This document shows, in pieces, positions 1 to 55,860 of a DNA stretch of 55,860 nucleotides. Numbering within the stretch: the first letter of the stretch is position 1; each line of letters begins with the position of its first letter. The notes under the pieces were generated by a model. The model saw only the letters and a program-made list of their open reading frames with translations, did not search any database and was not told where the DNA came from. The stretch is from positions 105,934 through 161,793 of the forward strand of contig SVRP01000005.1 in NCBI GenBank assembly GCA_015064735.1, written 5' to 3'. The position numbers and the translations under genes were made by a program. Source of the DNA: Oscillospiraceae bacterium (lineage in GTDB: Bacteria > Bacillota > Clostridia > Oscillospirales > CAG-272).

Positions 1-136
1 TCGCCCTGTTCACCCTGAGGTCCTTGAGGTCCCTGAGCTCCGGTTTCACCCTTCTCGCCCTGTTCACCCTGAGGTCCTTGAGGTCCCTGAGCTCCGGTTT
101 CACCCTTCTCGCCCTGTTCACCCTGAGGTCCTTGAG
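1..136. repeat. 54-bp tandem repeat encoding collagen Gly-X-Y triplets
   Basis: The 54-bp unit begins at 1, 55 and 109; the two full copies are identical and a third is partial. Each unit encodes 18 residues, that is six Gly-X-Y triplets. The array continues past the left edge, so copy number cannot be read. Confidence 0.9.
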
Positions 137-551
137 CTTTTATGCCGGTATCGGTAGTTCCTATCCACCAGTTTCCGTTTTCACCTATAAAGGGTGTTTC
201 GCCATCTTTTCCGTCTTCACCCTTCTCACCACCGATCTTACCGAGATTGATCGTGGTCTTATCTGAAAAGTAAAGTACGAGGTTGCCTTCAAACAGGGTA
301 ACGTCAATAATTCCTCTTCCATCCTGTCCTTTAACAAGTGCCAGGAATTCTTCCAATGTTCCAGCATAACCCAGATTCTGAGCTTTCATATAAGTCAAGG
401 TAATTACATCTTGCTCACCTTCAATAGGTCGCGTACTTTCGTTGCTACTCTCTGTCTCTGGTTCAGATGGCTTCATTGAAATTTTATCACATGACGCAAA
501 AGCCATCAAAAGAACAAGCAACAGCGAAATAATGGTTAAAAAACGTTTCAT
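1..551 (-). CDS. Collagen-like repeat lipoprotein (C-terminus outside window)
   Basis: The reading frame starts at the ATG at 551, 8 bases after AAGGAG, and runs off the left edge. The N-terminus MKRFLTIISLLLVLLMAFASC is a lipoprotein signal peptide with lipobox AFAS-C, so the protein should be anchored on the outer face of the membrane. After a Ser/Glu-rich linker comes a ~70-residue globular part containing the motif LGYAGTLEEFLALVKG, common in Firmicute collagen-like surface proteins, then Gly-X-Y triplets (GEKGEDGKDGE), a short GENGNWWIG insert, and 18-residue repeats of the type GEQGEKGETGAQGPQGPQ. Collagen-like bacterial proteins form trimeric stalks; the head domain, if any, is not visible. 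It has its own sigma-A promoter at 694-722. The function is unknown beyond a probable surface stalk. Confidence 0.85.
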   Translation of the reverse strand, partial: MKRFLTIISLLLVLLMAFASCDKISMKPSEPETESSNESTRPIEGEQDVITLTYMKAQNLGYAGTLEEFLALVKGQDGRGIIDVTLFEGNLVLYFSDKTTINLGKIGGEKGEDGKDGETPFIGENGNWWIGTTDTGIKAQGPQGEQGEKGETGAQGPQGPQGEQGEKGETGAQGPQGPQGEQG

Positions 552-693
552 TTCTTCTCCTTAATACTAATAATAAAATAATTTCACAGTTAGATCCTTC
601 TCAATTAATACAAACCTTCACCGTCTTCTCGGAATATATGCAGTCGAAAGCCCAAACATACCAACCAAAGAAAGAACACACTATGCACATTTT

Positions 694-722
694 ATTATAC
701 ACATTTCAACCCGTCTTGTCAA
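694..722 (-). promoter_or_regulatory. Sigma-A promoter of the collagen-like lipoprotein
   Basis: On the minus strand TTGACA (722-717) and TATAAT (699-694) are separated by 17 bp. This gives a 5' UTR of about 135 nt before the ATG at 551. The rest of 552-808 holds no gene that I can see. Confidence 0.8.
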
Positions 723-808
723 GTGATATTTATCATTTTTGATAATTTAAAATCATTTTAGACAGTATATAATATATAAGGAATAATATTGAAAATGGAG
801 ACAAAAAA

Positions 809-1102
809 ATGGATACTATCGCTGACAGAATTCGATACCTACGTGAAAAGGCAGGCTTTACGCAGACATATCTTGCCAAAAGGCTTGGCATATCCAGAAG
901 CGCGGTTAATTCGTGGGAAATGTCTCTTTCTTCTCCGTCGGTTGCCAACATTCTTGAAATGATGCAGCTTTTTAATGTAAGCGCCGACTATCTCCTTTCT
1001 GTATCAGACAAACTTTCCGTGGATATTTCAGATCTTTCTTCTGAAGAACAAGAATTAATACTTAGGTTGATTTCCTGCTTCAAAGAAAACAAAGCAAAAT
1101 AA
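809..1102 (+). CDS. XRE-family helix-turn-helix regulator
   Basis: A 97-residue protein. Residues 5-60 form a Cro/CI-type HTH: IRYLREKAGFTQTYLAKRLG is helix 1-2, followed by ISRSAVNSWE as recognition helix, and VSADYLL is the usual end of the fold. The remaining ~35 residues are acidic and probably helical, perhaps for dimerisation. GGAG lies 8 nt before the ATG. It is a single-gene unit divergent from the lipoprotein and closed by a terminator at 1104. The target is unknown; autoregulation or control of the neighbouring lipoprotein is possible but not shown. No toxin or phage gene accompanies it. Confidence 0.85.
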   Translation: MDTIADRIRYLREKAGFTQTYLAKRLGISRSAVNSWEMSLSSPSVANILEMMQLFNVSADYLLSVSDKLSVDISDLSSEEQELILRLISCFKENKAK

Positions 1103-1103
1103 A

Positions 1104-1137
1104 AATAACAGACCTGTCCAGTCTGTTATTTTTTTAT
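1104..1137 (+). terminator. Rho-independent terminator after the XRE gene
   Basis: Stem AATAACAGAC / GTCTGTTATT with a 7-nt loop, followed by a T-run. The A-rich left side would also let it work on the minus strand for the PII-like gene ending at 1144. Confidence 0.85.
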
Positions 1138-1143
1138 TGCAAA

Positions 1144-1839
1144 TCAGTTTTCTTTTTCTATTTCATCAGCAAAGCGCATGCCTGCCGTATCGGTTACGGG
1201 AAGCGAGAAGACTATTGCGTGAGCCTTGGTATCAACACCCGCATTTTGCATTATAGCCTTCATTATTTCCTTTTTCTGCTCACCGGTCGATACGATAAAC
1301 ACCATTTCCTTTTCCTCGGCAAGAGTCATTCCAAAGAATTTCGCAGCTCCGCCAACGGTTCCCTTTGCGTTAATTGCAGTTCCGCCCCGCGCTCCCGCTT
1401 CTCTTGCGGCATCCATCACCATGTCGGTATATCCCTTTTGATATATTGCTACTATAAGCTCTCTTGTTATTTCCATTTTTTCGTCCTCCGTATAATACTC
1501 CTCGGATACTAACTGCCCTGTCGTAAAGGATTCAAGGGTTTTGCTTCCACCCACCCCCGACATGGGAATTGCCAAAGCAATTCCTCTGTCGGGAAGATCT
1601 ATCTTCATTTCATAGGACAGATCTCTCTTTAAAGTCTTAAGGGTCTGTCGTGTTACAGGCGAAAGAAGCATTGATTTTTCTGTTCGCTCTATTCCGAGCA
1701 GATTGAGGGTCTTTGTCTGAGCGGTTCCGTTGCATATTACGTGATATACAACGTTTATTCCCTTGCTTCTGTAAAACTCCTCATATTCCGCTTCATCCCT
1801 TCGGCGAACTATGGTAACAAGTAAAAACAAGTTTTTCAA
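1144..1839 (-). CDS. Tandem PII-like regulatory protein
   Basis: A 231-residue protein. The start is TTG at 1839, 7 nt after GGAGG; longer versions of this frame would run back into the upstream gene. Two PII-like ferredoxin folds are visible. Residues about 1-100 carry NGTAQTKTLNLLGIERTEK; residues about 125-225 carry the nucleotide-loop signature DAAREAGARGGTAINAKGT followed by FFGMTLAEEKE. Canonical PII proteins have one such domain of ~112 residues and act as trimers sensing ATP/ADP and 2-oxoglutarate; a tandem copy could form a pseudo-hexameric ring. The gene begins 13 bp after the DUF1538 membrane protein, so the pair is almost certainly one transcript, like glnK-amtB. It is inferred to gate or sense the state of that membrane protein. 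The ligand is unknown. Confidence 0.8.
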   Translation of the reverse strand: MKNLFLLVTIVRRRDEAEYEEFYRSKGINVVYHVICNGTAQTKTLNLLGIERTEKSMLLSPVTRQTLKTLKRDLSYEMKIDLPDRGIALAIPMSGVGGSKTLESFTTGQLVSEEYYTEDEKMEITRELIVAIYQKGYTDMVMDAAREAGARGGTAINAKGTVGGAAKFFGMTLAEEKEMVFIVSTGEQKKEIMKAIMQNAGVDTKAHAIVFSLPVTDTAGMRFADEIEKEN

Positions 1840-1852
1840 ATCAATACCTCCT

Positions 1853-3391
1853 TTACATATCGATAATGTCGTCGTCGGTAATAACTGTATCTGTTCCGAC
1901 AGCGGCTTCTTTCTCTGCCTTCTTAAGCTTGCTCTGTTTAACCTTATAAACAAGACCGAGAATCTGAATTGCTATAAGAGGAGTCATGGCAACGAAAGCA
2001 ACAAGGCCGTAAGCATCGGTAACTATGTTTCCGTCTGCTACGGTTGCACTGGCTCCAACAGCAAAGGGCAAAAGGAATGTCGCCGTCATAGGACCCGACG
2101 CAACTCCGCCCGAGTCAAAAGCAATAGACGTGAATATGTCGGGCACGAAGAATGACAGCGCAAGAGCTATAGCATAGCCCGGCACAATTATCCACAATAT
2201 CGAGATTCCCGTAAGAACTCTTACGAGAGATATTCCGACTGCTGCCGCAACACCGATAGACAGCGTAAGCGACAAAAGCTTTCCCGAGATCATTCCCGCA
2301 GTTACGTCCTCGACCTGCTTTTTCAACACGTGAACAGCCGGCTCTGCCGCAACTATAAAATATCCCATTATCATTCCAACGGGAACAATAAGCCACTTAA
2401 ACGAGGAATTAATAAATCCCTCACCGATAAATGCTCCCACAGGCATAAATCCCACGTTTACTCCCGTAAGGAAAAGCACGAGACCGACGTATGTATAGGC
2501 TACGCCCACGAAGATCTTGCCAAGTCCCTTGGTTCCCCTGCCTCCGCTCAGCGCGCGGAATATAAGGAAAAATACTACAATAGGACCGATTGCCACCGCT
2601 ACATCCTTTGCATGGTGCGGAAGCTCTCGCAAGAATATAGCCATAAGATCTCTTGAATCCCTGACCACTTCCATTGAATAATCGTCCTGAGGACTTATGT
2701 TTCCCCCCGTAAGTATGCCAAGTATCATGACAGCAATAATCGGACCTACCGAGCAAAGAGCAACAAGACCGAAGCTGTCTCCTCCCTTGTCGTCAGCTCT
2801 TATGGATGCGGCACCCACACCGAGAGCCATAATAAACGGAACGGTCATAGGTCCCGTAGTAACTCCGCCCGAGTCAAAGGACAAGGGCAAAAAGCTTGGC
2901 GGAACGAATATTGCCAAAATAAACACTGCGCCGTAAAGAGCGAAAAGCAGATATCTAAGTCTTATAGAGAAAATAATTCGAAGCATTGCCACAACAAGCA
3001 ATACTCCCACACCCAGCGCAACAGACCAGATAAGCACACTCGGCTTATCGGCAAAAACCTGCGCCGCAAGCACAACAAGGTCAGGCTCGGATACTGTTAT
3101 CATTGCTCCCACAAAAAGCGAGACAAATATAATTACGAACAGATTTCTTGATTTTGTGATTTTAAGACCTACGTACTCACCCATGGGAGTCATGGCTGTC
3201 TCCGCTCCCAGAGTAAAAAGACCCATTCCTATTATAAGAAATACGGCACCGACAAGAAATGCAAGAAGCATCTCCGCATTAACCGGCATTATAGTTATCA
3301 TTAAAAGAAAAACTATACCCGTAACAGGAAGCACAGAGGATAGCGCTTCGGCGATCTTCGGACCTAATATGGTTTTTCTGAAAAAGTTCAA
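1853..3391 (-). CDS. DUF1538 membrane protein, two repeats
   Basis: A 512-residue, very hydrophobic protein with roughly 12-14 membrane segments. The start is TTG at 3391, preceded by AGAGGAGA. The protein is a duplication. MGLFTLGAETAMTPMG (residues ~56-71) is echoed by VLFLTGVNVGFMPVG (~305-319), and FDSGGVTTGPMTVPF (~172-186) by FDSGGVASGPMTATF (~425-439). Two copies of FDSGGV(A/T)(S/T)GPMT are the hallmark of the DUF1538 family as I recall it. Paired conserved loops in duplicated membrane proteins usually line a substrate path, so this is probably a transporter or channel. The substrate is not known. It has a strong promoter immediately upstream and shares a transcript with the tandem PII-like protein. 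Confidence 0.85.
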   Translation of the reverse strand: MNFFRKTILGPKIAEALSSVLPVTGIVFLLMITIMPVNAEMLLAFLVGAVFLIIGMGLFTLGAETAMTPMGEYVGLKITKSRNLFVIIFVSLFVGAMITVSEPDLVVLAAQVFADKPSVLIWSVALGVGVLLVVAMLRIIFSIRLRYLLFALYGAVFILAIFVPPSFLPLSFDSGGVTTGPMTVPFIMALGVGAASIRADDKGGDSFGLVALCSVGPIIAVMILGILTGGNISPQDDYSMEVVRDSRDLMAIFLRELPHHAKDVAVAIGPIVVFFLIFRALSGGRGTKGLGKIFVGVAYTYVGLVLFLTGVNVGFMPVGAFIGEGFINSSFKWLIVPVGMIMGYFIVAAEPAVHVLKKQVEDVTAGMISGKLLSLTLSIGVAAAVGISLVRVLTGISILWIIVPGYAIALALSFFVPDIFTSIAFDSGGVASGPMTATFLLPFAVGASATVADGNIVTDAYGLVAFVAMTPLIAIQILGLVYKVKQSKLKKAEKEAAVGTDTVITDDDIIDM

Positions 3392-3421
3392 GACTTCTCT
3401 CCTCTCATATAATCACCCTTG

Positions 3422-3450
3422 ATTATATCATACAGAGAATTACGTGTCAA
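3422..3450 (-). promoter_or_regulatory. Sigma-A promoter of the DUF1538/PII-like operon
   Basis: On the minus strand TTGACA (3450-3445), 17 bp, TATAAT (3427-3422). It is a perfect consensus placed between the sigF stop and the DUF1538 start, so the transport pair can be expressed in vegetative cells independently of spoIIA. Confidence 0.85.
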
Positions 3451-3456
3451 CCGTAT

Positions 3457-4260
3457 TTAAATAAAATAAGCCCTCAAGCTTTCTATTATCTTCTTCTCCT
3501 CTCTTGAGACCTTGACCTGCGTAAGTCCCAATATATTTGCCGTTTGCTGTTGCGTCATATTTCTGTAAAATCGGAGCGCCACTATCTTTTGCCATTGCTC
3601 TGGCATTTTCGATATTGCTCCGGCAATGGCTATCCTATCGCATATTCGCTCGGTCTCGAGGAGACTTTCCTCGTCAGGAATAACAGAGCCAAGCTCTGTA
3701 TCATCGTCGTCTCCGTATGCGCTGTCAGACAAAGAAACTACGGGAGATATGGAATCAAGTGCCATTGCTGCCTCCTCGACACTTACCTTACATAGCCTTG
3801 CAAGTTCTGTAATCGACGGCTCTCTTCCCTCCTCAGATATGATTTTATTTTTTTCGTTCAGAAGAGTCGCTCCGAGCTTTCTGTAGTATCTTCCCACCTT
3901 TATAGGCCCTTCGTCTCTCATATAGCGGCGAAGCTCTCCAAATATAAGAGGCACTGCATAAGTAGAAAACTCGGTCCCCCTCAAAAGGTCAAAGCTGCGA
4001 ATTGCCCGCAATAGCCCCATTGAGCCTATCTGTATCAGATCCTCCATATCTACCCCGCGGTCGCGGAATCTGAAGGCAATGCTCCTAACAAGACCCATAT
4101 TACGGGCTATCAGCAGCTCCGTCGCTCTGTCTGCTTCCTCATTATCCTCGGACTGAGCGATACTTACAAGTCGAATATTGTCCGAGTATCCCGTCTCTCC
4201 CCCATCGGTCAGCGCCTTTTGAGCCTTTTGCAAAGCGTTACAGTCGTTCCCTTTCCCCAT
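3457..4260 (-). CDS. sigF: Sporulation sigma factor SigF
   Basis: A 267-residue sigma factor of the SigB/F/G group. Region 2 is seen as DLIQIGSMGLLRAIRSFD (residues 74-91) with GTEFSTYAVPLIFGELRRYMR after it. The C-terminal HTH is MTQQQTANILGLTQVKVSRE. It directs RNA polymerase to forespore genes after asymmetric division and is held inactive by SpoIIAB. The ATG at 4260 has GGTGGTG before it and lies 52 bp inside spoIIAB, so translation is probably coupled. The gene order spoIIAA-spoIIAB-sigF is the classic spoIIA operon, which identifies the factor as SigF rather than SigG or SigB. Confidence 0.95.
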   Translation of the reverse strand: MGKGNDCNALQKAQKALTDGGETGYSDNIRLVSIAQSEDNEEADRATELLIARNMGLVRSIAFRFRDRGVDMEDLIQIGSMGLLRAIRSFDLLRGTEFSTYAVPLIFGELRRYMRDEGPIKVGRYYRKLGATLLNEKNKIISEEGREPSITELARLCKVSVEEAAMALDSISPVVSLSDSAYGDDDDTELGSVIPDEESLLETERICDRIAIAGAISKMPEQWQKIVALRFYRNMTQQQTANILGLTQVKVSREEKKIIESLRAYFI

Positions 4261-4670
4261 CGCGACACCACCTTTACCTTATCACAAAAACTTTCCATGA
4301 CCGTAAAGCCCATTCCACTCCGTTCTCCTTCCGCATCGGTAGTATAAAGAGGCTGACGGGCAACCGATACATTCTCAATTCCGCACCCTTTATCACGAAT
4401 TATAATCCTTGCCTCTCCGTCGTCAAAGAGCTTGACGGTTATGTATATAATACCCACCGCATCCTTGTAGGCATGAACCGTGCAATTAGTAACCGCCTCG
4501 GAAACAGCGCATTTTACATCGGCAAGCTGTGATGCTGTGGGGTCAAGCTGAGCGCAGAATGCCGCAACCGCCGCTCTTGCCATTCCCTCATTTACAGACA
4601 GCGACGGCAGCCTAAGACTCATTTCGTTTACGCAAACGGATTTTTTATTATTTCTTCTATTTTCGGTCAT
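4209..4670 (-). CDS. spoIIAB: Anti-sigma F factor SpoIIAB
   Basis: A 153-residue GHKL-fold serine kinase and anti-sigma factor. The ATP site is visible as the N-box EAVTNCTVHAY, G1 box RDKGCGIE and G2 box ERSGMGFTVMESF, with GKGTTV near the end. It sequesters SigF and phosphorylates SpoIIAA. The ATG at 4670 overlaps the spoIIAA stop (ATGA), and GGAGG lies upstream inside spoIIAA. The N-terminus carries ~15 extra residues rich in Asn/Lys/Arg compared with the usual ~145-residue protein. Confidence 0.95.
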   Translation of the reverse strand: MTENRRNNKKSVCVNEMSLRLPSLSVNEGMARAAVAAFCAQLDPTASQLADVKCAVSEAVTNCTVHAYKDAVGIIYITVKLFDDGEARIIIRDKGCGIENVSVARQPLYTTDAEGERSGMGFTVMESFCDKVKVVSRWGKGTTVTLCKRLKRR

Positions 4671-5011
4671 TTTATTTTCTCCTCCTTTACGTTTTCTACT
4701 TTAACGATACGCTGAAGTCCCGCAAGCTCGAATATCTTTACTATACGCTCGTTGGGATTTTCAAGAATAAGCGTACCTCCGAGCTTTTCCATAAGAGCGT
4801 ATCTTCCCATTATAAAACCAAGTCCGGAGCTATCCATAAATCCTATTTCGGACATATTGAGCAAAAGCTTTTTCGGTCTTTCACGGTAAATAAGCTCGTC
4901 TATCTCACCCCGTACACCTACCGCATTGTGATGATCCATTTCTCCTTTAAGGCATATTCTCATAGCCCCGTCAAGCGACTCAACGTCATAAAAGCATGTT
5001 CTTCCTTTCAT
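4667..5011 (-). CDS. spoIIAA: Anti-anti-sigma factor SpoIIAA
   Basis: A 114-residue STAS-domain protein. The motif GFMDSSGLGFIMGRY contains the phosphorylatable serine (Ser61 by alignment with Bacillus Ser58). Unphosphorylated protein releases SigF from SpoIIAB. I choose the ATG at 5011 because GGAGG sits 5 nt before it; the longer frame starting at 5074 begins inside a hairpin and adds a non-family N-terminus. It is the first gene of the operon. I could not find a convincing sigma-H promoter upstream. Confidence 0.95.
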   Translation of the reverse strand: MKGRTCFYDVESLDGAMRICLKGEMDHHNAVGVRGEIDELIYRERPKKLLLNMSEIGFMDSSGLGFIMGRYALMEKLGGTLILENPNERIVKIFELAGLQRIVKVENVKEEKIK

Positions 5012-5057
5012 TTCTACCTCCCAATATTTTGTTAGAAATATTTTATCATAATCAAAA

Positions 5058-5083
5058 TAAAAAAACCGTCGCATAATGACGGT
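5058..5083 (-). terminator. Terminator-like hairpin in the spoIIA leader
   Basis: On the minus strand CCGTC / GACGG with a 7-nt loop is followed by seven T. It lies about 50 bp before spoIIAA and downstream of another hairpin at 5147-5177, so it may block read-through from the EF-G gene into spoIIA or act as a leader attenuator. Confidence 0.6.
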
Positions 5084-5146
5084 AAAAATATAAATTTATT
5101 CATAGACTTCACATTAGTAGGTATAGCGGGGTTTTCATTATACAAG

Positions 5147-5177
5147 AAAGGGCTGATTCTATCCGAATCAACCCTTT
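5147..5177 (-). terminator. Hairpin after the EF-G-like gene
   Basis: Stem AAAGGGCTGATTC / GAATCAACCCTTT (one wobble pair) 13 bp past the stop codon. The T-run after it on the minus strand is weak (TTTCTTGT). Confidence 0.6.
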
Positions 5178-5189
5178 TAGATTTAAGTA

Positions 5190-7247
5190 TTATGCGTTTT
5201 CTTTCTTATAGTTCTCAACTATCTTCTGAGCGATATTGGCGGGAACTACATCGTATCCCGTAACCTCGTACTCAAAGCTTCCTCTGCCCTGCGTCATAGC
5301 GCGCAGGATTATGGGGTATTCCATGATCTCTGCCTTAGGAGCAAGAGCCTTAACGGTTGTGTATCCCTTCTTCTGAGCGGGATCCATTCCCATTACGGCA
5401 CCGCGTCTCTTGTTGAGATCTCCCATTACATCTCCCACGATAGAATCGGGAACCGTAATGTCAAGATTTCCTACAGGCTCAAGAAGCACGGGAGCCGCAA
5501 GCTCAAGGCACTTCTTATAAGCTATATTAGCAGCAGTCTTAAAGGAGATTTCGTCAGAGTCAACGTCGTGGTAGGAGCCGTCGTAAAGATCAGCGGCAAG
5601 CTGAACCAGAGGGAAGCCCGCAACGCCCTTTGCCATCGCGTCCTGCAAGCCCTTTTCTACTGCGGGATAGAAGTTCTTGGGAACAGTTCCGCCTACAACC
5701 GATACGCTGAAGGTAAGTCCCTCGTCCTCGCCAGGCGCGAAGCGGATCTTAACGTGTCCGTACTGACCCGAACCGCCGTTCTGCTTCTTATGCTTTCCTT
5801 CTACGTCAACCTTCTTGGTTATCTTTTCGCGGTAAGCGATCTTAGGAGTATCAAAGATTACGCTTACTCCGAACCTGTTCTTAAGCTTTGCGGAAAGAAC
5901 GGCAAGGTGCATATCGCCAAGTCCCGATACGAGCATCTGCTTGGTCTCGGGATTGTTCTCGTAACCGACCGTAAGATCCTCTTCAAGCATCTTAACGATA
6001 CTCTGAGAGATCTTGCCCTCGTCCTTTGCGGATGCGGGAATCATAGCCTTTACATAATAGGAATTGGGGAAGGTTATGGGAGCGTAGCTGAACTCCTTAT
6101 TCCACGTAAGAGTATCGTTGGTATTTGTCGCTGTAAGCTTTGCAACCATTCCGATATCTCCGCACGCAAGCTCGTCTACCTCTGTCTGCTTCTTACCGAA
6201 TACGGTATATATATGAGCAAGCTTTTCGTTGTCTCCCGTGGTATTGTTTCTCATGAGCATATCGCGCTTTACAGTACCGTTCATAACCTTGAAGAAGGAC
6301 ATTTTTCCTACGAAGGGATCGGCAACCGTCTTGAATACGAAGAGCGCGGGCTCACCGTCGGGATTGATTTCCATATCATCGCCGTCTGCAAGCATCTCGG
6401 TCTTCTTTGCGGTGTGTCTCGGGAAGGACTCGGTAATTTTATCAAGGAGAGTCCATACACCCCAAAGCTTAGTAGCCGCTCCGCAGAATACAGGAACGAT
6501 ATCTCCGTGGATAATACCCTCGTGAACTGCGTTGATAGCCTCCATGTAGGTTATCTCCTCACCCTCGAAGTACTTCATCATAAGATCCTCGTCGGTACTT
6601 GCGACTGCTTCCATGAGCATATCACGGTACTTTTCAACCGCTTCCATGGACTCCTCGGGAATTATCTCAACGCTGTGGCGTCCGTTTGCGTCAAATACGT
6701 GAGCGGACTGGTCGATAAGGTCGATACAGCCCTTAACCTCTCCGTCCTTTATCATAGGAATGGTTATAGGGCATATATGCTTTCCAAAGCTCTCATGCAG
6801 AGAGTCAAGAACTCTTGCAAACCGAGCCTCATTATCGTCGAACTTATTAATAAAGAATGCTCTGGGAAGTCCCGCATCCTCCACATATCCCCATGCAAGC
6901 TCGGTTCCTACTTCAATTCCCGCCTTACCGTCTACTACGATAATGGCGCTGTCGGCTACGCGAAGAGCCTGAGCGGTCTCACCGACAAAATCAAGGTAAC
7001 CGGGGGTATCGATTATATTTATCTTGGTATCCTTCCATGTTGTGTTCATGAGAGACGCGGATATAGAAAATCCTCTCTTGATTTCCTCTGCGTCATAGTC
7101 GGAAACGGTATTTCCGTCCGGAACCTTTCCTATACGGTCAGTAGCTCCCGTAATATATAAAATGGCCTCGGAAAGAGCGGTCTTACCGCATCCTCCGTGT
7201 CCTAAAAGCGCTACGTTTCTTATTTTTTTAGTTTCTACAACAGCCAT
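5190..7247 (-). CDS. Elongation factor G-like GTPase
   Basis: A 685-residue translational GTPase with full EF-G length. The G1 box is GHGGCGKTALSE, G3 is DTPGY, and G4 is NKFD. The P-loop is GHGGCGKT rather than the AHIDAGKT of housekeeping EF-G, which places it in the second EF-G-like subfamily common in Firmicutes, whose exact role is unsettled. Domains II-V follow, including the tip region GQYGHVKIRF. AGGAGG precedes the ATG at 7247, and a strong promoter lies at 7333-7361. It stands alone as a transcript. It probably works on ribosomes in an accessory translocation or recycling function; the canonical fusA should be elsewhere, with rpsL/rpsG. Confidence 0.85.
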   Translation of the reverse strand: MAVVETKKIRNVALLGHGGCGKTALSEAILYITGATDRIGKVPDGNTVSDYDAEEIKRGFSISASLMNTTWKDTKINIIDTPGYLDFVGETAQALRVADSAIIVVDGKAGIEVGTELAWGYVEDAGLPRAFFINKFDDNEARFARVLDSLHESFGKHICPITIPMIKDGEVKGCIDLIDQSAHVFDANGRHSVEIIPEESMEAVEKYRDMLMEAVASTDEDLMMKYFEGEEITYMEAINAVHEGIIHGDIVPVFCGAATKLWGVWTLLDKITESFPRHTAKKTEMLADGDDMEINPDGEPALFVFKTVADPFVGKMSFFKVMNGTVKRDMLMRNNTTGDNEKLAHIYTVFGKKQTEVDELACGDIGMVAKLTATNTNDTLTWNKEFSYAPITFPNSYYVKAMIPASAKDEGKISQSIVKMLEEDLTVGYENNPETKQMLVSGLGDMHLAVLSAKLKNRFGVSVIFDTPKIAYREKITKKVDVEGKHKKQNGGSGQYGHVKIRFAPGEDEGLTFSVSVVGGTVPKNFYPAVEKGLQDAMAKGVAGFPLVQLAADLYDGSYHDVDSDEISFKTAANIAYKKCLELAAPVLLEPVGNLDITVPDSIVGDVMGDLNKRRGAVMGMDPAQKKGYTTVKALAPKAEIMEYPIILRAMTQGRGSFEYEVTGYDVVPANIAQKIVENYKKENA

Positions 7248-7332
7248 TGGCTTCCTCCTTCTCTGTCCCCGACAGATTAAAATATATGAGTTTGGATCGC
7301 TTTTCTATGACGCGATCGCAACAACTACACTC

Positions 7333-7361
7333 ATTATACAATATATTTCCATTAATTTCAA
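7333..7361 (-). promoter_or_regulatory. Sigma-A promoter of the EF-G-like gene
   Basis: On the minus strand TTGAAA (7361-7356), 17 bp, TATAAT (7338-7333). Confidence 0.8.
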
Positions 7362-7393
7362 GTAGGTTTTTTGTGTTTTTCGAAGCATAGACG

Positions 7394-7440
7394 TAAAAAA
7401 ACGCAGATGTTTTTTGGTGAATTTAACCAAACATCTGCGT
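7394..7440 (-). terminator. Terminator after metG-tatD
   Basis: Long stem ACGCAGATGT / ACATCTGCGT extended by TTTGGT / ACCAAA, with seven T following on the minus strand. Confidence 0.85.
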
Positions 7441-7445
7441 ATTTT

Positions 7446-8291
7446 CTATATCTCAAAAAGTCTTTTGGCGTTATTTGCCGTAAGATTCACGACATCATCG
7501 AATCCAAGACCGAGTATATCGGAAAGCGTCTTTGCCGTGTATACCATATACGACGAATTGTTTATATGACCTCGCAAAGGATGCGGCGCAAGGTAGGGAC
7601 AGTCGGTTTCTATAAGGATCCTGTCGCGGGGAACGACAGCCGCTACTTCTCTTGCCTTTCTCGCGTTTTTGAAGGTCAGCACTCCCGAAAAGGATATATA
7701 AAAGCCTTTTTTGACAAGCTCCTTTGCCATTTCCGCGCTTCCGCTGTAGCTGTGGAAAACCCCAACGGTTTCGGGATGTCTCATTACCGTATCAAAGCAA
7801 TCTCCGTGGGCCTCTCTGTCGTGGATTATTACGGGCAGAGAAAATTCCCTTGCCATTTCAAGCTGACATTCAAAAAATTCGGTCTGCCGAGCCTTATCAA
7901 CAGGCTGCCAATAATAATCGTAGCCAATTTCGCCTATTGCGACTATCTTGTTCTCCGCTCTTTTTTTTGGAGTGTCAAGAAGCGTACGTATTTTTGCCAG
8001 TTCCTCGGCTGCGCTGCCGTCAAGATGCTGACAGTCCTCGGGGTGAACACCCACGGCGGCATACATTTTCTCGTACCGCCTTGCCTGCTCTATACAGAGG
8101 ATAGAATTTTCGGGATTTGTTCCCACGTTGATAACGGCAGAAATCCCCTTGCCGAAAACCTCGTTCTGAAGAATTGATTCCGCTCCCCCCTCGACCTCGG
8201 CTTCAAAGCGTCGGTCGAAATAATGGGCATGGGAATCTATAATGCCTCGGCAAGAAAATTCTTCATTTAATACAACATCCTCGCAGGACAT
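7446..8291 (-). CDS. tatD: TatD-family metal-dependent deoxyribonuclease
   Basis: A 281-residue amidohydrolase-fold enzyme. Metal ligands are visible in order: DSHAHYFD (HxH), GEIGYDYYW (Glu), IIHDREAHGD (His), VFHSYSGS (His), and ETDCPYLAP (Asp). TatD enzymes are Mg-dependent 3'-5' DNases linked to repair. The start shares bases with the metG stop (TAATG), and metG-tatD is a frequent pair in Firmicutes, often followed by rnmV-ksgA, which are not here. The ~16 residues before the HxH strand are longer than usual; a later start is possible, but no better Met lies before DSHAH. Confidence 0.9.
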   Translation of the reverse strand: MSCEDVVLNEEFSCRGIIDSHAHYFDRRFEAEVEGGAESILQNEVFGKGISAVINVGTNPENSILCIEQARRYEKMYAAVGVHPEDCQHLDGSAAEELAKIRTLLDTPKKRAENKIVAIGEIGYDYYWQPVDKARQTEFFECQLEMAREFSLPVIIHDREAHGDCFDTVMRHPETVGVFHSYSGSAEMAKELVKKGFYISFSGVLTFKNARKAREVAAVVPRDRILIETDCPYLAPHPLRGHINNSSYMVYTAKTLSDILGLGFDDVVNLTANNAKRLFEI

Positions 8292-10261
8292 TATCTTACT
8301 CTTTCGCCAAGAGGTGTATCCTTATCAAGGAATACGACTCTGACTTCCTCTTCACCGCTTGCAAGTATCATACCGTTTGACTCTATTCCGCAAAGAGTTG
8401 CGGGATTAAGATTAGCAACGACTATGACTTTTTTACCGATAAGTGCTTCGGGCTCGTAGAACTTAGCGATTCCCGAAACGACCTGTCGCTTCTCATATCC
8501 GAGGTCAAGTTGGAGCTTGAGAAGCTTCTTTGCTTTGGGAACTCTTTCACAAGCAATTACCTGAGCGGTTCTCAGTTCAACTCCCATAAAGGTCTCAATT
8601 CCGATAAGAGCGCAGCCCTCAGGTTTTTCGGGAGCGGCATTCGCCTTTGCTTCCTTTTCAGCCTCTGCGATCTGTCTCTGTCTTTCTTCCTCAAACTCAG
8701 CAAGCTTCTTCGCTTCGTCAACACGGGCAAAGAGCACCTTGGAGTCGGCAAGAGTACTGCCTACGGTCATCTTACCGAAAGCATCAACTCCGCCGAGCGT
8801 ATCATAGGTACGGGCATCGGTATTCAGCTCGTCAAGTATCTCCTTTGCAGAGGTAGGAATAAAGGGTGTGAGCAACACGGCTCCCCAACGTATAGCCTCA
8901 AGGAGATTGTAAAGCACGGTGCCAAGACGCTCTCTGTTTGCTTCGTCCTTCGCGAGTGTCCAAGGAGCCGTCTCGTCAATATACTTGTTTGCTCTCTTAA
9001 GCATTGTAAAGATGCATTCAAGAGCATCGGCTATGTGATAGTTATCCATATTTTCGATAACTCCCTCGTAAGCCTTTGCGCATGCCGCCTTAAGCTCATC
9101 GTCAAGAGCATCGGGAGCGGTGGGCGCCATTACTTGCTTGTTAAAGTACTTCTTTGACATATCAAGAGTACGCTTCACAAGGTTTCCGAGGTTATTTACA
9201 AGGTCAGCGTTGTATCTCGTAATAACAGCCTCGTAGGTAATAGAGCCGTCAGAGTTATAAGGCATCTCTGAAAGAGCGAAATATCTTACGCCGTCAACAC
9301 CGAAGTGGTCGGCAAGCTTATCCGCGTAAATTACGTTACCCTTGGACTTTGACATTTTATCCATACCGAAGTTGAACCATGGATGTCCGAACACCTTCTT
9401 GGGAAGCGGAATATCAAGTGCCATAAGGAATATAGGCCAATATATCGTATGGAAACGAAGAATATCCTTACCGATCATGTGAACGTCGCAGGGCCAATAT
9501 TTCTTGAAATGCTCGCTCTGCTCCTCGTAGGACTTGTCTGGGTCGTAGCCGAGAGCGGTTATATAGTTTGTAAGCGCATCAAGCCATACGTATACTACGT
9601 GTCTGTCGTCAAAATCGACGGGAATACCCCACTTAAAGGAGCTTCTCGATACGCAAAGGTCCTGAAGTCCTGCCTTTAAGAAGTTGTTGACCATTTCCTT
9701 TTTACGGGATTCGGGCTGAATGAACTCGGGGTTGTCCTCGATGTGCTTCATAAGGCGGTCGGCATATTTGGACATCTTAAAGAAGTAAGCCTCCTCCTTT
9801 GCCTGCTCTACGGGACGTCCGCAGTCGGGACACTTGCCGTCTACCACCTGGGTCTCGGTGAAGAAGGACTCGCAGGGGGTGCAGTACCAGCCCTCGTACT
9901 CGCTCTTGTATATGTCGCCCTTGTTGTAGAATTTCGTAAATATCTTCTTAACTGCCGTCTCGTGATTTTCGTCGGTAGTACGGATAAAGTAATCGTAGTC
10001 TGCATCCATTCTGTCCCAGATGCCCTTTATCTCTCCTGCTACCTTATCAACGTACTCCTTTGGTGTAATACCCGCCTTTGCCGCAAGGTTTTCGATCTTC
10101 TGACCGTGCTCGTCGGTACCCGTGCAGAAAAACACGTCGTATCCTCTCGCCTTTTTATATCTTGCCACAGCGTCGGTCATAATTACCTCATAGGTATTTC
10201 CGAAATGGGGCTTACCCGAAGCGTATGCTATGGCTGTTGTTACGTAAAACTTTTCGCTCAT
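8291..10261 (-). CDS. metG: Methionyl-tRNA synthetase
   Basis: A 656-residue class I aminoacyl-tRNA synthetase. The HIGH-equivalent is KPHFGNTYE near residue 18, the zinc knuckle is CTPCESFF...CPDC, and KMSKSKGNVIY is the KMSKS loop. An anticodon-binding domain follows, and the last ~110 residues are a tRNA-binding OB fold joined by a charged helix rich in Glu/Lys. It attaches Met to tRNA-Met in the cytosol. AAAGGAGG precedes the ATG. The 5' region is short and shows no T-box structure. Confidence 0.97.
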   Translation of the reverse strand: MSEKFYVTTAIAYASGKPHFGNTYEVIMTDAVARYKKARGYDVFFCTGTDEHGQKIENLAAKAGITPKEYVDKVAGEIKGIWDRMDADYDYFIRTTDENHETAVKKIFTKFYNKGDIYKSEYEGWYCTPCESFFTETQVVDGKCPDCGRPVEQAKEEAYFFKMSKYADRLMKHIEDNPEFIQPESRKKEMVNNFLKAGLQDLCVSRSSFKWGIPVDFDDRHVVYVWLDALTNYITALGYDPDKSYEEQSEHFKKYWPCDVHMIGKDILRFHTIYWPIFLMALDIPLPKKVFGHPWFNFGMDKMSKSKGNVIYADKLADHFGVDGVRYFALSEMPYNSDGSITYEAVITRYNADLVNNLGNLVKRTLDMSKKYFNKQVMAPTAPDALDDELKAACAKAYEGVIENMDNYHIADALECIFTMLKRANKYIDETAPWTLAKDEANRERLGTVLYNLLEAIRWGAVLLTPFIPTSAKEILDELNTDARTYDTLGGVDAFGKMTVGSTLADSKVLFARVDEAKKLAEFEEERQRQIAEAEKEAKANAAPEKPEGCALIGIETFMGVELRTAQVIACERVPKAKKLLKLQLDLGYEKRQVVSGIAKFYEPEALIGKKVIVVANLNPATLCGIESNGMILASGEEEVRVVFLDKDTPLGERVR

Positions 10262-10369
10262 TTATTTTTCCTCCTTTGGATTTATGTGTCAAATTATTAC
10301 ATTATCGATTTAGTATATCACAACTTCTTCGATTTTACAAGTATATTACCGAATTTTGGTTAATTTTTG

Positions 10370-10398
10370 TTGACTTGTATGCTTTTATATGGTATTAT
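10370..10398 (+). promoter_or_regulatory. Promoter of the GH28-like gene
   Basis: TTGACT (10370-10375), 17 bp, TATTAT (10393-10398). It lies ~31 bp before the ATG at 10429. Confidence 0.75.
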
Positions 10399-10428
10399 AT
10401 CCGTAATAAACAATTAAGGAGCATAGCC

Positions 10429-11595
10429 ATGAATACATTTCTGATAACAGATTACGGCGTAAAGCGCGACGTTTCGGACATACAGACAGAGGCTCTTCAA
10501 AGTGTTTTCGATCTTTGCAAAAAAAGCGGCGGTACGGTAGTAATTCCCGCGGGACGGTTTTACACCGGTGGACTTTATATCCATTCGAACACCACTCTTC
10601 TTTTGAAGGAGGGCGCGTGCCTCTGCGGAAGCGATGACTGTAACGATTACGAGGTGTTTCCCTTTCCGAGCGGGCTCGAAGTGCGTTCGGACATGGAGAT
10701 GATAACTCAATATTACAAAAACAATCCTTGGGAGACCTACCGAAGAGCGATTATTTCATCATATGGCGAGAAAAATATCTCCATCATAGGTGAAAAAAAT
10801 TCGTTTATAGACGGACAGAATTGCTACGACCCCGACGGAGAGGAGCGTTATCGCGGACCTCACGCCATATATCTTACCTGCTGCAAAAACGTTCTGCTTG
10901 AAGGCTACACTGCTCAGCACAGCGGAAATTTTCTGCACGAAGCCAATAACTGCAGAAATCTTACCATGCGCCGCGTTACCTGTCTTGGGGGCTCGGACGG
11001 CATACATCTTCACTGCTCCGAGGACACCCTTATTGAGGACTGTCTGTTCAAAACGGGCGACGATTGCATAGCGGGAATAAATATTAACCGTTTGACGGTG
11101 CGCAGATGTATTCTTAATACATCCTGCAATATTTTCAGAATGGGCGGAATACATATTCACGTAGAGGATTGTCATTCCTACGGTCCCGGATACTATCCCC
11201 ACAGAAAAACGATCGTAAAAGGAAAGAACGATTATCTGCCGAGAACCGAGGGCAGACACAATACTCTTATGCTGGTAGAATACTTTGCAAGCACCAACTA
11301 TCCTTATGAAGCATCAAGGGATATCGTATTTAAAAACTGCCTTTTCGAAAATCTGAAGGGCGTTCTCCGTTATCTTGCGGACCACGGAACACTTCAAAGC
11401 GGAACGCATCTCTCCGAGATATCCTTTGAGAACGTGCGCTTTGAAAACATATCGGAATGCTCTGTTATTGAAGCATCAAAGGAAGAGCCCCTTACAATAA
11501 AAATGAAGAACGTAACCTTCACACCCGACGACGCCGAAAATATGAGCTGTATTTTTGCCCCCCATGCTCCCAATACCGAAATAATAGAATATTAA
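10429..11595 (+). CDS. GH28-like parallel beta-helix glycosidase
   Basis: A 388-residue protein with the polygalacturonase layout: YGVKRDVSDIQTEALQSVFDLC at the N-terminus, GGTVVIPAGRFYTGG, then successive beta-helix turns. The Asp pair typical of GH28 is present as GSDGIHLHC and TGDDCIAG. The usual GHG histidine motif is not evident; the equivalent region reads NIFRMGGIHIHVEDC, so activity or specificity may differ from standard pectinases. There is no signal peptide, so the enzyme is cytoplasmic, acting on imported oligosaccharides (inferred). AAGGA precedes the ATG; an upstream in-frame extension to 10225 runs antisense into metG and lacks support. It is monocistronic. Confidence 0.8.
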   Translation: MNTFLITDYGVKRDVSDIQTEALQSVFDLCKKSGGTVVIPAGRFYTGGLYIHSNTTLLLKEGACLCGSDDCNDYEVFPFPSGLEVRSDMEMITQYYKNNPWETYRRAIISSYGEKNISIIGEKNSFIDGQNCYDPDGEERYRGPHAIYLTCCKNVLLEGYTAQHSGNFLHEANNCRNLTMRRVTCLGGSDGIHLHCSEDTLIEDCLFKTGDDCIAGININRLTVRRCILNTSCNIFRMGGIHIHVEDCHSYGPGYYPHRKTIVKGKNDYLPRTEGRHNTLMLVEYFASTNYPYEASRDIVFKNCLFENLKGVLRYLADHGTLQSGTHLSEISFENVRFENISECSVIEASKEEPLTIKMKNVTFTPDDAENMSCIFAPHAPNTEIIEY

Positions 11596-11603
11596 AATAA
11601 CAA

Positions 11604-11630
11604 AAACCCGATTGCATCGCAATCGGGTTT
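11604..11630. terminator. Bidirectional terminator between GH28-like gene and rpsU
   Basis: Stem AAACCCGATTGC / GCAATCGGGTTT with a 3-nt loop; A- and T-rich flanks suit both strands. Confidence 0.85.
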
Positions 11631-11652
11631 GTTGTTATAAAGTTAAAGAGAA

Positions 11653-11829
11653 TTACTTATACTTTCTCTTACGTGCTGCTTCCGACTTCTTTTTGCGCTT
11701 AACGCTGGGCTTCTCATAGTGTTCTCTCTTGCGAAGCTCGGTGAGGACGCCGGAACGAGCCATTGCACGCTTAAAGCGACGAAGTGCGCTGTCAAGAGAC
11801 TCGCCTTCTTTTACTCTAATTTCTGCCAT
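11653..11829 (-). CDS. rpsU: 30S ribosomal protein S21
   Basis: A 58-codon frame read directly from the sequence: it begins [20 protein letters not shown], continues [20 protein letters not shown] and ends with the basic tail [15 protein letters not shown]. Length and sequence are typical of S21, which binds the 30S platform near the anti-Shine-Dalgarno region. GGAGGGAGGG lies upstream of the ATG and a consensus promoter is at 11882-11910. S21 genes are commonly solitary in clostridia. Confidence 0.97.
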
Positions 11830-11881
11830 TTTCTATTTCCCTCCCTCCGCATATTGCCAGAGACAATCAAAATCACATGTT

Positions 11882-11910
11882 ATTATACACCATTTACATT
11901 TATTTGTCAA
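11882..11910 (-). promoter_or_regulatory. Sigma-A promoter of rpsU
   Basis: On the minus strand TTGACA (11910-11905), 17 bp, TATAAT (11887-11882). Confidence 0.85.
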
Positions 11911-11921
11911 TAGCTTTTTTA

Positions 11922-14015
11922 TTATTTTTTATTTTTCTCTATTTCACCTATTGCGATTGCGACAAACGAAGCAAATCCGTGGTCATAGCTTCCCTTTCTC
12001 TGGGTATAACGGTATTCCCAAAGCGTACCGGTGGCTTCCTCCATGCCTCCGAAGAATGACTTTATATCATCTTCAAGCATGTCAAACCAACCAAGCTTCA
12101 TCATAGCGCACATCTTTACGTAAAATCCGATAAAGGCGTTTACGGGTACATAGCCTCTGTCGGAAATATCGAGCTCCGCAAATCCGTTACATATGTGAGC
12201 TTTCAGCTTTGCATATTTTTCGTCGTTTATATCAAAATCGCCGAAAAGAATTGCGTAATATTGCCCCGCCTCGGAGGAATTTCTCGTATTTACAAGCACT
12301 CCGTCTGTAAGCACGGCATTGTCAATAAACACCTCTCCGTCAAAGGACCTTTCAGCTGTTACGGCGGCAACACGCTCTGCCTTCTTGAGTAAACTCTCAT
12401 CTCCGTACAAAGCATATGCCGAGCGAAGGACCTCCGCGTAGAGGAAATTCGTAGGATAGTTTACGTCATGAACCCACTCGTTAGCCGTTGACCACTCAAC
12501 AAAATTCCAGCTGGGAAGATTTTGAAGCAATCCGTCCTTGTTTTCATATCTTTCGAGGAATTTCACTATTCCCATAACACTCTTTTTGAACAGCTCCTTA
12601 TCAACCGCGGTATTTCTCTCGGTCAGGTATTCCTTAACCTCAAGTACGTACCACATTGCCCACTGGGGAATAAACTTGTTATTGTCGTGAAAATCCGAAG
12701 GATAGCACATGGGAATTGCGCCCTCAGGCAAAGAGCCGTCGTTTTCAAAAAGCCTGTAATTTTCAAGAAACGCGTCCTCAACAAGTGTCTTACCCGTAAG
12801 GAAATATTCGGCTCTGCCCGTAAAGAAAGAATCGCAAAGCCATCCCGCTCTTTCGCGCGAGGGGCAGTCTGTATAAATATCTACCGCATTGTGAGCAAAG
12901 GTACGCTCTGCCGCGCGGTATATAGCTCTGAGCTCGGGATCCTTGTAGCTTCTTTCAATAATATCCCACATGGGATATTCAAGGGTGCGTACAGAATACC
13001 CCTCAAGCGTTACAGCTCCGTTCCTTACCATAATTATGGCAAAGCGGCAGGTATAAGGCTCAAAGCTCTCGGCAGATACACTCATTCCCTCCTCGACAAA
13101 ATATTCTATTACGTTCTGAGAATTTATATTCGTAAATTCGAAATCAGCTTCAAAGCACGCTTCGGAAAATCCGAGAACCACCTCGGAATGCGCGTGAGCG
13201 GTCATGTTAACGGTAAGAAAGCCCGTTTCTATTCGTCCAAGGTCTACGATAACGTAATCTCCGCGCTTCATCCTCAGCGGAAAATCTCTGTCATCGCCCT
13301 TTTTGTCAAGTACCTGCCTTTGAATCCAACGGTAGGGCTTTGAAAAAATCTCGCCGTCGGCAAAGCACCCCCATTCCTCGGTTATCTCAAAGGACGACCG
13401 TTTTTTTCTGTAGGGTATGGTATCGTCGAAATTGAATTCACCGAAGGACGAGCATCCGTCCATGTGTACCGTGTCGTACGTAGGCACAGGCGCTTTTCTT
13501 TCAAGATATTTGGGACGGTTGGTCGTTTCCGTGAGGTTGACCTTCTCTCCTAAAATCCCGTCGAAGGTATAATTATGTATCTCTCCGAAATGTCTTTGAG
13601 CGGAATATCTCTCGACCTTTTGCATCATTTTAGCGGAACGGTATCCGCAAAAGTCTCTGCCCGTATAAAGCAGCACCTCATCCTCTCTGCGAAGCTCTGC
13701 GACCACGAAAGAGGTCTGTCTTGCGGTAGACAGAGACGAGCAGTTATATCCCGCCACCTCAATGACGATATCATTTTTTCCGTCCGCGCTGTCGCACCAA
13801 TCAAGGGAAAGCTCGTCAACTCTTGCGTATCCCTTTGCGGCTCTCGCGGGGCCAAAGGAAACAAACCGTCCGTTTACGCTCAGGCGATAAAACGAAAAGG
13901 CGGAAATATAGAGTGTGGTATCCTTTAAGCTTTCGGCCTCTGCATGCAAAACAAGATGGTAGTTAAGAGCATTTTCCTTGCCCTCGGCAAAAACCGGTAT
14001 AGCTCTTTTGAACAT
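11922..14015 (-). CDS. GH78-like alpha-L-rhamnosidase family protein
   Basis: A 697-residue protein with the architecture of six-hairpin rhamnosidases: N-terminal beta-sandwich (LYISAFSFYRLSVNGRFVSFGPARA is the usual galactose-binding-like module), a second beta domain, then an (alpha/alpha)6 barrel. The catalytic-region motif appears as IYTDCPSRERAGWLCDS, comparable to DCPQRDERLGWTGD of GH78. It likely removes terminal rhamnose from pectin or glycosides. There is no signal peptide, so it is probably cytoplasmic. I take the ATG at 14015 (AAGGAGA before it); the 22-residue longer version would begin in the leuS terminator region. Being 56 bp after leuS it may be partly co-transcribed, but its function is unrelated. 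Confidence 0.8.
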   Translation of the reverse strand: MFKRAIPVFAEGKENALNYHLVLHAEAESLKDTTLYISAFSFYRLSVNGRFVSFGPARAAKGYARVDELSLDWCDSADGKNDIVIEVAGYNCSSLSTARQTSFVVAELRREDEVLLYTGRDFCGYRSAKMMQKVERYSAQRHFGEIHNYTFDGILGEKVNLTETTNRPKYLERKAPVPTYDTVHMDGCSSFGEFNFDDTIPYRKKRSSFEITEEWGCFADGEIFSKPYRWIQRQVLDKKGDDRDFPLRMKRGDYVIVDLGRIETGFLTVNMTAHAHSEVVLGFSEACFEADFEFTNINSQNVIEYFVEEGMSVSAESFEPYTCRFAIIMVRNGAVTLEGYSVRTLEYPMWDIIERSYKDPELRAIYRAAERTFAHNAVDIYTDCPSRERAGWLCDSFFTGRAEYFLTGKTLVEDAFLENYRLFENDGSLPEGAIPMCYPSDFHDNNKFIPQWAMWYVLEVKEYLTERNTAVDKELFKKSVMGIVKFLERYENKDGLLQNLPSWNFVEWSTANEWVHDVNYPTNFLYAEVLRSAYALYGDESLLKKAERVAAVTAERSFDGEVFIDNAVLTDGVLVNTRNSSEAGQYYAILFGDFDINDEKYAKLKAHICNGFAELDISDRGYVPVNAFIGFYVKMCAMMKLGWFDMLEDDIKSFFGGMEEATGTLWEYRYTQRKGSYDHGFASFVAIAIGEIEKNKK

Positions 14016-14034
14016 AATTCTCTCCTTTATATAT

Positions 14035-14064
14035 ATGGGCAGTCTCGGGTTTGAGACTGCCCAT
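14035..14064 (-). terminator. Hairpin after leuS
   Basis: Perfect stem ATGGGCAGTCTC / GAGACTGCCCAT with a 6-nt loop 7 bp past the leuS stop. The downstream minus-strand sequence is ATATATATA rather than a T-run, so termination may be incomplete. Confidence 0.65.
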
Positions 14065-14070
14065 AATCGA

Positions 14071-16503
14071 TTATTTAACAACTATATTTATAAGCTTGTT
14101 GGGAACAACGATCTCCTTAATAACAGTCTTTCCCTCAACCATATCGGCAACCTCTGCCTTTGCGGCAGCGAGGGCTTCAGCCTTATCCATATCAACGGGA
14201 ATGTTGATCTTCGCTCTTACCTTTCCGTTGACCTGAACTACTACCTCAACGGTATCGTCAGCAGTCTTGCTCTCGTCAAAGGTAGGCCAAGGCTCGTATG
14301 CTATGGTGTTGTCATGACCGAGTACAGACCAAATTTCCTCACCGATATGAGGACAGATACAGGAAAGCATCTTGATAAGTCCCTCTGCATAAGCTCTGGG
14401 ACACTTACCCTCCTTGTATACGGCGTTTACGAATATCATCATCTGGGAAATTGCCGTATTGAAGCCAAGCGTCTCAAAGTCCTCGGTTATCTTCTTTACA
14501 CTCTTGTGATAGATCTTTTCAAGGGCGGGAACCTCACCGTCAACGATATTCTCAGCCTCGGTGAAGAATGCCCATACACGGTTCAAGAATCGTCTCGCGC
14601 CCTCAACTCCCTGATTGCTCCAAGGCTTGGATACCTCAAGAGGGCCCATAAACATCTCGTAAAGACGGAGGGTATCAGCGCCGTAATCACGCACAACGTC
14701 GCTGGGGTTAACAACGAACTCGGGGAATCTCTTACCCATCTTGATTCCGTTGGAGCCGAGTATCATTCCCTGGTGAACAAGCTTCTTGAAGGGCTCCTTT
14801 GTAGGTGCAAGACCCTTATCGTAAAGGTATCTGTTCCAGATTCTCGAATACATAAGGTGTCCCACAGCGTGCTCGGGACCGCCAATGTAAAGGTCAACGG
14901 GCATCCAATGCTTGAGAAGCTCGGGGTCGGCAAATGCCTTATCGTTGTTGGGGTCTATATAACGGAGGAAGTACCAGCTTGAGCCTGCGGAGCCGGGCAT
15001 GGTAGAGGTCTCTCTTGTTCCCTTGATTCCGTTTGCATCATACTTTTTCCACTCGATCGCGTTTTCAAGAGGCGCCTTTCCGCCCGTTCCCTTATAATTC
15101 TCGAGCTCGGGAAGCACCAAAGGCAATTCTGCATCATCAAGAACGTGAATATTACCGTCCTCTCCGTGTACCACGGGAACAGGCTCGCCCCAATAACGCT
15201 GTCTTGCGAATATCCACTCTCTGAAATGGTAGTTGACCGTTCTCTTGGCAACGCCCATCTTTTCAAGCTTATCGGTGATAGCTTCCTTTGCTTCCTCGAC
15301 GGTAAGTCCGTTGAATTCCTCGGAATTGATAAGCTTGTATCCCTTGCCGAGATACTCGCCCTTTTCGAATGCCCTTTCGGATACGTCAACATGACCGAGC
15401 TTTTCGTCTCCGTCAATTACCTGAAGCATATCTATATTGTGCGCAATAGCGTACTCAAAGTCTCTCTGGTCGTGAGAGGGAACCGCCATTACAGCGCCCG
15501 TTCCGTAGTTTGCAAGAACGAAATCACCAATAAACATTCTGACTTCTCTACCATTTACGGGGTTAATACAGGTAACGCCCTTAAGCTCGCACCCGGTCTT
15601 GGTCTTGTTGAGCTCAGTGCGGTCCATATCGTTCTTCTTAAGTGTCTCGTTAATGTATGCCTGTACCTCGTCCTTATTTTCCACTCTGGGCATAAGGGAC
15701 TTTACTATGTCTCCGTCGGGAGCGAGAACCATAAAGGTAATGCCGTATATGGTTTCAATACATGTTGTGAATATAGAAAATTCACCGCCGCCCACAATTT
15801 GGAATTTAACCTCAACGCCCGTGGATTTTCCTATCCAGTTTTTCTGCATGAGCTTAGTGGACTCGGGCCAATCTATCTCCTCAAGTCCCTCAAGAAGCTT
15901 CTCCGCAAAGGCGGGCTGATTGATGACCCACTGCTTCATATTCTTTCTGATAACGGGGTATCCGCCTCGCTCGGACTTTCCGTCGATAACCTCGTCGTTG
16001 GAAAGAACCGTACCAAGCTCCTCGCACCAGTTAACCGGCATATCGATATACTGAGCATATCCGTCAAGATAAAGCTGCTTAAATATCCACTGGGTCCATT
16101 TGTAATAGTTCGGGTCGCTGGTAGCTATCATCTTGCTCCAGTCATAGTCAAAGCCAAGCTCCTTAAGCTGCTTTGAGAAGGTCCCGATATTTTTCTCGGT
16201 AAAACCGTTAGGGTGGTTACCCGTGGTTACGGCATACTGCTCCGCGGGAAGACCAAAGGAGTCGTATCCCATGGGGTGAAGGACGTTGTAGCCCTGCATT
16301 CTCTTCATTCTCGCAACTATGTCGGTTGCCGTATATCCCTCGGGGTGTCCCGCGTGAAGACCTACGCCCGACGGATAGGGGAACATATCCAATACGTAAT
16401 ATTTAGGCTTAGAGAAATCCCAGACGTCTGTCTTAAAGGTCTGATTTTTCTCCCAATATTCCTGCCACTTCTTTTCAATTTCGCTGTGCTCGTATCTCAT
16501 CAT
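14071..16503 (-). CDS. leuS: Leucyl-tRNA synthetase
   Basis: An 810-residue class Ia synthetase with the HIGH-type motif GLHAGHPEG, an editing domain inserted mid-protein (ATSDPNY..., GTGAVMAVPSHDQRDFEYA), tRNA-contact region and C-terminal domain. The nucleotide-binding KMSKS loop reads GIKMGKRFPEF, an altered form (14728-14742). It is the last gene of the housekeeping run starting at 25802, 37 bp after rsfS. Two adjacent ATGs (16503 and 16500) follow AGGA; either could be used. Confidence 0.97.
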   Translation of the reverse strand: MMRYEHSEIEKKWQEYWEKNQTFKTDVWDFSKPKYYVLDMFPYPSGVGLHAGHPEGYTATDIVARMKRMQGYNVLHPMGYDSFGLPAEQYAVTTGNHPNGFTEKNIGTFSKQLKELGFDYDWSKMIATSDPNYYKWTQWIFKQLYLDGYAQYIDMPVNWCEELGTVLSNDEVIDGKSERGGYPVIRKNMKQWVINQPAFAEKLLEGLEEIDWPESTKLMQKNWIGKSTGVEVKFQIVGGGEFSIFTTCIETIYGITFMVLAPDGDIVKSLMPRVENKDEVQAYINETLKKNDMDRTELNKTKTGCELKGVTCINPVNGREVRMFIGDFVLANYGTGAVMAVPSHDQRDFEYAIAHNIDMLQVIDGDEKLGHVDVSERAFEKGEYLGKGYKLINSEEFNGLTVEEAKEAITDKLEKMGVAKRTVNYHFREWIFARQRYWGEPVPVVHGEDGNIHVLDDAELPLVLPELENYKGTGGKAPLENAIEWKKYDANGIKGTRETSTMPGSAGSSWYFLRYIDPNNDKAFADPELLKHWMPVDLYIGGPEHAVGHLMYSRIWNRYLYDKGLAPTKEPFKKLVHQGMILGSNGIKMGKRFPEFVVNPSDVVRDYGADTLRLYEMFMGPLEVSKPWSNQGVEGARRFLNRVWAFFTEAENIVDGEVPALEKIYHKSVKKITEDFETLGFNTAISQMMIFVNAVYKEGKCPRAYAEGLIKMLSCICPHIGEEIWSVLGHDNTIAYEPWPTFDESKTADDTVEVVVQVNGKVRAKINIPVDMDKAEALAAAKAEVADMVEGKTVIKEIVVPNKLINIVVK

Positions 16504-16540
16504 ATTAGTCCTTTTTTTATGTTATTTTACCGATTCGGAA

Positions 16541-16909
16541 TCAATCGGCATAAAGCTTGTCAAGATTGTAAAATTCACGGGATTCACGGCTGAATATATG
16601 AACGATTACGTTGCTGTAATCGACTATCAGCCAAGAGTTATTGTCTCTGCCCTCAATTCCGTAAGGGGTGAGTCCTCTTTGCTGAAGTCTGTACTCGACC
16701 TCTCCCGCAAGAGCCTTTATCTGTGTGCTTGAGTTACCCGTGCAAAGCACGAAATACTCGGCAATTACAGTTTTGTCCTCTACGTGAAGAACCTTTATAT
16801 CTCTTCCCTTTTTAGAGTCAAGAACCTCGGCTACCGCCTCGGCTATTTCCTTTGCGCTTGCACTCTCAAGAGAAGGAAGCGCTTCCGTTGTGGTTTCAAA
16901 ATGTTCCAT
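16541..16909 (-). CDS. rsfS: Ribosomal silencing factor RsfS
   Basis: A 122-residue Iojap/YbeB-family protein. The motif DIKVLHVEDKTVIAEYFVLCTGNSSTQIKALA and the ending WLIVDYSNVIVHIFSRESREFYNLDKL are diagnostic. It binds ribosomal protein L14 and blocks subunit joining in slow growth. The position after yqeK/LCP and before leuS matches the conserved clostridial order. Confidence 0.96.
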   Translation of the reverse strand: MEHFETTTEALPSLESASAKEIAEAVAEVLDSKKGRDIKVLHVEDKTVIAEYFVLCTGNSSTQIKALAGEVEYRLQQRGLTPYGIEGRDNNSWLIVDYSNVIVHIFSRESREFYNLDKLYAD

Positions 16910-16977
16910 TTTTTACTGCCTTTCAAAAAACTGCTCTTTATATTTTAATTCATTATCATTATTTTGTCAATACTATT

Positions 16978-18024
16978 TTAATAACTGACGCTGCCTATTC
17001 CGTTTTTCGCAATATCATCAGCGCAGTAAACCGCATATTCACTGTATTTGCGATATATCTCCGAAAAATCGGCATTACTTCCGTTCAAAAAAACACGATC
17101 TCTGTCAAAATCATTTTCCCATTTTCCAAGCAAACGGTGCCGAAGCTCATTCATGGCGGGAGCTGATAAAACGTAAAATGATGCTCCGCTCGTCTTGGCG
17201 GTTACTGCCCTTCCCGGGGCTGTAACGAAAAATATACTACTCTGCTCTGTTTTGCGCGCCGTATCCGAAAGCAAGCCTACATCTGTAAGCGTAATATCGG
17301 TATCCACCCGCCCGTTGAGCGCGTCAAAAAGCTTATACGAAATATTATCATCATGGGAATCTAAAATTTTTTGCATAAGAGCGCACATGACTACCTTCTG
17401 CGTATCCACTCTCCCAAGGTCTCCGTCGGCATACCCAGCTCTGTATCTTACGAGCTGCTCTGCGCCCTTTCCGTCAAGCCGATGTCTGCCCTTGGTTATG
17501 TGAATATAAAGCTCTTGCGCGGGATCGTTGTAATAAAGGGCCTTGGTAAGCTCTACCTCGATACCTCCGAGAGCATCCACCGCATAGCAAAAGGCATCGG
17601 GGGACAGCACCATATATCGGTCTATCTCAACTCCAAAGCCGTCGGAGATAAAATTCTTAAGCCCCTCTCCGCCAAGTCTGGCATAGGCGCCGTTTATTTT
17701 TTTGTAACCGTTTTCGCTATATACAGCGTAGGTGTCTCTTGGTATCTGTAGCACGCTCACTCCGCCGGCATCGGTATCGGCAGAAACAATCATCATAACG
17801 TCGGTAAGCCCCGACACTCTGTCGCACCCGGCCACAAGAACGGTAAAATGACCTTTTTTAACCTCGGCTCGCGGAATATCCGTCAAAATCTCGGTCCCTG
17901 TTCCCGCATATTTTACGGTAGCGAATATAACTGCCGTTACAGTCACGGCAAGAGCTGCAGCTATAACAGCTTTGAACGCTTTAATATTTATTTTCATTAT
18001 CCGGACTCTCTTTTTGTTATTCAT
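16978..18024 (-). CDS. LytR-CpsA-Psr (LCP) family protein
   Basis: A 348-residue protein with a short cytoplasmic N-terminus, one membrane anchor (residues ~15-35, AVIAAALAVTVTAVIFATV) and an extracellular LCP domain. Recognisable are LVAGCDRVSGLTDVMMIVS, VSVLQIPRDTYA (catalytic Arg), and ADGDLGRVDTQKVVM. LCP enzymes transfer undecaprenyl-linked glycopolymers to peptidoglycan. The start at 18024 is preceded by AAGG at short distance; an alternative is the Met at residue 10. It lies between yqeK and rsfS. Confidence 0.88.
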   Translation of the reverse strand: MNNKKRVRIMKINIKAFKAVIAAALAVTVTAVIFATVKYAGTGTEILTDIPRAEVKKGHFTVLVAGCDRVSGLTDVMMIVSADTDAGGVSVLQIPRDTYAVYSENGYKKINGAYARLGGEGLKNFISDGFGVEIDRYMVLSPDAFCYAVDALGGIEVELTKALYYNDPAQELYIHITKGRHRLDGKGAEQLVRYRAGYADGDLGRVDTQKVVMCALMQKILDSHDDNISYKLFDALNGRVDTDITLTDVGLLSDTARKTEQSSIFFVTAPGRAVTAKTSGASFYVLSAPAMNELRHRLLGKWENDFDRDRVFLNGSNADFSEIYRKYSEYAVYCADDIAKNGIGSVSY

Positions 18025-18070
18025 ATATCCTTAGGCTTGTCGTTAGGGTATATGTAGAGGGTTCGGCCCT

Positions 18071-18703
18071 TTATTTTTTCATAAGGCTCAATACAAGCTC
18101 ATTCCTTGCTTTGAAGGTCTCCTCGCTTATAGGAAGCCCGTCAAACATAAGTCCGCTGACCGTCATGTCGTAGGACAGTATCAGCGTGCTGTCAAGATGA
18201 CGCAAAAGCTCCGATTTACTCATTTTTTCGGGCTCCGCGTCAAAGAAATATTCTCTCAGACGCACACAATCCTCAAAGGTCCTCGACATATCTATGTAGT
18301 CAGCAAGGTAAATAATTTTTTCGGTAAGAGTCATTCCCTCTCTGCCCGTAGTATGATAGCGAACAGCGGATATTATCTCCTCATCGGCAAATTCGGGATA
18401 TCTGTCGGGAATTATTGCCGCGGCCGTTCTCGCGTGAAATGTCTTTGGAGAGAAAACGTCTCTCTCGCTTACGGGAAGCCCATATTTCTCGCACACCTCA
18501 AGCTGTCCGTCAAGAGTATATTCCTTGGTTATATCGTGCAAGAGCGCAGCCGCTCTCATTTTATCGGTCGCATCGGGACAGAAAAGCCCGCAAAGACGAA
18601 CCGCCATTTTCTCGACCTCAAGCGTGTGCTCGGCTCTCTTTTTCGACATATTTTCGATCACACTTTTGCGAAGCACCTCAAGCATTTGTTCAGTAATTTT
18701 CAC
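18071..18703 (-). CDS. yqeK: YqeK-type HD phosphohydrolase
   Basis: A 210-residue HD-domain protein starting at GTG 18703, with AAGGAG 6 nt before it. Metal ligands are HTLEVEKMA, LLHDITKEY, FHARTAA and the VRYHTTGREGMT/YLADYIDMSR blocks. YqeK proteins hydrolyse diadenosine tetraphosphate symmetrically to two ADP. It starts 10 bp after nadD, the standard neighbour. Confidence 0.93.
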   Translation of the reverse strand: MKITEQMLEVLRKSVIENMSKKRAEHTLEVEKMAVRLCGLFCPDATDKMRAAALLHDITKEYTLDGQLEVCEKYGLPVSERDVFSPKTFHARTAAAIIPDRYPEFADEEIISAVRYHTTGREGMTLTEKIIYLADYIDMSRTFEDCVRLREYFFDAEPEKMSKSELLRHLDSTLILSYDMTVSGLMFDGLPISEETFKARNELVLSLMKK

Positions 18704-18713
18704 ACCGTTCTCC

Positions 18714-19334
18714 TTAGTCCAGATAAAGTCTGTTCTCTCTTATGAATTTTTCAACTGCAGGCGGAACAAGCTCTGAAATATCCTTGCCCTCTCTTACCGC
18801 CCGTCTTATATCGGTAGAAGCCATAGGCATGGGCTCCGTAACGATTCTTCGGAACATAACACCGTGCTTTTCGTAGTATTCCCCGATCTTTGAAATTATT
18901 CTCGCCGTAAGCAGAGGATCATCCTCCCGTCTTACGTAGGTGGGATAACACATTTTAAGTATATCCTCGTATCTGTACCACTTATCGAAGGTCAGCACCA
19001 TATCTGTTCCGCAAAGAAGAAACAGCCTCGTATCGGGACGCTGCAGCTCCTTCAAGGTATCGTAGGTGTAGCTTCTTCCGCCGCGCTTTATCTCTACGTC
19101 AGAAATAATAACTCCGTCGGTGCCCTCAAAGGCAAGCTCACACATTTTAAGACGGTAGAGTGGGTCATCCGAGCGGTCTACCTCCTTATGTGGCGGGATA
19201 AAGGTGGGGATAACGAAAAGATAGTCGAGCTTCATCTGCTCCATAAATGCCTTTGCGACCGCAACGTGGGCGTTGTGAATAGGCGCGAAGGTACCGCCGT
19301 AAACTCCTACGCGGAGCATATCCATTCCGTTCAT
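18714..19334 (-). CDS. nadD: Nicotinate-nucleotide adenylyltransferase
   Basis: A 206-residue nucleotidyltransferase with the N-terminal GVYGGTFAPIHNAH (HxGH-type) motif and C-terminal MASTDIRRAVREG (ISSTxIR type). It makes NaAD from NaMN and ATP in NAD synthesis. The first ATG (19334) overlaps the yhbY stop as ATGA; two further in-frame Met codons at 19325 and 19319 could also start the protein. Confidence 0.96.
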   Translation of the reverse strand: MNGMDMLRVGVYGGTFAPIHNAHVAVAKAFMEQMKLDYLFVIPTFIPPHKEVDRSDDPLYRLKMCELAFEGTDGVIISDVEIKRGGRSYTYDTLKELQRPDTRLFLLCGTDMVLTFDKWYRYEDILKMCYPTYVRREDDPLLTARIISKIGEYYEKHGVMFRRIVTEPMPMASTDIRRAVREGKDISELVPPAVEKFIRENRLYLD

Positions 19335-19618
19335 AGCTCTATTCTCTTATTATTCACCGATTCGCGGTAAAGTATTATTTTTCTGCCAACGACTCCGACC
19401 ACATCGGCATCAACCAATGATGCCAGCTCGTTTGCGACCTCCTTGGGCGACTCCATGGAGTTTTCAAGAACAGTCATTTTTATAAGTTCTCTTGCTTCAA
19501 GGGCATCGGATACCGTCTTGATAAGATTATCTCCGATTCCTCCCTTGCCTATCTGCATAATTGCGGGAATACCGTTGGCAAGTCCGCGCAAATATGCTCT
19601 CTGCTTTGATGTTATCAT
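19331..19618 (-). CDS. yhbY: YhbY-family CRM-domain RNA-binding protein
   Basis: A 95-residue single CRM domain: LTSKQRAYLRG-type start, IMQIGKGGIGDNLIKTVSDALEARELIKMTVLEN with the GxxG loop, and VGVVGRKIILYRE at the end. These proteins associate with pre-50S ribosomes. GAGG precedes the ATG. It sits between rdgB and nadD. Confidence 0.94.
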   Translation of the reverse strand: MITSKQRAYLRGLANGIPAIMQIGKGGIGDNLIKTVSDALEARELIKMTVLENSMESPKEVANELASLVDADVVGVVGRKIILYRESVNNKRIEL

Positions 19619-19628
19619 ATTTTCCTCT

Positions 19629-20225
19629 TCAGTTTTTCAGATTTTTCAGCCATTCCGCAAAAAGCTCTATGGCTTTTCCTCTGTGAGATATGGCATTCTT
19701 TTCTTCTCCGCTCATCTCGGCAAAGGTCTTATCCATACTCTCCACGTAGAATATAGGGTCGTAACCAAATCCGTTATTTCCCCTGTATTCGTTTATTATC
19801 TCTCCGTAGGTTTTCCCGACGAAAAGCTCTCCTCCCTCAATATTATCGGGAAGAACACAGGCAATGGTGCAAACAAAGCTCGCGCTTCTGTCGGTCTTAT
19901 CGGAGAGCTTTGAAAGCAGCAGCTCATTATTTTTTCTGTCGTTTCCGTGTTCTCCAGCATATCTTGCGGAATATATTCCCGGCTCGCCGCCAAGCACGTT
20001 TACCGAAAGACCGGAATCCTCGCCAACTCCCATATATCCACTCTTCGCGGCGACTCTTGCCTTTATGAGCGCGTTTTCGGCAAAGGTCTCTCCGTTTTCC
20101 TCTATATCACCGTATATACCGACCTCGTCAAGTGAAAGTATCTCAACTCCGTCAACATATTTTCCGAGTGTCGCCTGCCACTCCTCTATCTTATGCTTAT
20201 TTCTCGATGCAAGTACTATTTTCAT
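19629..20225 (-). CDS. rdgB: XTP/dITP diphosphatase (RdgB/HAM1)
   Basis: A 198-residue enzyme beginning MKIVLASRNKHKIEEWQ, with the family signatures GVGEDSGLSVNVLGGEPGIYSARYAGE and GFGYDPIFYVE, and SHRGKA near the end. It removes non-canonical purine triphosphates. I place the start at 20225, 1 nt after the ftsY stop; the longer frame start at 20264 lies inside ftsY and adds non-family residues. Confidence 0.95.
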   Translation of the reverse strand: MKIVLASRNKHKIEEWQATLGKYVDGVEILSLDEVGIYGDIEENGETFAENALIKARVAAKSGYMGVGEDSGLSVNVLGGEPGIYSARYAGEHGNDRKNNELLLSKLSDKTDRSASFVCTIACVLPDNIEGGELFVGKTYGEIINEYRGNNGFGYDPIFYVESMDKTFAEMSGEEKNAISHRGKAIELFAEWLKNLKN

Positions 20226-20226
20226 A

Positions 20227-21132
20227 TCATTCAAAAAGTGCGCTGACAAATTCCTTGCTGTCAAATTCCTGCATGTCGTCTATCTTCTCGCCGACACCTA
20301 TGAATTTAACGGGAATGTCAAGCTCGGTCTTAATAGAAATAACTATACCGCCCTTTGCCGTTCCGTCAAGCTTGTTAAGAATAAGTCCCGTAATGTTTGC
20401 CGCATTGCGGAATTCCTTTGCCTGAAGGATCGCGTTCTGTCCCGTCGTAGCGTCAAGGACGAGAAGATTTTCCCTTGCCGCGCCGGGCAACTCTCGGTCG
20501 ATTACTCTGTTTATCTTCGCAAGCTCGTTCATAAGATTTACCTTATTATGAAGTCTGCCCGCCGTATCCACGATAAGAACGTCTGCTTGCTTTCTCTTTG
20601 CGTAAGCAATAGCGTCAAATACGACAGCCGCGGGGTCGCTTCCCTCGTTCTGCTTAACAAGATCCGCGCCCGAACGCTCACACCATACAGCCAACTGGTC
20701 GATAGCCGCCGCGCGGAATGTGTCGGCTGCGGCAACAACGACCTTTTTACCCTTTGATATGAGTCTGTTGGAAATTTTACCGATAGAGGTCGTCTTTCCC
20801 GCTCCGTTTACTCCGATAACGAGAATTACTGACGGAGTTGTGGTAAGCTCCAGCTCTCCGCCCTCTCCTATCATATCCTCAAGTATCGTCTTAAGAGCGT
20901 CAATTACCTGCTCCTTTTCCTTAAGTCTGCCCGACTTTATATCGTCGCGCAGTCTTTCCATTATCTCCTCGGTAGCATTTACTCCCACGTCGGAGGTTAT
21001 AAGCAGCTCCTCAAGCTCCTCAAGCATATCCTCGTCTACTCGCACGAAGCTCTTAAGAACCTCGTCTATCTGTCCGAAGATAGCCTTTTTGGTCTTTGAA
21101 AGTCCTGCCTTGAGCTTATCCAAAAATGCCAT
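20227..21132 (-). CDS. ftsY: Signal recognition particle receptor FtsY
   Basis: A 301-residue NG-domain GTPase: G1 [25 protein letters not shown]3 DTAGRLH, G4 [11 protein letters not shown], and the closing [13 protein letters not shown]. It docks SRP-ribosome complexes at the membrane. The acidic A domain of E. coli FtsY is missing, as is normal in Firmicutes. The ATG at 21132 lies 9 nt after GGGAG; the Met at 21141 is too close to that site. It overlaps smc by 17 bp. Confidence 0.97.
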
Positions 21133-24100
21133 CCCAATCATCTCCCTTTTTCTTTGAAATATCGTCCACGTTAAGCTCGAGAACCTTGGAAATTCCTCTC
21201 TCGGGCATGGTTACTCCGTAAAGACGGTTTGCCGCCTCCATGGTACCGCGGCGGTGGGTTATCATTATAAACTGAGTTCCGTTTGAATACCTCTTGATAT
21301 ACTCCGCAAATCTTGCTACGTTGACCTCGTCAAGCGCCGCCTCTATCTCGTCGAGAATACAGAAGGGCGTGGGGTTGACCTGCAATATTGCAAAGAAGAG
21401 CGCGATAGCTATAAAGGACTGCTCTCCGCCCGAAAGCTGAACAAGGTTCTTGATTATCTTTCCGGGAGGCGCCGCCTTTATCTCAATGCCCGATTCAAGC
21501 ACATTTTCGGGGTCGGACAGCGTTATCTCCGCGCTTCCCCCGCCGAAAAGCTCCGAGAAGGTGCGGTTGAAGTTCTCGTTTATCTTGTTGAAGGACTCCA
21601 TAAACGATGTCTCCATCTCACCCTCAAGCTTACCGATTATATCAAGAAGGTCTGCGCGAGATGCTTCAAGGTCCTTTATCTGTCCCTCCATATAATCGTA
21701 TCTTGACTTGACCTCCTTGTATTTGCTTACGGCATCAAGGTCTACGTTACCCAGAACACGAAGCTTGTTGCGACACTCGGTCTGTTTTGCAGCCGCCTCG
21801 CCTCTCGTCTCTGCCGTAAGAGCGGGATATCCGAGAGCTACGGCATCGCCTCTTGTAAGCTCATGCTCGTCCCAAAGCCTTGTGGCAAGCTTATCCTGCT
21901 CGACTCTGAGATTTGCGAGTCTGTTTTCGTATCTGGTGTATTCCTTAAAAATAAGCTCCTTTTGCTGAAGCTTTTCACGGGTCCTTGCGGTTACCTCGCT
22001 TATCTTTCGCTTGAATTCGGCATTTCCGTCCTCGAGCTTTGTACGCTTTTCGCCAAGCTCCTCAAGACGCTTTGCACTATCAGCATAGGCATCTCTGTTA
22101 TCTGCCTTTTCCTTTTCATATTCGGAAATTCGCTGATTCAAAAATTCGATTCTCGAAAGCTGCTCTACCTTGGCGGCAACAAATTCACCTATTCTTGCCT
22201 CGCTCTCCTCGGTCATTCGCTCCTCGGTCTCAATATCCTTCTTGATTTCGTTTATGGCAATGAGAGCCGCCGTCATTTTTTCCTCTGCCTCGGTCTTTTT
22301 GTCAAGAGCTTCGTTCTTCTTTACGTCCATGTCTGCTCTTGCGGCGCTTATTTCGCTTATCTGACCGTCAAGCTCGGTTCTGCGGACAGCAAGGTTCTTC
22401 TTATCCTCCTCGTATTGTTCTCTCTCACGAAGAAGATCCCCGTAGTCTGCTCTGAGCTTTGCTATGAGCGCATCGTTTGCTTCAAGCTTCGCCGTTATCT
22501 GCTCAAGGCGGTTGTTTTCGGAATCTCTCATGACCTTAATAAGGCTTATCTTCTGCTCAAGTGAATCCTTATCGTCCTCGGTCTCCTTTATCTTTTCCGC
22601 AAGCTTACGTAGCTCTCCCTCTGACTTGTCTATTTTCTTAAGCAGCTCGGAAAGCTCGCCTTCAAGCCTCTTTATCTCTGCTGCTCTTCCGAGAATATTC
22701 CCGTTCTGACGTACAGAGCCTCCGGTGAATGAACCGCCTACGTTGATCTGCTGACCGTCAAGCGTTACCGCCTTTACTCTGTATTTGAGCGACTTCGCCA
22801 TATTGTTTGCGTGATCGATAGTATCAAATACAAGAGTTCTGCCAAGAAGTCCCGAAAGTATCTCCGAGAATTTTTTCTCGGCTCCCACAAGCTCGTCGGC
22901 AACTGCAATGTAACCCTCGTATCCCATTGCCTCATTCATTTCGGCGGTTGCGCTCTGTCCCTTCATAGAGGTCAGGGGGAAGAAGGTCGCGCGTCCCGCT
23001 TCTGCCTTCTTAAGGTGGAACATAGCCGCCTTTGCAACGCTTTCGTCCTCAACTACTATGTGCTGAAGATTTGGTCCCAGCGCCGTTTCTATTGCGGTTA
23101 TGTACTTATCGTCAACCTTGATAAGTGTAGAAAGCGGACCGTATATTTTGCCGCACTTTACTCCGTAACGGTCGGTGATCTCACCCTCTGCATACTTCTT
23201 CATAACGTGGCGCACGCTTCCCGAATATCCCTCGAACTGCTGCTCCATAGTCTTAAAGGTATCTATTCTCTGATTTAGTGAATCTCTGCGAAGCTTCATA
23301 GAGGTCAGAGCCTCGTTGTCGTCCTGGCGCTCGGAGTAAAGATCCGCAAGGTCTGCGGTAAGAAGGTCTACCTGTCTTGCGCTCTCGGCAGTTGCCGTGT
23401 CGTATTCCTCAACAGAGCTTCTTATCCTTTCGCTCTGCGCTCTCATATCGGAGGACTGCTTCTCGTAATTTTCTATTTCACGGAGAACAGAGCTGTTCTT
23501 ATCACTGTCGCTTTCGGTGGAATTTTCTATAAACTCTATTCTCGCGTTTACGGAAGCAAGCTCACCCTCAAGCGCGCGTATGTCGGACAAAGCCTTGTCT
23601 ATTCCGAACTCAAGCTCTCTTGCCTGCTCGGCAACCTTGACCTGCTCTCCTCTTAGTGTCTCGTAATCATTTTCCTTCGCTCTGAGCGTAGCACCAAGCT
23701 CCGAAAGCTTTTCTGCTCTCTTGGCATTTGCCTCTGTCTCGGTCTCTGCAGATTTCTGCGCAGATGCAGCAATTCCCTCTGCTCCCGCGATCATCTCCTT
23801 TGTATGGAGAATATTGGTCTCGGTTATACCGTATGCACTGTCAAGTCCGTGGCAAATCTCGGTCTCCCTGCGTATCTCGGAAAGAAGATTTTCGGACTCT
23901 GTCTGATTATTCTGCGAAATTTCAAAAAGTCTGTCGCTCTGAACCTCAAGCGCCTTTACAGAGTCCTCTGCGTTTCGCAGGTCAAATTCGGCATTTCTGA
24001 AGCTTTCCTCGCATTTGCTTACGTCCTCGCGAAGTCTCTCGGTATCAAAGAGCCAAAGCTGAACGTCAACTCTCTTTTTTGTCTCAAGAAGCTCAATAGC

Positions 24101-24748
24101 CTTTTTTGCCTTCTCAGCTTCCTTTTCGAGAGGAACGACCTGAGCCGCCACCTCGGCAAAGACGTCGTTTATACGGGTCATATTGTCCTCGGTGTTCGCA
24201 AGCTGACGCTCGGTCTCACTCTTTTTGTGTCTGTACTTAGCTATACCCGACGCATCCTCAAATATGCTTCTGCGCTCGTCGCTCTTTCTTGAAATTATCT
24301 CTGCTATCTTACCCTGACCGATTATGGAATATCCGTCTCGTCCCACACCCGTATTCATGAAGAGCTCGTAAATATCGCGCAAGCGCACTGCTCTGCGGTT
24401 TATATAGTATTCGCTCTCTCCCGAGCGGTAATATCTTCTGGTTACGGTAACCTCGTCATAGGGACAGTCAAGTCTTCCGAGCATTCCCGTATTGTCAAAG
24501 GTAACCGACACCTCCGCATATCCCATGGGACGGCGGCTGTCCGCTCCGCCGAAGATAATGTCCTCCATCTTGGTTCCTCTGATGCTCTTGGAGGATATCT
24601 CTCCGAGAACCCAACGCATGGCATCCGATATATTCGATTTTCCGCTTCCGTTAGGTCCTACGATAACCGTGGCTCCCCCCTCAAAGGTAAGCTTTGTTTT
24701 ATCGGGAAAGGATTTGAAGCCCTGTAATTCAAGTGATTTAAGATACAC
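21116..24748 (-). CDS. smc: Chromosome segregation ATPase SMC
   Basis: A 1210-residue SMC protein. The start is GTG at 24748, 7 nt after GGGAG, giving [18 protein letters not shown]. Walker A is [20 protein letters not shown]. Two long coiled coils flank a hinge around [23 protein letters not shown]. The signature is [14 protein letters not shown], and Walker B is [13 protein letters not shown]. It forms condensin with ScpAB. It lies between a radical SAM gene and ftsY, as in many clostridia. Confidence 0.97.
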
Positions 24749-24761
24749 GCACTGTCTCCCT

Positions 24762-25802
24762 TCAAAAGAAATTATCAAAAGTTTTTTGCCTACAATATTC
24801 TAATATAATATTATAACCTATTATTTCATTTTTTTCAAGTACTTTTACCTGTCTGAAGCCATATTTTTCGCATAATTTTATCTTATTTTTACGTTTTTGA
24901 CCAACAGCCTTGGAAACAGAGCCGCAAGACACGAAAACGGTAAGCTCTCCGCCGCGTATATTCATACTGTCAAGCTCGCGGCAAATGCGCCTGAAATAAA
25001 GCTCACTCATCGCCATTTCTCCTATGGAAGAATGATTTGCGCCGCCAACAACAAGGCTTTCGTCCGAAAGGTTTTCCGACGCGCAAAGCCCGACTCTTAT
25101 GCAAGGAACTCCGCACCTGTCAAAGACGTCAAGAACGCTCGCAGTCCTCATTACCGCCTCCTCGTTGGTAAGAGGCGAATACTCTCCTCTGTAAGTCATA
25201 CACGCAAGCTCGGTATCCTTAAACACAACGGTAGGATATACCCTTGCGCCGTCGGCTCCCGCTGCTATTATCTTTTTTGCCGTTTCTATTTCATCCGATT
25301 CGGTTGACGAGGGCAGACCTATCATCATCTGACCTATAAGGTCAAATCCGTATTCCTTTACCATTCTGCAAGCCCTTTCGGCACAGGCGGCATCGTGTCC
25401 TCTGCCCGAAGCTGTCAGCACCTTGTCGGACATGCTTTGAAGTCCCAGCTCAACCGTCTTTACCGAATATTTTGAGAGTATATCAAGTATATTTTTGTCA
25501 ATATAATCGGGACGGGTAGACAGCCTTATAGATTTCACTCTGCCACTGTCTATGTACTTTTGCGCTCGCTCGAGAAGATCGGTCATAAGCTCTATGCCGA
25601 TACCCGTAAAGGAGCCTCCGAAAAAGGCTATCTCGCAATCGTCCTCCGCGCCTACGGTGGAAAGAGCCTCGTCTATTTCAAGCTCCACCGACGAGGGGTC
25701 GAAATTCATATGTCCCGAAATCGAGCGCTGATTGCAAAAAACGCAGGCGTTGGGGCATCCGAGATGAGGTATGAAGATAGGAATATTTATATGTCTTGGC
25801 AT
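24762..25802 (-). CDS. Radical SAM protein (Elp3-related, smc-linked)
   Basis: A 346-residue protein starting at ATG 25802 with GGAGG upstream. The 4Fe-4S/SAM motif is CPNACVFCNQ (residues 16-25), followed by IAFFGGSFTGI (GGE-type strand), RLSTRPDYID and VELGLQSMSD. The arrangement resembles the radical SAM half of Elp3 (elongator complex protein 3-like) with no acetyltransferase domain. A member of this family commonly precedes smc in clostridia. The substrate is unknown; RNA modification is a plausible guess only. Confidence 0.85.
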   Translation of the reverse strand: MPRHINIPIFIPHLGCPNACVFCNQRSISGHMNFDPSSVELEIDEALSTVGAEDDCEIAFFGGSFTGIGIELMTDLLERAQKYIDSGRVKSIRLSTRPDYIDKNILDILSKYSVKTVELGLQSMSDKVLTASGRGHDAACAERACRMVKEYGFDLIGQMMIGLPSSTESDEIETAKKIIAAGADGARVYPTVVFKDTELACMTYRGEYSPLTNEEAVMRTASVLDVFDRCGVPCIRVGLCASENLSDESLVVGGANHSSIGEMAMSELYFRRICRELDSMNIRGGELTVFVSCGSVSKAVGQKRKNKIKLCEKYGFRQVKVLEKNEIIGYNIILEYCRQKTFDNFF

Positions 25803-25894
25803 GGTATACCTCCGAGAAAATCAATCGTGAATATTATATCACAAATATATAAACAAACTATTACGATTGAAGCTTTTTCTGAATAAATATAAGA

Positions 25895-25922
25895 AAAAGA
25901 GCAATTTCAAAATTGCTCTTTT
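25895..25922 (-). terminator. Terminator after the SGNH hydrolase gene
   Basis: Stem AAAAGAGCAATTT / AAATTGCTCTTTT with T-rich flank on the minus strand. Confidence 0.8.
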
Positions 25923-25940
25923 AGCTTTTTGAGTTTTTCG

Positions 25941-26627
25941 TCAAATAAGATCAACTATCCTCTCGGCGATCCTCTCCATACCGAGATCGCTTGGGTGTCT
26001 TGCCACGCCCTTATGCTCGAAAAGACCAATAGCCATGTTGGCTTCGTCCTCTTCAAGATCGTGAAGCTGACAGAAGGTATATCCCTTTTCCTCGCAGATC
26101 TCCTTGATCATTCCGTCTCTCGGATCGTTTCTCCAGAAGCTGTCGGTAACTATTACCTTTGCCTTTTCATTGGACGCGAAAAACTCTATCATTTTCGCAA
26201 ATTCGGGCTTACAGTCGGGCGCAGAGCCTTTTCTCATGTTCTCTCCGATACGGATAACCACCACGTCGGCTTTGAAGTCTCTTGCCTGCCAATATTTTTC
26301 GTTAAGCACGGTGTCGGTATTCTCGTAATCAATCTCCCATGTTGACGCCTGAGAGATACACGCGTATATTTTTCCGTATTTTTCTTCAAGCATGGCAATG
26401 GCTCTGTGAACGTAATCCTTTTCCTTAGATGACGCAGCCATTCCCCAATCCACGAACCAGCCGATATCCGCTTTATATCCGTGTCTCGTTATGGAATTAC
26501 CCACGAAAATAACACGCAGACCGCTCCCGTCCCCCTCAAAGGTTACGTTTGGGTTTCCGTTAAGCTGATTTTTTGCCGCTACGTTATTTTCAAGCTCGTT
26601 TTTCGAAATATAACTGTTATTCTGCAT
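25941..26627 (-). CDS. SGNH/GDSL-type hydrolase
   Basis: A 228-residue esterase-fold protein. Block I is VIFVGNSITRHG (Ser in the GDSL position), block III is RIGENMRKG (Gly-Glu-Asn), and block V is HPSDLGM with the Asp-His pair (H-x-x-D spacing inverted as HPSD). There is no signal peptide. Related intracellular SGNH enzymes deacetylate sugars, which would fit the glycosidases in this window, but the substrate is unknown. Its own consensus promoter is at 26657-26685. Confidence 0.82.
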   Translation of the reverse strand: MQNNSYISKNELENNVAAKNQLNGNPNVTFEGDGSGLRVIFVGNSITRHGYKADIGWFVDWGMAASSKEKDYVHRAIAMLEEKYGKIYACISQASTWEIDYENTDTVLNEKYWQARDFKADVVVIRIGENMRKGSAPDCKPEFAKMIEFFASNEKAKVIVTDSFWRNDPRDGMIKEICEEKGYTFCQLHDLEEDEANMAIGLFEHKGVARHPSDLGMERIAERIVDLI

Positions 26628-26656
26628 TGTTTTTCTCCTTGTGATGAGTTGAGGGT

Positions 26657-26685
26657 ATTATAGCACGGAAACCTTGCTGTGTCAA
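26657..26685 (-). promoter_or_regulatory. Sigma-A promoter of the SGNH hydrolase gene
   Basis: On the minus strand TTGACA (26685-26680), 17 bp, TATAAT (26662-26657). Confidence 0.85.
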
Positions 26686-26701
26686 TACGTTTTAAAAGAA
26701 T

Positions 26702-26879
26702 CACAGCGAAGCTGTGTATATCATCAATGCAAAGCATTGAATATCACCAACACGAAGTGTTGTATATCATCAAGCCGCAGAAAGATACACGCTATAGCGT
26801 GATGATATACAGCCCCTGCAGTGGCTGATGATATACGCCGCACTTTGTGCGTCGATGATATACCAAGCCTGTGGCTTGG
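26702..26879. repeat. Array of seven small palindromes with a conserved 10-nt linker
   Basis: Palindromes sit at 26702-26716 (CACAGC gaa GCTGTG), 26725-26739 (CAATGC aaa GCATTG), 26748-26762 (CAACAC gaa GTGTTG), 26788-26801 (CACGCTATAGCGTG), 26811-26826 (AGCCcCTGCAGtGGCT), 26839-26851 (CGCAC ttt GTGCG) and 26863-26879 (CCAAGCC tgt GGCTTGG). Linkers read TATATCATCA in the left part and TGATGATATAC in the right part, which are reverse complements, so orientation flips near 26773-26787, where a half palindrome (AGCCGCAG) remains. Stem sequences all differ; the linker is conserved. It lies between the tRNA terminator and the SGNH promoter and contains no gene. Confidence 0.85.
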
Positions 26880-26888
26880 ATAAAAAAA

Positions 26889-26910
26889 GAACGAAGCAAT
26901 CGCTTCGTTC
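26889..26910 (-). terminator. Terminator of the tRNA operon
   Basis: Stem GAACGAAGC / GCTTCGTTC with a 4-nt loop, T-run on the minus strand at 26888-26882; A/T flanks also suit the plus strand. Confidence 0.85.
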
Positions 26911-26917
26911 TTTTTTC

Positions 26918-26995
26918 TGGGGAGAGATATGGGATTCGAACCCACGGCCTTCAGGGCCACAACCTGACGCGCTAACCAACTGCGCTAATCCCTCC
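26918..26995 (-). tRNA. tRNA-His (GTG)
   Basis: Cloverleaf with anticodon loop TTGTGGC between TCAGG and CCTGA, D-arm GCGC/GCGC, T-arm GTGGG-TTCGAAT-CCCAT, encoded CCA at 26918-26920. The extra 5' G (G-1, position 26995) pairs with discriminator C73, the His identity element. Confidence 0.95.
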
Positions 26996-26998
26996 GTA

Positions 26999-27075
26999 TG
27001 GCGTGCCTTAAGGGATTCGAACCCCCGACCTACTGCTTAGAAGGCAGTTGCTCTATCCGGCTGAGCTAAAGGCAC
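26999..27075 (-). tRNA. tRNA-Arg (TCT)
   Basis: Acceptor GTGCCTT/AAGGCAC, anticodon loop CTTCTAA between ACTGC and GCAGT, T-loop TTCGAAT, encoded CCA at 26999-27001. Three bases separate it from tRNA-His. Confidence 0.95.
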
Positions 27076-27090
27076 AAGCTTTTATACTGC

Positions 27091-27123
27091 ATAAATGGCG
27101 CATATTCATATGCGCCATTTATA
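27091..27123. other. Strong hairpin between tRNA-Arg and tRNA-Gly
   Basis: Stem ATAAATGGCGCATA / TATGCGCCATTTAT with a 4-nt loop and no T-run. It may guide tRNA processing or act as a partial terminator in the tRNA transcript. Confidence 0.6.
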
Positions 27124-27124
27124 T

Positions 27125-27198
27125 TGGAGCGAGTGATGGGAATCGAACCCACGCGACCAGCTTGGAAGGCTGGGATTCTACCATTGAACTACACTCGC
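27125..27198 (-). tRNA. tRNA-Gly (TCC)
   Basis: Acceptor GCGAGTG/CACTCGC, anticodon loop CTTCCAA between CCAGC and GCTGG, T-arm GTGGG-TTCGATT-CCCAT, encoded CCA at 27125-27127. It is the first tRNA of a Gly-Arg-His operon. Confidence 0.95.
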
Positions 27199-27226
27199 AT
27201 ATAGTGTTTCGGAAAACTGCCCTAAT

Positions 27227-27255
27227 ATATTACCATAAATAATTTGCCTTGTCAA
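27227..27255 (-). promoter_or_regulatory. Promoter of the Gly-Arg-His tRNA operon
   Basis: On the minus strand TTGACA (27255-27250), 17 bp, TAATAT (27232-27227), about 29 bp before the tRNA-Gly 5' end. Confidence 0.8.
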
Positions 27256-27301
27256 CCCCTTTTTCGCATTTTTTTAAAGTTTTTTTATTTTTTCAAATCT
27301 A

Positions 27302-27330
27302 TTGCGATTTTTAGCTTTATATGATAAAAT
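27302..27330 (+). promoter_or_regulatory. Promoter of the yqeG operon
   Basis: TTGCGA (27302-27307), 17 bp, TAAAAT (27325-27330). Confidence 0.65.
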
Positions 27331-27378
27331 ATTTATGTAAAATGAATAATAAATTCAACAGTTAAGGATACACATCAC

Positions 27379-27912
27379 ATGAAAAAGAAGAAGCTTCGCA
27401 GTCTTTCATATCTCCTGACTCCGGATTATATGTTCAAAACCTTTGACGAGGTAACTCCGGATTTCCTTATTTCCCACGGAATCGACGCTCTGCTGATAGA
27501 TATTGACAACACTCTTGCTCCCTACGAACAGGCAGAACCCGATGAAAAAATATTATCCTGGTTTGATGACCTGAAATACTTTGGAATAAGAGCGGCTCTT
27601 ATATCCAACAATCATGCAGACAGAGTTGAGCTCTTCAATAAAAAGCTGGGGCTTCCCGCATATCCCGACAGCGGAAAGCCTAAAAGCGGAAGTCTTATAG
27701 CCGCCATGCGTGAAATGGGTACCATGCCCGAAAACACCGCGGGGCTTGGCGACCAGCTTCTCACCGATACTCTTGCGGTCCACAGACTTGATATGATATC
27801 TATAATAGTTCCCCCTATAAAAGACAAGAAAACTCTCTTTTTCAGATTCAAAAGGTTTCTTGAGCGTCCTTATATAAGAAAATACAAAAAACACAGAACT
27901 AATAATTTTTGA
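27379..27912 (+). CDS. yqeG: YqeG-family HAD phosphatase
   Basis: A 177-residue HAD-IIIA hydrolase. Motif I is LLIDIDNTLAPYE (nucleophile Asp), motif II is ALISNN, and the later motif KPKSGSLIAAMREMG followed by TAGLGDQLLTDTLA supplies the Lys and acidic pair. The N-terminal LTPDYMFKTFDEVTPDFLISHGI is typical of YqeG. In many Firmicutes yqeG sits with yqeH-aroE-yhbY-nadD; here it is separated from nadD and instead leads a small operon with a TIM-barrel protein and a peptidase. The physiological substrate is not established. Confidence 0.92.
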   Translation: MKKKKLRSLSYLLTPDYMFKTFDEVTPDFLISHGIDALLIDIDNTLAPYEQAEPDEKILSWFDDLKYFGIRAALISNNHADRVELFNKKLGLPAYPDSGKPKSGSLIAAMREMGTMPENTAGLGDQLLTDTLAVHRLDMISIIVPPIKDKKTLFFRFKRFLERPYIRKYKKHRTNNF

Positions 27913-27921
27913 GGTATAACA

Positions 27922-28794
27922 ATGGCAAACAGAATAGATTTTCCTACTTTTGGCCCCGGTGGAAATAGCGAATCCTTTTATAACGAGGGCTACAAATCTA
28001 CGCTTCAAGCTCCCCGTTGGGTAAAGGAGCGCGGACTCGATGCATACGAATACCAGGCAGGCAACGGAATCACCGCATCAGACGCGACCCTTGCCGCCAT
28101 CGGAGAAAAGGCAAAGGAGCACGGCATCCTCATGTCGGTCCACACCCCTTATTTTATCTCTCTTTCCGGTGTAGTTGAAGAAAAGCGTCTTAAAAGCATA
28201 GAATACATTTCAAAATCTCTGCACGCGGCAGAGCTTCTTTCCGCTGACACTATAGTGATCCACACGGGAAGCGCGGCTAAGATATCAAGAGAGGAGGCTA
28301 TGTCCCTTGCTTCCGATACCCTTGAAAAAAATCTTGAAATTAACGGAAGCACAAATATCCGCATGGGTCTTGAGACCATGGGCAAGCTCAATCAGCTCGG
28401 AACTCTTGAGGAGGTCCTTACCCTTTGTAAGATACATCCCATATACTACCCCGTGGTGGATTTCGGGCATCTGAATTCAAGAAATATCGGCGGACTTTTC
28501 ACCGATTGCGACAGCTACCGCCGTATATTCGACACAATAGCAAACACTCTCGGAGACAGCTACGCATACAATCTGCACTGCCATTTTTCAAAGATAGAAT
28601 ATACGGGCGCGGGAGAAAAAAAGCACCTGACCTTTGAGGACAACGTTTACGGTCCCGAATTTGACGGACTTGCCGAGGCGATAGTCCGCGAGGGTGTTTG
28701 TCCCCGTATAATCTGTGAGTCTGCGGGCACTATGGCAGAGGATGCTCTTTCAATGAAAAACATGTGGCGCGCCGCCAAGGAGGCTCTGTCATGA
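27922..28794 (+). CDS. TIM-barrel protein, endonuclease IV / xylose isomerase-like
   Basis: A 290-residue protein with the AP endonuclease-2 barrel layout: YEYQAGNG, GILMSVHTPYFISLSG, ADTIVIHTGSA (His), LGLETMGK (Glu), VVDFGHLNSR (Asp/His), NLHCHFSKIEYT (His), and IICESAG (Glu). These ordered His/Glu/Asp residues match the trinuclear metal site of endonuclease IV-type proteins. It may be a true Nfo AP endonuclease or a sugar isomerase relative; the N-terminal FPTFGPGGNSESFY differs from classical Nfo. It starts 9 bp after yqeG and overlaps the next gene by ATGA, so it is co-transcribed. Confidence 0.8.
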   Translation: MANRIDFPTFGPGGNSESFYNEGYKSTLQAPRWVKERGLDAYEYQAGNGITASDATLAAIGEKAKEHGILMSVHTPYFISLSGVVEEKRLKSIEYISKSLHAAELLSADTIVIHTGSAAKISREEAMSLASDTLEKNLEINGSTNIRMGLETMGKLNQLGTLEEVLTLCKIHPIYYPVVDFGHLNSRNIGGLFTDCDSYRRIFDTIANTLGDSYAYNLHCHFSKIEYTGAGEKKHLTFEDNVYGPEFDGLAEAIVREGVCPRIICESAGTMAEDALSMKNMWRAAKEALS

Positions 28795-29864
28795 ATCGCT
28801 TAAGCAGACTTCAAGAGGCTCTTTGCGCTACCGATACCGACTGCGCGATAATTTCTTCGGAGCTTAATCAGCGTTATCTTTCGGGGCTTTCATTCTCTGA
28901 CGGATATATTCTCGTTACGCAAAACGACGGCTACCTGATTACCGATTCAAGATACATTGAAATTGCAAAACGAACGGTAACCCACCTTAACGTGATCCTC
29001 GCAGACCGTCCCATGACTGAAATTTTAAGCGACATTATTAAGGAGAAAAACATAAAGCGCGTGGGAGTTGAAGAAAAGGAGCTTTCTCTTGCAGACTACG
29101 AGAGGTTCAAAGCTGCATTTGACGGATGCACGGTTGTTTCTGGCATTTCCGAAATTATGAAAGAGCTGCGAGCGGTAAAGACTCCCGACGAGATAGCCTT
29201 GATTGAAAAGGCTCAAATCATAACCGATGCGGCATTTTCTCATATTCTGGAATTCATAAATCCCGAGGTAACCGAAAAGGACGTAGCTCTCGAGCTTGAA
29301 TTCTTCATGCGCAGAAACGGAGCGGAAGGATTGGCTTTTGAAACCATTGCCGTTTCGGGAGCATCATCCTCTCTGCCCCACGGCAAGCCTTCGGACGAAA
29401 AGCTTCGCAAAGGCTTTCTTACCATGGATTTCGGGGCAAAATACGAGGGCTATTGCTCGGACATGACACGAACGGTTTGTATAGGCAAAGCCGATGAGGA
29501 AATGAAGCTCGTATATAACACGGTTCTTTCCGCCCAGATACACGCTCTTGAAAGCATAAAGGTCGGTATGCCCTGCCGCGATGCCGACGCCCTTGCCAGA
29601 GATATTATCCGCGAGGCGGGCTACGGCGCGAATTTCGGGCACAGTCTCGGACACGGTGTCGGAATGTTTATTCATGAATTCCCGCGTCTTGCGCCAAGCG
29701 CCGATGAAAATTCAAGGCTCAAAGCAGGACACGTTGTAACCGTGGAGCCGGGTATATATCTTGAGGGAAGATTCGGTTGCCGAATTGAGGATATGATAGC
29801 CATAAAGGACGACGGCTCGGTGCATAATTTTACCAAAAGCCGTAAGGAGCTTATAGAGATTTAG
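28791..29864 (+). CDS. M24 aminopeptidase (Xaa-Pro type)
   Basis: A 357-residue protein with a creatinase-like N-terminal domain (RYLSGLSFSDGYILVT) and a pita-bread C-terminal domain. Metal ligands are seen in LTMDFGAKYEGYCSDMTR (two Asp), GHSLGHGVGMFIHE (His), TVEPGIY (Glu) and RIEDM (Glu). It cleaves N-terminal residues preceding proline. I choose the ATG at 28791, which overlaps the upstream stop and follows AAGGAGG; an earlier in-frame ATG at 28764 lies before that site. Confidence 0.93.
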   Translation: MNRLSRLQEALCATDTDCAIISSELNQRYLSGLSFSDGYILVTQNDGYLITDSRYIEIAKRTVTHLNVILADRPMTEILSDIIKEKNIKRVGVEEKELSLADYERFKAAFDGCTVVSGISEIMKELRAVKTPDEIALIEKAQIITDAAFSHILEFINPEVTEKDVALELEFFMRRNGAEGLAFETIAVSGASSSLPHGKPSDEKLRKGFLTMDFGAKYEGYCSDMTRTVCIGKADEEMKLVYNTVLSAQIHALESIKVGMPCRDADALARDIIREAGYGANFGHSLGHGVGMFIHEFPRLAPSADENSRLKAGHVVTVEPGIYLEGRFGCRIEDMIAIKDDGSVHNFTKSRKELIEI

Positions 29865-29893
29865 TAAAAACCGCAAAACGATCCGGCTAATAT

Positions 29894-30036
29894 TTGTAGG
29901 GACAGGCGTCCTCGACTGTCCTAAAAAAGAATCGATTATTGCTATTAAAAATTATTAAAAATAAAGATATTTTTCTTTGTGTGATGAAAGGATTCATTAT
30001 CTCGCAAAGGACAGTCGAGGACGCCTGTCCCTACAA
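29894..30036. repeat. 143-bp element with 28-bp perfect inverted repeats
   Basis: The left arm (29894-29921) and right arm (30009-30036) are exact reverse complements; the arm contains GGGACAGGCGTCCTCGACTG. The 87-bp interior is AT-rich and non-coding. It lies in the 253-bp gap after the M24 peptidase. The form is that of a MITE-like dispersed element or a very large hairpin. Confidence 0.75.
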
Positions 30037-30064
30037 TTTTGTGGGGTGCTGTACCTTAAAATTC

Positions 30065-30098
30065 AAAAAGGGAAACCGCGTGCGGTTTCCCTTTTTTT
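30065..30098. terminator. Bidirectional terminator
   Basis: Stem AAAAAGGGAAACCG / CGGTTTCCCTTTTT with a 4-nt loop (CGTG) and T-run at 30092-30099. It serves the LRR remnant on the minus strand and could also end transcription from the plus strand. Confidence 0.85.
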
Positions 30099-30117
30099 TA
30101 GTTGATATTTACACTTT

Positions 30118-30410
30118 TTAGCTCTCTGCTTTTGTAAGAACTCCGTCGGAGCAGGTTACGGTGTATGAGCCGGTGTTGTTATTCCAATAAGAGTATTTAG
30201 TTATAGCCTTCCACTGCTCCTTTGTACCGTTGTAGTTAATACTCGTAAGTCCGCTACAGCCGGAGAACGCATAATCGTCTATTCCCCATACGCTGCTAGG
30301 TATCGTTATACTCGTAAGTCCGCTACAGCCTTCGAACGCAGAACCGGCGATGATTGTTACGCTGTCGCCAGCATACAGATAATCAAAAGGATCGCCAAAA
30401 GTTTTTTCAT
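30118..30410 (-). pseudogene. Broken BspA-type leucine-rich repeat surface protein
   Basis: A good ribosome site (GGAGG at 30422-30418) precedes an ATG at 30410 that encodes a clean signal peptide, MKKLLAILLIICMLATA, immediately followed by TAA (30359-30357). In another frame, directly after that point, two LRR_5-type repeats are intact: AFEGCSGLTSITIPSSV and AFSGCSGLTSINYNGTKEQW, with the usual C-terminal YTVTCSDGVLTKAES. The simplest reading is a secreted LRR protein whose middle was deleted with a change of frame. A continuous frame upstream to 30453 exists but reads through the signal peptide out of frame and has no ribosome site. The intact relative is at 38719. Confidence 0.8.
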
Positions 30411-30435
30411 ATCTTTTCCTCCAAAAATGTAAAAA

Positions 30436-30470
30436 GTGCGCAGCAGAAGCCATAGCCTCATGCTGCGCAC
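30436..30470 (-). promoter_or_regulatory. Terminator-like hairpin upstream of the LRR remnant
   Basis: Stem GTGCGCAGCA / TGCTGCGCAC with a 15-nt loop, followed on the minus strand by TTTTTACATTTTT just before the ribosome site. It may be a terminator or leader attenuator. Confidence 0.55.
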
Positions 30471-30492
30471 GAAAAATGTATAGCTCCTATTG

Positions 30493-30635
30493 CTGCGACA
30501 CAAGTTAACTTTTTATATCCCAACATTTCAAGAAGGTGCACAAAAAGGGAGCGTACATTTTTGCCAAAATAAGAATAGCAAAAAAGCACACCTTCACCAA
30601 TGCTAAGATGCGGATAATATTAACTTGTGTCGCAG
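30493..30635. repeat. 143-bp element with 16-bp terminal and nested inverted repeats
   Basis: The terminal arms CTGCGACACAAGTTAA (30493-30508) and TTAACTTGTGTCGCAG (30620-30635) are perfect reverse complements. Inside are AGAAGGTG (30531-30538) paired with CACCTTC (30589-30595) and TTTTTGC paired with GCAAAAA. It contains no gene and fills most of the 332-bp gap between the LRR remnant and GH43. It is likely a non-autonomous mobile element or a folded transcript. Confidence 0.7.
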
Positions 30636-30688
30636 GGATATTATAACACAATTTTTTATCTTTGTAAAGTCAAGTTTCAAAAATTCTC

Positions 30689-30717
30689 TTGCGGCGCGCC
30701 GTATTTTATGGTAGAAT
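30689..30717 (+). promoter_or_regulatory. Putative promoter of the GH43 gene
   Basis: TTGCGG (30689-30694), 17 bp, TAGAAT (30712-30717); the spacer starts within the palindrome GGCGCGCC (30693-30700), a possible regulator site. Confidence 0.55.
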
Positions 30718-30742
30718 AAAGAAAAAAACAAGGAGTATATTT

Positions 30743-31567
30743 ATGTTAAAAAAAAGCGAAATAAGAATCCGAGACCCCTTTATACTCACCGACGAAGAAA
30801 ACAAATGCTATTACATGTACGGTACTACCGCGTTAAATCCCTCAACACTTCACTGTAACAATACGTTTTCCGTGTACAAGACCTACGATCTTGAAAATTT
30901 TGAGGAGCCAAAGGTAGTCCTTGACGGATCGGCTCTCGGGCTGTGGTCGGACAGAGATTACTGGGCGCCCGAGGTATATTTTTACAATGGGAAATACTAT
31001 CTTTTCGGAAGCATGAAATCGGACACTCATCACAGAGCTACGCAGATATTCGTATGCGACACTCCCGACGGCGAATTCAAGCCCGTATCGGGTCCCATGA
31101 CCCCCGAGGATTGGGAATGTCTTGACGGCACCTTCTACATTGAGGACGGAATTCCCTACATAGTATTCTCTCACGAGTGGACTCAGATAAAGGACGGTGA
31201 AATATGGGCTATGCCCATGACCGACGACCTATCCGCCCCCGCAGGCGAGCCTTTTAAGCTCTTTGCCGCATCCGAGGCTCCCGACGTTACAGCCATACGT
31301 GGGGACTGCTACATAACCGACGGTCCTTTTCTCTACCGAGAGGACGGAAAGCTTAAGATGATATGGTCAAGCTCTGCCAAAGGTAAGTACGCGGTGCTTG
31401 ATGCCGAAGCCGACTCTATCCACGGCAAGTGGACCCACAAGGGTAGCCGCTATGATTTTGACGGTGGACACGCAATGCTCTTTTACACCCTTGAGGGCAA
31501 GCGCATGATATCTCTACATGCGCCCAACAAGGCAAACTACGAAAGAGCGGTTTTCTTTGAATTTTAA
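30743..31567 (+). CDS. GH43-family glycoside hydrolase
   Basis: A 274-residue five-bladed beta-propeller enzyme. RIRDPFILTDEE near the N-terminus supplies the general base Asp; further blades are marked by DRDYWAPEVYFYNGKYYLFGS, CLDGTFYIEDGIPYIVFSHEW and AIRGDCYITDGPFLYREDGKLKMIWS. GH43 members are mostly alpha-L-arabinofuranosidases and beta-xylosidases. There is no signal peptide, so it is intracellular. The length (274) is short for the family, with no carbohydrate-binding module. AAGGAG lies before the ATG at 30743. It is monocistronic. Confidence 0.88.
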   Translation: MLKKSEIRIRDPFILTDEENKCYYMYGTTALNPSTLHCNNTFSVYKTYDLENFEEPKVVLDGSALGLWSDRDYWAPEVYFYNGKYYLFGSMKSDTHHRATQIFVCDTPDGEFKPVSGPMTPEDWECLDGTFYIEDGIPYIVFSHEWTQIKDGEIWAMPMTDDLSAPAGEPFKLFAASEAPDVTAIRGDCYITDGPFLYREDGKLKMIWSSSAKGKYAVLDAEADSIHGKWTHKGSRYDFDGGHAMLFYTLEGKRMISLHAPNKANYERAVFFEF

Positions 31568-31606
31568 AAAACAGCGGAAATGGGATATCCCATTTCCGCT
31601 GTTTTT
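31567..31606. terminator. 40-bp perfectly palindromic bidirectional terminator
   Basis: AAAAACAGCGGAAATGGGAT and its exact reverse complement meet with no loop; it separates the convergent GH43 and oxidoreductase genes. Confidence 0.9.
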
Positions 31607-32867
31607 ACTTGTTTTCGGTTTTTTTCATACCCTCTACGATTTTTGCGTATATTTCTTCGCTTTCCTCATAGCTTCGGGGATTTTTGTGAGACTCGCAAGC
31701 GATGGTCGGCTCGCTTCCGTCGATACCGAAAAAAGGTGAAAGGGTATCGTTTTCGTATTTAACCCTATCCTCCTCCTTATGAAAATCGGGAATATCGTAA
31801 GGCATGCCGCCCTCAAGCATACTTCTGTGAGAAAGCATTGCAACGGAAGCCATGGTCGTAGCAAAATATTCATCCATTATGGGGCGCTTGTTTTCTCTTA
31901 TGCAATCGAAAAATTCACGAATAACTATAAAGTCTCCGCCGCCGTGCCCCGCCTTTTCGATAAGAGTGTCGTCCTTATCCTTAATGTCGGGAACATAGAG
32001 ATTATATCTTTCGGTATTTTCGGGAGTTTCCCATTTGTTGTATCTGAGAAGAATTTTAACGTCCTTATCAAGAACGTTCTGGACCTGCCCCCGCTCACCG
32101 CAAATACGGTAGTAGTTTCCGTGAGCTCCAAATGCCGCGCAGCCCGTTACGGTAAATACCGAATCGTCATCATTCAGAATGTTGACAATTGCGGCTCTGT
32201 CCTGAACCCTTACTGTCATAAGGGAATCCTTGGGGTAAGGCAAATATACTGGCATTGCCGTAACCCTCCTAGGCGTTGCTCCCGTAATATACATAAGGGG
32301 CGCCAACGAGTGCGTTATATAATAGGTTCTCGGAAGCATATTGCGCCAGTGTGTTGCGTAAGGCATAAGTCCAAGCAACGTCTCATTATCGTACGGATCT
32401 ACGGGGTGATTGTATTCTCCCGTCGCATACATTATTTTTCCAAGGGTACCACCGTCGTGAATACGCTTCATTTCACGGTTGAATTTCATAAAGGGATAAT
32501 TTTCGCTGATCATGTAATACGCCTTACTCTTCTCTGCGGCTCTGACAAGCGCAACTCCTTCCGCCATAGTTCCGTTTGAGGTACACTCGGAAAGCACGTG
32601 AATATTCTTTTCCAACGCGCGTATGGCGTAGGGCGCGTGCTCGTGAAAATAGTTGCAAAGCATTACCGCTTCCAGTCCCTCGTGTTCAATAAAGCTATCA
32701 AAATCTGTGTATCCCTTAACACTTTTTCCGAGTAATTTTTTCGCTTCCTCTATTCTGCTTTCGTCCTTATCGCAAACGGCTACCACTTCACCGTTGTTGA
32801 GCATGATGTTATCGTAAAAATAACTGCCTCTGCCGAGTCCGAAAATACCCATTTTAACTGTCTTCAT
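31605..32867 (-). CDS. Gfo/Idh/MocA-family NAD(P)-dependent oxidoreductase
   Basis: A 420-residue dehydrogenase: MKTVKMGIFGLGRGSYF is the Rossmann nucleotide loop, VVAVCDKDESR ends strand 2, ALEKNIHVLSECTSNGTMAEG corresponds to the EKP-type block (here Glu-Cys replaces Glu-Lys-Pro), and a C-terminal alpha/beta domain follows with YNHPVDPYD and GGGDFIVIREFFDCI. The usual catalytic Lys of EKP is absent, so it may belong to a subgroup acting on glycosides or may have altered chemistry. It is divergent from the AraC-permease-metallohydrolase operon, with promoters back to back. Confidence 0.85.
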   Translation of the reverse strand: MKTVKMGIFGLGRGSYFYDNIMLNNGEVVAVCDKDESRIEEAKKLLGKSVKGYTDFDSFIEHEGLEAVMLCNYFHEHAPYAIRALEKNIHVLSECTSNGTMAEGVALVRAAEKSKAYYMISENYPFMKFNREMKRIHDGGTLGKIMYATGEYNHPVDPYDNETLLGLMPYATHWRNMLPRTYYITHSLAPLMYITGATPRRVTAMPVYLPYPKDSLMTVRVQDRAAIVNILNDDDSVFTVTGCAAFGAHGNYYRICGERGQVQNVLDKDVKILLRYNKWETPENTERYNLYVPDIKDKDDTLIEKAGHGGGDFIVIREFFDCIRENKRPIMDEYFATTMASVAMLSHRSMLEGGMPYDIPDFHKEEDRVKYENDTLSPFFGIDGSEPTIACESHKNPRSYEESEEIYAKIVEGMKKTENK

Positions 32868-32908
32868 GTTGCTTTCCTTTCCGCACCTCTTCTTGTAGGT
32901 ACGGTTTC

Positions 32909-32937
32909 ATTTTATCACAGTTTTTTCGGAGAGTAAA
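32909..32937 (-). promoter_or_regulatory. Promoter of the Gfo/Idh/MocA gene
   Basis: On the minus strand TTTACT (32937-32932), 17 bp, TAAAAT (32914-32909). Confidence 0.65.
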
Positions 32938-32979
32938 TAGAAAAAATCCATTACAATATAAAAAAATCCCTTTTTATTG

Positions 32980-33008
32980 TTGACAAAATTACATTCAAGG
33001 ATTATAAT
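32980..33008 (+). promoter_or_regulatory. Consensus promoter of the AraC-permease-MBL operon
   Basis: TTGACA (32980-32985), 17 bp, TATAAT (33003-33008). A perfect consensus suggests high basal activity unless repressed. Confidence 0.85.
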
Positions 33009-33038
33009 CGTATTTGAATAAATTTGGAGAAAACTGAG

Positions 33039-33833
33039 ATGGAAAAACAAAACGTTTGCAAATATAATTTTAACCGCTCAAGCGATCTTATCTGCACTAA
33101 TTTCGTCCACGAAAGGAACGAGAGCCAGCATGAGGAATCCATAGCAAAATGCCACGGTCTTTACGTTGTTATTAACGGAAGCGGTACACTGTCCGTTCAG
33201 GAAAAGCAAAAGGACATAAAAAGAGGAGACATATTTCTTATACGTCGAGGAAGCCGCTTTTTTATAAGGTCATCCGACTCACTTGAATACTGCTACGTCA
33301 AATTTCACGGCAGACGCAGTGATGAGCTTATTGAAAGAATTGATTCCTGCGGTGATACGGTCTACCGAAGCGAAAGCGATATTATTCCCTTTTGGACTCA
33401 CTGTATCGACGTTGCGGAAAAAGGAAACGTTGACCTTCTCAGCGAATCCGTGCTGCTCTATACCTTTGCTCAGCTTAAGCCTATGCCCCCCGAGCAAAGC
33501 AGCCTTTTCTCGACTATGGTGGAAGTAACCCACGACAACTTTTCGGATTCTGATTTCAATCTCCTGTCATTGGCAGCAAAGATTGGATACGACGATAAGT
33601 ACATATCCTCGGTATTCAAAAAGCACAAGGGTATAACCTACAGTCGGTACCTCCGAGAGCTACGTCTGCAACACGCGGTATTTCTCATGGAGCAAGGATT
33701 GGTAAGCATAAAAAACATTGCCATTCTTTCGGGATTCGGAGATCCTTTGTATTTTTCAAAGGTATTTAAAACAGCCTACGGGAGCACTCCTAAGGAATAT
33801 ATAAAAAAAATTCAGACAGAAAGCAAGGAATAA
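33039..33833 (+). CDS. AraC-family transcriptional regulator
   Basis: A 264-residue protein with an N-terminal cupin-like sensor (GLYVVINGSGTLSVQEKQKDIKRGDIFLIRRGSRFFI) and a C-terminal double HTH: LSLAAKIGYDDKYISSVFKKHKGITYSRYLRELRLQHA and IKNIAILSGFGDPLYFSKVFKTAYGSTPKEY. The ATG at 33039 follows GGAG by 9 nt; a TTG start 15 nt earlier would overlap that site. AraC proteins of this layout usually respond to a sugar or related small molecule. It is first in an operon with a permease (12 bp gap) and a metallohydrolase, which it presumably controls along with itself or the divergent oxidoreductase. Confidence 0.9.
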   Translation: MEKQNVCKYNFNRSSDLICTNFVHERNESQHEESIAKCHGLYVVINGSGTLSVQEKQKDIKRGDIFLIRRGSRFFIRSSDSLEYCYVKFHGRRSDELIERIDSCGDTVYRSESDIIPFWTHCIDVAEKGNVDLLSESVLLYTFAQLKPMPPEQSSLFSTMVEVTHDNFSDSDFNLLSLAAKIGYDDKYISSVFKKHKGITYSRYLRELRLQHAVFLMEQGLVSIKNIAILSGFGDPLYFSKVFKTAYGSTPKEYIKKIQTESKE

Positions 33834-33845
33834 ATTCAAACAGAC

Positions 33846-35000
33846 ATGAACGAAACACATCATCACGGTGCCGATCTGCATTGGATAATGACCCGCGTAT
33901 GGTCCTTTCTAAAAAAGAACCTCGTTCTGGTCATTGCCTTTATTGCCGCCGCGGTAACCACCATATTCGTCCCTATTGACAGGGAATATATCGGATATTT
34001 CGATTTCAAGACCCTTTCCTGTCTTTTCTGCGTGCTGGCAGTAGTCTGCGCTCTCAAAAATATCAACTTTTTCTACGTACTCGCAAAAAAGATTGTAATT
34101 CTTTTCAAAAACGCAAAAATATGCGTTCTGATGCTGGTATACATTACGTTTATCGGCTCAATGCTTATCGCCAATGATATGGCGCTTCTCACGTTTCTTC
34201 CCTTGGGCTATCTCGTTCTTGAGAGCACGGGCAAGAAAAAATATATGGCGTTTACCTTTATTATGCAGAATATCGCCGCAAATCTCGGCGGTATGCTCAC
34301 CCCCTTCGGAAACCCTCAGAATCTCTATCTTTACACCAAATTTGAGATACCAAATAATGAGTTCATGGCAATAATGCTTCCGCCTTTTCTTCTGGCGATA
34401 GCGCTTATTACTCTGTGCTGTCTTATTTTCGTTAGGAGCGAGCCTCTTTCGGTTGCCGACGAGCACGTTCCCGTGAACCGCAAAAGAGCGGTGCTCTACC
34501 TTCTTCTCTTTGCGCTATCCATCGCCATAGTATTCAGAGGTATACCCTATTGGGTCGGATTGATAGTTATTCCGGCGGTTCTTATTTTTGCCGACAGACG
34601 CGCCCTGAAAATGGTGGACTACCCTCTCCTCTTTACCTTTGTTTTCTTCTTTATATTCTCGGGAAATATGGCAAGAATAGAAGGAGTAAGAAATCTGTTT
34701 TCTATGCTTCTCGGCAAGAGCACGCTCGTGTTTTCCATACTTTCATGTCAGGTAATAAGCAACGTCCCCTCTGCAATACTTTTGTCGCAATTTACCGACA
34801 ACTACCGCGAGCTTCTTCTCGGAGTAAATATAGGCGGTGTCGGAACGCTGATTTCCTCGCTTGCAAGTCTTATTACGTTCAGAGAATACGTAAAGCATGG
34901 CTCGGGTAAAAAGAGATACCCACTTTACTACATATTGCTGTTCTCCGCGTTTAATTTTGCATTTTTGATAATACTCACTTTATTTATGTTGATACTCTGA
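33846..35000 (+). CDS. SLC13/ArsB-type anion permease
   Basis: A 384-residue membrane protein with about 10 helices. The ion-transporter superfamily pattern is seen in two halves: IANDMALLTFLPLG followed by QNIAANLGGMLTPFGNPQN, and SILSCQVISNVPSAILLSQF followed by VNIGGVGTLISSLASLI. Such paired (S/N)N-P and GG-TPFGN-type loops bind dicarboxylates, arsenite or other anions in the ArsB/NhaD/SLC13 group. The N-terminus has MNETHHHGAD, a His-rich start. It lies between the AraC regulator and the metallohydrolase, so it probably imports or exports the compound handled by that pair. The substrate is unknown. Confidence 0.82.
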   Translation: MNETHHHGADLHWIMTRVWSFLKKNLVLVIAFIAAAVTTIFVPIDREYIGYFDFKTLSCLFCVLAVVCALKNINFFYVLAKKIVILFKNAKICVLMLVYITFIGSMLIANDMALLTFLPLGYLVLESTGKKKYMAFTFIMQNIAANLGGMLTPFGNPQNLYLYTKFEIPNNEFMAIMLPPFLLAIALITLCCLIFVRSEPLSVADEHVPVNRKRAVLYLLLFALSIAIVFRGIPYWVGLIVIPAVLIFADRRALKMVDYPLLFTFVFFFIFSGNMARIEGVRNLFSMLLGKSTLVFSILSCQVISNVPSAILLSQFTDNYRELLLGVNIGGVGTLISSLASLITFREYVKHGSGKKRYPLYYILLFSAFNFAFLIILTLFMLIL

Positions 35001-35019
35001 AATAACGGGAGGTATTTAT

Positions 35020-36381
35020 ATGAACACCATTTATGACGTATGTGCAATAGAGCTTGCAAGAAAGCTCAATTCTTTTACAAAGGTATTCCCCTGCAGTAAA
35101 GGCGCCAACGAGATGATAACCTATCTCGTAAGCGAAAATACTCTTGGCGATTTTTTATGCACCGCAGGTGAATGCGGATTTATAAAGGTTTCCGAGGATA
35201 TAGACGAAAAGCATATCTTTTACACACTTGAGAGCAAGAGAGAGCGTATGTACGTTCTCTATCTTAAGTCTTGCGAGGAGCTGAAGCTCATATGGGAAAA
35301 CATTGAAAAACTCCCTGCCACCGATACCGACGGACAGAGTGAAGTCAAGGTCTTACAGCTTGGTATAGGAAACTACGGCAAGCACACCGACAATCCAATG
35401 GTTGGAATGGGATATATTATAAAACTCGCAAACTCTCATGCAATAATAGTTGACGGCGGATATGACACCGAGGGCTGTGCGGACAATCTGTTTGCCTCTC
35501 TTGAAAGGTTAGAAATTGCCAGAAATAAAGAAAGGTTCATCATCGATGCGTGGTACATCACTCACCTCGACGGAGACCACATAGGAATTCTGAAATCCTT
35601 TTTCTCTAAGTATTCCGACAATGTAGCAGTGGGCTCTTTCGTTCAGAATTTCCAGGTAGGAGACCCCGCCATAAACGAATACAACTACAAGCAAGTAGGC
35701 GACGATTATATCACTCTTATGGAAAGCGCTTGCCCCGATGCCAAGGTAATAACAGCACATCCCTCGTGCGTGTTCAACTATGCGGGCGCAAGTATAAGGA
35801 TACTCTACACCGCAGAAATGTATTACTCGCTCTTTTCAAGGCTCATGGACGGAAACGACGCAAGTCTTATATTTATGCTTGAGACCAACGGAAGGAAGAT
35901 GCTCTTTATGGGAGACGGTGGTGAGGTCAGCGCAAGATGTCTTTATTCGGCTTACGGAAAGGACACGCTGAAGTGCGACGTGCTTCAGGTTCCCCACCAC
36001 GGTCTTACAACGGGACATATGGTATTCAAGCGTCCTATGTCCGAGCACGCTTATCTTAACAGAATATACGAATACGCGTCCCCCGATTTTGCCGCTATGC
36101 CTATGGGAGAAACATTTAATCCATACAGAGATTGCTACGGAAACAATCAGCGAAAGTTTGTTTTGGAGAACTACCCACAGGACGGATATTTTATAGACAA
36201 GAGCCGTGTGGATATGGGATACGATGGCATAAACGTTATATGCTCTCCCAAGGACGGAGGCAAGGTACTCACCACTTATATGATGTCCTCGGACCGCGAA
36301 CCCATGGCTACTGTTTTTTCATTTGGCAAGGACGGTGTTTCGGTTCAATTCAACGATACTCTCTCCTCATTCCTTTCGTAA
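35020..36381 (+). CDS. ComEC-like metallo-beta-lactamase-fold hydrolase, paralogue 1
   Basis: A 453-residue soluble protein, no signal peptide or membrane segment. Residues ~1-125 are a domain shared in outline with the proteins at 45920 and 54143. Then comes an MBL fold: AIIVDGG, THLDGDH (182-187), MLFMGDGGE, and VLQVPHHG. The second His of HxHxDH is Asp here, as is common in ComEC-type domains. The final part AMPMGETFNPYRD and DMGYDGINVICSP is shared with paralogue 2. GGGAGG precedes the ATG, and the gene starts 19 bp after the permease. The substrate is unknown; a phosphodiester or similar is possible from the fold. It is not a DNA-uptake protein, since the ComEC channel is absent. Confidence 0.75.
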   Translation: MNTIYDVCAIELARKLNSFTKVFPCSKGANEMITYLVSENTLGDFLCTAGECGFIKVSEDIDEKHIFYTLESKRERMYVLYLKSCEELKLIWENIEKLPATDTDGQSEVKVLQLGIGNYGKHTDNPMVGMGYIIKLANSHAIIVDGGYDTEGCADNLFASLERLEIARNKERFIIDAWYITHLDGDHIGILKSFFSKYSDNVAVGSFVQNFQVGDPAINEYNYKQVGDDYITLMESACPDAKVITAHPSCVFNYAGASIRILYTAEMYYSLFSRLMDGNDASLIFMLETNGRKMLFMGDGGEVSARCLYSAYGKDTLKCDVLQVPHHGLTTGHMVFKRPMSEHAYLNRIYEYASPDFAAMPMGETFNPYRDCYGNNQRKFVLENYPQDGYFIDKSRVDMGYDGINVICSPKDGGKVLTTYMMSSDREPMATVFSFGKDGVSVQFNDTLSSFLS

Positions 36382-36401
36382 ACAATAATTATATTTTCCT
36401 G

Positions 36402-36430
36402 TTGCAAAGTCAGGCTTTTTGTGATATAAT
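36402..36430 (+). promoter_or_regulatory. Promoter of metY-metA
   Basis: TTGCAA (36402-36407), 17 bp, TATAAT (36425-36430). The start codon is only ~37 bp downstream, leaving no space for a SAM riboswitch or T-box. Confidence 0.8.
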
Positions 36431-36466
36431 AGATAAGATAAAAACAAATCCAAGGAGGACTGAAAA

Positions 36467-37756
36467 ATGTCGAATTACAAAATAGAAACAAAATGTGTGC
36501 AGGGCGGATATACTCCCGGTAACGGAGAGCCTCGCCAAATCCCGATAATTCAGAGCACAACCTTCAAGTATGCTTCAAGTGCCGAAATGGGCAAGCTCTT
36601 TGACCTTGAGGCTTCGGGATATTTTTATACAAGATTGCAAAACCCCACCAACGACAGCGTTGCGGCTAAGATATGCGACATGGAGGGCGGTACCGCGGCT
36701 ATGCTTACGTCGTCGGGTCAGGCAGCGAATTTCTTTGCGATATTCAACATTGCTTCCTGCGGAGACCACGTAGTTGCAAGCTCTACCATTTACGGTGGAA
36801 CCTTCAATCTGTTCTCGGTAACTCTTAAGAGAATGGGAATTGAGTTTACCTTCGTTTCTCCCGACTGTACCGACGAGGAGCTTAATGCCGCATTCAGGGA
36901 AAACACCAAGGCTGTCTTTGGCGAAACTATCGCTAACCCCGCTCTTACTGTTCTTGACATTGAGCGTTTTGCAAAGGCGGCTCATGACCACGGTGTTCCG
37001 CTTATTATTGACAATACCTTCGCAACTCCCGTAAACTGCCGTCCCTTTGAGTGGGGAGCCGATATAGTTACTCACTCCACCACCAAATACATGGACGGAC
37101 ACGGTGCGGCTGTAGGCGGATGTATCGTTGATTCCGGTAAGTTCGATTGGACAAAGTATCCCGACAAGTTCCCCGGACTTTGCACCCCCGATGAAAGCTA
37201 TCACGGTGTTACCTACACCGAGCGTTTCGGTCTTGAGGGAGCGTTTATTACAAAGGCAACCGCTCAGCTTATGAGAGACTTCGGCGCAATTCAGGCTCCT
37301 CAGAACGCATTTCTTCTCAATCTCGGACTTGAGAGCCTTCACGTAAGAATGGCAAGACATTGCGAAAACGGACTTGCCGTAGCTAAATTCTTAAAGAACG
37401 ATCCCCGCATTTCTTGGGTAACCTATCCCTCTCTTGAGGGCGACAAGTATTACGAGCTTGCGCAGAAGTACATGCCGAACGGAACCTGCGGAGTTGTAAG
37501 CTTCGGCGTTAAGGGCGGCAGAGCTATGGCTGAAAAGTTCATGGGCAACCTGAAAATCGCCGCAATTGAGACCCACGTTGCCGATGCGAGAACCTGCTGT
37601 CTCCATCCCGCAAGCGCAACTCACCGCCAGATGAACGAGGAAGAGCTTGTTGCATGCGGTATTTCGGGAGACCTCGTACGTCTTTCCTGCGGTATCGAAA
37701 ACAGCGACGATCTTATTGCAGACATTAAGCAGGCACTTGATGCCCTTGATAATTAA
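36467..37756 (+). CDS. metY: O-acetylhomoserine sulfhydrylase
   Basis: A 429-residue PLP enzyme of the Cys/Met metabolism family. [22 protein letters not shown], the PLP lysine in [12 protein letters not shown] (Lys207) and the C-terminal [27 protein letters not shown] are diagnostic of the MetY (O-acetylhomoserine aminocarboxypropyltransferase) branch. It makes homocysteine from O-acetylhomoserine and sulfide. AAGGAGG precedes the ATG. metA follows 23 bp later, giving a two-step pathway in one transcript. Confidence 0.95.
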
Positions 37757-37779
37757 ATTTCAGGAGTGTAACGGTAACT

Positions 37780-38697
37780 ATGCCGATAAAAATACCAAAT
37801 CTTTTGCCTGCCACGCAGGTACTGTTAAACGAAAATATTTTTGTAATGACCGAGACCCGCGCCATTACGCAGGATATCCGTCCTCTTAAGATACTCATGC
37901 TCAATCTTATGCCTCAGAAAATAACCACCGAGACACAGATAGCAAGACTTATAGGTAACACCCCCTTGCAGGTCGAGCTTGAGCTTTTGCAGACCGCCAC
38001 ACACAAATCCAAGCACACCTCCGCCGAGCACATGCTTGCCTTCTACAAGACCTTTGACGAGGTAAAGCATAAAAAATACGACGGCATGATAATCACGGGA
38101 GCCCCCGTTGAAAATCTCCCCTTTGAGGAAGTGGATTATTGGGATGAGCTCTGCGAGATAATGGAATGGAGCAAGACCCACGTTACAAGCACGTTTCATA
38201 TCTGCTGGGGCGCTCAGGCAGGTCTTTACTACCATTACGGAGTCAAAAAATACCCTCTTGAAAAGAAGCTATTTGGAGTTTTTGAGCACAAGCTCGACTA
38301 CAAGCAGTCTATCCTTTTCAGAGGCTTCGACGACACATTTGTTGTTCCCCATTCGAGACACACAACCTGCAAACGCGAGGATATAGAAGCTATTCCCGAA
38401 CTTAAGATACTTTCAAGCTCCGATGAAGCGGGTGTTTTCGTCTGCGCAACCGACAAGGGCAGACAGATATTCGTTACGGGTCATTCCGAATATGACGGCG
38501 ACACCCTAAAGAATGAATATCTTCGCGATAAGAATGCAGGACTTCCCATTGATCTTCCCAAGTACTATTTCCCGGACGATGACGATACAAAGGAGCCTAT
38601 CGTCAGATGGAGAAGCTGTGCAAATCTTCTCTACTCCAACTGGCTCAACTATTTCGTATATCAGTCTACGCCTTATAACATTGAGGATATAGAATAA
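37780..38697 (+). CDS. metAA: Homoserine O-acetyltransferase (MetA type)
   Basis: A 305-residue glutamine-amidotransferase-like enzyme. The nucleophile is Cys142 in [10 protein letters not shown], His sits in VPHSRHTT and the closing Glu/His in VTGHSEYD. Residue 111 is Glu ([15 protein letters not shown]), which in studied MetA enzymes gives acetyl-CoA instead of succinyl-CoA specificity (Gly there gives succinyl). The product would feed MetY directly. It is co-transcribed with metY. Confidence 0.93.
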
Positions 38698-38718
38698 ACT
38701 CTTCGGAGGAAAACATAA

Positions 38719-39996
38719 ATGAAGAAGCTGTTCTCCCTGCTTCTTGCCTTGATTTTATGCGCACTGTGCTTTGCATCGTGCGGCAAGGATAAGGTCGAGC
38801 AGGATGATAATTTTTACTACTACCGTCTTGAGGACAACACCTACGGAGTGTCCTTGAAAAACACAAAGCTTACCGACATAGTCTTTCCCGATTCCTTTAA
38901 CGGCGCACCCGTAACCAAGATCCTCTGCTCGGATTTTGTTTCATCCAAAGAAATTACCGTAACGATTCCCAACAGTGTAAGGATTATCGGCGAGAGTGCT
39001 TTTGCAGGACTTTGGGGACTTAGGAGCATCAAGATTCCCGCAAGCGTTACATCAATCGAAAAGTCCGCTTTTTCAGGATGCACGAATCTTGAAGCCGTTG
39101 TCTTTGAGGAAGGCAGTCAGCTTAAGATACTTTCGAATCACGCTTTCTCGAACTGCACTGCCCTTACGTCATTCCATATTCCCGACTCGGTTTCCACCCT
39201 GGGAGACAGAGCCTTTGCATTCTGTATAAATCTCCGTGAAATAACACTTCCCTCAAGTGCCGAAAGCATTGCCACGTGGATGTTCCACGGCTGCTCTGCT
39301 CTTGAATCGGTAACCGTCCCGGAGGGTACGGTCAATATCGGAGACCGCTCATTCCACGGATGTACGGCTCTTAAAACTGTTAATCTTTCACAGAGCGCAA
39401 CTCACATAGGAAATTACGCCTTCAGCGGATGCACGTCCCTCGAAACCGTAAGCTCTCCAAACGGAGTATCCTATATCGGAACAGAAGCCTTTTACAACTG
39501 CTCAAAGCTTACAGGACTTAAGATCTCGAACGATATCCAAACAATATCCAACGATGCCCTCAGAGGCTGCAGCAGTCTTGCTTTTAACGAATATGATACA
39601 GCCTTCTATCTCGGAAATGACAGCAACCCTTACGTGGTTCTCGTAAAAGCTAAGCCTCAGAATATCACCTCCTGCACCGTTCCCGACGGCACAAGGATCA
39701 TTTACAACGGGGCATTTGAATATTGCGAGTTTTTAACTACTGTTACACTTGGTAACTCTGTAACCCATATCAACAGATGCGCTTTCTACAACTGCGATGC
39801 GCTTACTTCAATAACGATACCTAAAACCCTGACAGAAATAGGCGAGTTTGCTTTTTACCGATGTACAAACGTATCCGATTTAAGATACGCGGGAACCGCC
39901 GATGAATGGCGAAATATTGCGTTTGGTGTCCAGTGGAATGAATATTCCTCGGCTTACACCGTTTATTGCTCCGACATAACACTGAATATCGGCTAA
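38719..39996 (+). CDS. BspA-like leucine-rich repeat lipoprotein
   Basis: A 425-residue secreted protein. The signal peptide MKKLFSLLLALILCALCFASC ends in a lipobox (CFAS-C). The mature part is a run of LRR_5 units with the pattern AFxxCxxLxxIxIPxSVxxIGxxAF, for example AFSGCTNLEAV, AFSNCTALTSFHIPDSV, SFHGCTALKTV, AFYNCDALTSITIPKTL. The C-terminal NVSDLRYAGTADEWRNIAFG closes the array as in other clostridial members. Such proteins bind host or microbial surfaces. It lies 21 bp after metA with GGAGG before the ATG, so it may be co-transcribed by read-through, though the functions are unrelated. Confidence 0.9.
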   Translation: MKKLFSLLLALILCALCFASCGKDKVEQDDNFYYYRLEDNTYGVSLKNTKLTDIVFPDSFNGAPVTKILCSDFVSSKEITVTIPNSVRIIGESAFAGLWGLRSIKIPASVTSIEKSAFSGCTNLEAVVFEEGSQLKILSNHAFSNCTALTSFHIPDSVSTLGDRAFAFCINLREITLPSSAESIATWMFHGCSALESVTVPEGTVNIGDRSFHGCTALKTVNLSQSATHIGNYAFSGCTSLETVSSPNGVSYIGTEAFYNCSKLTGLKISNDIQTISNDALRGCSSLAFNEYDTAFYLGNDSNPYVVLVKAKPQNITSCTVPDGTRIIYNGAFEYCEFLTTVTLGNSVTHINRCAFYNCDALTSITIPKTLTEIGEFAFYRCTNVSDLRYAGTADEWRNIAFGVQWNEYSSAYTVYCSDITLNIG

Positions 39997-40000
39997 CACA

Positions 40001-40043
40001 AAAACATACGGGCTGAGTCAATTTGACTCAGCCCGTATGTTTT
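40001..40043. terminator. Bidirectional terminator with 20-bp stem
   Basis: AAAACATACGGGCTGAGTCA pairs exactly with TGACTCAGCCCGTATGTTTT across a 3-nt loop, between two convergent genes. Confidence 0.9.
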
Positions 40044-40072
40044 ATTAGTAAAGGACAAGGTGGAGTTCGATA

Positions 40073-41299
40073 TTACTTATCTTCCTCAACACCGGTTTCA
40101 TCCTTATTAGCCTCTTCACAGGTCTTTTCGATCTTCTCATCAACCTTATCAAGAGTCTTCTTTGCAAAGTCCTTACCGCCAAGACCGAATGCGAGTGCAA
40201 AGGAAATAGCGATAGCGGAAATGGTTACGATAAACGCGGTGTTAACGATTACGGATGCGATCTCGAGCTGGCTCAGGATCATGAATCCTGCAACAGTAAA
40301 TACCGCTACCTTTACGATCTTCGCAAGACCTGCGTATGCGGGTCTGGACTTAAGAATAAGTGCCTCAAGGAAGTTAGCACCGATAAACGCAACGAGAAGC
40401 ACAACTGCTGCCTTGATAACAAGGGGAAGGTATGCTACCACTGCGGTTACAATCATTGTAAGGATGGAGAGGTTAAGAGCTTCGATACCCTGAGCCGCTA
40501 CAAAGATAATGATTATCGTTCTTACAATGTTTACTACGATCTTAGTTGCAGAGAAGTTAAACTGGGGAATTATCTTCTTTACTACGTTATCGAAGTTAGT
40601 AGCAATAAGTACGTTATAGAGGAATCCGCATGCAAGGCTTGCTACGAAAATACCTACGCTAACGACTACTGCCGCAAGAATTATCTTCGGAACAGCTCCG
40701 AAAATAGAGGATACTATTCCGATTGCGGGTGCGGAGATTGCTTCGATGTTAAGTACGCCAAGGGCAGCTACTATTGCAACGAGAATGATAACACCCATAA
40801 GGATTTTTACGAGTACGTCCGAAAGAAGAATTACCTTCTTTTCATCGTCAACATCTTTTCTCTTGATGAAAGAATCGATCTTTGTCTTCTTAAGAAGAAC
40901 AGAAACGATCTGACCGAGAATCTGCGCGATGAGAATACCAATGTAAATAAGTATTACTGCCGCAATGATATTGGGGATGTAATCGATGAATTTGGATACA
41001 AATCCGTTAATGGGGGACGAAACACTCGTAACACCGATAGCCTCGAGTGCGCTGGGGAGGAAGAGCAAGAATACTATAAGGTATACCAGCTTTCCTACGA
41101 ACTTCATTGAAGTTCCGAAGGTTCCTTCGTTAATTCCCCACTTCTCAAACTTCTTGTCAAGCTTTACAAGCTTAAGAAGCTTTACTACAAGCCAGCTTAC
41201 AAGCCAAGCCGCAAAGAAGCCCAATGCAAGGAACACAACGAATCTTACGAATCCGATAGACCAGATATCACGTATGACATCTAAAAAATCTTGAAACAT
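40073..41299 (-). CDS. Mechanosensitive-channel-like membrane protein (TM-helix repeats)
   Basis: A 408-residue protein with about nine membrane segments and several copies of the conserved TM-helix repeat seen in CmpX/MscS relatives: FIDYIPNIIAAVILIYIGILIAQILG, IFGAVPKIILAAVVVSVGIFVASLACG and VAYLPLVIKAAVVLLVAFIGANFLE. AFALAFGLGGKDFAKKTLDK at the C-terminus corresponds to the MscS pore end, but no cytoplasmic MscS beta domain follows; the tail is short and acidic. It is probably an osmotic or mechanical membrane component. AAGGAG precedes the ATG. It is monocistronic. Confidence 0.8.
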   Translation of the reverse strand: MFQDFLDVIRDIWSIGFVRFVVFLALGFFAAWLVSWLVVKLLKLVKLDKKFEKWGINEGTFGTSMKFVGKLVYLIVFLLFLPSALEAIGVTSVSSPINGFVSKFIDYIPNIIAAVILIYIGILIAQILGQIVSVLLKKTKIDSFIKRKDVDDEKKVILLSDVLVKILMGVIILVAIVAALGVLNIEAISAPAIGIVSSIFGAVPKIILAAVVVSVGIFVASLACGFLYNVLIATNFDNVVKKIIPQFNFSATKIVVNIVRTIIIIFVAAQGIEALNLSILTMIVTAVVAYLPLVIKAAVVLLVAFIGANFLEALILKSRPAYAGLAKIVKVAVFTVAGFMILSQLEIASVIVNTAFIVTISAIAISFALAFGLGGKDFAKKTLDKVDEKIEKTCEEANKDETGVEEDK

Positions 41300-41407
41300 A
41301 ATTTTTCTCCTTTATTTAAATTTTATTTTGGTCATTTCATTCTACCATAAATATCAATTATAAATCAACACTTTTCCCTAGATTTAACACTTTTTTAACA
41401 AAATAAC

Positions 41408-44371
41408 CTAGCTATCTATTCCAAATCTTACGAAAGCATATCCATCGTTGAATTTTTCGCATTTTCCGTTTTCCCATTTTTTCTCGAATGAGAACGTTTT
41501 GGGATTCACGGATAACGGCTCGGCTATTTCACCGTGATGGGGTCCCATAAGATTACGGTAGCTGTTGCAAAGTGTTACGGTCAGCTCATTTTCTCCCTCG
41601 CAAAGGAAGTCTTTAAGATCAATATCCTCCGAAAGCAAAAGCACTCCCACCTTTTTCCCGTTCACCGATATTTCCGCGGTTGCGTATCTTCCCGTAAGAC
41701 GAAGCCACGTTGTGTCTCCCTTTTTGTGAGTTACCGTTGTGGAGAAGGTTATCTCTCCCGCAAAGAAGGGATATCCGTCGGTTACGATATTACCTGCGTT
41801 TATATCCTTCCTTTGAGCTACGAGAGCCAAGCCCCCCTCCTTTGAATAACGAATTCCGTTATTTTCGCAAAAGGTAAAGCATGCGGGATCTGTATCTACG
41901 GCAAAATTGCCGCGGAGATATACGTTTTCTATTTCAGTGTCGAAAACCAAGCAATTACGCAATGACTCGGAAACTCCGCCGTAAAGAACGTAATATACGT
42001 AGTCGCTTTGATAATAATCAATATCCAGCTCAACGTTATTTGCCCCCTCCTTTACGTAGGGCGCGATATCCGTAACTCTAAAAGAACGGTCAATTGCAAA
42101 ATCATTCCCCATTTTTACCTTTTTGCCGTTTACTCTTATATACTCGCTAACTCTCGCAGTCTCGGATATAAGCTCCAGCTTGTTCGGAGTACATTTCAGT
42201 TCAAAGGGAAAAATCAAAGTAACCTTTCCGCAGTAGCGGTCATAAAGAAGCTCGTCTCTTATTCGCTCCATAGGACGCAATTCAGATGGCTCTGCGCCGT
42301 TAAGAGATACTCTTGCTCTGTCAAGAGTAATATAGTTTACAGGCAGGTCCTTCACCTTAAACGGCGAGTTCAGCTTGATAAATTTCTTGGGCTCACTTTC
42401 GACATAAGGAAGGAAATCGGGAGCCTCATATTCGCAAAGAACATACGACTCGCTTCCGAAAAGATCGATTATCGCCTCCACCCCGTCGGAGGTCTTTCTT
42501 CCTCTGATCGCGGATATATCAAGAGCTGCTATATCAAGTTTGCCGAGTCTTTCGCTTCCCTTGCTCTTTACGTTTATACCGTAAATATCCTTACCCGTAA
42601 GGTTAGTAATATATATAAGTCTGCCGTATTCGGTGCTTCTTACCATTACTCTAACGTCCGAAAGGGCTACGTTTTCCGGGTATTCAAGAATCACGGCCTG
42701 AGAGCCGAGAATTTCGGAAATGACATCCGCATCGGTAACGTCTCTGCAATTACCGAAAATATCAAGCTCTGCCAATCTACCGTCTATCCGCTTGGGCAAA
42801 TGATGCTTGTAAGTATAAACCTTTCCGCCGTTTTCCATAAACTGTGAAAGAAGCTCAACCGTCTCTTTATCCAGCGTATCGCAAGCCGGCAGAACCACCT
42901 TGTTATATTTGCAAAGGCCAATCCTTATGTAATTATCCTCAACAGACGCAAGATTCTTCATTATTTCTTCATTTCCAAAATGGTATCCTATTCCGTTTCC
43001 GGAAAGCAGATAGCAGAGAGCTTCAAAATCTCCGTCAAGCTCGGCAACCGATGTCTTCATCTCAATGCGCTTGAATTTCAGCCATGCGCTGTGAATAGGA
43101 TGTATAACCAGAGTGTCTGCCACCTCCTCGCCCATAGAAAGCATATATCCGAGGTTATTGAAATATTGGTTGAAATTCTTCATTTCCTTGCCCCAAAGAT
43201 TGTGCTCGGAATAGAAATTGGGATAGTCTCTCTTTCGCTCTCCTCTTATAGAATATGGCAGAAGGTGCTGACACGTTACGTTTACTCCGCTTGCATACTG
43301 AAGCTCGGTGATATGCTTAAGCTCTCTCGGGGAAACGTCCCAGCCGCAGCAACCGAACATTTCGGATATGGCTTTCTTTCTGCCGGTCTGGGCGCAGACA
43401 CTGCCGAGCTGCTTGTGAGCAAGGTCGGTCTGCAATTTTCTGCCGAGATAATCTATACCGGGAATATGCTCGTACAAATATTGAGGCATTATATCCCCAC
43501 AGCACATCATCTGTCCTCTAAGAGAATTTTCCTCAACGAAATGCCCCGTAATTCTTATTCCGTTATTTTCCGCCCAATCGTACATTCTCTTGGAAAAATT
43601 CTCGGTGAATTTTCTGTTGGTCATTTTGTGATAGTCGTATCGGAATTCCTCTGCTCCCTTGTAATCACAGAAAAGTGAGGGCAGAGCTTCCTTTACAGAA
43701 TATCCGTACTCGTCAAGGAACCACTCGTCCATTTTCTTTGAAAAGGGTGTTTTCCAACGGTAATACTGAGGCTCATCGGTGAAAAATCCCGTAAGTCCGC
43801 GACCGAAATCCTCGGGAAACTTTTTCTTATATTCACCGTGAGTGGCTTCAAGAAATTTATCGGTAACGTCGGCTCTCATGGTATCTACGTAGGAGCCGTC
43901 GGTACCCACGGTAACGTGAAGATATCTGCTTGCTCCGTCTACGACCGTTTCGGTAAGTCTCGGAATTCCGTTTCCGTCAAAATAATAGACGGCATACGTA
44001 TTTTCGACAATCTCGGGATATTTTTCGCAAAGCTCTCCCTCGACGAATACTGCGTGATTTTCGGGATCCTCAAGAAGCTTTCCTCCCGCAAATCCGCTGG
44101 GCCAGCCGTTTTCGTCATACGCCCATGCTTCAAGCCCGAGCCTTTCCGCTTCATCAATACAGGTCTTTATACAGTCGTACCATTCGTCGGACAGATATTC
44201 TGTTTCAAGTCCCGTTCTTGCATGCATGAAGAAGCCTCGGCAGCCCATATCCTTGATGTAATGCATCTGACGGATAAGCTCCTCGCCCTTAAGTCTGTCA
44301 TTCCAACACCAAAAAGGAATACTGCCGTATTCTATTGCGTGTTTTTTTATGTTCTCGGCAAATTTATTCAT
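41408..44371 (-). CDS. GH106-like alpha-L-rhamnosidase family glycosidase
   Basis: A 987-residue protein. The N-terminal part reads GSIPFWCWNDRLKGEELIRQMHYIKDMGCRGFFMHARTG, then AWAYDENGWPSGFAGGK and LTGFFTDEPQYYRW, the (alpha/beta)8 domain pattern of GH106-type enzymes. TGHFVEENSLRGQMMCCGDIMPQYLYEHIPGIDYLG carries probable catalytic Glu. The C-terminal ~400 residues are beta-rich with a galactose-binding-like module (FAGEITFSTTVTHKKGDTTWLRL). There is no signal peptide. GH106 enzymes remove rhamnose from rhamnogalacturonan. I take the ATG at 44371 (GGAGG 9 nt upstream) over a start 18 bp earlier. No terminator is visible downstream. Confidence 0.78.
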   Translation of the reverse strand: MNKFAENIKKHAIEYGSIPFWCWNDRLKGEELIRQMHYIKDMGCRGFFMHARTGLETEYLSDEWYDCIKTCIDEAERLGLEAWAYDENGWPSGFAGGKLLEDPENHAVFVEGELCEKYPEIVENTYAVYYFDGNGIPRLTETVVDGASRYLHVTVGTDGSYVDTMRADVTDKFLEATHGEYKKKFPEDFGRGLTGFFTDEPQYYRWKTPFSKKMDEWFLDEYGYSVKEALPSLFCDYKGAEEFRYDYHKMTNRKFTENFSKRMYDWAENNGIRITGHFVEENSLRGQMMCCGDIMPQYLYEHIPGIDYLGRKLQTDLAHKQLGSVCAQTGRKKAISEMFGCCGWDVSPRELKHITELQYASGVNVTCQHLLPYSIRGERKRDYPNFYSEHNLWGKEMKNFNQYFNNLGYMLSMGEEVADTLVIHPIHSAWLKFKRIEMKTSVAELDGDFEALCYLLSGNGIGYHFGNEEIMKNLASVEDNYIRIGLCKYNKVVLPACDTLDKETVELLSQFMENGGKVYTYKHHLPKRIDGRLAELDIFGNCRDVTDADVISEILGSQAVILEYPENVALSDVRVMVRSTEYGRLIYITNLTGKDIYGINVKSKGSERLGKLDIAALDISAIRGRKTSDGVEAIIDLFGSESYVLCEYEAPDFLPYVESEPKKFIKLNSPFKVKDLPVNYITLDRARVSLNGAEPSELRPMERIRDELLYDRYCGKVTLIFPFELKCTPNKLELISETARVSEYIRVNGKKVKMGNDFAIDRSFRVTDIAPYVKEGANNVELDIDYYQSDYVYYVLYGGVSESLRNCLVFDTEIENVYLRGNFAVDTDPACFTFCENNGIRYSKEGGLALVAQRKDINAGNIVTDGYPFFAGEITFSTTVTHKKGDTTWLRLTGRYATAEISVNGKKVGVLLLSEDIDLKDFLCEGENELTVTLCNSYRNLMGPHHGEIAEPLSVNPKTFSFEKKWENGKCEKFNDGYAFVRFGIDS

Positions 44372-44403
44372 AAACCGTTTCCTCCACAAGCTTTCTTAAA
44401 TCG

Positions 44404-44432
44404 ATTATACCATATCTTTCCGCATAATGCAA
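44404..44432 (-). promoter_or_regulatory. Promoter of the GH106-like gene
   Basis: On the minus strand TTGCAT (44432-44427), 17 bp, TATAAT (44409-44404). Confidence 0.75.
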
Positions 44433-44433
44433 G

Positions 44434-44464
44434 AAAAATAACGGAGAAATCAAGATTTCTCCGT
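44434..44464 (-). terminator. Terminator overlapping the end of the YgjV-like gene
   Basis: Stem ACGGAGAAATC / GATTTCTCCGT with a 2-nt loop, then TATTTTT on the minus strand. The stop codon of the gene (44452-44450) lies in the top of the hairpin. Confidence 0.8.
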
Positions 44465-45007
44465 TGTATCGATATTGCCTTTTTTCTTTATATCAAAGCG
44501 CGCTATTGCTATTATCGCCGCCACAGTAAGAATTATATCGTTTATAATTCCGCCTATGCTGAAATAAATTATGTCGTAAACAAGCCACAAAGGATAGGTT
44601 ATAAGATTTACCTTTCTTATAACGCCCGTATTCTTCACTCCGTAGCAAACTGTGGTCATGACCTTTGCAACCATCGCAAGCAGACTTGCGGGTCCTCCCC
44701 ATGTAAGTATTCCTATACCTATGAACAGAAAGCAGAATGCTATCTGAAAAGGCAGCGTTGTTTTCTTTCTGTTTATTCTGTATGCGTAAACGCCGTTGGT
44801 TCCGCAGGATACGAGATTGGTTGCCATTCCCGTGTATCCGCCGAGAAGCAAATACTGAAATCCGAACACGAGCGACGCCATTATACGAAAAAATATCATA
44901 CGGTTATACTTTTTGTTCTGTATACTGAAAACAGTTATTATAAGTCCTAAAAATCCTAAGGACTGAACGAATATTTCATTTTTTACGACGTTTAAAAATA
45001 TCTGCAT
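44450..45007 (-). CDS. YgjV-family inner membrane protein
   Basis: A 185-residue protein with six to seven membrane segments. The motif QSLGFLGLIITVFSIQNKKYNRMIFFRIMASLVFGFQYLLLGGYTGMATNL and a second similar half (LAMVAKVMTTVCYGVKNTGVIR... PLWLVYDIIYFSIGGIINDIILTVAAI) suit the YgjV family, which has a SWEET/PQ-loop-like look. Function is unknown; solute transport is possible. The start at 45007 follows GAGG; it is divergent from the DeoR-type regulator, sharing an operator-like palindrome. Confidence 0.78.
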   Translation of the reverse strand: MQIFLNVVKNEIFVQSLGFLGLIITVFSIQNKKYNRMIFFRIMASLVFGFQYLLLGGYTGMATNLVSCGTNGVYAYRINRKKTTLPFQIAFCFLFIGIGILTWGGPASLLAMVAKVMTTVCYGVKNTGVIRKVNLITYPLWLVYDIIYFSIGGIINDIILTVAAIIAIARFDIKKKGNIDTTEKS

Positions 45008-45014
45008 ATTCCTC

Positions 45015-45043
45015 TTGCCTTTCGGTTTTGCGTATGATATAAT
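45015..45043 (+). promoter_or_regulatory. Promoter of the DeoR-family gene
   Basis: TTGCCT (45015-45020), 17 bp, TATAAT (45038-45043). Its -10 overlaps the -10 of the opposite promoter. Confidence 0.7.
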
Positions 45044-45054
45044 TATACCATACG
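45031..45054. promoter_or_regulatory. 24-bp operator-like palindrome across two divergent -10 boxes
   Basis: CGTATG at 45031-45036 and CATACG at 45049-45054 are exact complements, with TATAATTATA between; only one base pair (45037/45048) is mismatched. It is suitably placed for autoregulation by the DeoR-type protein. Confidence 0.6.
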
Positions 45055-45070
45055 AACAAATAAAACACAA
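45042..45070 (-). promoter_or_regulatory. Promoter of the YgjV-like gene
   Basis: On the minus strand TTGTGT (45070-45065), 17 bp, TATAAT (45047-45042). Confidence 0.6.
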
Positions 45071-45124
45071 TATTTGTTTGTTACGCAGAAAATCGAACAC
45101 ATGATCGAACATTACGGGGGTATT

Positions 45125-45814
45125 ATGTTGAACGAAAGACAAAATCGAATACTTGAAATAACAGAAAAAAGAAAACGCGTTTCTGTGGAATTTCTCGCAA
45201 AAACACTGTACGTCAGCGAAATGACAGTACGCAGAGACCTACAGAAAATGGACCGTGAGGGGCTTATCAAAAGATATCACGGCGGCGCTCTTGCCTGCGA
45301 GGACTATATTGATTATTCCTTTGATCTCCGTATGCGAATGAACGAAAAGGAAAAGAAAAAGTTAGCGGCAGAGGCTCAAAAGCATATCCGAGACGGTCAG
45401 ACTATATTTTTGCATTGCTCATCCACCTGCGCTTATATTATTCCATGTCTTAAAAATTACAAAAATATAACCGTCGTTACAAATTCCGTTCAGTTTCTCC
45501 TCATGCTCTCAAAAATGAATATACGCTGTATTCTTGCGGGCGGAGAATATTACGGCAGCGAAAGATGTCTCGTGGGTCGGGCAACAGAAAATTTTCTCCG
45601 AAGCATAAACACCGATATAGCCTTTGTTTCGGGCAGCGGGATCTCCGATGACGGAGCGGTAACAGACGGGGACGAGGCAACGGCGGAAATAACCAAGGTC
45701 GCTATAAAAAACACCTCTAAGCTTGTGCTGCTGTCGGACAGCTCCAAGCTCGGCTTTAAATACACCTACAATATATGCCACAAGGACGATGCCGACGCTA
45801 TTATAATCATCTGA
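45125..45814 (+). CDS. DeoR-family transcriptional regulator
   Basis: A 229-residue regulator. N-terminal HTH: ERQNRILEITEKRKRVSVEFLAKTLYVSEMTVRRDLQKMDREGLIKRYHGGAL, which is the DeoR signature. The C-terminal sugar-phosphate sensor has DGQTIFLHCSSTCAYIIPCL, ITVVTNSVQ, ILAGGEYYG, DIAFVSGSGISDDGAVTDGDEATAEI and LLSDSSKLG. Effectors of this family are phosphorylated sugars. The ATG at 45125 follows GGGGG; earlier in-frame starts lie before it. Metallohydrolase paralogue 2 lies 105 bp downstream with its own promoter, and may be a target. Confidence 0.92.
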   Translation: MLNERQNRILEITEKRKRVSVEFLAKTLYVSEMTVRRDLQKMDREGLIKRYHGGALACEDYIDYSFDLRMRMNEKEKKKLAAEAQKHIRDGQTIFLHCSSTCAYIIPCLKNYKNITVVTNSVQFLLMLSKMNIRCILAGGEYYGSERCLVGRATENFLRSINTDIAFVSGSGISDDGAVTDGDEATAEITKVAIKNTSKLVLLSDSSKLGFKYTYNICHKDDADAIIII

Positions 45815-45846
45815 GGAATATTTATAAAACTATTTTTTCAAAAAGG

Positions 45847-45875
45847 TTGACACGGCTTTTCAACCGTGCTACAAT
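45847..45875 (+). promoter_or_regulatory. Promoter of MBL paralogue 2 with inverted repeat in the spacer
   Basis: TTGACA (45847-45852), 17 bp, TACAAT (45870-45875). Within it CACGG (45851-45855) and CCGTG (45864-45868) form an inverted repeat that a repressor could use. Confidence 0.75.
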
Positions 45876-45919
45876 AAGTTAACCTGAATCAAGGTATCAA
45901 GAAAACGGAGGAATAAAAA

Positions 45920-47293
45920 ATGGAACTTCAAATTTTAACTCGCACTCCCGTGCTCAACAGCAGCACCTATTCGAAAATGACTATCCTTGAAAATTATACC
46001 GTTAAAGAGCATGCGGCACTCGTTGGCTTTTTGACCAATGCGGGATATGAACAGCTTTTCAAAAATTATGAAAAGAGCGTCATCACCTGCGTATATAAAA
46101 AGGATGAGGAAATAGTTACGGTTTGCCGTAACTCCGCAAAGTCCGAGGTAAGAGTTATGTGGGAGGATGCAAAATACAATTCTCTTGACACCATAACCGC
46201 TCCCGAGACGGTCGGCGACGGCGAGACCACTCTTTCACAGATAGGTGTCGGCGGATACGGTCATTGCACCGACGACCCCATGATAGGTCTTCATTACCTT
46301 ATAAAGAACTCCGACGGTAAGGCTATTATTCTTGATGGCGGTATATTCGAGGAAAATGCCGACGATATATACAAAGCACTTGAGAGCCACAATATCGCAA
46401 AGGACGAAAGCGGAAAATTCATTATCACCGCTTGGATATTTACCCACGCTCACGGCGACCATATAGGCGCGTTCAATCAGTTCTCTCACAAATACAATGA
46501 TAAGGCGACCGTTGAGTATATTATGTACAACTTTCCCGGCGACGGAAGAGTCGCTACGAGAGAAGCGAATTTTGACGCGTTTGAGAAGAACATCGACGAG
46601 CAGTTTCCCGAGGCAAAGCGCATAGTTCCCAGAATCGCGCAGATTTACTATTTCGGGAATATAAAGATAACTATCGCTTGCTCTCCCGACATGCTCTACA
46701 CCCCAACACGTGTTCTTCCCTACTTTAACGATACGAGCATATACTTTATCCTTGAGGCAGAGGGGGTTAAGACCCTGTTCCTCGGTGACGGCGGTGAAAT
46801 GTGCGCCGAAAAGACCCTTGAGTGCTTCCGCCCAACAACCTTGAAGAGCCACTTTGTTCAGATAACCCACCACGGTCTCTATACAAGCGCGTATAAGACC
46901 CCCTATACTGCCGACGAGGCAACTCTTCTCACCAGAGAAGAAAGGAACGCAAGAGAGGCTGAGAGACACGTTCACGAAAATCTTACCAAGCTTTACGAGA
47001 CCGCCGCTCCTTCTATTGGCTTGTGGCCTATGGGAGATACTCTCGGACATCCGAGAAACGGAAGAACAACCGTTATGAGAGACTGGTCCCGTACCTACGG
47101 TCAGGTCGCTCACTTTGTTGACATCGATTCTCCCGATTCGGGATATGACGGAGTAAACATAGTAAGAAAGGGCGATCTTATTACCTACACCATGTCCTCC
47201 GAGGATAAGCTCATGATAACCAAGTTCCTTCTCAAGGACGGTAAGGCAGAGCTTATTACCAACCAGACCTACGAAAGCTTTCTTGCTGAATAA
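45920..47293 (+). CDS. ComEC-like metallo-beta-lactamase-fold hydrolase, paralogue 2
   Basis: A 457-residue soluble protein, closest in layout to the one at 35020. Residues ~1-110 form the shared N-terminal domain (ENYTVKEHAALVGFLTNAGYE..., EVRVMWED). The MBL fold follows: GVGGYGHCTDDPMIGLHYLIKN, AIILDGG, THAHGDH (176-181) with a full HxHxDH set, FLGDGGE, and VQITHHG, then GLWPMGDTLGHPRN. The C-terminal DSGYDGVNIVRKGDLITYTMSSEDKLMITKF parallels paralogue 1. No signal peptide or transmembrane part. GGAGG precedes the ATG. The metal set suggests an active hydrolase; the substrate is unknown. It is monocistronic between a strong promoter and a strong terminator. Confidence 0.75.
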   Translation: MELQILTRTPVLNSSTYSKMTILENYTVKEHAALVGFLTNAGYEQLFKNYEKSVITCVYKKDEEIVTVCRNSAKSEVRVMWEDAKYNSLDTITAPETVGDGETTLSQIGVGGYGHCTDDPMIGLHYLIKNSDGKAIILDGGIFEENADDIYKALESHNIAKDESGKFIITAWIFTHAHGDHIGAFNQFSHKYNDKATVEYIMYNFPGDGRVATREANFDAFEKNIDEQFPEAKRIVPRIAQIYYFGNIKITIACSPDMLYTPTRVLPYFNDTSIYFILEAEGVKTLFLGDGGEMCAEKTLECFRPTTLKSHFVQITHHGLYTSAYKTPYTADEATLLTREERNAREAERHVHENLTKLYETAAPSIGLWPMGDTLGHPRNGRTTVMRDWSRTYGQVAHFVDIDSPDSGYDGVNIVRKGDLITYTMSSEDKLMITKFLLKDGKAELITNQTYESFLAE

Positions 47294-47298
47294 GCCAT

Positions 47299-47339
47299 AA
47301 AAAATACGGAGAGCCGAAATTCGGCTCTCCGTATTTTTT
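47299..47339. terminator. Bidirectional terminator
   Basis: Stem AAAAAATACGGAGAGCCGA with its complement TCGGCTCTCCGTATTTTTT, separating convergent genes. Confidence 0.9.
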
Positions 47340-47760
47340 ATCTTATGTTCATTTCCTTCATTTTTTGGGTAATGGCGATATAAGCTTCTCTCGGGTCGGT
47401 TATATCAAGTACCGCCGCTTCAAAGGGGCAGATTCCGTTGCCATGCCTATTGATTATATTATCCGCAAGAATTCCGTAAGATACGTCAACTCCGTTCTTC
47501 GACAAAAGCTCAAGGGCGGGCTTGCTGATAACGTGTGCGTAAAGCTCCCGTATTCCAAGCAATAGATACAGAAACGCGGCGCCTCTGCCTACAACCTTAT
47601 CGGCAGCAGACCCGTTTTTCATATCCTCACCGCTCTCATGCCAAAGAACAAGAGGTTTTACTCCCCTATCGGTTGAGGTAAAGGTCTTATCACTCTTGCA
47701 AACGACACAGGTGTAGCTATTATTTTTCAGGATTTCTTTTGCTCTGTCAAGATGACTCAT
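47338..47760 (-). CDS. DUF1893 protein
   Basis: A 140-residue protein. LLGIRELYAHVISKPALELLSKNGVDVSYGILADNIINRHGNGICPFEAAVLDI, preceded by NGSAADKVVGRGAAFLYLL, matches the DUF1893 family as I recall it, a cytidine-deaminase-like fold of unknown function. Cys residues CVVC (18-21) and IC-PFE could bind metal or be catalytic. The ATG at 47760 overlaps the stop of the aldo-keto reductase (ATGA), so the two are translationally coupled. Confidence 0.8.
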   Translation of the reverse strand: MSHLDRAKEILKNNSYTCVVCKSDKTFTSTDRGVKPLVLWHESGEDMKNGSAADKVVGRGAAFLYLLLGIRELYAHVISKPALELLSKNGVDVSYGILADNIINRHGNGICPFEAAVLDITDPREAYIAITQKMKEMNIR

Positions 47761-48890
47761 TTTTTCAGCCTCGAGGCAAAATCGTTCATCATTTCGCTTA
47801 TCTTTATGTTCTGAGGGCAAACAGCCTCGCAAGCTCCGCAACCTAGGCAGGCAGAGGGCTTTCTGTCCTCGGGAAGCTCGTTTACCCTTGCGTTATCAAT
47901 GACGCCTCCGCCCGAATGGATATATCCGTTATATATCTTTATAAGCGCGGGAATATCAAGCTCCGCGGGACAGTTTGTAACGCAATAGTTACAAGCGGTA
48001 CAAGGCAAGGTCTTCTTTTCGAGTATTTCATCGGCAATTTTCAAAATAACAGCCTTTTCCTTCTCCGAAAGGGGCTTTTCTTCCCTGTATATATCGATAT
48101 TTTCCTTTAACTGCTCGAAATTTGACATACCCGAAAGCGTAACTCCCACAGTGGGTACAGTCTGCAAAAAGCGAAATGCCCATTCAACAGCGTCGGTATT
48201 TGGACGCAGGTCCTTAAGCCTTGCCTCGTGCTCGGGAGCAAGGGACGCAAGCTTTCCGCCGCGGAGAGGCTCCATGACCCACACGGGAAGACCGTACTCA
48301 CCAAGAAGCTCGATCTTTGCTTTCGCATTCTGAAGCTTGTAATCAAGCCAGTTAAGCTGTATCATTCCGAACTCCAGATGCTCTCCGTAAGCATCAAGAA
48401 ATCTGCGGGTATTTTCAATGGTCGCGTGAGTGGAAAATCCGAGATGCTTTATTCTGCCCCTTTTCTTCTGTTCAAGAAGATAATCAAGTATTCCGTATTT
48501 AGGATCTAAGTACGCGTCTATGTTAGACTCATTAAGGCTATGGAAAAGATAAAAATCAAAATACTCCACCTGACACTTTTCAAGCTGTTTTTCAAATATC
48601 TCCTCTACCTTATCCATATTGGCAAGGTCGTATCCGGGGAATTTGTCGGCAAGATAAAAGCTCTCTCTGGGGTAATCCTTTAAGACCTCCCCCATAACAA
48701 GCTCAGAATAACCGTTATGGTATCCCCATGCGGTATCAAAATAATTAACTCCGTTTTTAATGGCGTAAGCAACCATCTCCTTTACGGCTTCAATATCAAT
48801 GTTTCCGTATTTGCTCTCTCCCATGGGCAAACGCATACAGCCAAGCCCTAGCGCAGAAATCTTTTTATCCTGAAAGTCTCTGTAAATCAT
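47757..48890 (-). CDS. Aldo-keto reductase with C-terminal 4Fe-4S ferredoxin domain
   Basis: A 377-residue protein. The AKR barrel shows MIYRDFQDKKISALGLGCMRLPMG, the tetrad residues in YFDTAWGYHNGYSE (Asp, Tyr), ADKFPGYD (Lys) and YLFHSLNES (His). The C-terminal part has two clusters' worth of cysteines: PCTACNYCVTNCP and ACLGCGACEAVCPQNI. This fused form is common in anaerobes and may link NAD(P)H to ferredoxin-type carriers. I use the ATG at 48890, which follows GAGGAAAG. It is the first gene of a two-gene operon with DUF1893. Confidence 0.92.
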   Translation of the reverse strand: MIYRDFQDKKISALGLGCMRLPMGESKYGNIDIEAVKEMVAYAIKNGVNYFDTAWGYHNGYSELVMGEVLKDYPRESFYLADKFPGYDLANMDKVEEIFEKQLEKCQVEYFDFYLFHSLNESNIDAYLDPKYGILDYLLEQKKRGRIKHLGFSTHATIENTRRFLDAYGEHLEFGMIQLNWLDYKLQNAKAKIELLGEYGLPVWVMEPLRGGKLASLAPEHEARLKDLRPNTDAVEWAFRFLQTVPTVGVTLSGMSNFEQLKENIDIYREEKPLSEKEKAVILKIADEILEKKTLPCTACNYCVTNCPAELDIPALIKIYNGYIHSGGGVIDNARVNELPEDRKPSACLGCGACEAVCPQNIKISEMMNDFASRLKK

Positions 48891-48922
48891 TTCTTTCCTC
48901 CGTTTTTTCTTTTTACATAAAA

Positions 48923-48951
48923 AGTATACCATATTTTTTTGAAAAAATCAA
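48923..48951 (-). promoter_or_regulatory. Promoter of the aldo-keto reductase operon
   Basis: On the minus strand TTGATT (48951-48946), 17 bp, TATACT (48928-48923). Confidence 0.75.
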
Positions 48952-48987
48952 ATATTTTTTATTGAACGCAATATTTCTGTCTACATC

Positions 48988-49016
48988 TTGAAAATTCCTT
49001 TTGAGTGTGGTATAAT
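48988..49016 (+). promoter_or_regulatory. Promoter of the NSS transporter gene
   Basis: TTGAAA (48988-48993), 17 bp, TATAAT (49011-49016). Confidence 0.8.
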
Positions 49017-49057
49017 GACCTTATAAATTAATATTTGTTATACTTTTGGAGGTCAGC

Positions 49058-50461
49058 GTGTCAAGAGACAGATTTGGAAGCCGATTAGGCTTTATTTTAC
49101 TTAGCGCGGGATGTGCAATAGGTGTGGGAAACGTCTGGAAATTCCCTTGGATGGTAGGTCAGTACGGAGGAGGCGCCTTCGTGCTTGTTTACCTTATATT
49201 TCTGGTAATTCTCGGATTGCCCATTATGACCATGGAATTTTCTTTGGGAAGAGCCAGTCAGGCAAGTCCCGTAAAGCTTTATCAGAAGCTTGAAAAGCCC
49301 GGTCAGAAGTGGCACGTTCACGGCTATGCCTCTCTTGTGGGACTTGTGGTTCTGATGATGTTCTACACCTCGGTGTCGGGTTGGATGCTTTACTATTTCA
49401 TAGGATTTCTTTCGGGCAGAATGACAAATCTTTCCCCGGAAGCATCAGCATCGGTATTCCCGAACATGATGAGCAATCCTCTCATAATGGTTGGATTTAT
49501 GGCAATCGTAGTAGTTGCGGGCTTTGTTATCGTTTCTATCGGTGTTCAAAAGGGTATAGAAAGAGTTTCAAAGTACATGATGGTAGCACTTCTCGGTCTT
49601 ATAATCGTTATTGCGATATATTGCATGACTCTCAGCGGTGCTAAGGAAGGCTTGAAATTCTACCTTATGCCCGACTTTACAAAGATAAACGGAAACGTTA
49701 TAGTCGGCGCCATGAACCAATCCTTCTTCACACTCAGCATCGGTATCGGCTCTATGGCAATATTCGGAAGCTATATCGGCAAGGAACGCTCTCTTCTTGG
49801 AGAATCGGTAAATATTCTCGTTCTCGATACCTTCGTCGCATTTACCGCCGGACTTATTATATTCCCTGCTTGCTACAGCTTTGAGGGAGTGGAGATTTCT
49901 GCCGGACCCAGTCTTTTGTTCGAAGCAATGGCAGGTGTATTCAATCGAATGAACGGCGGCAGAATTTGGGGAACTCTTTTCTTCCTGTTTATGTTCTTTG
50001 CCGCGATGACCACCATTATTGCGGTTGCGGAAAACATAGTTGCCTGCGTATGCGAGATTACTAACTGGAAGAGACTTAAGAGCAGTATCATATGCGGAAT
50101 AGCCGTTCTCATTCTTTCACTTCCCTGCGCACTCGGATTTAACCTTTGGTCCAAGGTCGTTCCCTTCGCCACGGGTTCAAGCATTCTCGACCTTGAGGAC
50201 TTTATCGTATCTAACTGCCTGCTTCCTTTGGGTGCGCTCTGCTTCGTGCTTTTCTGTACTTCAAAAAAGGGTTGGGGCTTTGATAATTATTTTGAGGAAG
50301 TCAACACGGGTAAGGGCTTAAAGGTAGGAAAATGGATAAGACCATACGTAACCTACGTTCTTCCCCTTATAATAATATTCGTATTCTTCGTGGGAATTCT
50401 TACCTTCCCGTTTGCCGATAATTTTACCATTTGGGGTTGGCTCCGCGGATTATTTGCGTAA
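49058..50461 (+). CDS. Sodium-dependent transporter, NSS (SNF) family
   Basis: A 467-residue transporter with 11-12 helices. SRDRFGSRLGFILLSAGCAIGVGNVWKFPWMVGQYGGGAFVLVYLIF is the family N-terminus, with TM1 Na+/substrate residues. Internal blocks ALNQSFFTLSIG-type (MNQSFFTLSIGIGSMAIFGSYIG) and FFAAMTTIIAVAENIVAC also match. Bacterial members import amino acids such as Trp, Ala or Met using Na+. The start is GTG at 49058, 5 nt after GGAGG; the frame extends 4 codons upstream to a TTG that overlaps the ribosome site. It is monocistronic. Confidence 0.93.
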   Translation: MSRDRFGSRLGFILLSAGCAIGVGNVWKFPWMVGQYGGGAFVLVYLIFLVILGLPIMTMEFSLGRASQASPVKLYQKLEKPGQKWHVHGYASLVGLVVLMMFYTSVSGWMLYYFIGFLSGRMTNLSPEASASVFPNMMSNPLIMVGFMAIVVVAGFVIVSIGVQKGIERVSKYMMVALLGLIIVIAIYCMTLSGAKEGLKFYLMPDFTKINGNVIVGAMNQSFFTLSIGIGSMAIFGSYIGKERSLLGESVNILVLDTFVAFTAGLIIFPACYSFEGVEISAGPSLLFEAMAGVFNRMNGGRIWGTLFFLFMFFAAMTTIIAVAENIVACVCEITNWKRLKSSIICGIAVLILSLPCALGFNLWSKVVPFATGSSILDLEDFIVSNCLLPLGALCFVLFCTSKKGWGFDNYFEEVNTGKGLKVGKWIRPYVTYVLPLIIIFVFFVGILTFPFADNFTIWGWLRGLFA

Positions 50462-50469
50462 GCATCCAA

Positions 50470-50508
50470 ACTAATGCTCAACAGAAGTTGAGCATTAGTT
50501 TTTTTTTC
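50470..50508 (+). terminator. Terminator after the NSS transporter gene
   Basis: Stem ACTAATGCTCAAC / GTTGAGCATTAGT with a 4-nt loop and nine T. Confidence 0.9.
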
Positions 50509-50513
50509 ATTTC

Positions 50514-50542
50514 TTGACATTTTTCTAAATTCGTTGTATAAT
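50514..50542 (+). promoter_or_regulatory. Promoter of the TauE/SafE gene
   Basis: TTGACA (50514-50519), 17 bp, TATAAT (50537-50542), a perfect consensus. Confidence 0.85.
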
Positions 50543-50595
50543 TGTTAAGGTGATAAGTCTTTTGAGTTAAAAACGCTTTCTTTTGTGGATAGAAA

Positions 50596-51375
50596 ATGAT
50601 AAAATTATTAGTTTGCCTTCTCGCGGGTCTCGGCGCAGGTCTCGGCACCGGCTTTGCAGGAATGAGCGCAGCAGCCGTAATTACGCCTATGCTCGTAACC
50701 TTTTTAGGTGTCCCGGCATACACAGCAGTAGGAATAGCCTTGGCTTCAGATGTTTTCGCAAGCTTGATTTCGGCATATACATATAAGAAAAAAGGCAATA
50801 TTGATATAAGAAACGGACTTCTTATGATGTCCACGGTGTTGTTATTCACCGCTGTCGGAAGCTTTGTATCAAGTCTTGTTCCAAACGGCACTATGGGAAA
50901 TTTTTCGGTTTTCGTTACACTCGCCGTAGGAATAAAATTTATTATAAAGCCTATTTTAACCACCAAAGAATCCATGCTCAGTGTATCTCCTAAAAGAAGA
51001 GCCATTGAGTCCTTGAGCTTTGGATGCTTAATAGGATTTATATGCGGATTTGTCGGAGCAGGCGGCGGTATTATGATGCTTATGATACTCACGTCAATCC
51101 TCGGATACGAGTTAAAAACAGCAGTGGGTACAAGCGTATTCATTATGTCGTTTACCGCTTTAACAGGCGCCGTATCGCATTTCATTATAGACGGTCCTCC
51201 CGATATTTGGATATTGATCATGTGCGTATTATTCACGCTTATTTTCGCAAGAATCGGCGCGCGGATCGCCAACAACGCATCCCCGATAACACTGAACAGA
51301 ATAACGGGTATCATTCTCGTCGTTCTCGCAATCGCCATTTTTTCGGCAAATGCAATTTTGTCCTCAAGAGGTTAA
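50596..51375 (+). CDS. TauE/SafE-family anion permease
   Basis: A 259-residue protein with eight membrane segments in two halves. The glycine-rich loops GLGAGLGTGFAGMSAAAVITPMLVTFLGVPAYTAVGIALASD and GCLIGFICGFVGAGGGIMMLMILTSILGYELKTAVGTSVF are the paired family signature. Members export sulfite, sulfonates or related anions. A role in sulfur balance next to metYA is speculative; the genes are 13 kb apart. The ribosome site before the ATG is weak, with a Shine-Dalgarno-like GGATAG. It is a single-gene unit. Confidence 0.88.
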   Translation: MIKLLVCLLAGLGAGLGTGFAGMSAAAVITPMLVTFLGVPAYTAVGIALASDVFASLISAYTYKKKGNIDIRNGLLMMSTVLLFTAVGSFVSSLVPNGTMGNFSVFVTLAVGIKFIIKPILTTKESMLSVSPKRRAIESLSFGCLIGFICGFVGAGGGIMMLMILTSILGYELKTAVGTSVFIMSFTALTGAVSHFIIDGPPDIWILIMCVLFTLIFARIGARIANNASPITLNRITGIILVVLAIAIFSANAILSSRG

Positions 51376-51391
51376 AGCCATAAATTACATA

Positions 51392-51419
51392 TTGAAATTC
51401 CCGTAAAGCTGTATATAAT
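51392..51419 (+). promoter_or_regulatory. Promoter of the DUF4177 gene
   Basis: TTGAAA (51392-51397), 16 bp, TATAAT (51414-51419). Confidence 0.7.
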
Positions 51420-51448
51420 AATGGTACAGTTTTTATAGGAGAAACAAT

Positions 51449-51652
51449 ATGCAATACGTCGTTTTACAGGTAATTCTTAAGGAAAAGCTTATTGGTACAG
51501 GTTCGGGCAATCTTACGGAGCTTGAAAAGGTTATAAATACTCAAGCCTCAAAGGGATATCGGCTGCATACCATTTCCACCGTTTCCTCAGGAAGTAAAGG
51601 TCTTATGCGGGGAGACAGAATACAGGCTACAATGGTTTTTGAAAAATTATAA
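51449..51652 (+). CDS. Small DUF4177-type protein
   Basis: A 67-residue protein, MQYVVLQVILKEKLIG followed by LTELEKVINTQASKGYRLHTIS and ATMVFEKL. The beta-alpha-beta arrangement with GYRLHTIS and a final ATMVFEK strand resembles DUF4177, a widespread small protein of unknown function. TAGGAG lies before the ATG, a promoter upstream and a terminator downstream, so it is a genuine independent gene. Confidence 0.8.
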   Translation: MQYVVLQVILKEKLIGTGSGNLTELEKVINTQASKGYRLHTISTVSSGSKGLMRGDRIQATMVFEKL

Positions 51653-51660
51653 TCCGAATA

Positions 51661-51696
51661 AAAATAAAACGGGTCGATCGACCCGTTTTATTTTTT
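51661..51696. terminator. Bidirectional terminator
   Basis: AAAATAAAACGGGTCGA and its complement TCGACCCGTTTTATTTT meet as a near-perfect palindrome between convergent genes. Confidence 0.9.
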
Positions 51697-51705
51697 ATGG
51701 AACGC

Positions 51706-53298
51706 CTAAATTTTTTCCATTTCTGTCGCTCCCTTTTTCCTAAGCCATACAAAAAGCAATATAGCCAAAGCAACGAACAAAACGCAGATACAAATGAAAT
51801 ATACCAAGGGACTCATAAATTTGTGTACCGCAAAGAAAAGTCCCACAGCTCCGCCGGCTAAGGCCATTCCGCCGAAGAGAGTAAGCGCTACGCTCATAGA
51901 CTGCTTTATGGGAATTATCTCGTTTGTCCAGTCGAAGCTGTGCTTTTTGAGATTTATGAAAAGACCGAATTCAGCCATAACAAGCTCAAAAGCAAGAACG
52001 GTAACTATCATAAGCATGGAAGATATGACAGAAAGTCTGAATACGGCAATAGCGCATACAAAAACTATTACCGTGGGGACGGATACGATTATCATGTGCA
52101 TGGAAAGCTTTGCGCGAAGTACCTGCCAACCATTCACGGGAATTACCTTAAGTATCCAGAGATTCTTTCCCTCAAGAGAAATTGACGGCGCAGTAATATC
52201 CAATGTAGGTACCATAAAACATATAATGACTGTCAGGACAAGCGCCACAAGCTCTGGTCTTTTGCCAAAGAGAGCGTCGAAAAGCATGCGAAGATCGTTT
52301 GCCTTAATTACAATGGCAACAGCCGCCACTATCAAAAAGAGCAATCCAAGTCCGCAGTTAAGCATATACGTGGCGCTTCCCGTAAATCTCTTGAATTCCT
52401 TACGTAAAAGGGCGGTATTCACGTTCGCACCCTTTGCCTTCTTTTCTCTATAAGCTTTTTTACGCTCACCCTTATTGACGGTAGCCAGCTTAATAAAGCT
52501 CTTGGAAAGAACAATATAAACCGTTAAGAAAAGTACGGCAACGATAGCTGTGAATATAAGCAGCGATACTACGCTGCCCTCTGCGGCGCGTCCCATATGG
52601 TAAAAGGGATAAAGAGCCTTTTTGAACGCGCTTGCAAGTCTGTCGGCATACGCAAGTATATCGGTAATAACGTTGAGCATTTTAGTATACAGAAACCAAT
52701 ACGCCGCCAATAGCGCAATGCTCAATATAACAGCCGCAAAGTTCTTTGATTTCATTCTTCCGCTGATTGCCGCAACTACAAATCCCAAAACACAGGACAG
52801 AACCAAAATAAAAAACGAAAGAACAACGGTAACAAGCAGGGTAAAAACAACTCCGAAAGCATCGGGATTTCCATGTATAAACCACGCAATAACAATGGGA
52901 ATCATTACGGCAAGCTCATAGATAAGCCCCCAGATATAGACACCGAACAAGCGAGCAAAAAGGATAATTCGGGGTTTTATGGGCATTGACAGCAAAAGGT
53001 CGTTATCCTTTGCTCGGTACAGTGAGGAATAGGTGCTGAAAACACTTCCGAAAACTCCGAAGATCATTGCAACAAGCGCTCCTATGGCAATATAAAGCCA
53101 ACCGAGTCCCACCTGCGCAAGGGGCTTACACATGCTTCCGAACAGGAAATAAAAGGATACACAGAGATATGCAAAAAAGAACACAAGCAAAACGGACATT
53201 ACTATAACGCCGCGCTTATCTCTTCTCGTACCGTCTCTCTTTTTACCGTAGCCCGAAAAAATTTCGGACATCTGCTTTTTCATCAGAGCCTTAATCAT
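51706..53298 (-). CDS. ABC transporter permease (ABC-2 type exporter)
   Basis: A 530-residue protein with about 12 hydrophobic helices. SVFSTYSSLYRAKDNDLLLSMPIKPRIILFARLFGVYIWGLIYE is typical of large ABC-2-type exporter permeases in Firmicutes, and ISLEGKNLWILKVIPVNGWQVLRAKL is a second copy of the same pattern, indicating an internal duplication. The ATG at 53298 lies 9 nt after GGAGG and overlaps the ATPase stop. The cargo is unknown; drugs, lantibiotics or cell-wall components are possible. Confidence 0.85.
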   Translation of the reverse strand: MIKALMKKQMSEIFSGYGKKRDGTRRDKRGVIVMSVLLVFFFAYLCVSFYFLFGSMCKPLAQVGLGWLYIAIGALVAMIFGVFGSVFSTYSSLYRAKDNDLLLSMPIKPRIILFARLFGVYIWGLIYELAVMIPIVIAWFIHGNPDAFGVVFTLLVTVVLSFFILVLSCVLGFVVAAISGRMKSKNFAAVILSIALLAAYWFLYTKMLNVITDILAYADRLASAFKKALYPFYHMGRAAEGSVVSLLIFTAIVAVLFLTVYIVLSKSFIKLATVNKGERKKAYREKKAKGANVNTALLRKEFKRFTGSATYMLNCGLGLLFLIVAAVAIVIKANDLRMLFDALFGKRPELVALVLTVIICFMVPTLDITAPSISLEGKNLWILKVIPVNGWQVLRAKLSMHMIIVSVPTVIVFVCAIAVFRLSVISSMLMIVTVLAFELVMAEFGLFINLKKHSFDWTNEIIPIKQSMSVALTLFGGMALAGGAVGLFFAVHKFMSPLVYFICICVLFVALAILLFVWLRKKGATEMEKI

Positions 53299-54007
53299 CG
53301 CTCTCATCCTCCAGCTCAAGGAATACACTCTCAAGAGAGGTGTCGCCCTTGACCTCGTCCATGGTTCCCGACACAATAAGCTTTCCGTTCTTTATTATAG
53401 CGACCTTATCGCAAAGCTTCTCAGCGACCTCAAGAACGTGAGTCGAGAAAAATATTGCTCCGCCGCCCGCACACATTTCTCTCATAAAGAGCTTTAACGT
53501 ATGGCTTGCCTTAGGATCAAGTCCCACGAACGGTTCGTCCATGATTATGAGCTTCGGGTCGTGTATCAGTGCGGAAATGATAGCAAGCTTCTGCTTCATA
53601 CCGTGAGAGTACGAACCCACAGACTGTCCAAGGTCTTTCTTTATTCCAAGCATTTCGGAATACTTCTCTATCCTTTCTGCTCTCTCTGATTCGCCCACAC
53701 CGTATACGTCCGCTATAAAATTCAAGAACTGTATACCCGTCATAAACTCGTAAAGCTCGGGATTATCGGGAATGTACGCTATCTTGGATTTGCACAAAAG
53801 AGGGTCCTTGGTTATGGAGACTCCGTCTATAAATATCTCTCCCCCATCAAACTGCAAAATGCCGCAACATGCCTTTATAGTTGTAGTCTTTCCCGCACCG
53901 TTATGTCCTATAAAGCCGTATATTTCACCGGGCTTTATATGCAAGGTCAGGTCATCTACCGCCTTTTTATCTCCGTAGGTTTTTGTAAGTTTATTGATTT
54001 TGAGCAT
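53291..54007 (-). CDS. ABC transporter ATP-binding protein
   Basis: A 238-residue ATPase. Walker A GHNGAGKTTT, Q-loop YIPDNPELYEFMT, signature SYSHGMKQKLAI, Walker B LIIMDEPFVGLD and H-loop FFSTHVLE are all intact. Note SHGMKQ in the signature, a common variant of SGGMKQ. The start at 54007 follows GGAGG by 8 nt. It energises the downstream permease, with which it overlaps by 8 bp. Confidence 0.95.
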   Translation of the reverse strand: MLKINKLTKTYGDKKAVDDLTLHIKPGEIYGFIGHNGAGKTTTIKACCGILQFDGGEIFIDGVSITKDPLLCKSKIAYIPDNPELYEFMTGIQFLNFIADVYGVGESERAERIEKYSEMLGIKKDLGQSVGSYSHGMKQKLAIISALIHDPKLIIMDEPFVGLDPKASHTLKLFMREMCAGGGAIFFSTHVLEVAEKLCDKVAIIKNGKLIVSGTMDEVKGDTSLESVFLELEDESDD

Positions 54008-54037
54008 AATAATATCCTCCAAAAAGATTCTGTTCTA

Positions 54038-54066
54038 ATGATACCACAATATGCAAAAAAAGTCAA
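54038..54066 (-). promoter_or_regulatory. Promoter of the ABC exporter operon
   Basis: On the minus strand TTGACT (54066-54061), 17 bp, TATCAT (54043-54038). Confidence 0.75.
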
Positions 54067-54084
54067 TAGAATAATAGTTTACTC

Positions 54085-54113
54085 TTGATATTTAAGATTT
54101 TTCATGATATAAT
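54085..54113 (+). promoter_or_regulatory. Promoter of MBL paralogue 3
   Basis: TTGATA (54085-54090), 17 bp, TATAAT (54108-54113). Confidence 0.8.
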
Positions 54114-54142
54114 GAGCAAAAAAATCTTTAAGGAGAAATACC

Positions 54143-55699
54143 ATGAATAACATTCCGATTTTTTGTGGGCTCGAAACCGCAGAAACACAGGCTAACAAAA
54201 ATTCAAGAGTGCTTACTGCGTCGGGAGCGAGCCTTCAAAGCTTTCAGAACTATTGCAAGGAGCTTTCGGTTATCGGATTTCAAAAACAGGAAAATTACTC
54301 AGAGGGTGATCATTACTACGCTTCGTTCTCCGGAAAGGACAACTGTGTTTTCGTAAATTATTTTGATTCCATAGGTGAGATTTTTGCAACCGAGGAAACC
54401 AACTGCGCTTATTTCTCATTTAAGGATAACTCAGAAACAGGCTTTTCCGTCTCCGCTCAGATAACGCAAATAGACCTTGTGGACTTCGGAATGTCCTATG
54501 CTATAAGACTTACCGACGGCAGATTCATAATCATTGACGGCGGTCGTGAATTTGAGGAGGATGCCGCTAAGCTCTGGAAGTGCATAAGTGAGGGTACTCC
54601 CAATGGAATGACTCCCACGGTGGCTTTATGGATACTTACACATCCTCATAGCGACCACTATCACGGTGCATTTACCTTTATAGAAAAGTATTTGAACTCG
54701 GTCAAAATTCAGAAATTCCTGCTCAACTTTCCCGAGCATGACGATTTTGAGCACTACCCTCAGCTTCAGAGCAAAGATTTCCGTTTTGAGGATTCCTCGG
54801 GATACACCAACATTCCCCGTATGTTCAGGGCAATAGAAAAAACAGACGCTAAGGTTTTCATGGCGCACACGGGACAAAAGTACCGAGTCGGCGGCGCAAG
54901 TATCAAAATTCTTAGTTGCATGGATGACACAATTCATATAAGCGACAGCATAAACGCATCCTCTATCGTTTTTCGCATGGAGCTTGCGGGACAGAGCATC
55001 CTCTGGGGTACAGACGGAAGCTTCAGCACAAGCAATCTTGCCGAGCGTTATGGAGAGACTCTGAAATCCGATATTCTTCAGATACCTCACCACGGCTTCA
55101 GCAGCGGCACTGTTGAAGGCGAAATAACAGCATACAGACACATTCGTCCCTCGGTCTGCTTTTTACCCGTATCGGATTTCAATGCTTATTACGTATTCAG
55201 CTCCTTTAAAAAAGGGACAGAATTTCTTATGAAGCACGCTGACGTTGACGATATAATTTCGGGCACGGGTCAGCGCACCGTAACACTGCCCTATATTCCC
55301 GATGCCTACAGAAAGCGGGAGTACAAGGAAAAATACGAAAAGGGGCAAAGAAGCTCGGGAGCGCATACGTGGTTCTTCACCGACCTTTCAACGGCATGCG
55401 AGGAGGACTTCGTGTTTACCGTCCTTAACACGGTTACCAACCCCGCCACTGTTTGGATAGAACTATTTTTTGAAGACTATCACGATAATATAAGACATAT
55501 AAAAATCACAGTGAAAAGCTGCGCTATGAAAAAATTCTCAATTATAGGCGACGAGGTAGACCCGGATGCCGTATTCTTCAACTGGATGTCCTTAAAGGAA
55601 AAGGGTATTCCCGAGAATACGACCTTTGCCGTAAGATTTATTTCGGATATTCCCGTAGTTATCTCGCACCAAAGGCATCAGGCGGCTTATCATGATTAA
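54143..55699 (+). CDS. ComEC-like metallo-beta-lactamase-fold protein, paralogue 3, with ASRT-like C-terminal domain
   Basis: A 518-residue soluble protein. Residues ~1-105 correspond to the N-terminal domain of the two other paralogues. The MBL core is FIIIDGG, THPHSDH (167-172), GTDGS in place of GDGGE, and LQIPHHG. Residues ~408-518 are extra: HTWFFTD, EEDFVFTVLN, TVWIELFFED, IKITVKS, GIPENTTFAVRFISDIPVVISHQR. That order of strands resembles the ASRT family (Anabaena sensory rhodopsin transducer, a small-molecule-binding beta-sandwich): LN, then a strand ending in ED, then TV, then IP-T-FA, then SD-PVV-H-R. AAGGAG precedes the ATG. It is monocistronic and divergent from the ABC exporter. 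The substrate is unknown. Confidence 0.72.
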   Translation: MNNIPIFCGLETAETQANKNSRVLTASGASLQSFQNYCKELSVIGFQKQENYSEGDHYYASFSGKDNCVFVNYFDSIGEIFATEETNCAYFSFKDNSETGFSVSAQITQIDLVDFGMSYAIRLTDGRFIIIDGGREFEEDAAKLWKCISEGTPNGMTPTVALWILTHPHSDHYHGAFTFIEKYLNSVKIQKFLLNFPEHDDFEHYPQLQSKDFRFEDSSGYTNIPRMFRAIEKTDAKVFMAHTGQKYRVGGASIKILSCMDDTIHISDSINASSIVFRMELAGQSILWGTDGSFSTSNLAERYGETLKSDILQIPHHGFSSGTVEGEITAYRHIRPSVCFLPVSDFNAYYVFSSFKKGTEFLMKHADVDDIISGTGQRTVTLPYIPDAYRKREYKEKYEKGQRSSGAHTWFFTDLSTACEEDFVFTVLNTVTNPATVWIELFFEDYHDNIRHIKITVKSCAMKKFSIIGDEVDPDAVFFNWMSLKEKGIPENTTFAVRFISDIPVVISHQRHQAAYHD

Positions 55700-55700
55700 T

Positions 55701-55740
55701 TAAAAAATGCGTTGAGCTGTTTAGCTCAACGCATTTTTTA
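55701..55740 (+). terminator. Terminator after MBL paralogue 3
   Basis: TAAAAAATGCGTTGAGCT and its exact complement, 4-nt loop, ending in a T-run. Confidence 0.9.
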
Positions 55741-55744
55741 TATT

Positions 55745-55860
55745 GTTAAACGAAAACCACCAGCAGTGCTGGTGGTTCCAAAAAGCTTTAGCTATGCGTA
55801 GAAAAAATACCTCCTTTGATGTATAATAAAGTTGGTCTGCCAACCAAAACAATAAAAACA
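55745..55860 (+). mobile_element. Probable left end of an IS200/IS605-type element (truncated by window)
   Basis: A 23-bp palindrome (55755-55777, AACCACCAGCA g TGCTGGTGGTT) resembles the subterminal hairpin recognised by Y1 transposases. It is followed by ATACCTCCTTTG (55808-55819), which is complementary to a strong ribosome site, TATAAT (55822-55827), and the hairpin GTTGG tctg CCAAC (55831-55844). In IS200 elements the transposase gene begins shortly after such a leader and its ribosome site is masked by an upstream complementary stretch. The transposase itself would lie beyond the window, so this is an inference. Confidence 0.55.

Follow-up and report, generated by a model that had tools for sequence, protein, structure and literature searches.

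Three genes in the stretch of DNA analysed here (the window: the 55,860 bases at the end of contig C7, in a 2.11-Mb genome of 31 contigs) raise the question of what proteins with a ComEC-like metallo-β-lactamase (MBL) core do outside competence. An earlier note on this DNA had described them as soluble paralogues that share an N-terminal domain and act on related but distinct small molecules. Sequence comparison and structure prediction lead us to favour, tentatively, a different reading, in which the family would consist of glycan-directed, two-metal hydrolases acting on sugar polymers or their fragments.

Three diverged genes with a common domain pair

The three genes lie on the plus strand as complete open reading frames. 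P0001 (35020..36381, 453 aa) and P0002 (45920..47293, 457 aa) code for an N-terminal domain (N-domain) followed by an MBL hydrolase, to which P0003 (54143..55699, 518 aa) adds an ASRT domain. Their GC content is 0.45-0.47 compared to 0.45 for the window. Each ATG directly follows a purine-rich ribosome-binding site and an in-frame stop, so that no signal peptide is masked by a wrong start, and a simple hydropathy rule detected no hydrophobic N-terminus, in agreement with the claim that all three lack a signal peptide. Compact and signal-free, these proteins are fit for first assays.

BLAST aligned P0001 with P0002 at 32% identity over 448 aa (E 1e-61), and P0002 with P0003 at 29% over 229 aa of the core (E 9e-17), the latter alignment stopping short of the N-domain; the genes are as highly diverged as had been stated. 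Pfam Lactamase_B scored over its cut-off in P0002 and P0003 and slightly below it in P0001. All three proteins carry DGG, H-x-[HD]-x-D-H and HHG. The metal motif reads H182-L-D-G-D-H187 in P0001 (35563..35580, an H-x-D-x-D-H form like that of the ComEC nuclease), and takes the H-x-H-x-D-H form in P0002 (H176-A-H-G-D-H181, 46445..46462) and P0003 (H167-P-H-S-D-H172, 54641..54658). Together, the MBL fold, the H-x-[HD]-x-D-H motif and a later histidine ligand place the proteins in the metallo-β-lactamase superfamily.

Profile searches of the own genome located the N-domain at 35080..35367 in P0001 (profile A7, E 8.8e-17), 45953..46249 in P0002 and 54179..54478 in P0003 (E 6.8e-28), both E values coming from profiles that contain the sequence itself; profiles A2, A7 and A10 all include sequences they were tested on. 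An independent profile of 91 relatives, from which the window genes, the P0001/P0002 clade and the P0003 clade were left out, scored 46.1 bits on the N-terminus of P0002, 44.5 on that of P0003 and 23.1 on that of P0001. When the N-domain profiles of the two clades were compared directly the match was weak (E 0.0003, probability 39%), but the sharing is clear because the 91 other relatives bridge them. In the model of P0002 (pLDDT 85.4 for the N-domain), the predicted order is strand-strand-helix-four strands; it is identical in P0003, so that the folds of the two modelled N-termini agree instead of being unrelated. Pairwise BLAST, the N-domain profile and the motifs thus concur that the same domain pair occurs at 35020, 45920 and 54143, and the two BLAST alignments with the independent profile unite the genes in a single family. 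The N-domain had been put at about 110 residues: its sharing stands, whereas its size is closer to 85.

All 13 own-genome N-domain matches at E up to 0.1 precede an MBL core in the same frame, and at that threshold the own genome has none outside MBL proteins; across the family, the domain was found in 144 of 159 members by a profile that includes sequences it was tested on. The statement that no characterised function is known for this domain combination held in Pfam and NCBIfam, where no model scored over its cut-off for the N-domain or for the pair, and the three genes did not fall into separate characterised families. A sequence search with the N-domain against solved chains returned nothing convincing (best E 0.42). 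Fold comparison, which covered 998 re-aligned chains, pointed to DUF1795, DcrB, PsbP and BamC-type structures (6xrf, 6e8a, 1tu1, 2xb3, 2laf), folds that form one group, at 4-11% identity in the ten best rows. Since spermine synthase, RnlA and adaptin appendage, whose folds are unrelated, reach scores of 7.3-7.7, we regard this likeness as resemblance only.

Expansion within a clostridial genus

The count of three paralogues is right for the window but not as a total, the N-domain profile finding 13 copies genome-wide (12 at E 1e-6). A profile of the three genes gave 20 matches at E up to 0.01, corresponding to about 18 genes, two of the matches being second pieces of a gene; P0002 as sole query against the genome contigs found no relative. 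Of 30 genomes of the genus, counting the own one, 23 carry 1-18 copies, 172 in total at E 1e-6, and seven carry none. Elsewhere in the class, only seven of 146 other genomes, sampled at completeness 85 or more, carry 1-3 copies. These counts, made on MAGs of 55-98% completeness, bear out the proposal of a lineage-expanded family. The genus genomes measure about 1.1-2.5 Mb, yet hold up to 18 copies, which suggests that the family is a main part of how these uncultured gut bacteria feed. With an E limit of 1e-30, the whole profile had matches in 22 of 58 other genomes.

Among the loci fetched, close relatives of P0003 (48-50% identity) occur in three of 29 congeners, and the best relatives of P0001 or P0002 share 27-36% identity. 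A named collection comprising the best 80 of 98 relatives, as 77 loci, contains 106 family ORFs; by their record titles all 77 loci come from Clostridia-type MAGs (Clostridia, Oscillospiraceae, Lachnospiraceae, Clostridiales, Ruminococcus), 50 titles naming a herbivore host (deer, sheep, goat, cattle, buffalo, horse) and 27 none. Four proteins of the G-genome loci are identical to named-MAG proteins, three of them connecting the genus of the window with records that carry the label Oscillospiraceae or Clostridia. In a tree built by a quick method from 146 distinct rows, all 36 ASRT-bearing rows form one clade (SH-aLRT 99), and P0001 and P0002 fall within a clade of eight (SH-aLRT 95). Two lipoprotein copies on own-genome contigs C24 and C26 (L058:5750-7585 and L060:6877-8703) are equal at 551 of 609 positions without gaps and probably represent a recent duplication. 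A phage origin was rejected, since tblastn at E 1e-5 matched P0003 to none of 50,697 phage records, a result that bears on mobility only and not on defence. As far as sequence and prediction allow, the family, its two-domain unit, its core fold and its expansion are established.

Metal site, cellular location and genetic context

The MBL core of P0003 (residues 100-387, 54440..55303) was compared with 1000 re-aligned chains, and the nearest solved folds to the model are ComEC and Pce, with the ComEC nuclease domain best and RNase J third in kind. This ranking is an argument for the chief rival to glycan-directed hydrolysis, namely that the proteins are nucleases like the ComEC domain and RNase J, the secreted copies degrading environmental DNA or RNA as food and the cytosolic ones nucleic acid or nucleotides. 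The ComEC-type H-x-D-x-D-H retained in P0001 is consistent with nuclease activity, as are the top PADLOC matches, LmuA and an RT-associated MBL (48.0 and 37.6 bits for P0001), both of which are nuclease-type defence proteins. However, the residue following HHG, where ComEC has a serine (S728) whose loss slows the nuclease about 3-fold according to the available part of PMC12455585, is serine in only three of the 135 family members with HHG, being mostly F, Y or L. Moreover, none of 23 further members, picked by hand for a Pfam scan, has a nucleic-acid-binding domain over cut-off, and three have a carbohydrate-binding one. We consider nucleases rather unlikely.

HHG is present in 135 of 146 members. 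The idea that the other 11 are inactive was dropped, since eight of them come from this genome and retain both histidines (HHA or HHF). The HHA form occurs in five own-genome members, four tandem lipoproteins on contig C3 and one on contig C24 (L062 (G000:C3:1-18000), 2564-10985; L059:8419-9879).

A hydropathy rule labelled 78 of 158 member ORFs (149 distinct) as secreted, 76 as cytosolic and four as unclear. By a regular expression, all six remaining proteins of the P0001/P0002 clade look secreted, so that "soluble", as the earlier note had it, is not supported for the family. With loci judged duplicates (L033, L048, L083, L103) left out, we counted 30 adjacent same-strand pairs, 19 of them secreted-secreted, nine mixed and two cytosolic, three of the nine mixed pairs including a gene truncated at the end of its locus or one with an unsure start. 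One locus (L072:5461-16761) holds six tandem members of 580-588 aa, lipoprotein-like or with a signal peptide, preceded by a GDPD-family gene (4588-5424). There (L072:7503-7925), as in 33 further members with an N-domain beginning at residue 150-230, some 140 residues that include a conserved E-I-L-V-G motif precede the N-domain. This lipoprotein extension gave no convincing Pfam or PDB match, no solved chain scoring below E 0.0059 and a GH67-N-like match appearing in one of 25 members (E 0.011).

Four of the 23 members scanned carry a non-MBL domain over the Pfam cut-off, RicinB_lectin_2 (L130), CBM_4_9 (L120), F5_F8_type_C (L047) or Glug (L087); 20 have no carbohydrate-binding domain over cut-off and 19 no non-MBL domain at all. 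In other proteins, the RicinB_lectin_2, CBM_4_9 and F5_F8_type_C domains are carbohydrate binders. The nameable fused domains are thus mostly carbohydrate-binding, which speaks against the "small molecules" of the earlier note. A set of soluble enzymes, every one with its own small-molecule substrate (a lactone or a phosphodiester, for instance), would fit the differing regulators, the CitMHS-type transporter beside P0001 and the high divergence of the window genes, and lactonases occur among MBL-fold enzymes (PMC7785958, in the part available). Against this reading stand these fusions and the secreted look of about half of the family and of the six clade-mates of P0001 and P0002, and we think it unlikely.

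The co-directional neighbours in relatives include the following: GH106 and melibiase-like (L079), GH106 (L082), rhamnosidase-6H (L110), DUF4832/GH42 (L076), GH20 (after L057), GDPD (L072), GDSL lipase (L073) and esterase (L092). L079 and L082:396-10550 are near-copy loci (93% identity in the family gene) in which family genes are interleaved with genes of GH106-like and melibiase-like type, the one for GH106 running a few bases into the family gene that follows. Glycoside-hydrolase-family proteins number at least six among 71 near and at most two among 71 far neighbours, counted over the 25 of 71 and 25 of 65 Pfam families listed. Four of the six come from the near-copy loci, a seventh was seen at L110, and the sets are unmatched (near, same strand only; far, both strands, from a sample of 119); we take the excess as a hint, not a result. 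AraC regulators number four in each set. Of 20 neighbours scanned singly, nine had no Pfam match and four belong to non-glycan families (e.g., FTHFS, MgsA); the solute-binding match at L094 falls under cut-off.

The window genes have the different regulatory settings ascribed to them. P0001 is the last gene of a tight operon that begins with an AraC-family regulator (33024..33833, plus strand; Pfam HTH_18 4.7e-18, AraC_binding 1.5e-7) and continues with the CitMHS-type transporter (33846..35000, plus strand; Pfam CitMHS 6.2e-26), the gaps being 12 bp and 19 bp. A sigma-70-type promoter-like site (TTGACA-17-TATAAT, 12/12) lies upstream at 32980..33008. A second (10/12, with TG before the second hexamer) at 36402..36430, between P0001 and the Met genes, suggests that the operon ends with P0001; both are on the plus strand, in a region (32800-37900) where consensus matching found 11 sites versus 8.4 expected. 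This separation from the Met genes argues against MBL-fold glycan or aryl sulfatases, as does a fold match far below ComEC and Pce and level with many nucleases, making sulfatases improbable. The window also contains a GH43 gene at 30689 and a GH106-like gene at 41408 (minus strand). By eye, a lipoprotein-like ORF at 38719-39996 has leucine-rich repeats of BspA appearance. Rfam at gathering score found nothing beyond three tRNA genes (26921-27198, minus strand).

P0002 starts 105 bp after a DeoR-family regulator gene (45074..45814, plus strand; Pfam DeoRC 1.9e-42), which belongs to a type whose usual signals are sugar phosphates. P0003 has no conserved neighbour: among 36 loci of ASRT-type members plus the window, no neighbour cluster recurs in more than five, and the commonest is a set of antisense ORFs. 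Its ASRT-type domain (residues 397-517, 55331..55693) matches PF07100 at residues 426-512 (E 3.5e-6, 27.4 bits, cut-off 25), which makes it a member of that family.

Repeated carbohydrate-binding fusions, secretion, a nearest non-nuclease relative that is a modular glycan phosphoesterase, and suggestive neighbours are the grounds for favouring glycan-directed hydrolases. The small N-terminal domain, with a predicted two strands, a helix and four strands, is followed by a ComEC/Pce-type core that would hold two metals through H-x-H/D-x-D-H together with an Asp and a His further along. The metals would activate water to attack an ester on a polymeric or oligomeric sugar; this would most likely be a substituent linked as phosphodiester or phosphoester, with an acyl ester as the alternative. 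The copies that are secreted or lipoproteins, many of them in tandem, would act outside the cell, and cytosolic ones, such as the window's three, would finish imported fragments. P0001 would be co-produced with its AraC regulator and (anion) transporter, P0002 may respond to the DeoR regulator, and P0003 may grip its sugar via the ASRT domain. The weaker neighbour counts and the intact own-genome metal sites pull the odds of this reading in opposite directions and leave them as they were; a nuclease as best fold match and the abundance of carbohydrate genes in such genomes weigh against it.

Comparison with known systems

The view that these genes do not serve competence is upheld. The ComEC model TIGR00361 matched P0001 (16.6 bits) and P0003 (36.9 bits) far below its cut-off of 190 and in the MBL part only, P0002 being absent from the matches listed, and competence was rejected. 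No channel domain was matched, in line with what had been noted; the non-MBL part of the model has a weak match elsewhere, in a gene on contig C26. The likeness is thus to the C-terminal β-lactamase-like nuclease domain of ComEC (9ic4, 9vc6), from which the family differs by its own N-domain, by the unmatched channel/OB part in the window genes and by replacement of the post-HHG serine in 132 of 135 members.

The defence proteins LmuA, Avs1a and RT-associated MBL have an MBL core in common with the family and match it weakly, which could point to anti-phage effectors. We consider this very improbable: NCBIfam Avs1a, with a cut-off of 420 bits, scored 28.1 and 29.4; reading the translated ORFs of 29000-55860 by eye revealed no partner of the LmuB, STAND ATPase or reverse transcriptase kind; and roughly one family member in two looks secreted. 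The PADLOC models that gave matches have no cut-off of this sort.

Sugar binding has been argued for ASRT-like domains, and solo ASRT/ASRAH forms (PF07100) lie in sugar-metabolism neighbourhoods, according to the available part of PMC2739507, in whose main text the word "lactamase" does not occur. The C-terminus of P0003 likewise matches over cut-off and differs from these solo forms in being fused to an MBL enzyme.

In the one library searched, the literature describes no MBL glycan-esterase family of this kind, and to our knowledge MBL enzymes are hardly represented in carbohydrate degradation. If the family acts on glycans, carbohydrate degradation would gain a class of metal-dependent esterases or phosphoesterases. 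The nearest non-nuclease relative is the teichoic-acid phosphorylcholine esterase Pce/CbpE (2bib, 1wra, 12qj), whose likeness to the family is one of fold and profile similarity: it shares 13% identity with the P0003 model over an alignment that spans the MBL core only (residues 100-387), the N-domain lying outside it. The family may represent carbohydrate-active metalloenzymes of a new class. Its members would be Pce-like MBL (phospho)esterases whose N-terminal domain is undescribed; they would have multiplied, to as many as 18 per genome, in a clostridial genus of uncultured gut bacteria, would work in pairs outside and inside the cell, and would have gained sugar-binding domains several times independently.

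Follow-up and report, generated by a model that had tools for sequence, protein, structure and literature searches.

Why does one stretch of an Oscillospiraceae genome carry three different genes for ComEC-like metallo-beta-lactamase (MBL) proteins, and on what might their products act? The stretch analysed, henceforth the window, comprises 55,860 nucleotides of contig SVRP01000005.1. A preliminary description had proposed three homologous, soluble enzymes with a shared N-terminal domain, expanded within one lineage and acting on related but distinct small molecules rather than in competence. The three genes were confirmed by the open reading frame (ORF) list, BLASTP and shared motifs:

35020..36381, + strand: ORF1, N-domain and MBL core, 453 aa (ORF list, BLASTP, AlphaFold, structure search)
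45920..47293, + strand: ORF2, N-domain and MBL core, 457 aa (ORF list, BLASTP)
54143..55699, + strand: ORF3, N-domain, MBL core and ASRAH domain, 518 aa (ORF list, Pfam, AlphaFold, structure search)

Three diverged proteins with a common MBL core

ORF1 and ORF2 share 32% identity over 448 aa (BLASTP E 1e-61), an alignment that covers the N-domain. The BLASTP matches of ORF3 are confined to the MBL core, with 32% identity to ORF1 over 214 aa (E 3e-23) and 29% to ORF2 over 229 aa (E 9e-17). All three proteins carry the DGG, H-x-[HD]-x-D-H and HHG motifs. The Pfam cut-off for the MBL core (22.7 bits) is exceeded by ORF2 (38.6 bits) and ORF3 (26.7), while ORF1 falls just below it (21.3). NCBIfam and PADLOC models (Avs1a, 6A-MBL, ComEC, LmuA) gave weak matches to the MBL core. 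The active-site elements are as follows:

35563..35580, + strand: ORF1 HLDGDH (aa 182-187), of the ComEC type HxDxDH
35995..36006, + strand: ORF1 HHGL (aa 326-329)
46445..46462, + strand: ORF2 HAHGDH (aa 176-181)
46631..46633, + strand: ORF2 Arg238, Arg in 10/10 ORF2-type rows of alignment A2 and His in the remaining 28
46868..46879, + strand: ORF2 HHGL (aa 317-320)
54641..54658, + strand: ORF3 HPHSDH (aa 167-172)
55088..55099, + strand: ORF3 HHGF (aa 316-319)

Each lineage has its own active-site signature, namely HxDxDH in ORF1, Arg for a conserved His in ORF2 and HHGF in ORF3. Asp184 of the ORF1 motif is present in all six ORF1-type rows of alignment A4. Such clade-specific changes fit the suggestion that the proteins would act on related but distinct small-molecule substrates.

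No signal peptide was visible by eye in any of the three proteins, which look cytosolic and belong to separate lineages. In a tree of the MBL core, in which the root is arbitrary and the deep forks are weak, ORF1 and ORF2 group with an exported copy at C29:74.7 kb (99/99), and ORF3 groups with its own orthologues (100/97). On this tree, the three did not arise from a single gene by recent duplication. Clustering of the genes is mildly unusual: the probability that three of 13 randomly placed copies fall within 20.7 kb is about 0.07, or 0.02 if tandem copies are merged to give nine places.

The N-terminal domain and its partner

The N-domains occupy the following positions:

35071..35331, + strand: ORF1 N-domain (aa 18-104)
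45941..46219, + strand: ORF2 N-domain (aa 8-100)
54158..54436, + strand: ORF3 N-domain (aa 6-98)

Profile comparison by hhalign gave a probability of 87% (E 3.9e-6) for the ORF2-type against the ORF3-type domain, 59% for ORF1 against ORF3 and 36% for ORF1 against ORF2. Each of the three N-domain profiles is matched at E < 0.01 by two paralogues on contig C3 of the same genome (hmmsearch without filters, nominal database size 3000). Homology of the N-domain across the three proteins, as judged from these profiles, is weak pairwise yet holds. AlphaFold models of ORF1 (pLDDT 84.7) and ORF3 (pLDDT 91.9) show an identical order of elements in this region, with two strands, a 13-residue helix and four strands, so the N-terminal folds do not appear unrelated. 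Against solved structures, the N-domain gave eight matches, the best with an E of 0.23, which were taken as chance. The fold is not called new here because the VIA structure lists barely test the N-domain part. A literature search found no description of a ~90-residue N-domain paired with a ComEC/Pce-type MBL core, a result that does not prove absence.

The search with the N-domain alone and the genome-wide count proposed in the preliminary description were carried out with a joint profile, A6. At E 0.1, 13 N-domain copies were found in the genome, and the MBL profile matches all 13 genes as well. Among 38 loci with the best A6 matches, 10 of them from the same genome, HxH/DxDH follows in frame with the N-domain in 37; the exception, locus L127, has the N-domain and the start of the MBL core and then a frame break. 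The N-domain is accompanied by an MBL core in everything examined. We infer a role for it as a specificity or lid element.

Copy number and distribution among relatives

The 2.1 Mb genome contains 18 distinct related MBL genes, of which 13 have the N-domain and five lack it (20 profile matches, two genes being matched twice). With the whole-protein profile A2, matches at E 1e-15 were obtained in 51 of 98 genomes, the window's own included: 23/30 from the genus, 18/30 from the rest of the family and 10/38 from the rest of the order. At most 16 candidates were scored per genome in this survey, and copy counts are lower bounds where 16 were scored. Profile A6 at 1e-6 identified 154 copies in 23 of the 30 genomes from the genus (own included), with 1 to 16 in each and a median of 5 over all 30. 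At E 0.001, it matched none of 15 same-order genomes; A6 was built largely from the own genome and may miss distant copies, given the ten order genomes matched by A2. Seven genus genomes have no copy; one of them, G025, is 95% complete, and others are incomplete. Gain and loss of copies look frequent.

At E 1e-3, ORF1 has eight database matches, of which five show 57-98% identity over nearly the full length. It has no match at 1e-60 among 97 other relatives, and the ORF1-type profile A4 at 1e-70 (three candidates scored per genome) matched 2 of 394 order genomes, own included. ORF2 has 43 database matches and ORF3 has 464, the best 120 of which were listed. The ORF3 profile at 1e-80 matched no more than 4 of 59 relatives, the own genome counted among them. 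Related loci retrieved with this profile come from MAG records of Clostridia and Oscillospiraceae, often labelled as ruminant hindgut, which suggests kinship with uncultured gut Clostridia. The profile searches support the proposed lineage expansion, in which a large family would have been multiplied and diversified by duplication within one lineage.

Comparison with ComEC and the question of nuclease activity

The nearest solved structures are shared by ORF1 and ORF3, namely the ComEC nuclease domain and Pce; together with the identity of ORF1 and ORF2 over nearly the whole length, this argues against placing each protein in a different characterised family. Both models have the ComEC MBL structure 9ic4 as their best fold match, and the ComEC model TIGR00361 matches ORF3 at 1.2e-9, although its 36.9 bits lie well below the cut-off of 190. 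The genome has a separate ComEC gene (G000:C26:215858-216673), which was left out of the MBL-core tree as its MBL core was not alignable. The competence channel domain PF03772 is absent from the Pfam matches of ORF1-3 at E up to 1; where ComEC has a channel domain, the window proteins have the N-domain instead. Given the separate ComEC gene and the lack of a channel domain, a role in competence is rejected, in line with the preliminary description, and the replacement of HHGS by HHGL or HHGF agrees.

The same similarities could indicate nucleases, that is, a multiplied, channel-free ComEC DNase domain degrading extracellular or cytosolic nucleic acid. The metal ligands of ComEC are described in the text of PMC12455585 as HxDxDH, Asp700 and HHGS with Ser728. 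In the window, HxDxDH occurs in ORF1 only, a point in favour of a nuclease along with the fold and TIGR00361 matches, whereas the aspartate and HHG occur in all three. The serine of HHGS is kept in none, being replaced by Leu in ORF1 and ORF2 and by Phe in ORF3, and alignment A2 has 24 rows with Leu and 14 with Phe at the last position of this motif. Loss of the serine does not in itself exclude a nuclease, because the effect of S728A on ComEC is a slowing of only about 3-fold according to the same text (PMC12455585). An alignment column in which the window family has His or Arg contains Lys in ComEC (9vc6). The presumed ComEC site is strongly positive, as stated in the text of PMC5031224, whereas all three window proteins are acidic. 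Neighbours scanned with Pfam or inspected by eye included no recognisable DNA-processing partner. With the altered motif, the acidity and these neighbours against it, a nuclease function is considered improbable.

Comparison with Pce and with defence proteins

Pce/CbpE is a teichoic acid phosphorylcholine esterase. Its structures (1wra, 2bib, 12qj) show 14-20% identity to the ORF1 and ORF3 models in structural alignments, and the first residues of Pce align to the part following the N-domain. The Pce-type MBL fold with HxHxDH, the GD aspartate and HH is found in ORF2 and ORF3, while in ORF1 the second His is replaced by Asp. Unlike Pce, ORF1-3 have no Pfam match to choline-binding repeats, nor a visible signal peptide.

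Relationship to anti-phage defence was considered on account of PADLOC matches to the MBL proteins of Lamassu, AVAST type 1 and reverse-transcriptase systems. LmuA and RTasMBL matched ORF1 (2.3e-13 and 3.4e-10), ORF2 (1.9e-12 and 5e-7) and ORF3 (2e-10 and 1.5e-8); Avs1a matched ORF1 (6.8e-6) and ORF2 (9.2e-6), with no row for ORF3. The MBL core holds the best matching stretches, and the LmuA scores are at most 48 bits, PADLOC giving no cut-off for this model. The NCBIfam Avs1a scores of ORF1 and ORF2 (28.1 and 29.4 bits) do not reach the family-level cut-off of 420. Pfam scanning of the neighbours identified regulators alongside a transporter, a glycosidase and a membrane protein, and 8 of the 13 own copies look exported, both of which argue against defence and make this explanation highly unlikely.

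Regulatory settings, the ORF3 ASRAH domain and lactonase-like alternatives

The genes were found in the distinct regulatory settings that had been described, ORF1 in an AraC operon, ORF2 downstream of a DeoR gene and ORF3 solitary with an additional domain:

33024..33833, + strand: AraC-type regulator, opening the probable ORF1 operon
33846..35000, + strand: CitMHS-family (PF03600) transporter, separated by 12 bp from the preceding AraC gene and by 19 bp from ORF1
45074..45814, + strand: DeoR-family regulator, ending 105 bp before ORF2
45847..45875, + strand: sigma-70-like promoter match before ORF2, TTGACA-17-TACAAT, 11/12 (consensus match only)
55418..55678, + strand: ORF3 ASRT-like (ASRAH, PF07100) domain, aa 426-512 (Pfam E 3.5e-6; structures 2ii7, 2ii9)

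An inverted repeat at 45850-45869 overlaps the ORF2 promoter match and is a possible operator; ORF2 is perhaps under DeoR control. A conserved operon was rejected for ORF3, for which no other gene cluster occurs in more than five of the 43 loci holding the ORF3 family (L035-L084 and the window). Nor did a partner recur among the two neighbours of each ORF3 homologue in 45 loci, window included. A carbohydrate neighbourhood was not shown, as neighbours and controls had similar Pfam tallies: AraC was found in 6/78 neighbours versus 3/90 controls, xylose-isomerase-like domains in 2 versus 2 and GDSL in 2 versus 4. These tallies cover 78 of 80 neighbour proteins (L161:2-3433 and L173:19018-19500, at stretch ends, were left out) and 90 of a random 95 control proteins drawn from 213 genes (L182:12561-13001, L183:1-2010, L191:4-486, L193:3-437 and L196:6-995, likewise at stretch ends, were left out).

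PF07100 scored 27.4 bits on ORF3 (cut-off 25), and the ORF3 C-terminus matched 2ii9 with a TM score of 0.77-0.79 by target length, as well as 2ii7. ASRT/ASRAH domains are described in the main text of PMC2739507 as a beta-sandwich with a conserved Trp and Asn and a SHEshChhN signature, the His and Cys of which contact the ligand; that main text does not contain the word 'lactamase'. The Trp and Asn are kept in ORF3 as W410 and N429 (31/31 rows), whereas, with the signature placed by eye from N429, the His is replaced by Asp422 (31/31) and the Cys by Thr, Ser or Gln (Thr426 in ORF3). The ligand of the ORF3 domain therefore probably differs from that of ASRT.

UlaG is a lactonase of sugar metabolism with an MBL fold and DeoR-type control. 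The DeoR gene preceding ORF2 and the predicted sugar-binding ASRAH domain of ORF3 are consistent with UlaG-like lactonases or esterases of sugar metabolism, as is a ~110-residue, weakly GH20b-like module common to exported copies and to exported SGNH, BNR-repeat and endonuclease/phosphatase-like proteins. Structures of the UPF0173 type are not among the best 50 VIA rows per model (lowest Z listed 14.8 and 15.3), and Foldseek matched 3x2y/3x2z of this type at lower rank. NCBIfam E values were 0.07 for ORF2 with PRK00685, the UPF0173 model, and 0.026 for ORF3 with a YtnP lactonase model. This alternative is judged unlikely, if a slightly better candidate than a nuclease.

Exported copies and a linked solute-binding lipoprotein

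The description of the family as soluble applies to a minority only. By eye, a signal peptide or lipobox is present at the start of 8 of the 13 own copies; four lack one (ORF1, ORF2, ORF3 and C24:76.5 kb) and one is cut by a contig end. In other genomes, 28 N-domain loci comprise 17 that look exported, 10 that do not and one that is broken.

In relatives, a lipoprotein of ~500 residues is encoded on the same strand near family copies in 10 of 20 stretches, compared with 2 of 20 control stretches (Fisher P 0.007). The P value is generous, as the stretches were hand-picked, measured 7 to 19.5 kb against 13 kb for controls, and in several cases shared one genome. One of the positive controls itself holds a family MBL gene 63 bp from the lipoprotein, and P is 0.002 without it. 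The 20 stretches (18 from the genus, two from other genera of the family) were picked from among the best A2 matches before the lipoprotein was noticed. At the gene level, it accounts for 11 of 152 non-MBL genes versus 2 of 220 in controls. The gap to the family gene is -3 to 165 bp in six of the ten stretches and 460 bp to 4.7 kb in the others, which include one partial gene. Sampled stretches hold both exported and non-exported copies, and among the closely spaced pairs, those at G009:C61, G005:C23 and G011:C11 include exported ones. PF01547 was detected in two of five lipoprotein members (3.7e-8 and 1.8e-4) and in none of the remaining three; the best PDB match is 3quf (E 0.017). By these matches, the lipoprotein is assigned as a divergent family-1 solute-binding protein.

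The own genome has four such solute-binding lipoprotein genes and a weak fifth match. One precedes two copies on contig C26, hence 2 of the 13 own copies are linked; none lies near the three window genes. Copy numbers of the MBL module and the solute-binding family showed no clear correlation allowing for genome size (partial rho 0.31, P 0.10).

Discussion

The analysis supports assigning ORF1-3 to the ComEC/Pce group as catalytic, binuclear metal hydrolases in which an N-domain accompanies the MBL core and which were multiplied and diversified in one lineage. Our main reading, held at a probability of roughly 0.5, is that these duplicated and diversified enzymes are probably phosphodiesterases of small or glycan-linked substrates and not of DNA. 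We infer the metals, the phosphodiester chemistry, the substrates and the scavenging role as follows. The MBL core very likely binds two metal ions via HxH/DxDH, the GD aspartate and HHG, and a metal-activated water would hydrolyse the phosphodiester, a chemistry suggested by analogy because the two relatives are ComEC and Pce. Small or glycan-linked substrates are suggested by the acidity, by the absence of an intact HHGS, by export, by the ASRAH domain and by the solute-binding protein. Lactonases and other hydrolases share the MBL fold, a point against a phosphodiesterase.

Where exported copies lie beside the solute-binding lipoprotein, the latter could capture the product. The cytosolic set would comprise ORF1, after AraC and an anion-type transporter, ORF2, perhaps DeoR-controlled, and ORF3, with a sugar-sensor-like domain. 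A broader and more tentative proposal, possible but doubtful at present, is that of a new N-domain/MBL enzyme family multiplied in gut Clostridia for scavenging at the surface and in the cytosol. Exported forms would cut host, plant or microbial glycan or lipid phosphodiesters, the lipoprotein would capture the product, and cytosolic forms with swapped residues would finish different products under separate regulators.

The active-site changes particular to each clade, together with the linked solute-binding protein, open the choice of substrate to direct testing and speak against labelling these proteins as competence factors. Genomes of ~2 Mb that devote 13 to 16 genes to one uncharacterised hydrolase module must gain from that module.

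Genomic surroundings of ORF2

ORF2, an N-domain/MBL gene, and the DeoR gene preceding it are accompanied in the window by the following features, listed with a gene that crosses the left edge:

41408-44389, opposite strand to DeoR/ORF2 and upstream of the pair: GH106-like rhamnosidase (PF17132, 2e-16)
45850-45869: inverted repeat, which overlaps a promoter-like sequence ahead of ORF2
3-551, extending leftward: lipoprotein-like frame of 1114 aa (whole gene, L031:13141-16485) containing collagen-like GPQGPQG repeats

The inverted repeat is possibly an operator for the DeoR regulator.

Related MBL and exported proteins

The ComEC gene of the source genome was located as a 756-aa frame (G000:C26:215858-216673, locus L151). 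Neither HxDxDH nor HHG was seen in its final 260 residues, and its MBL domain seems to be degenerate.

Two exported N-domain/MBL genes on separate contigs (L005:523-2361 and L023:6877-8706) were almost identical, with MBL-core branch lengths of 0 and 0.0046 in the tree, which would reflect either a very recent duplication or an assembly effect. An exported module of ~110 residues, weakly resembling Glyco_hydro_20b/NAGLU_N, is common to MBL, SGNH, BNR-repeat and endonuclease/phosphatase-like lipoproteins (L026:2455-4332, L026:11661-13367, L029:11492-13387 and L028:2561-10985).

Divergent family-1 solute-binding lipoproteins number 37, 22 and 21 in three genus members with genomes of 1.6-2.5 Mb (G009, G017 and G018, respectively), and are a second expanded family beside the N-domain/MBL genes.
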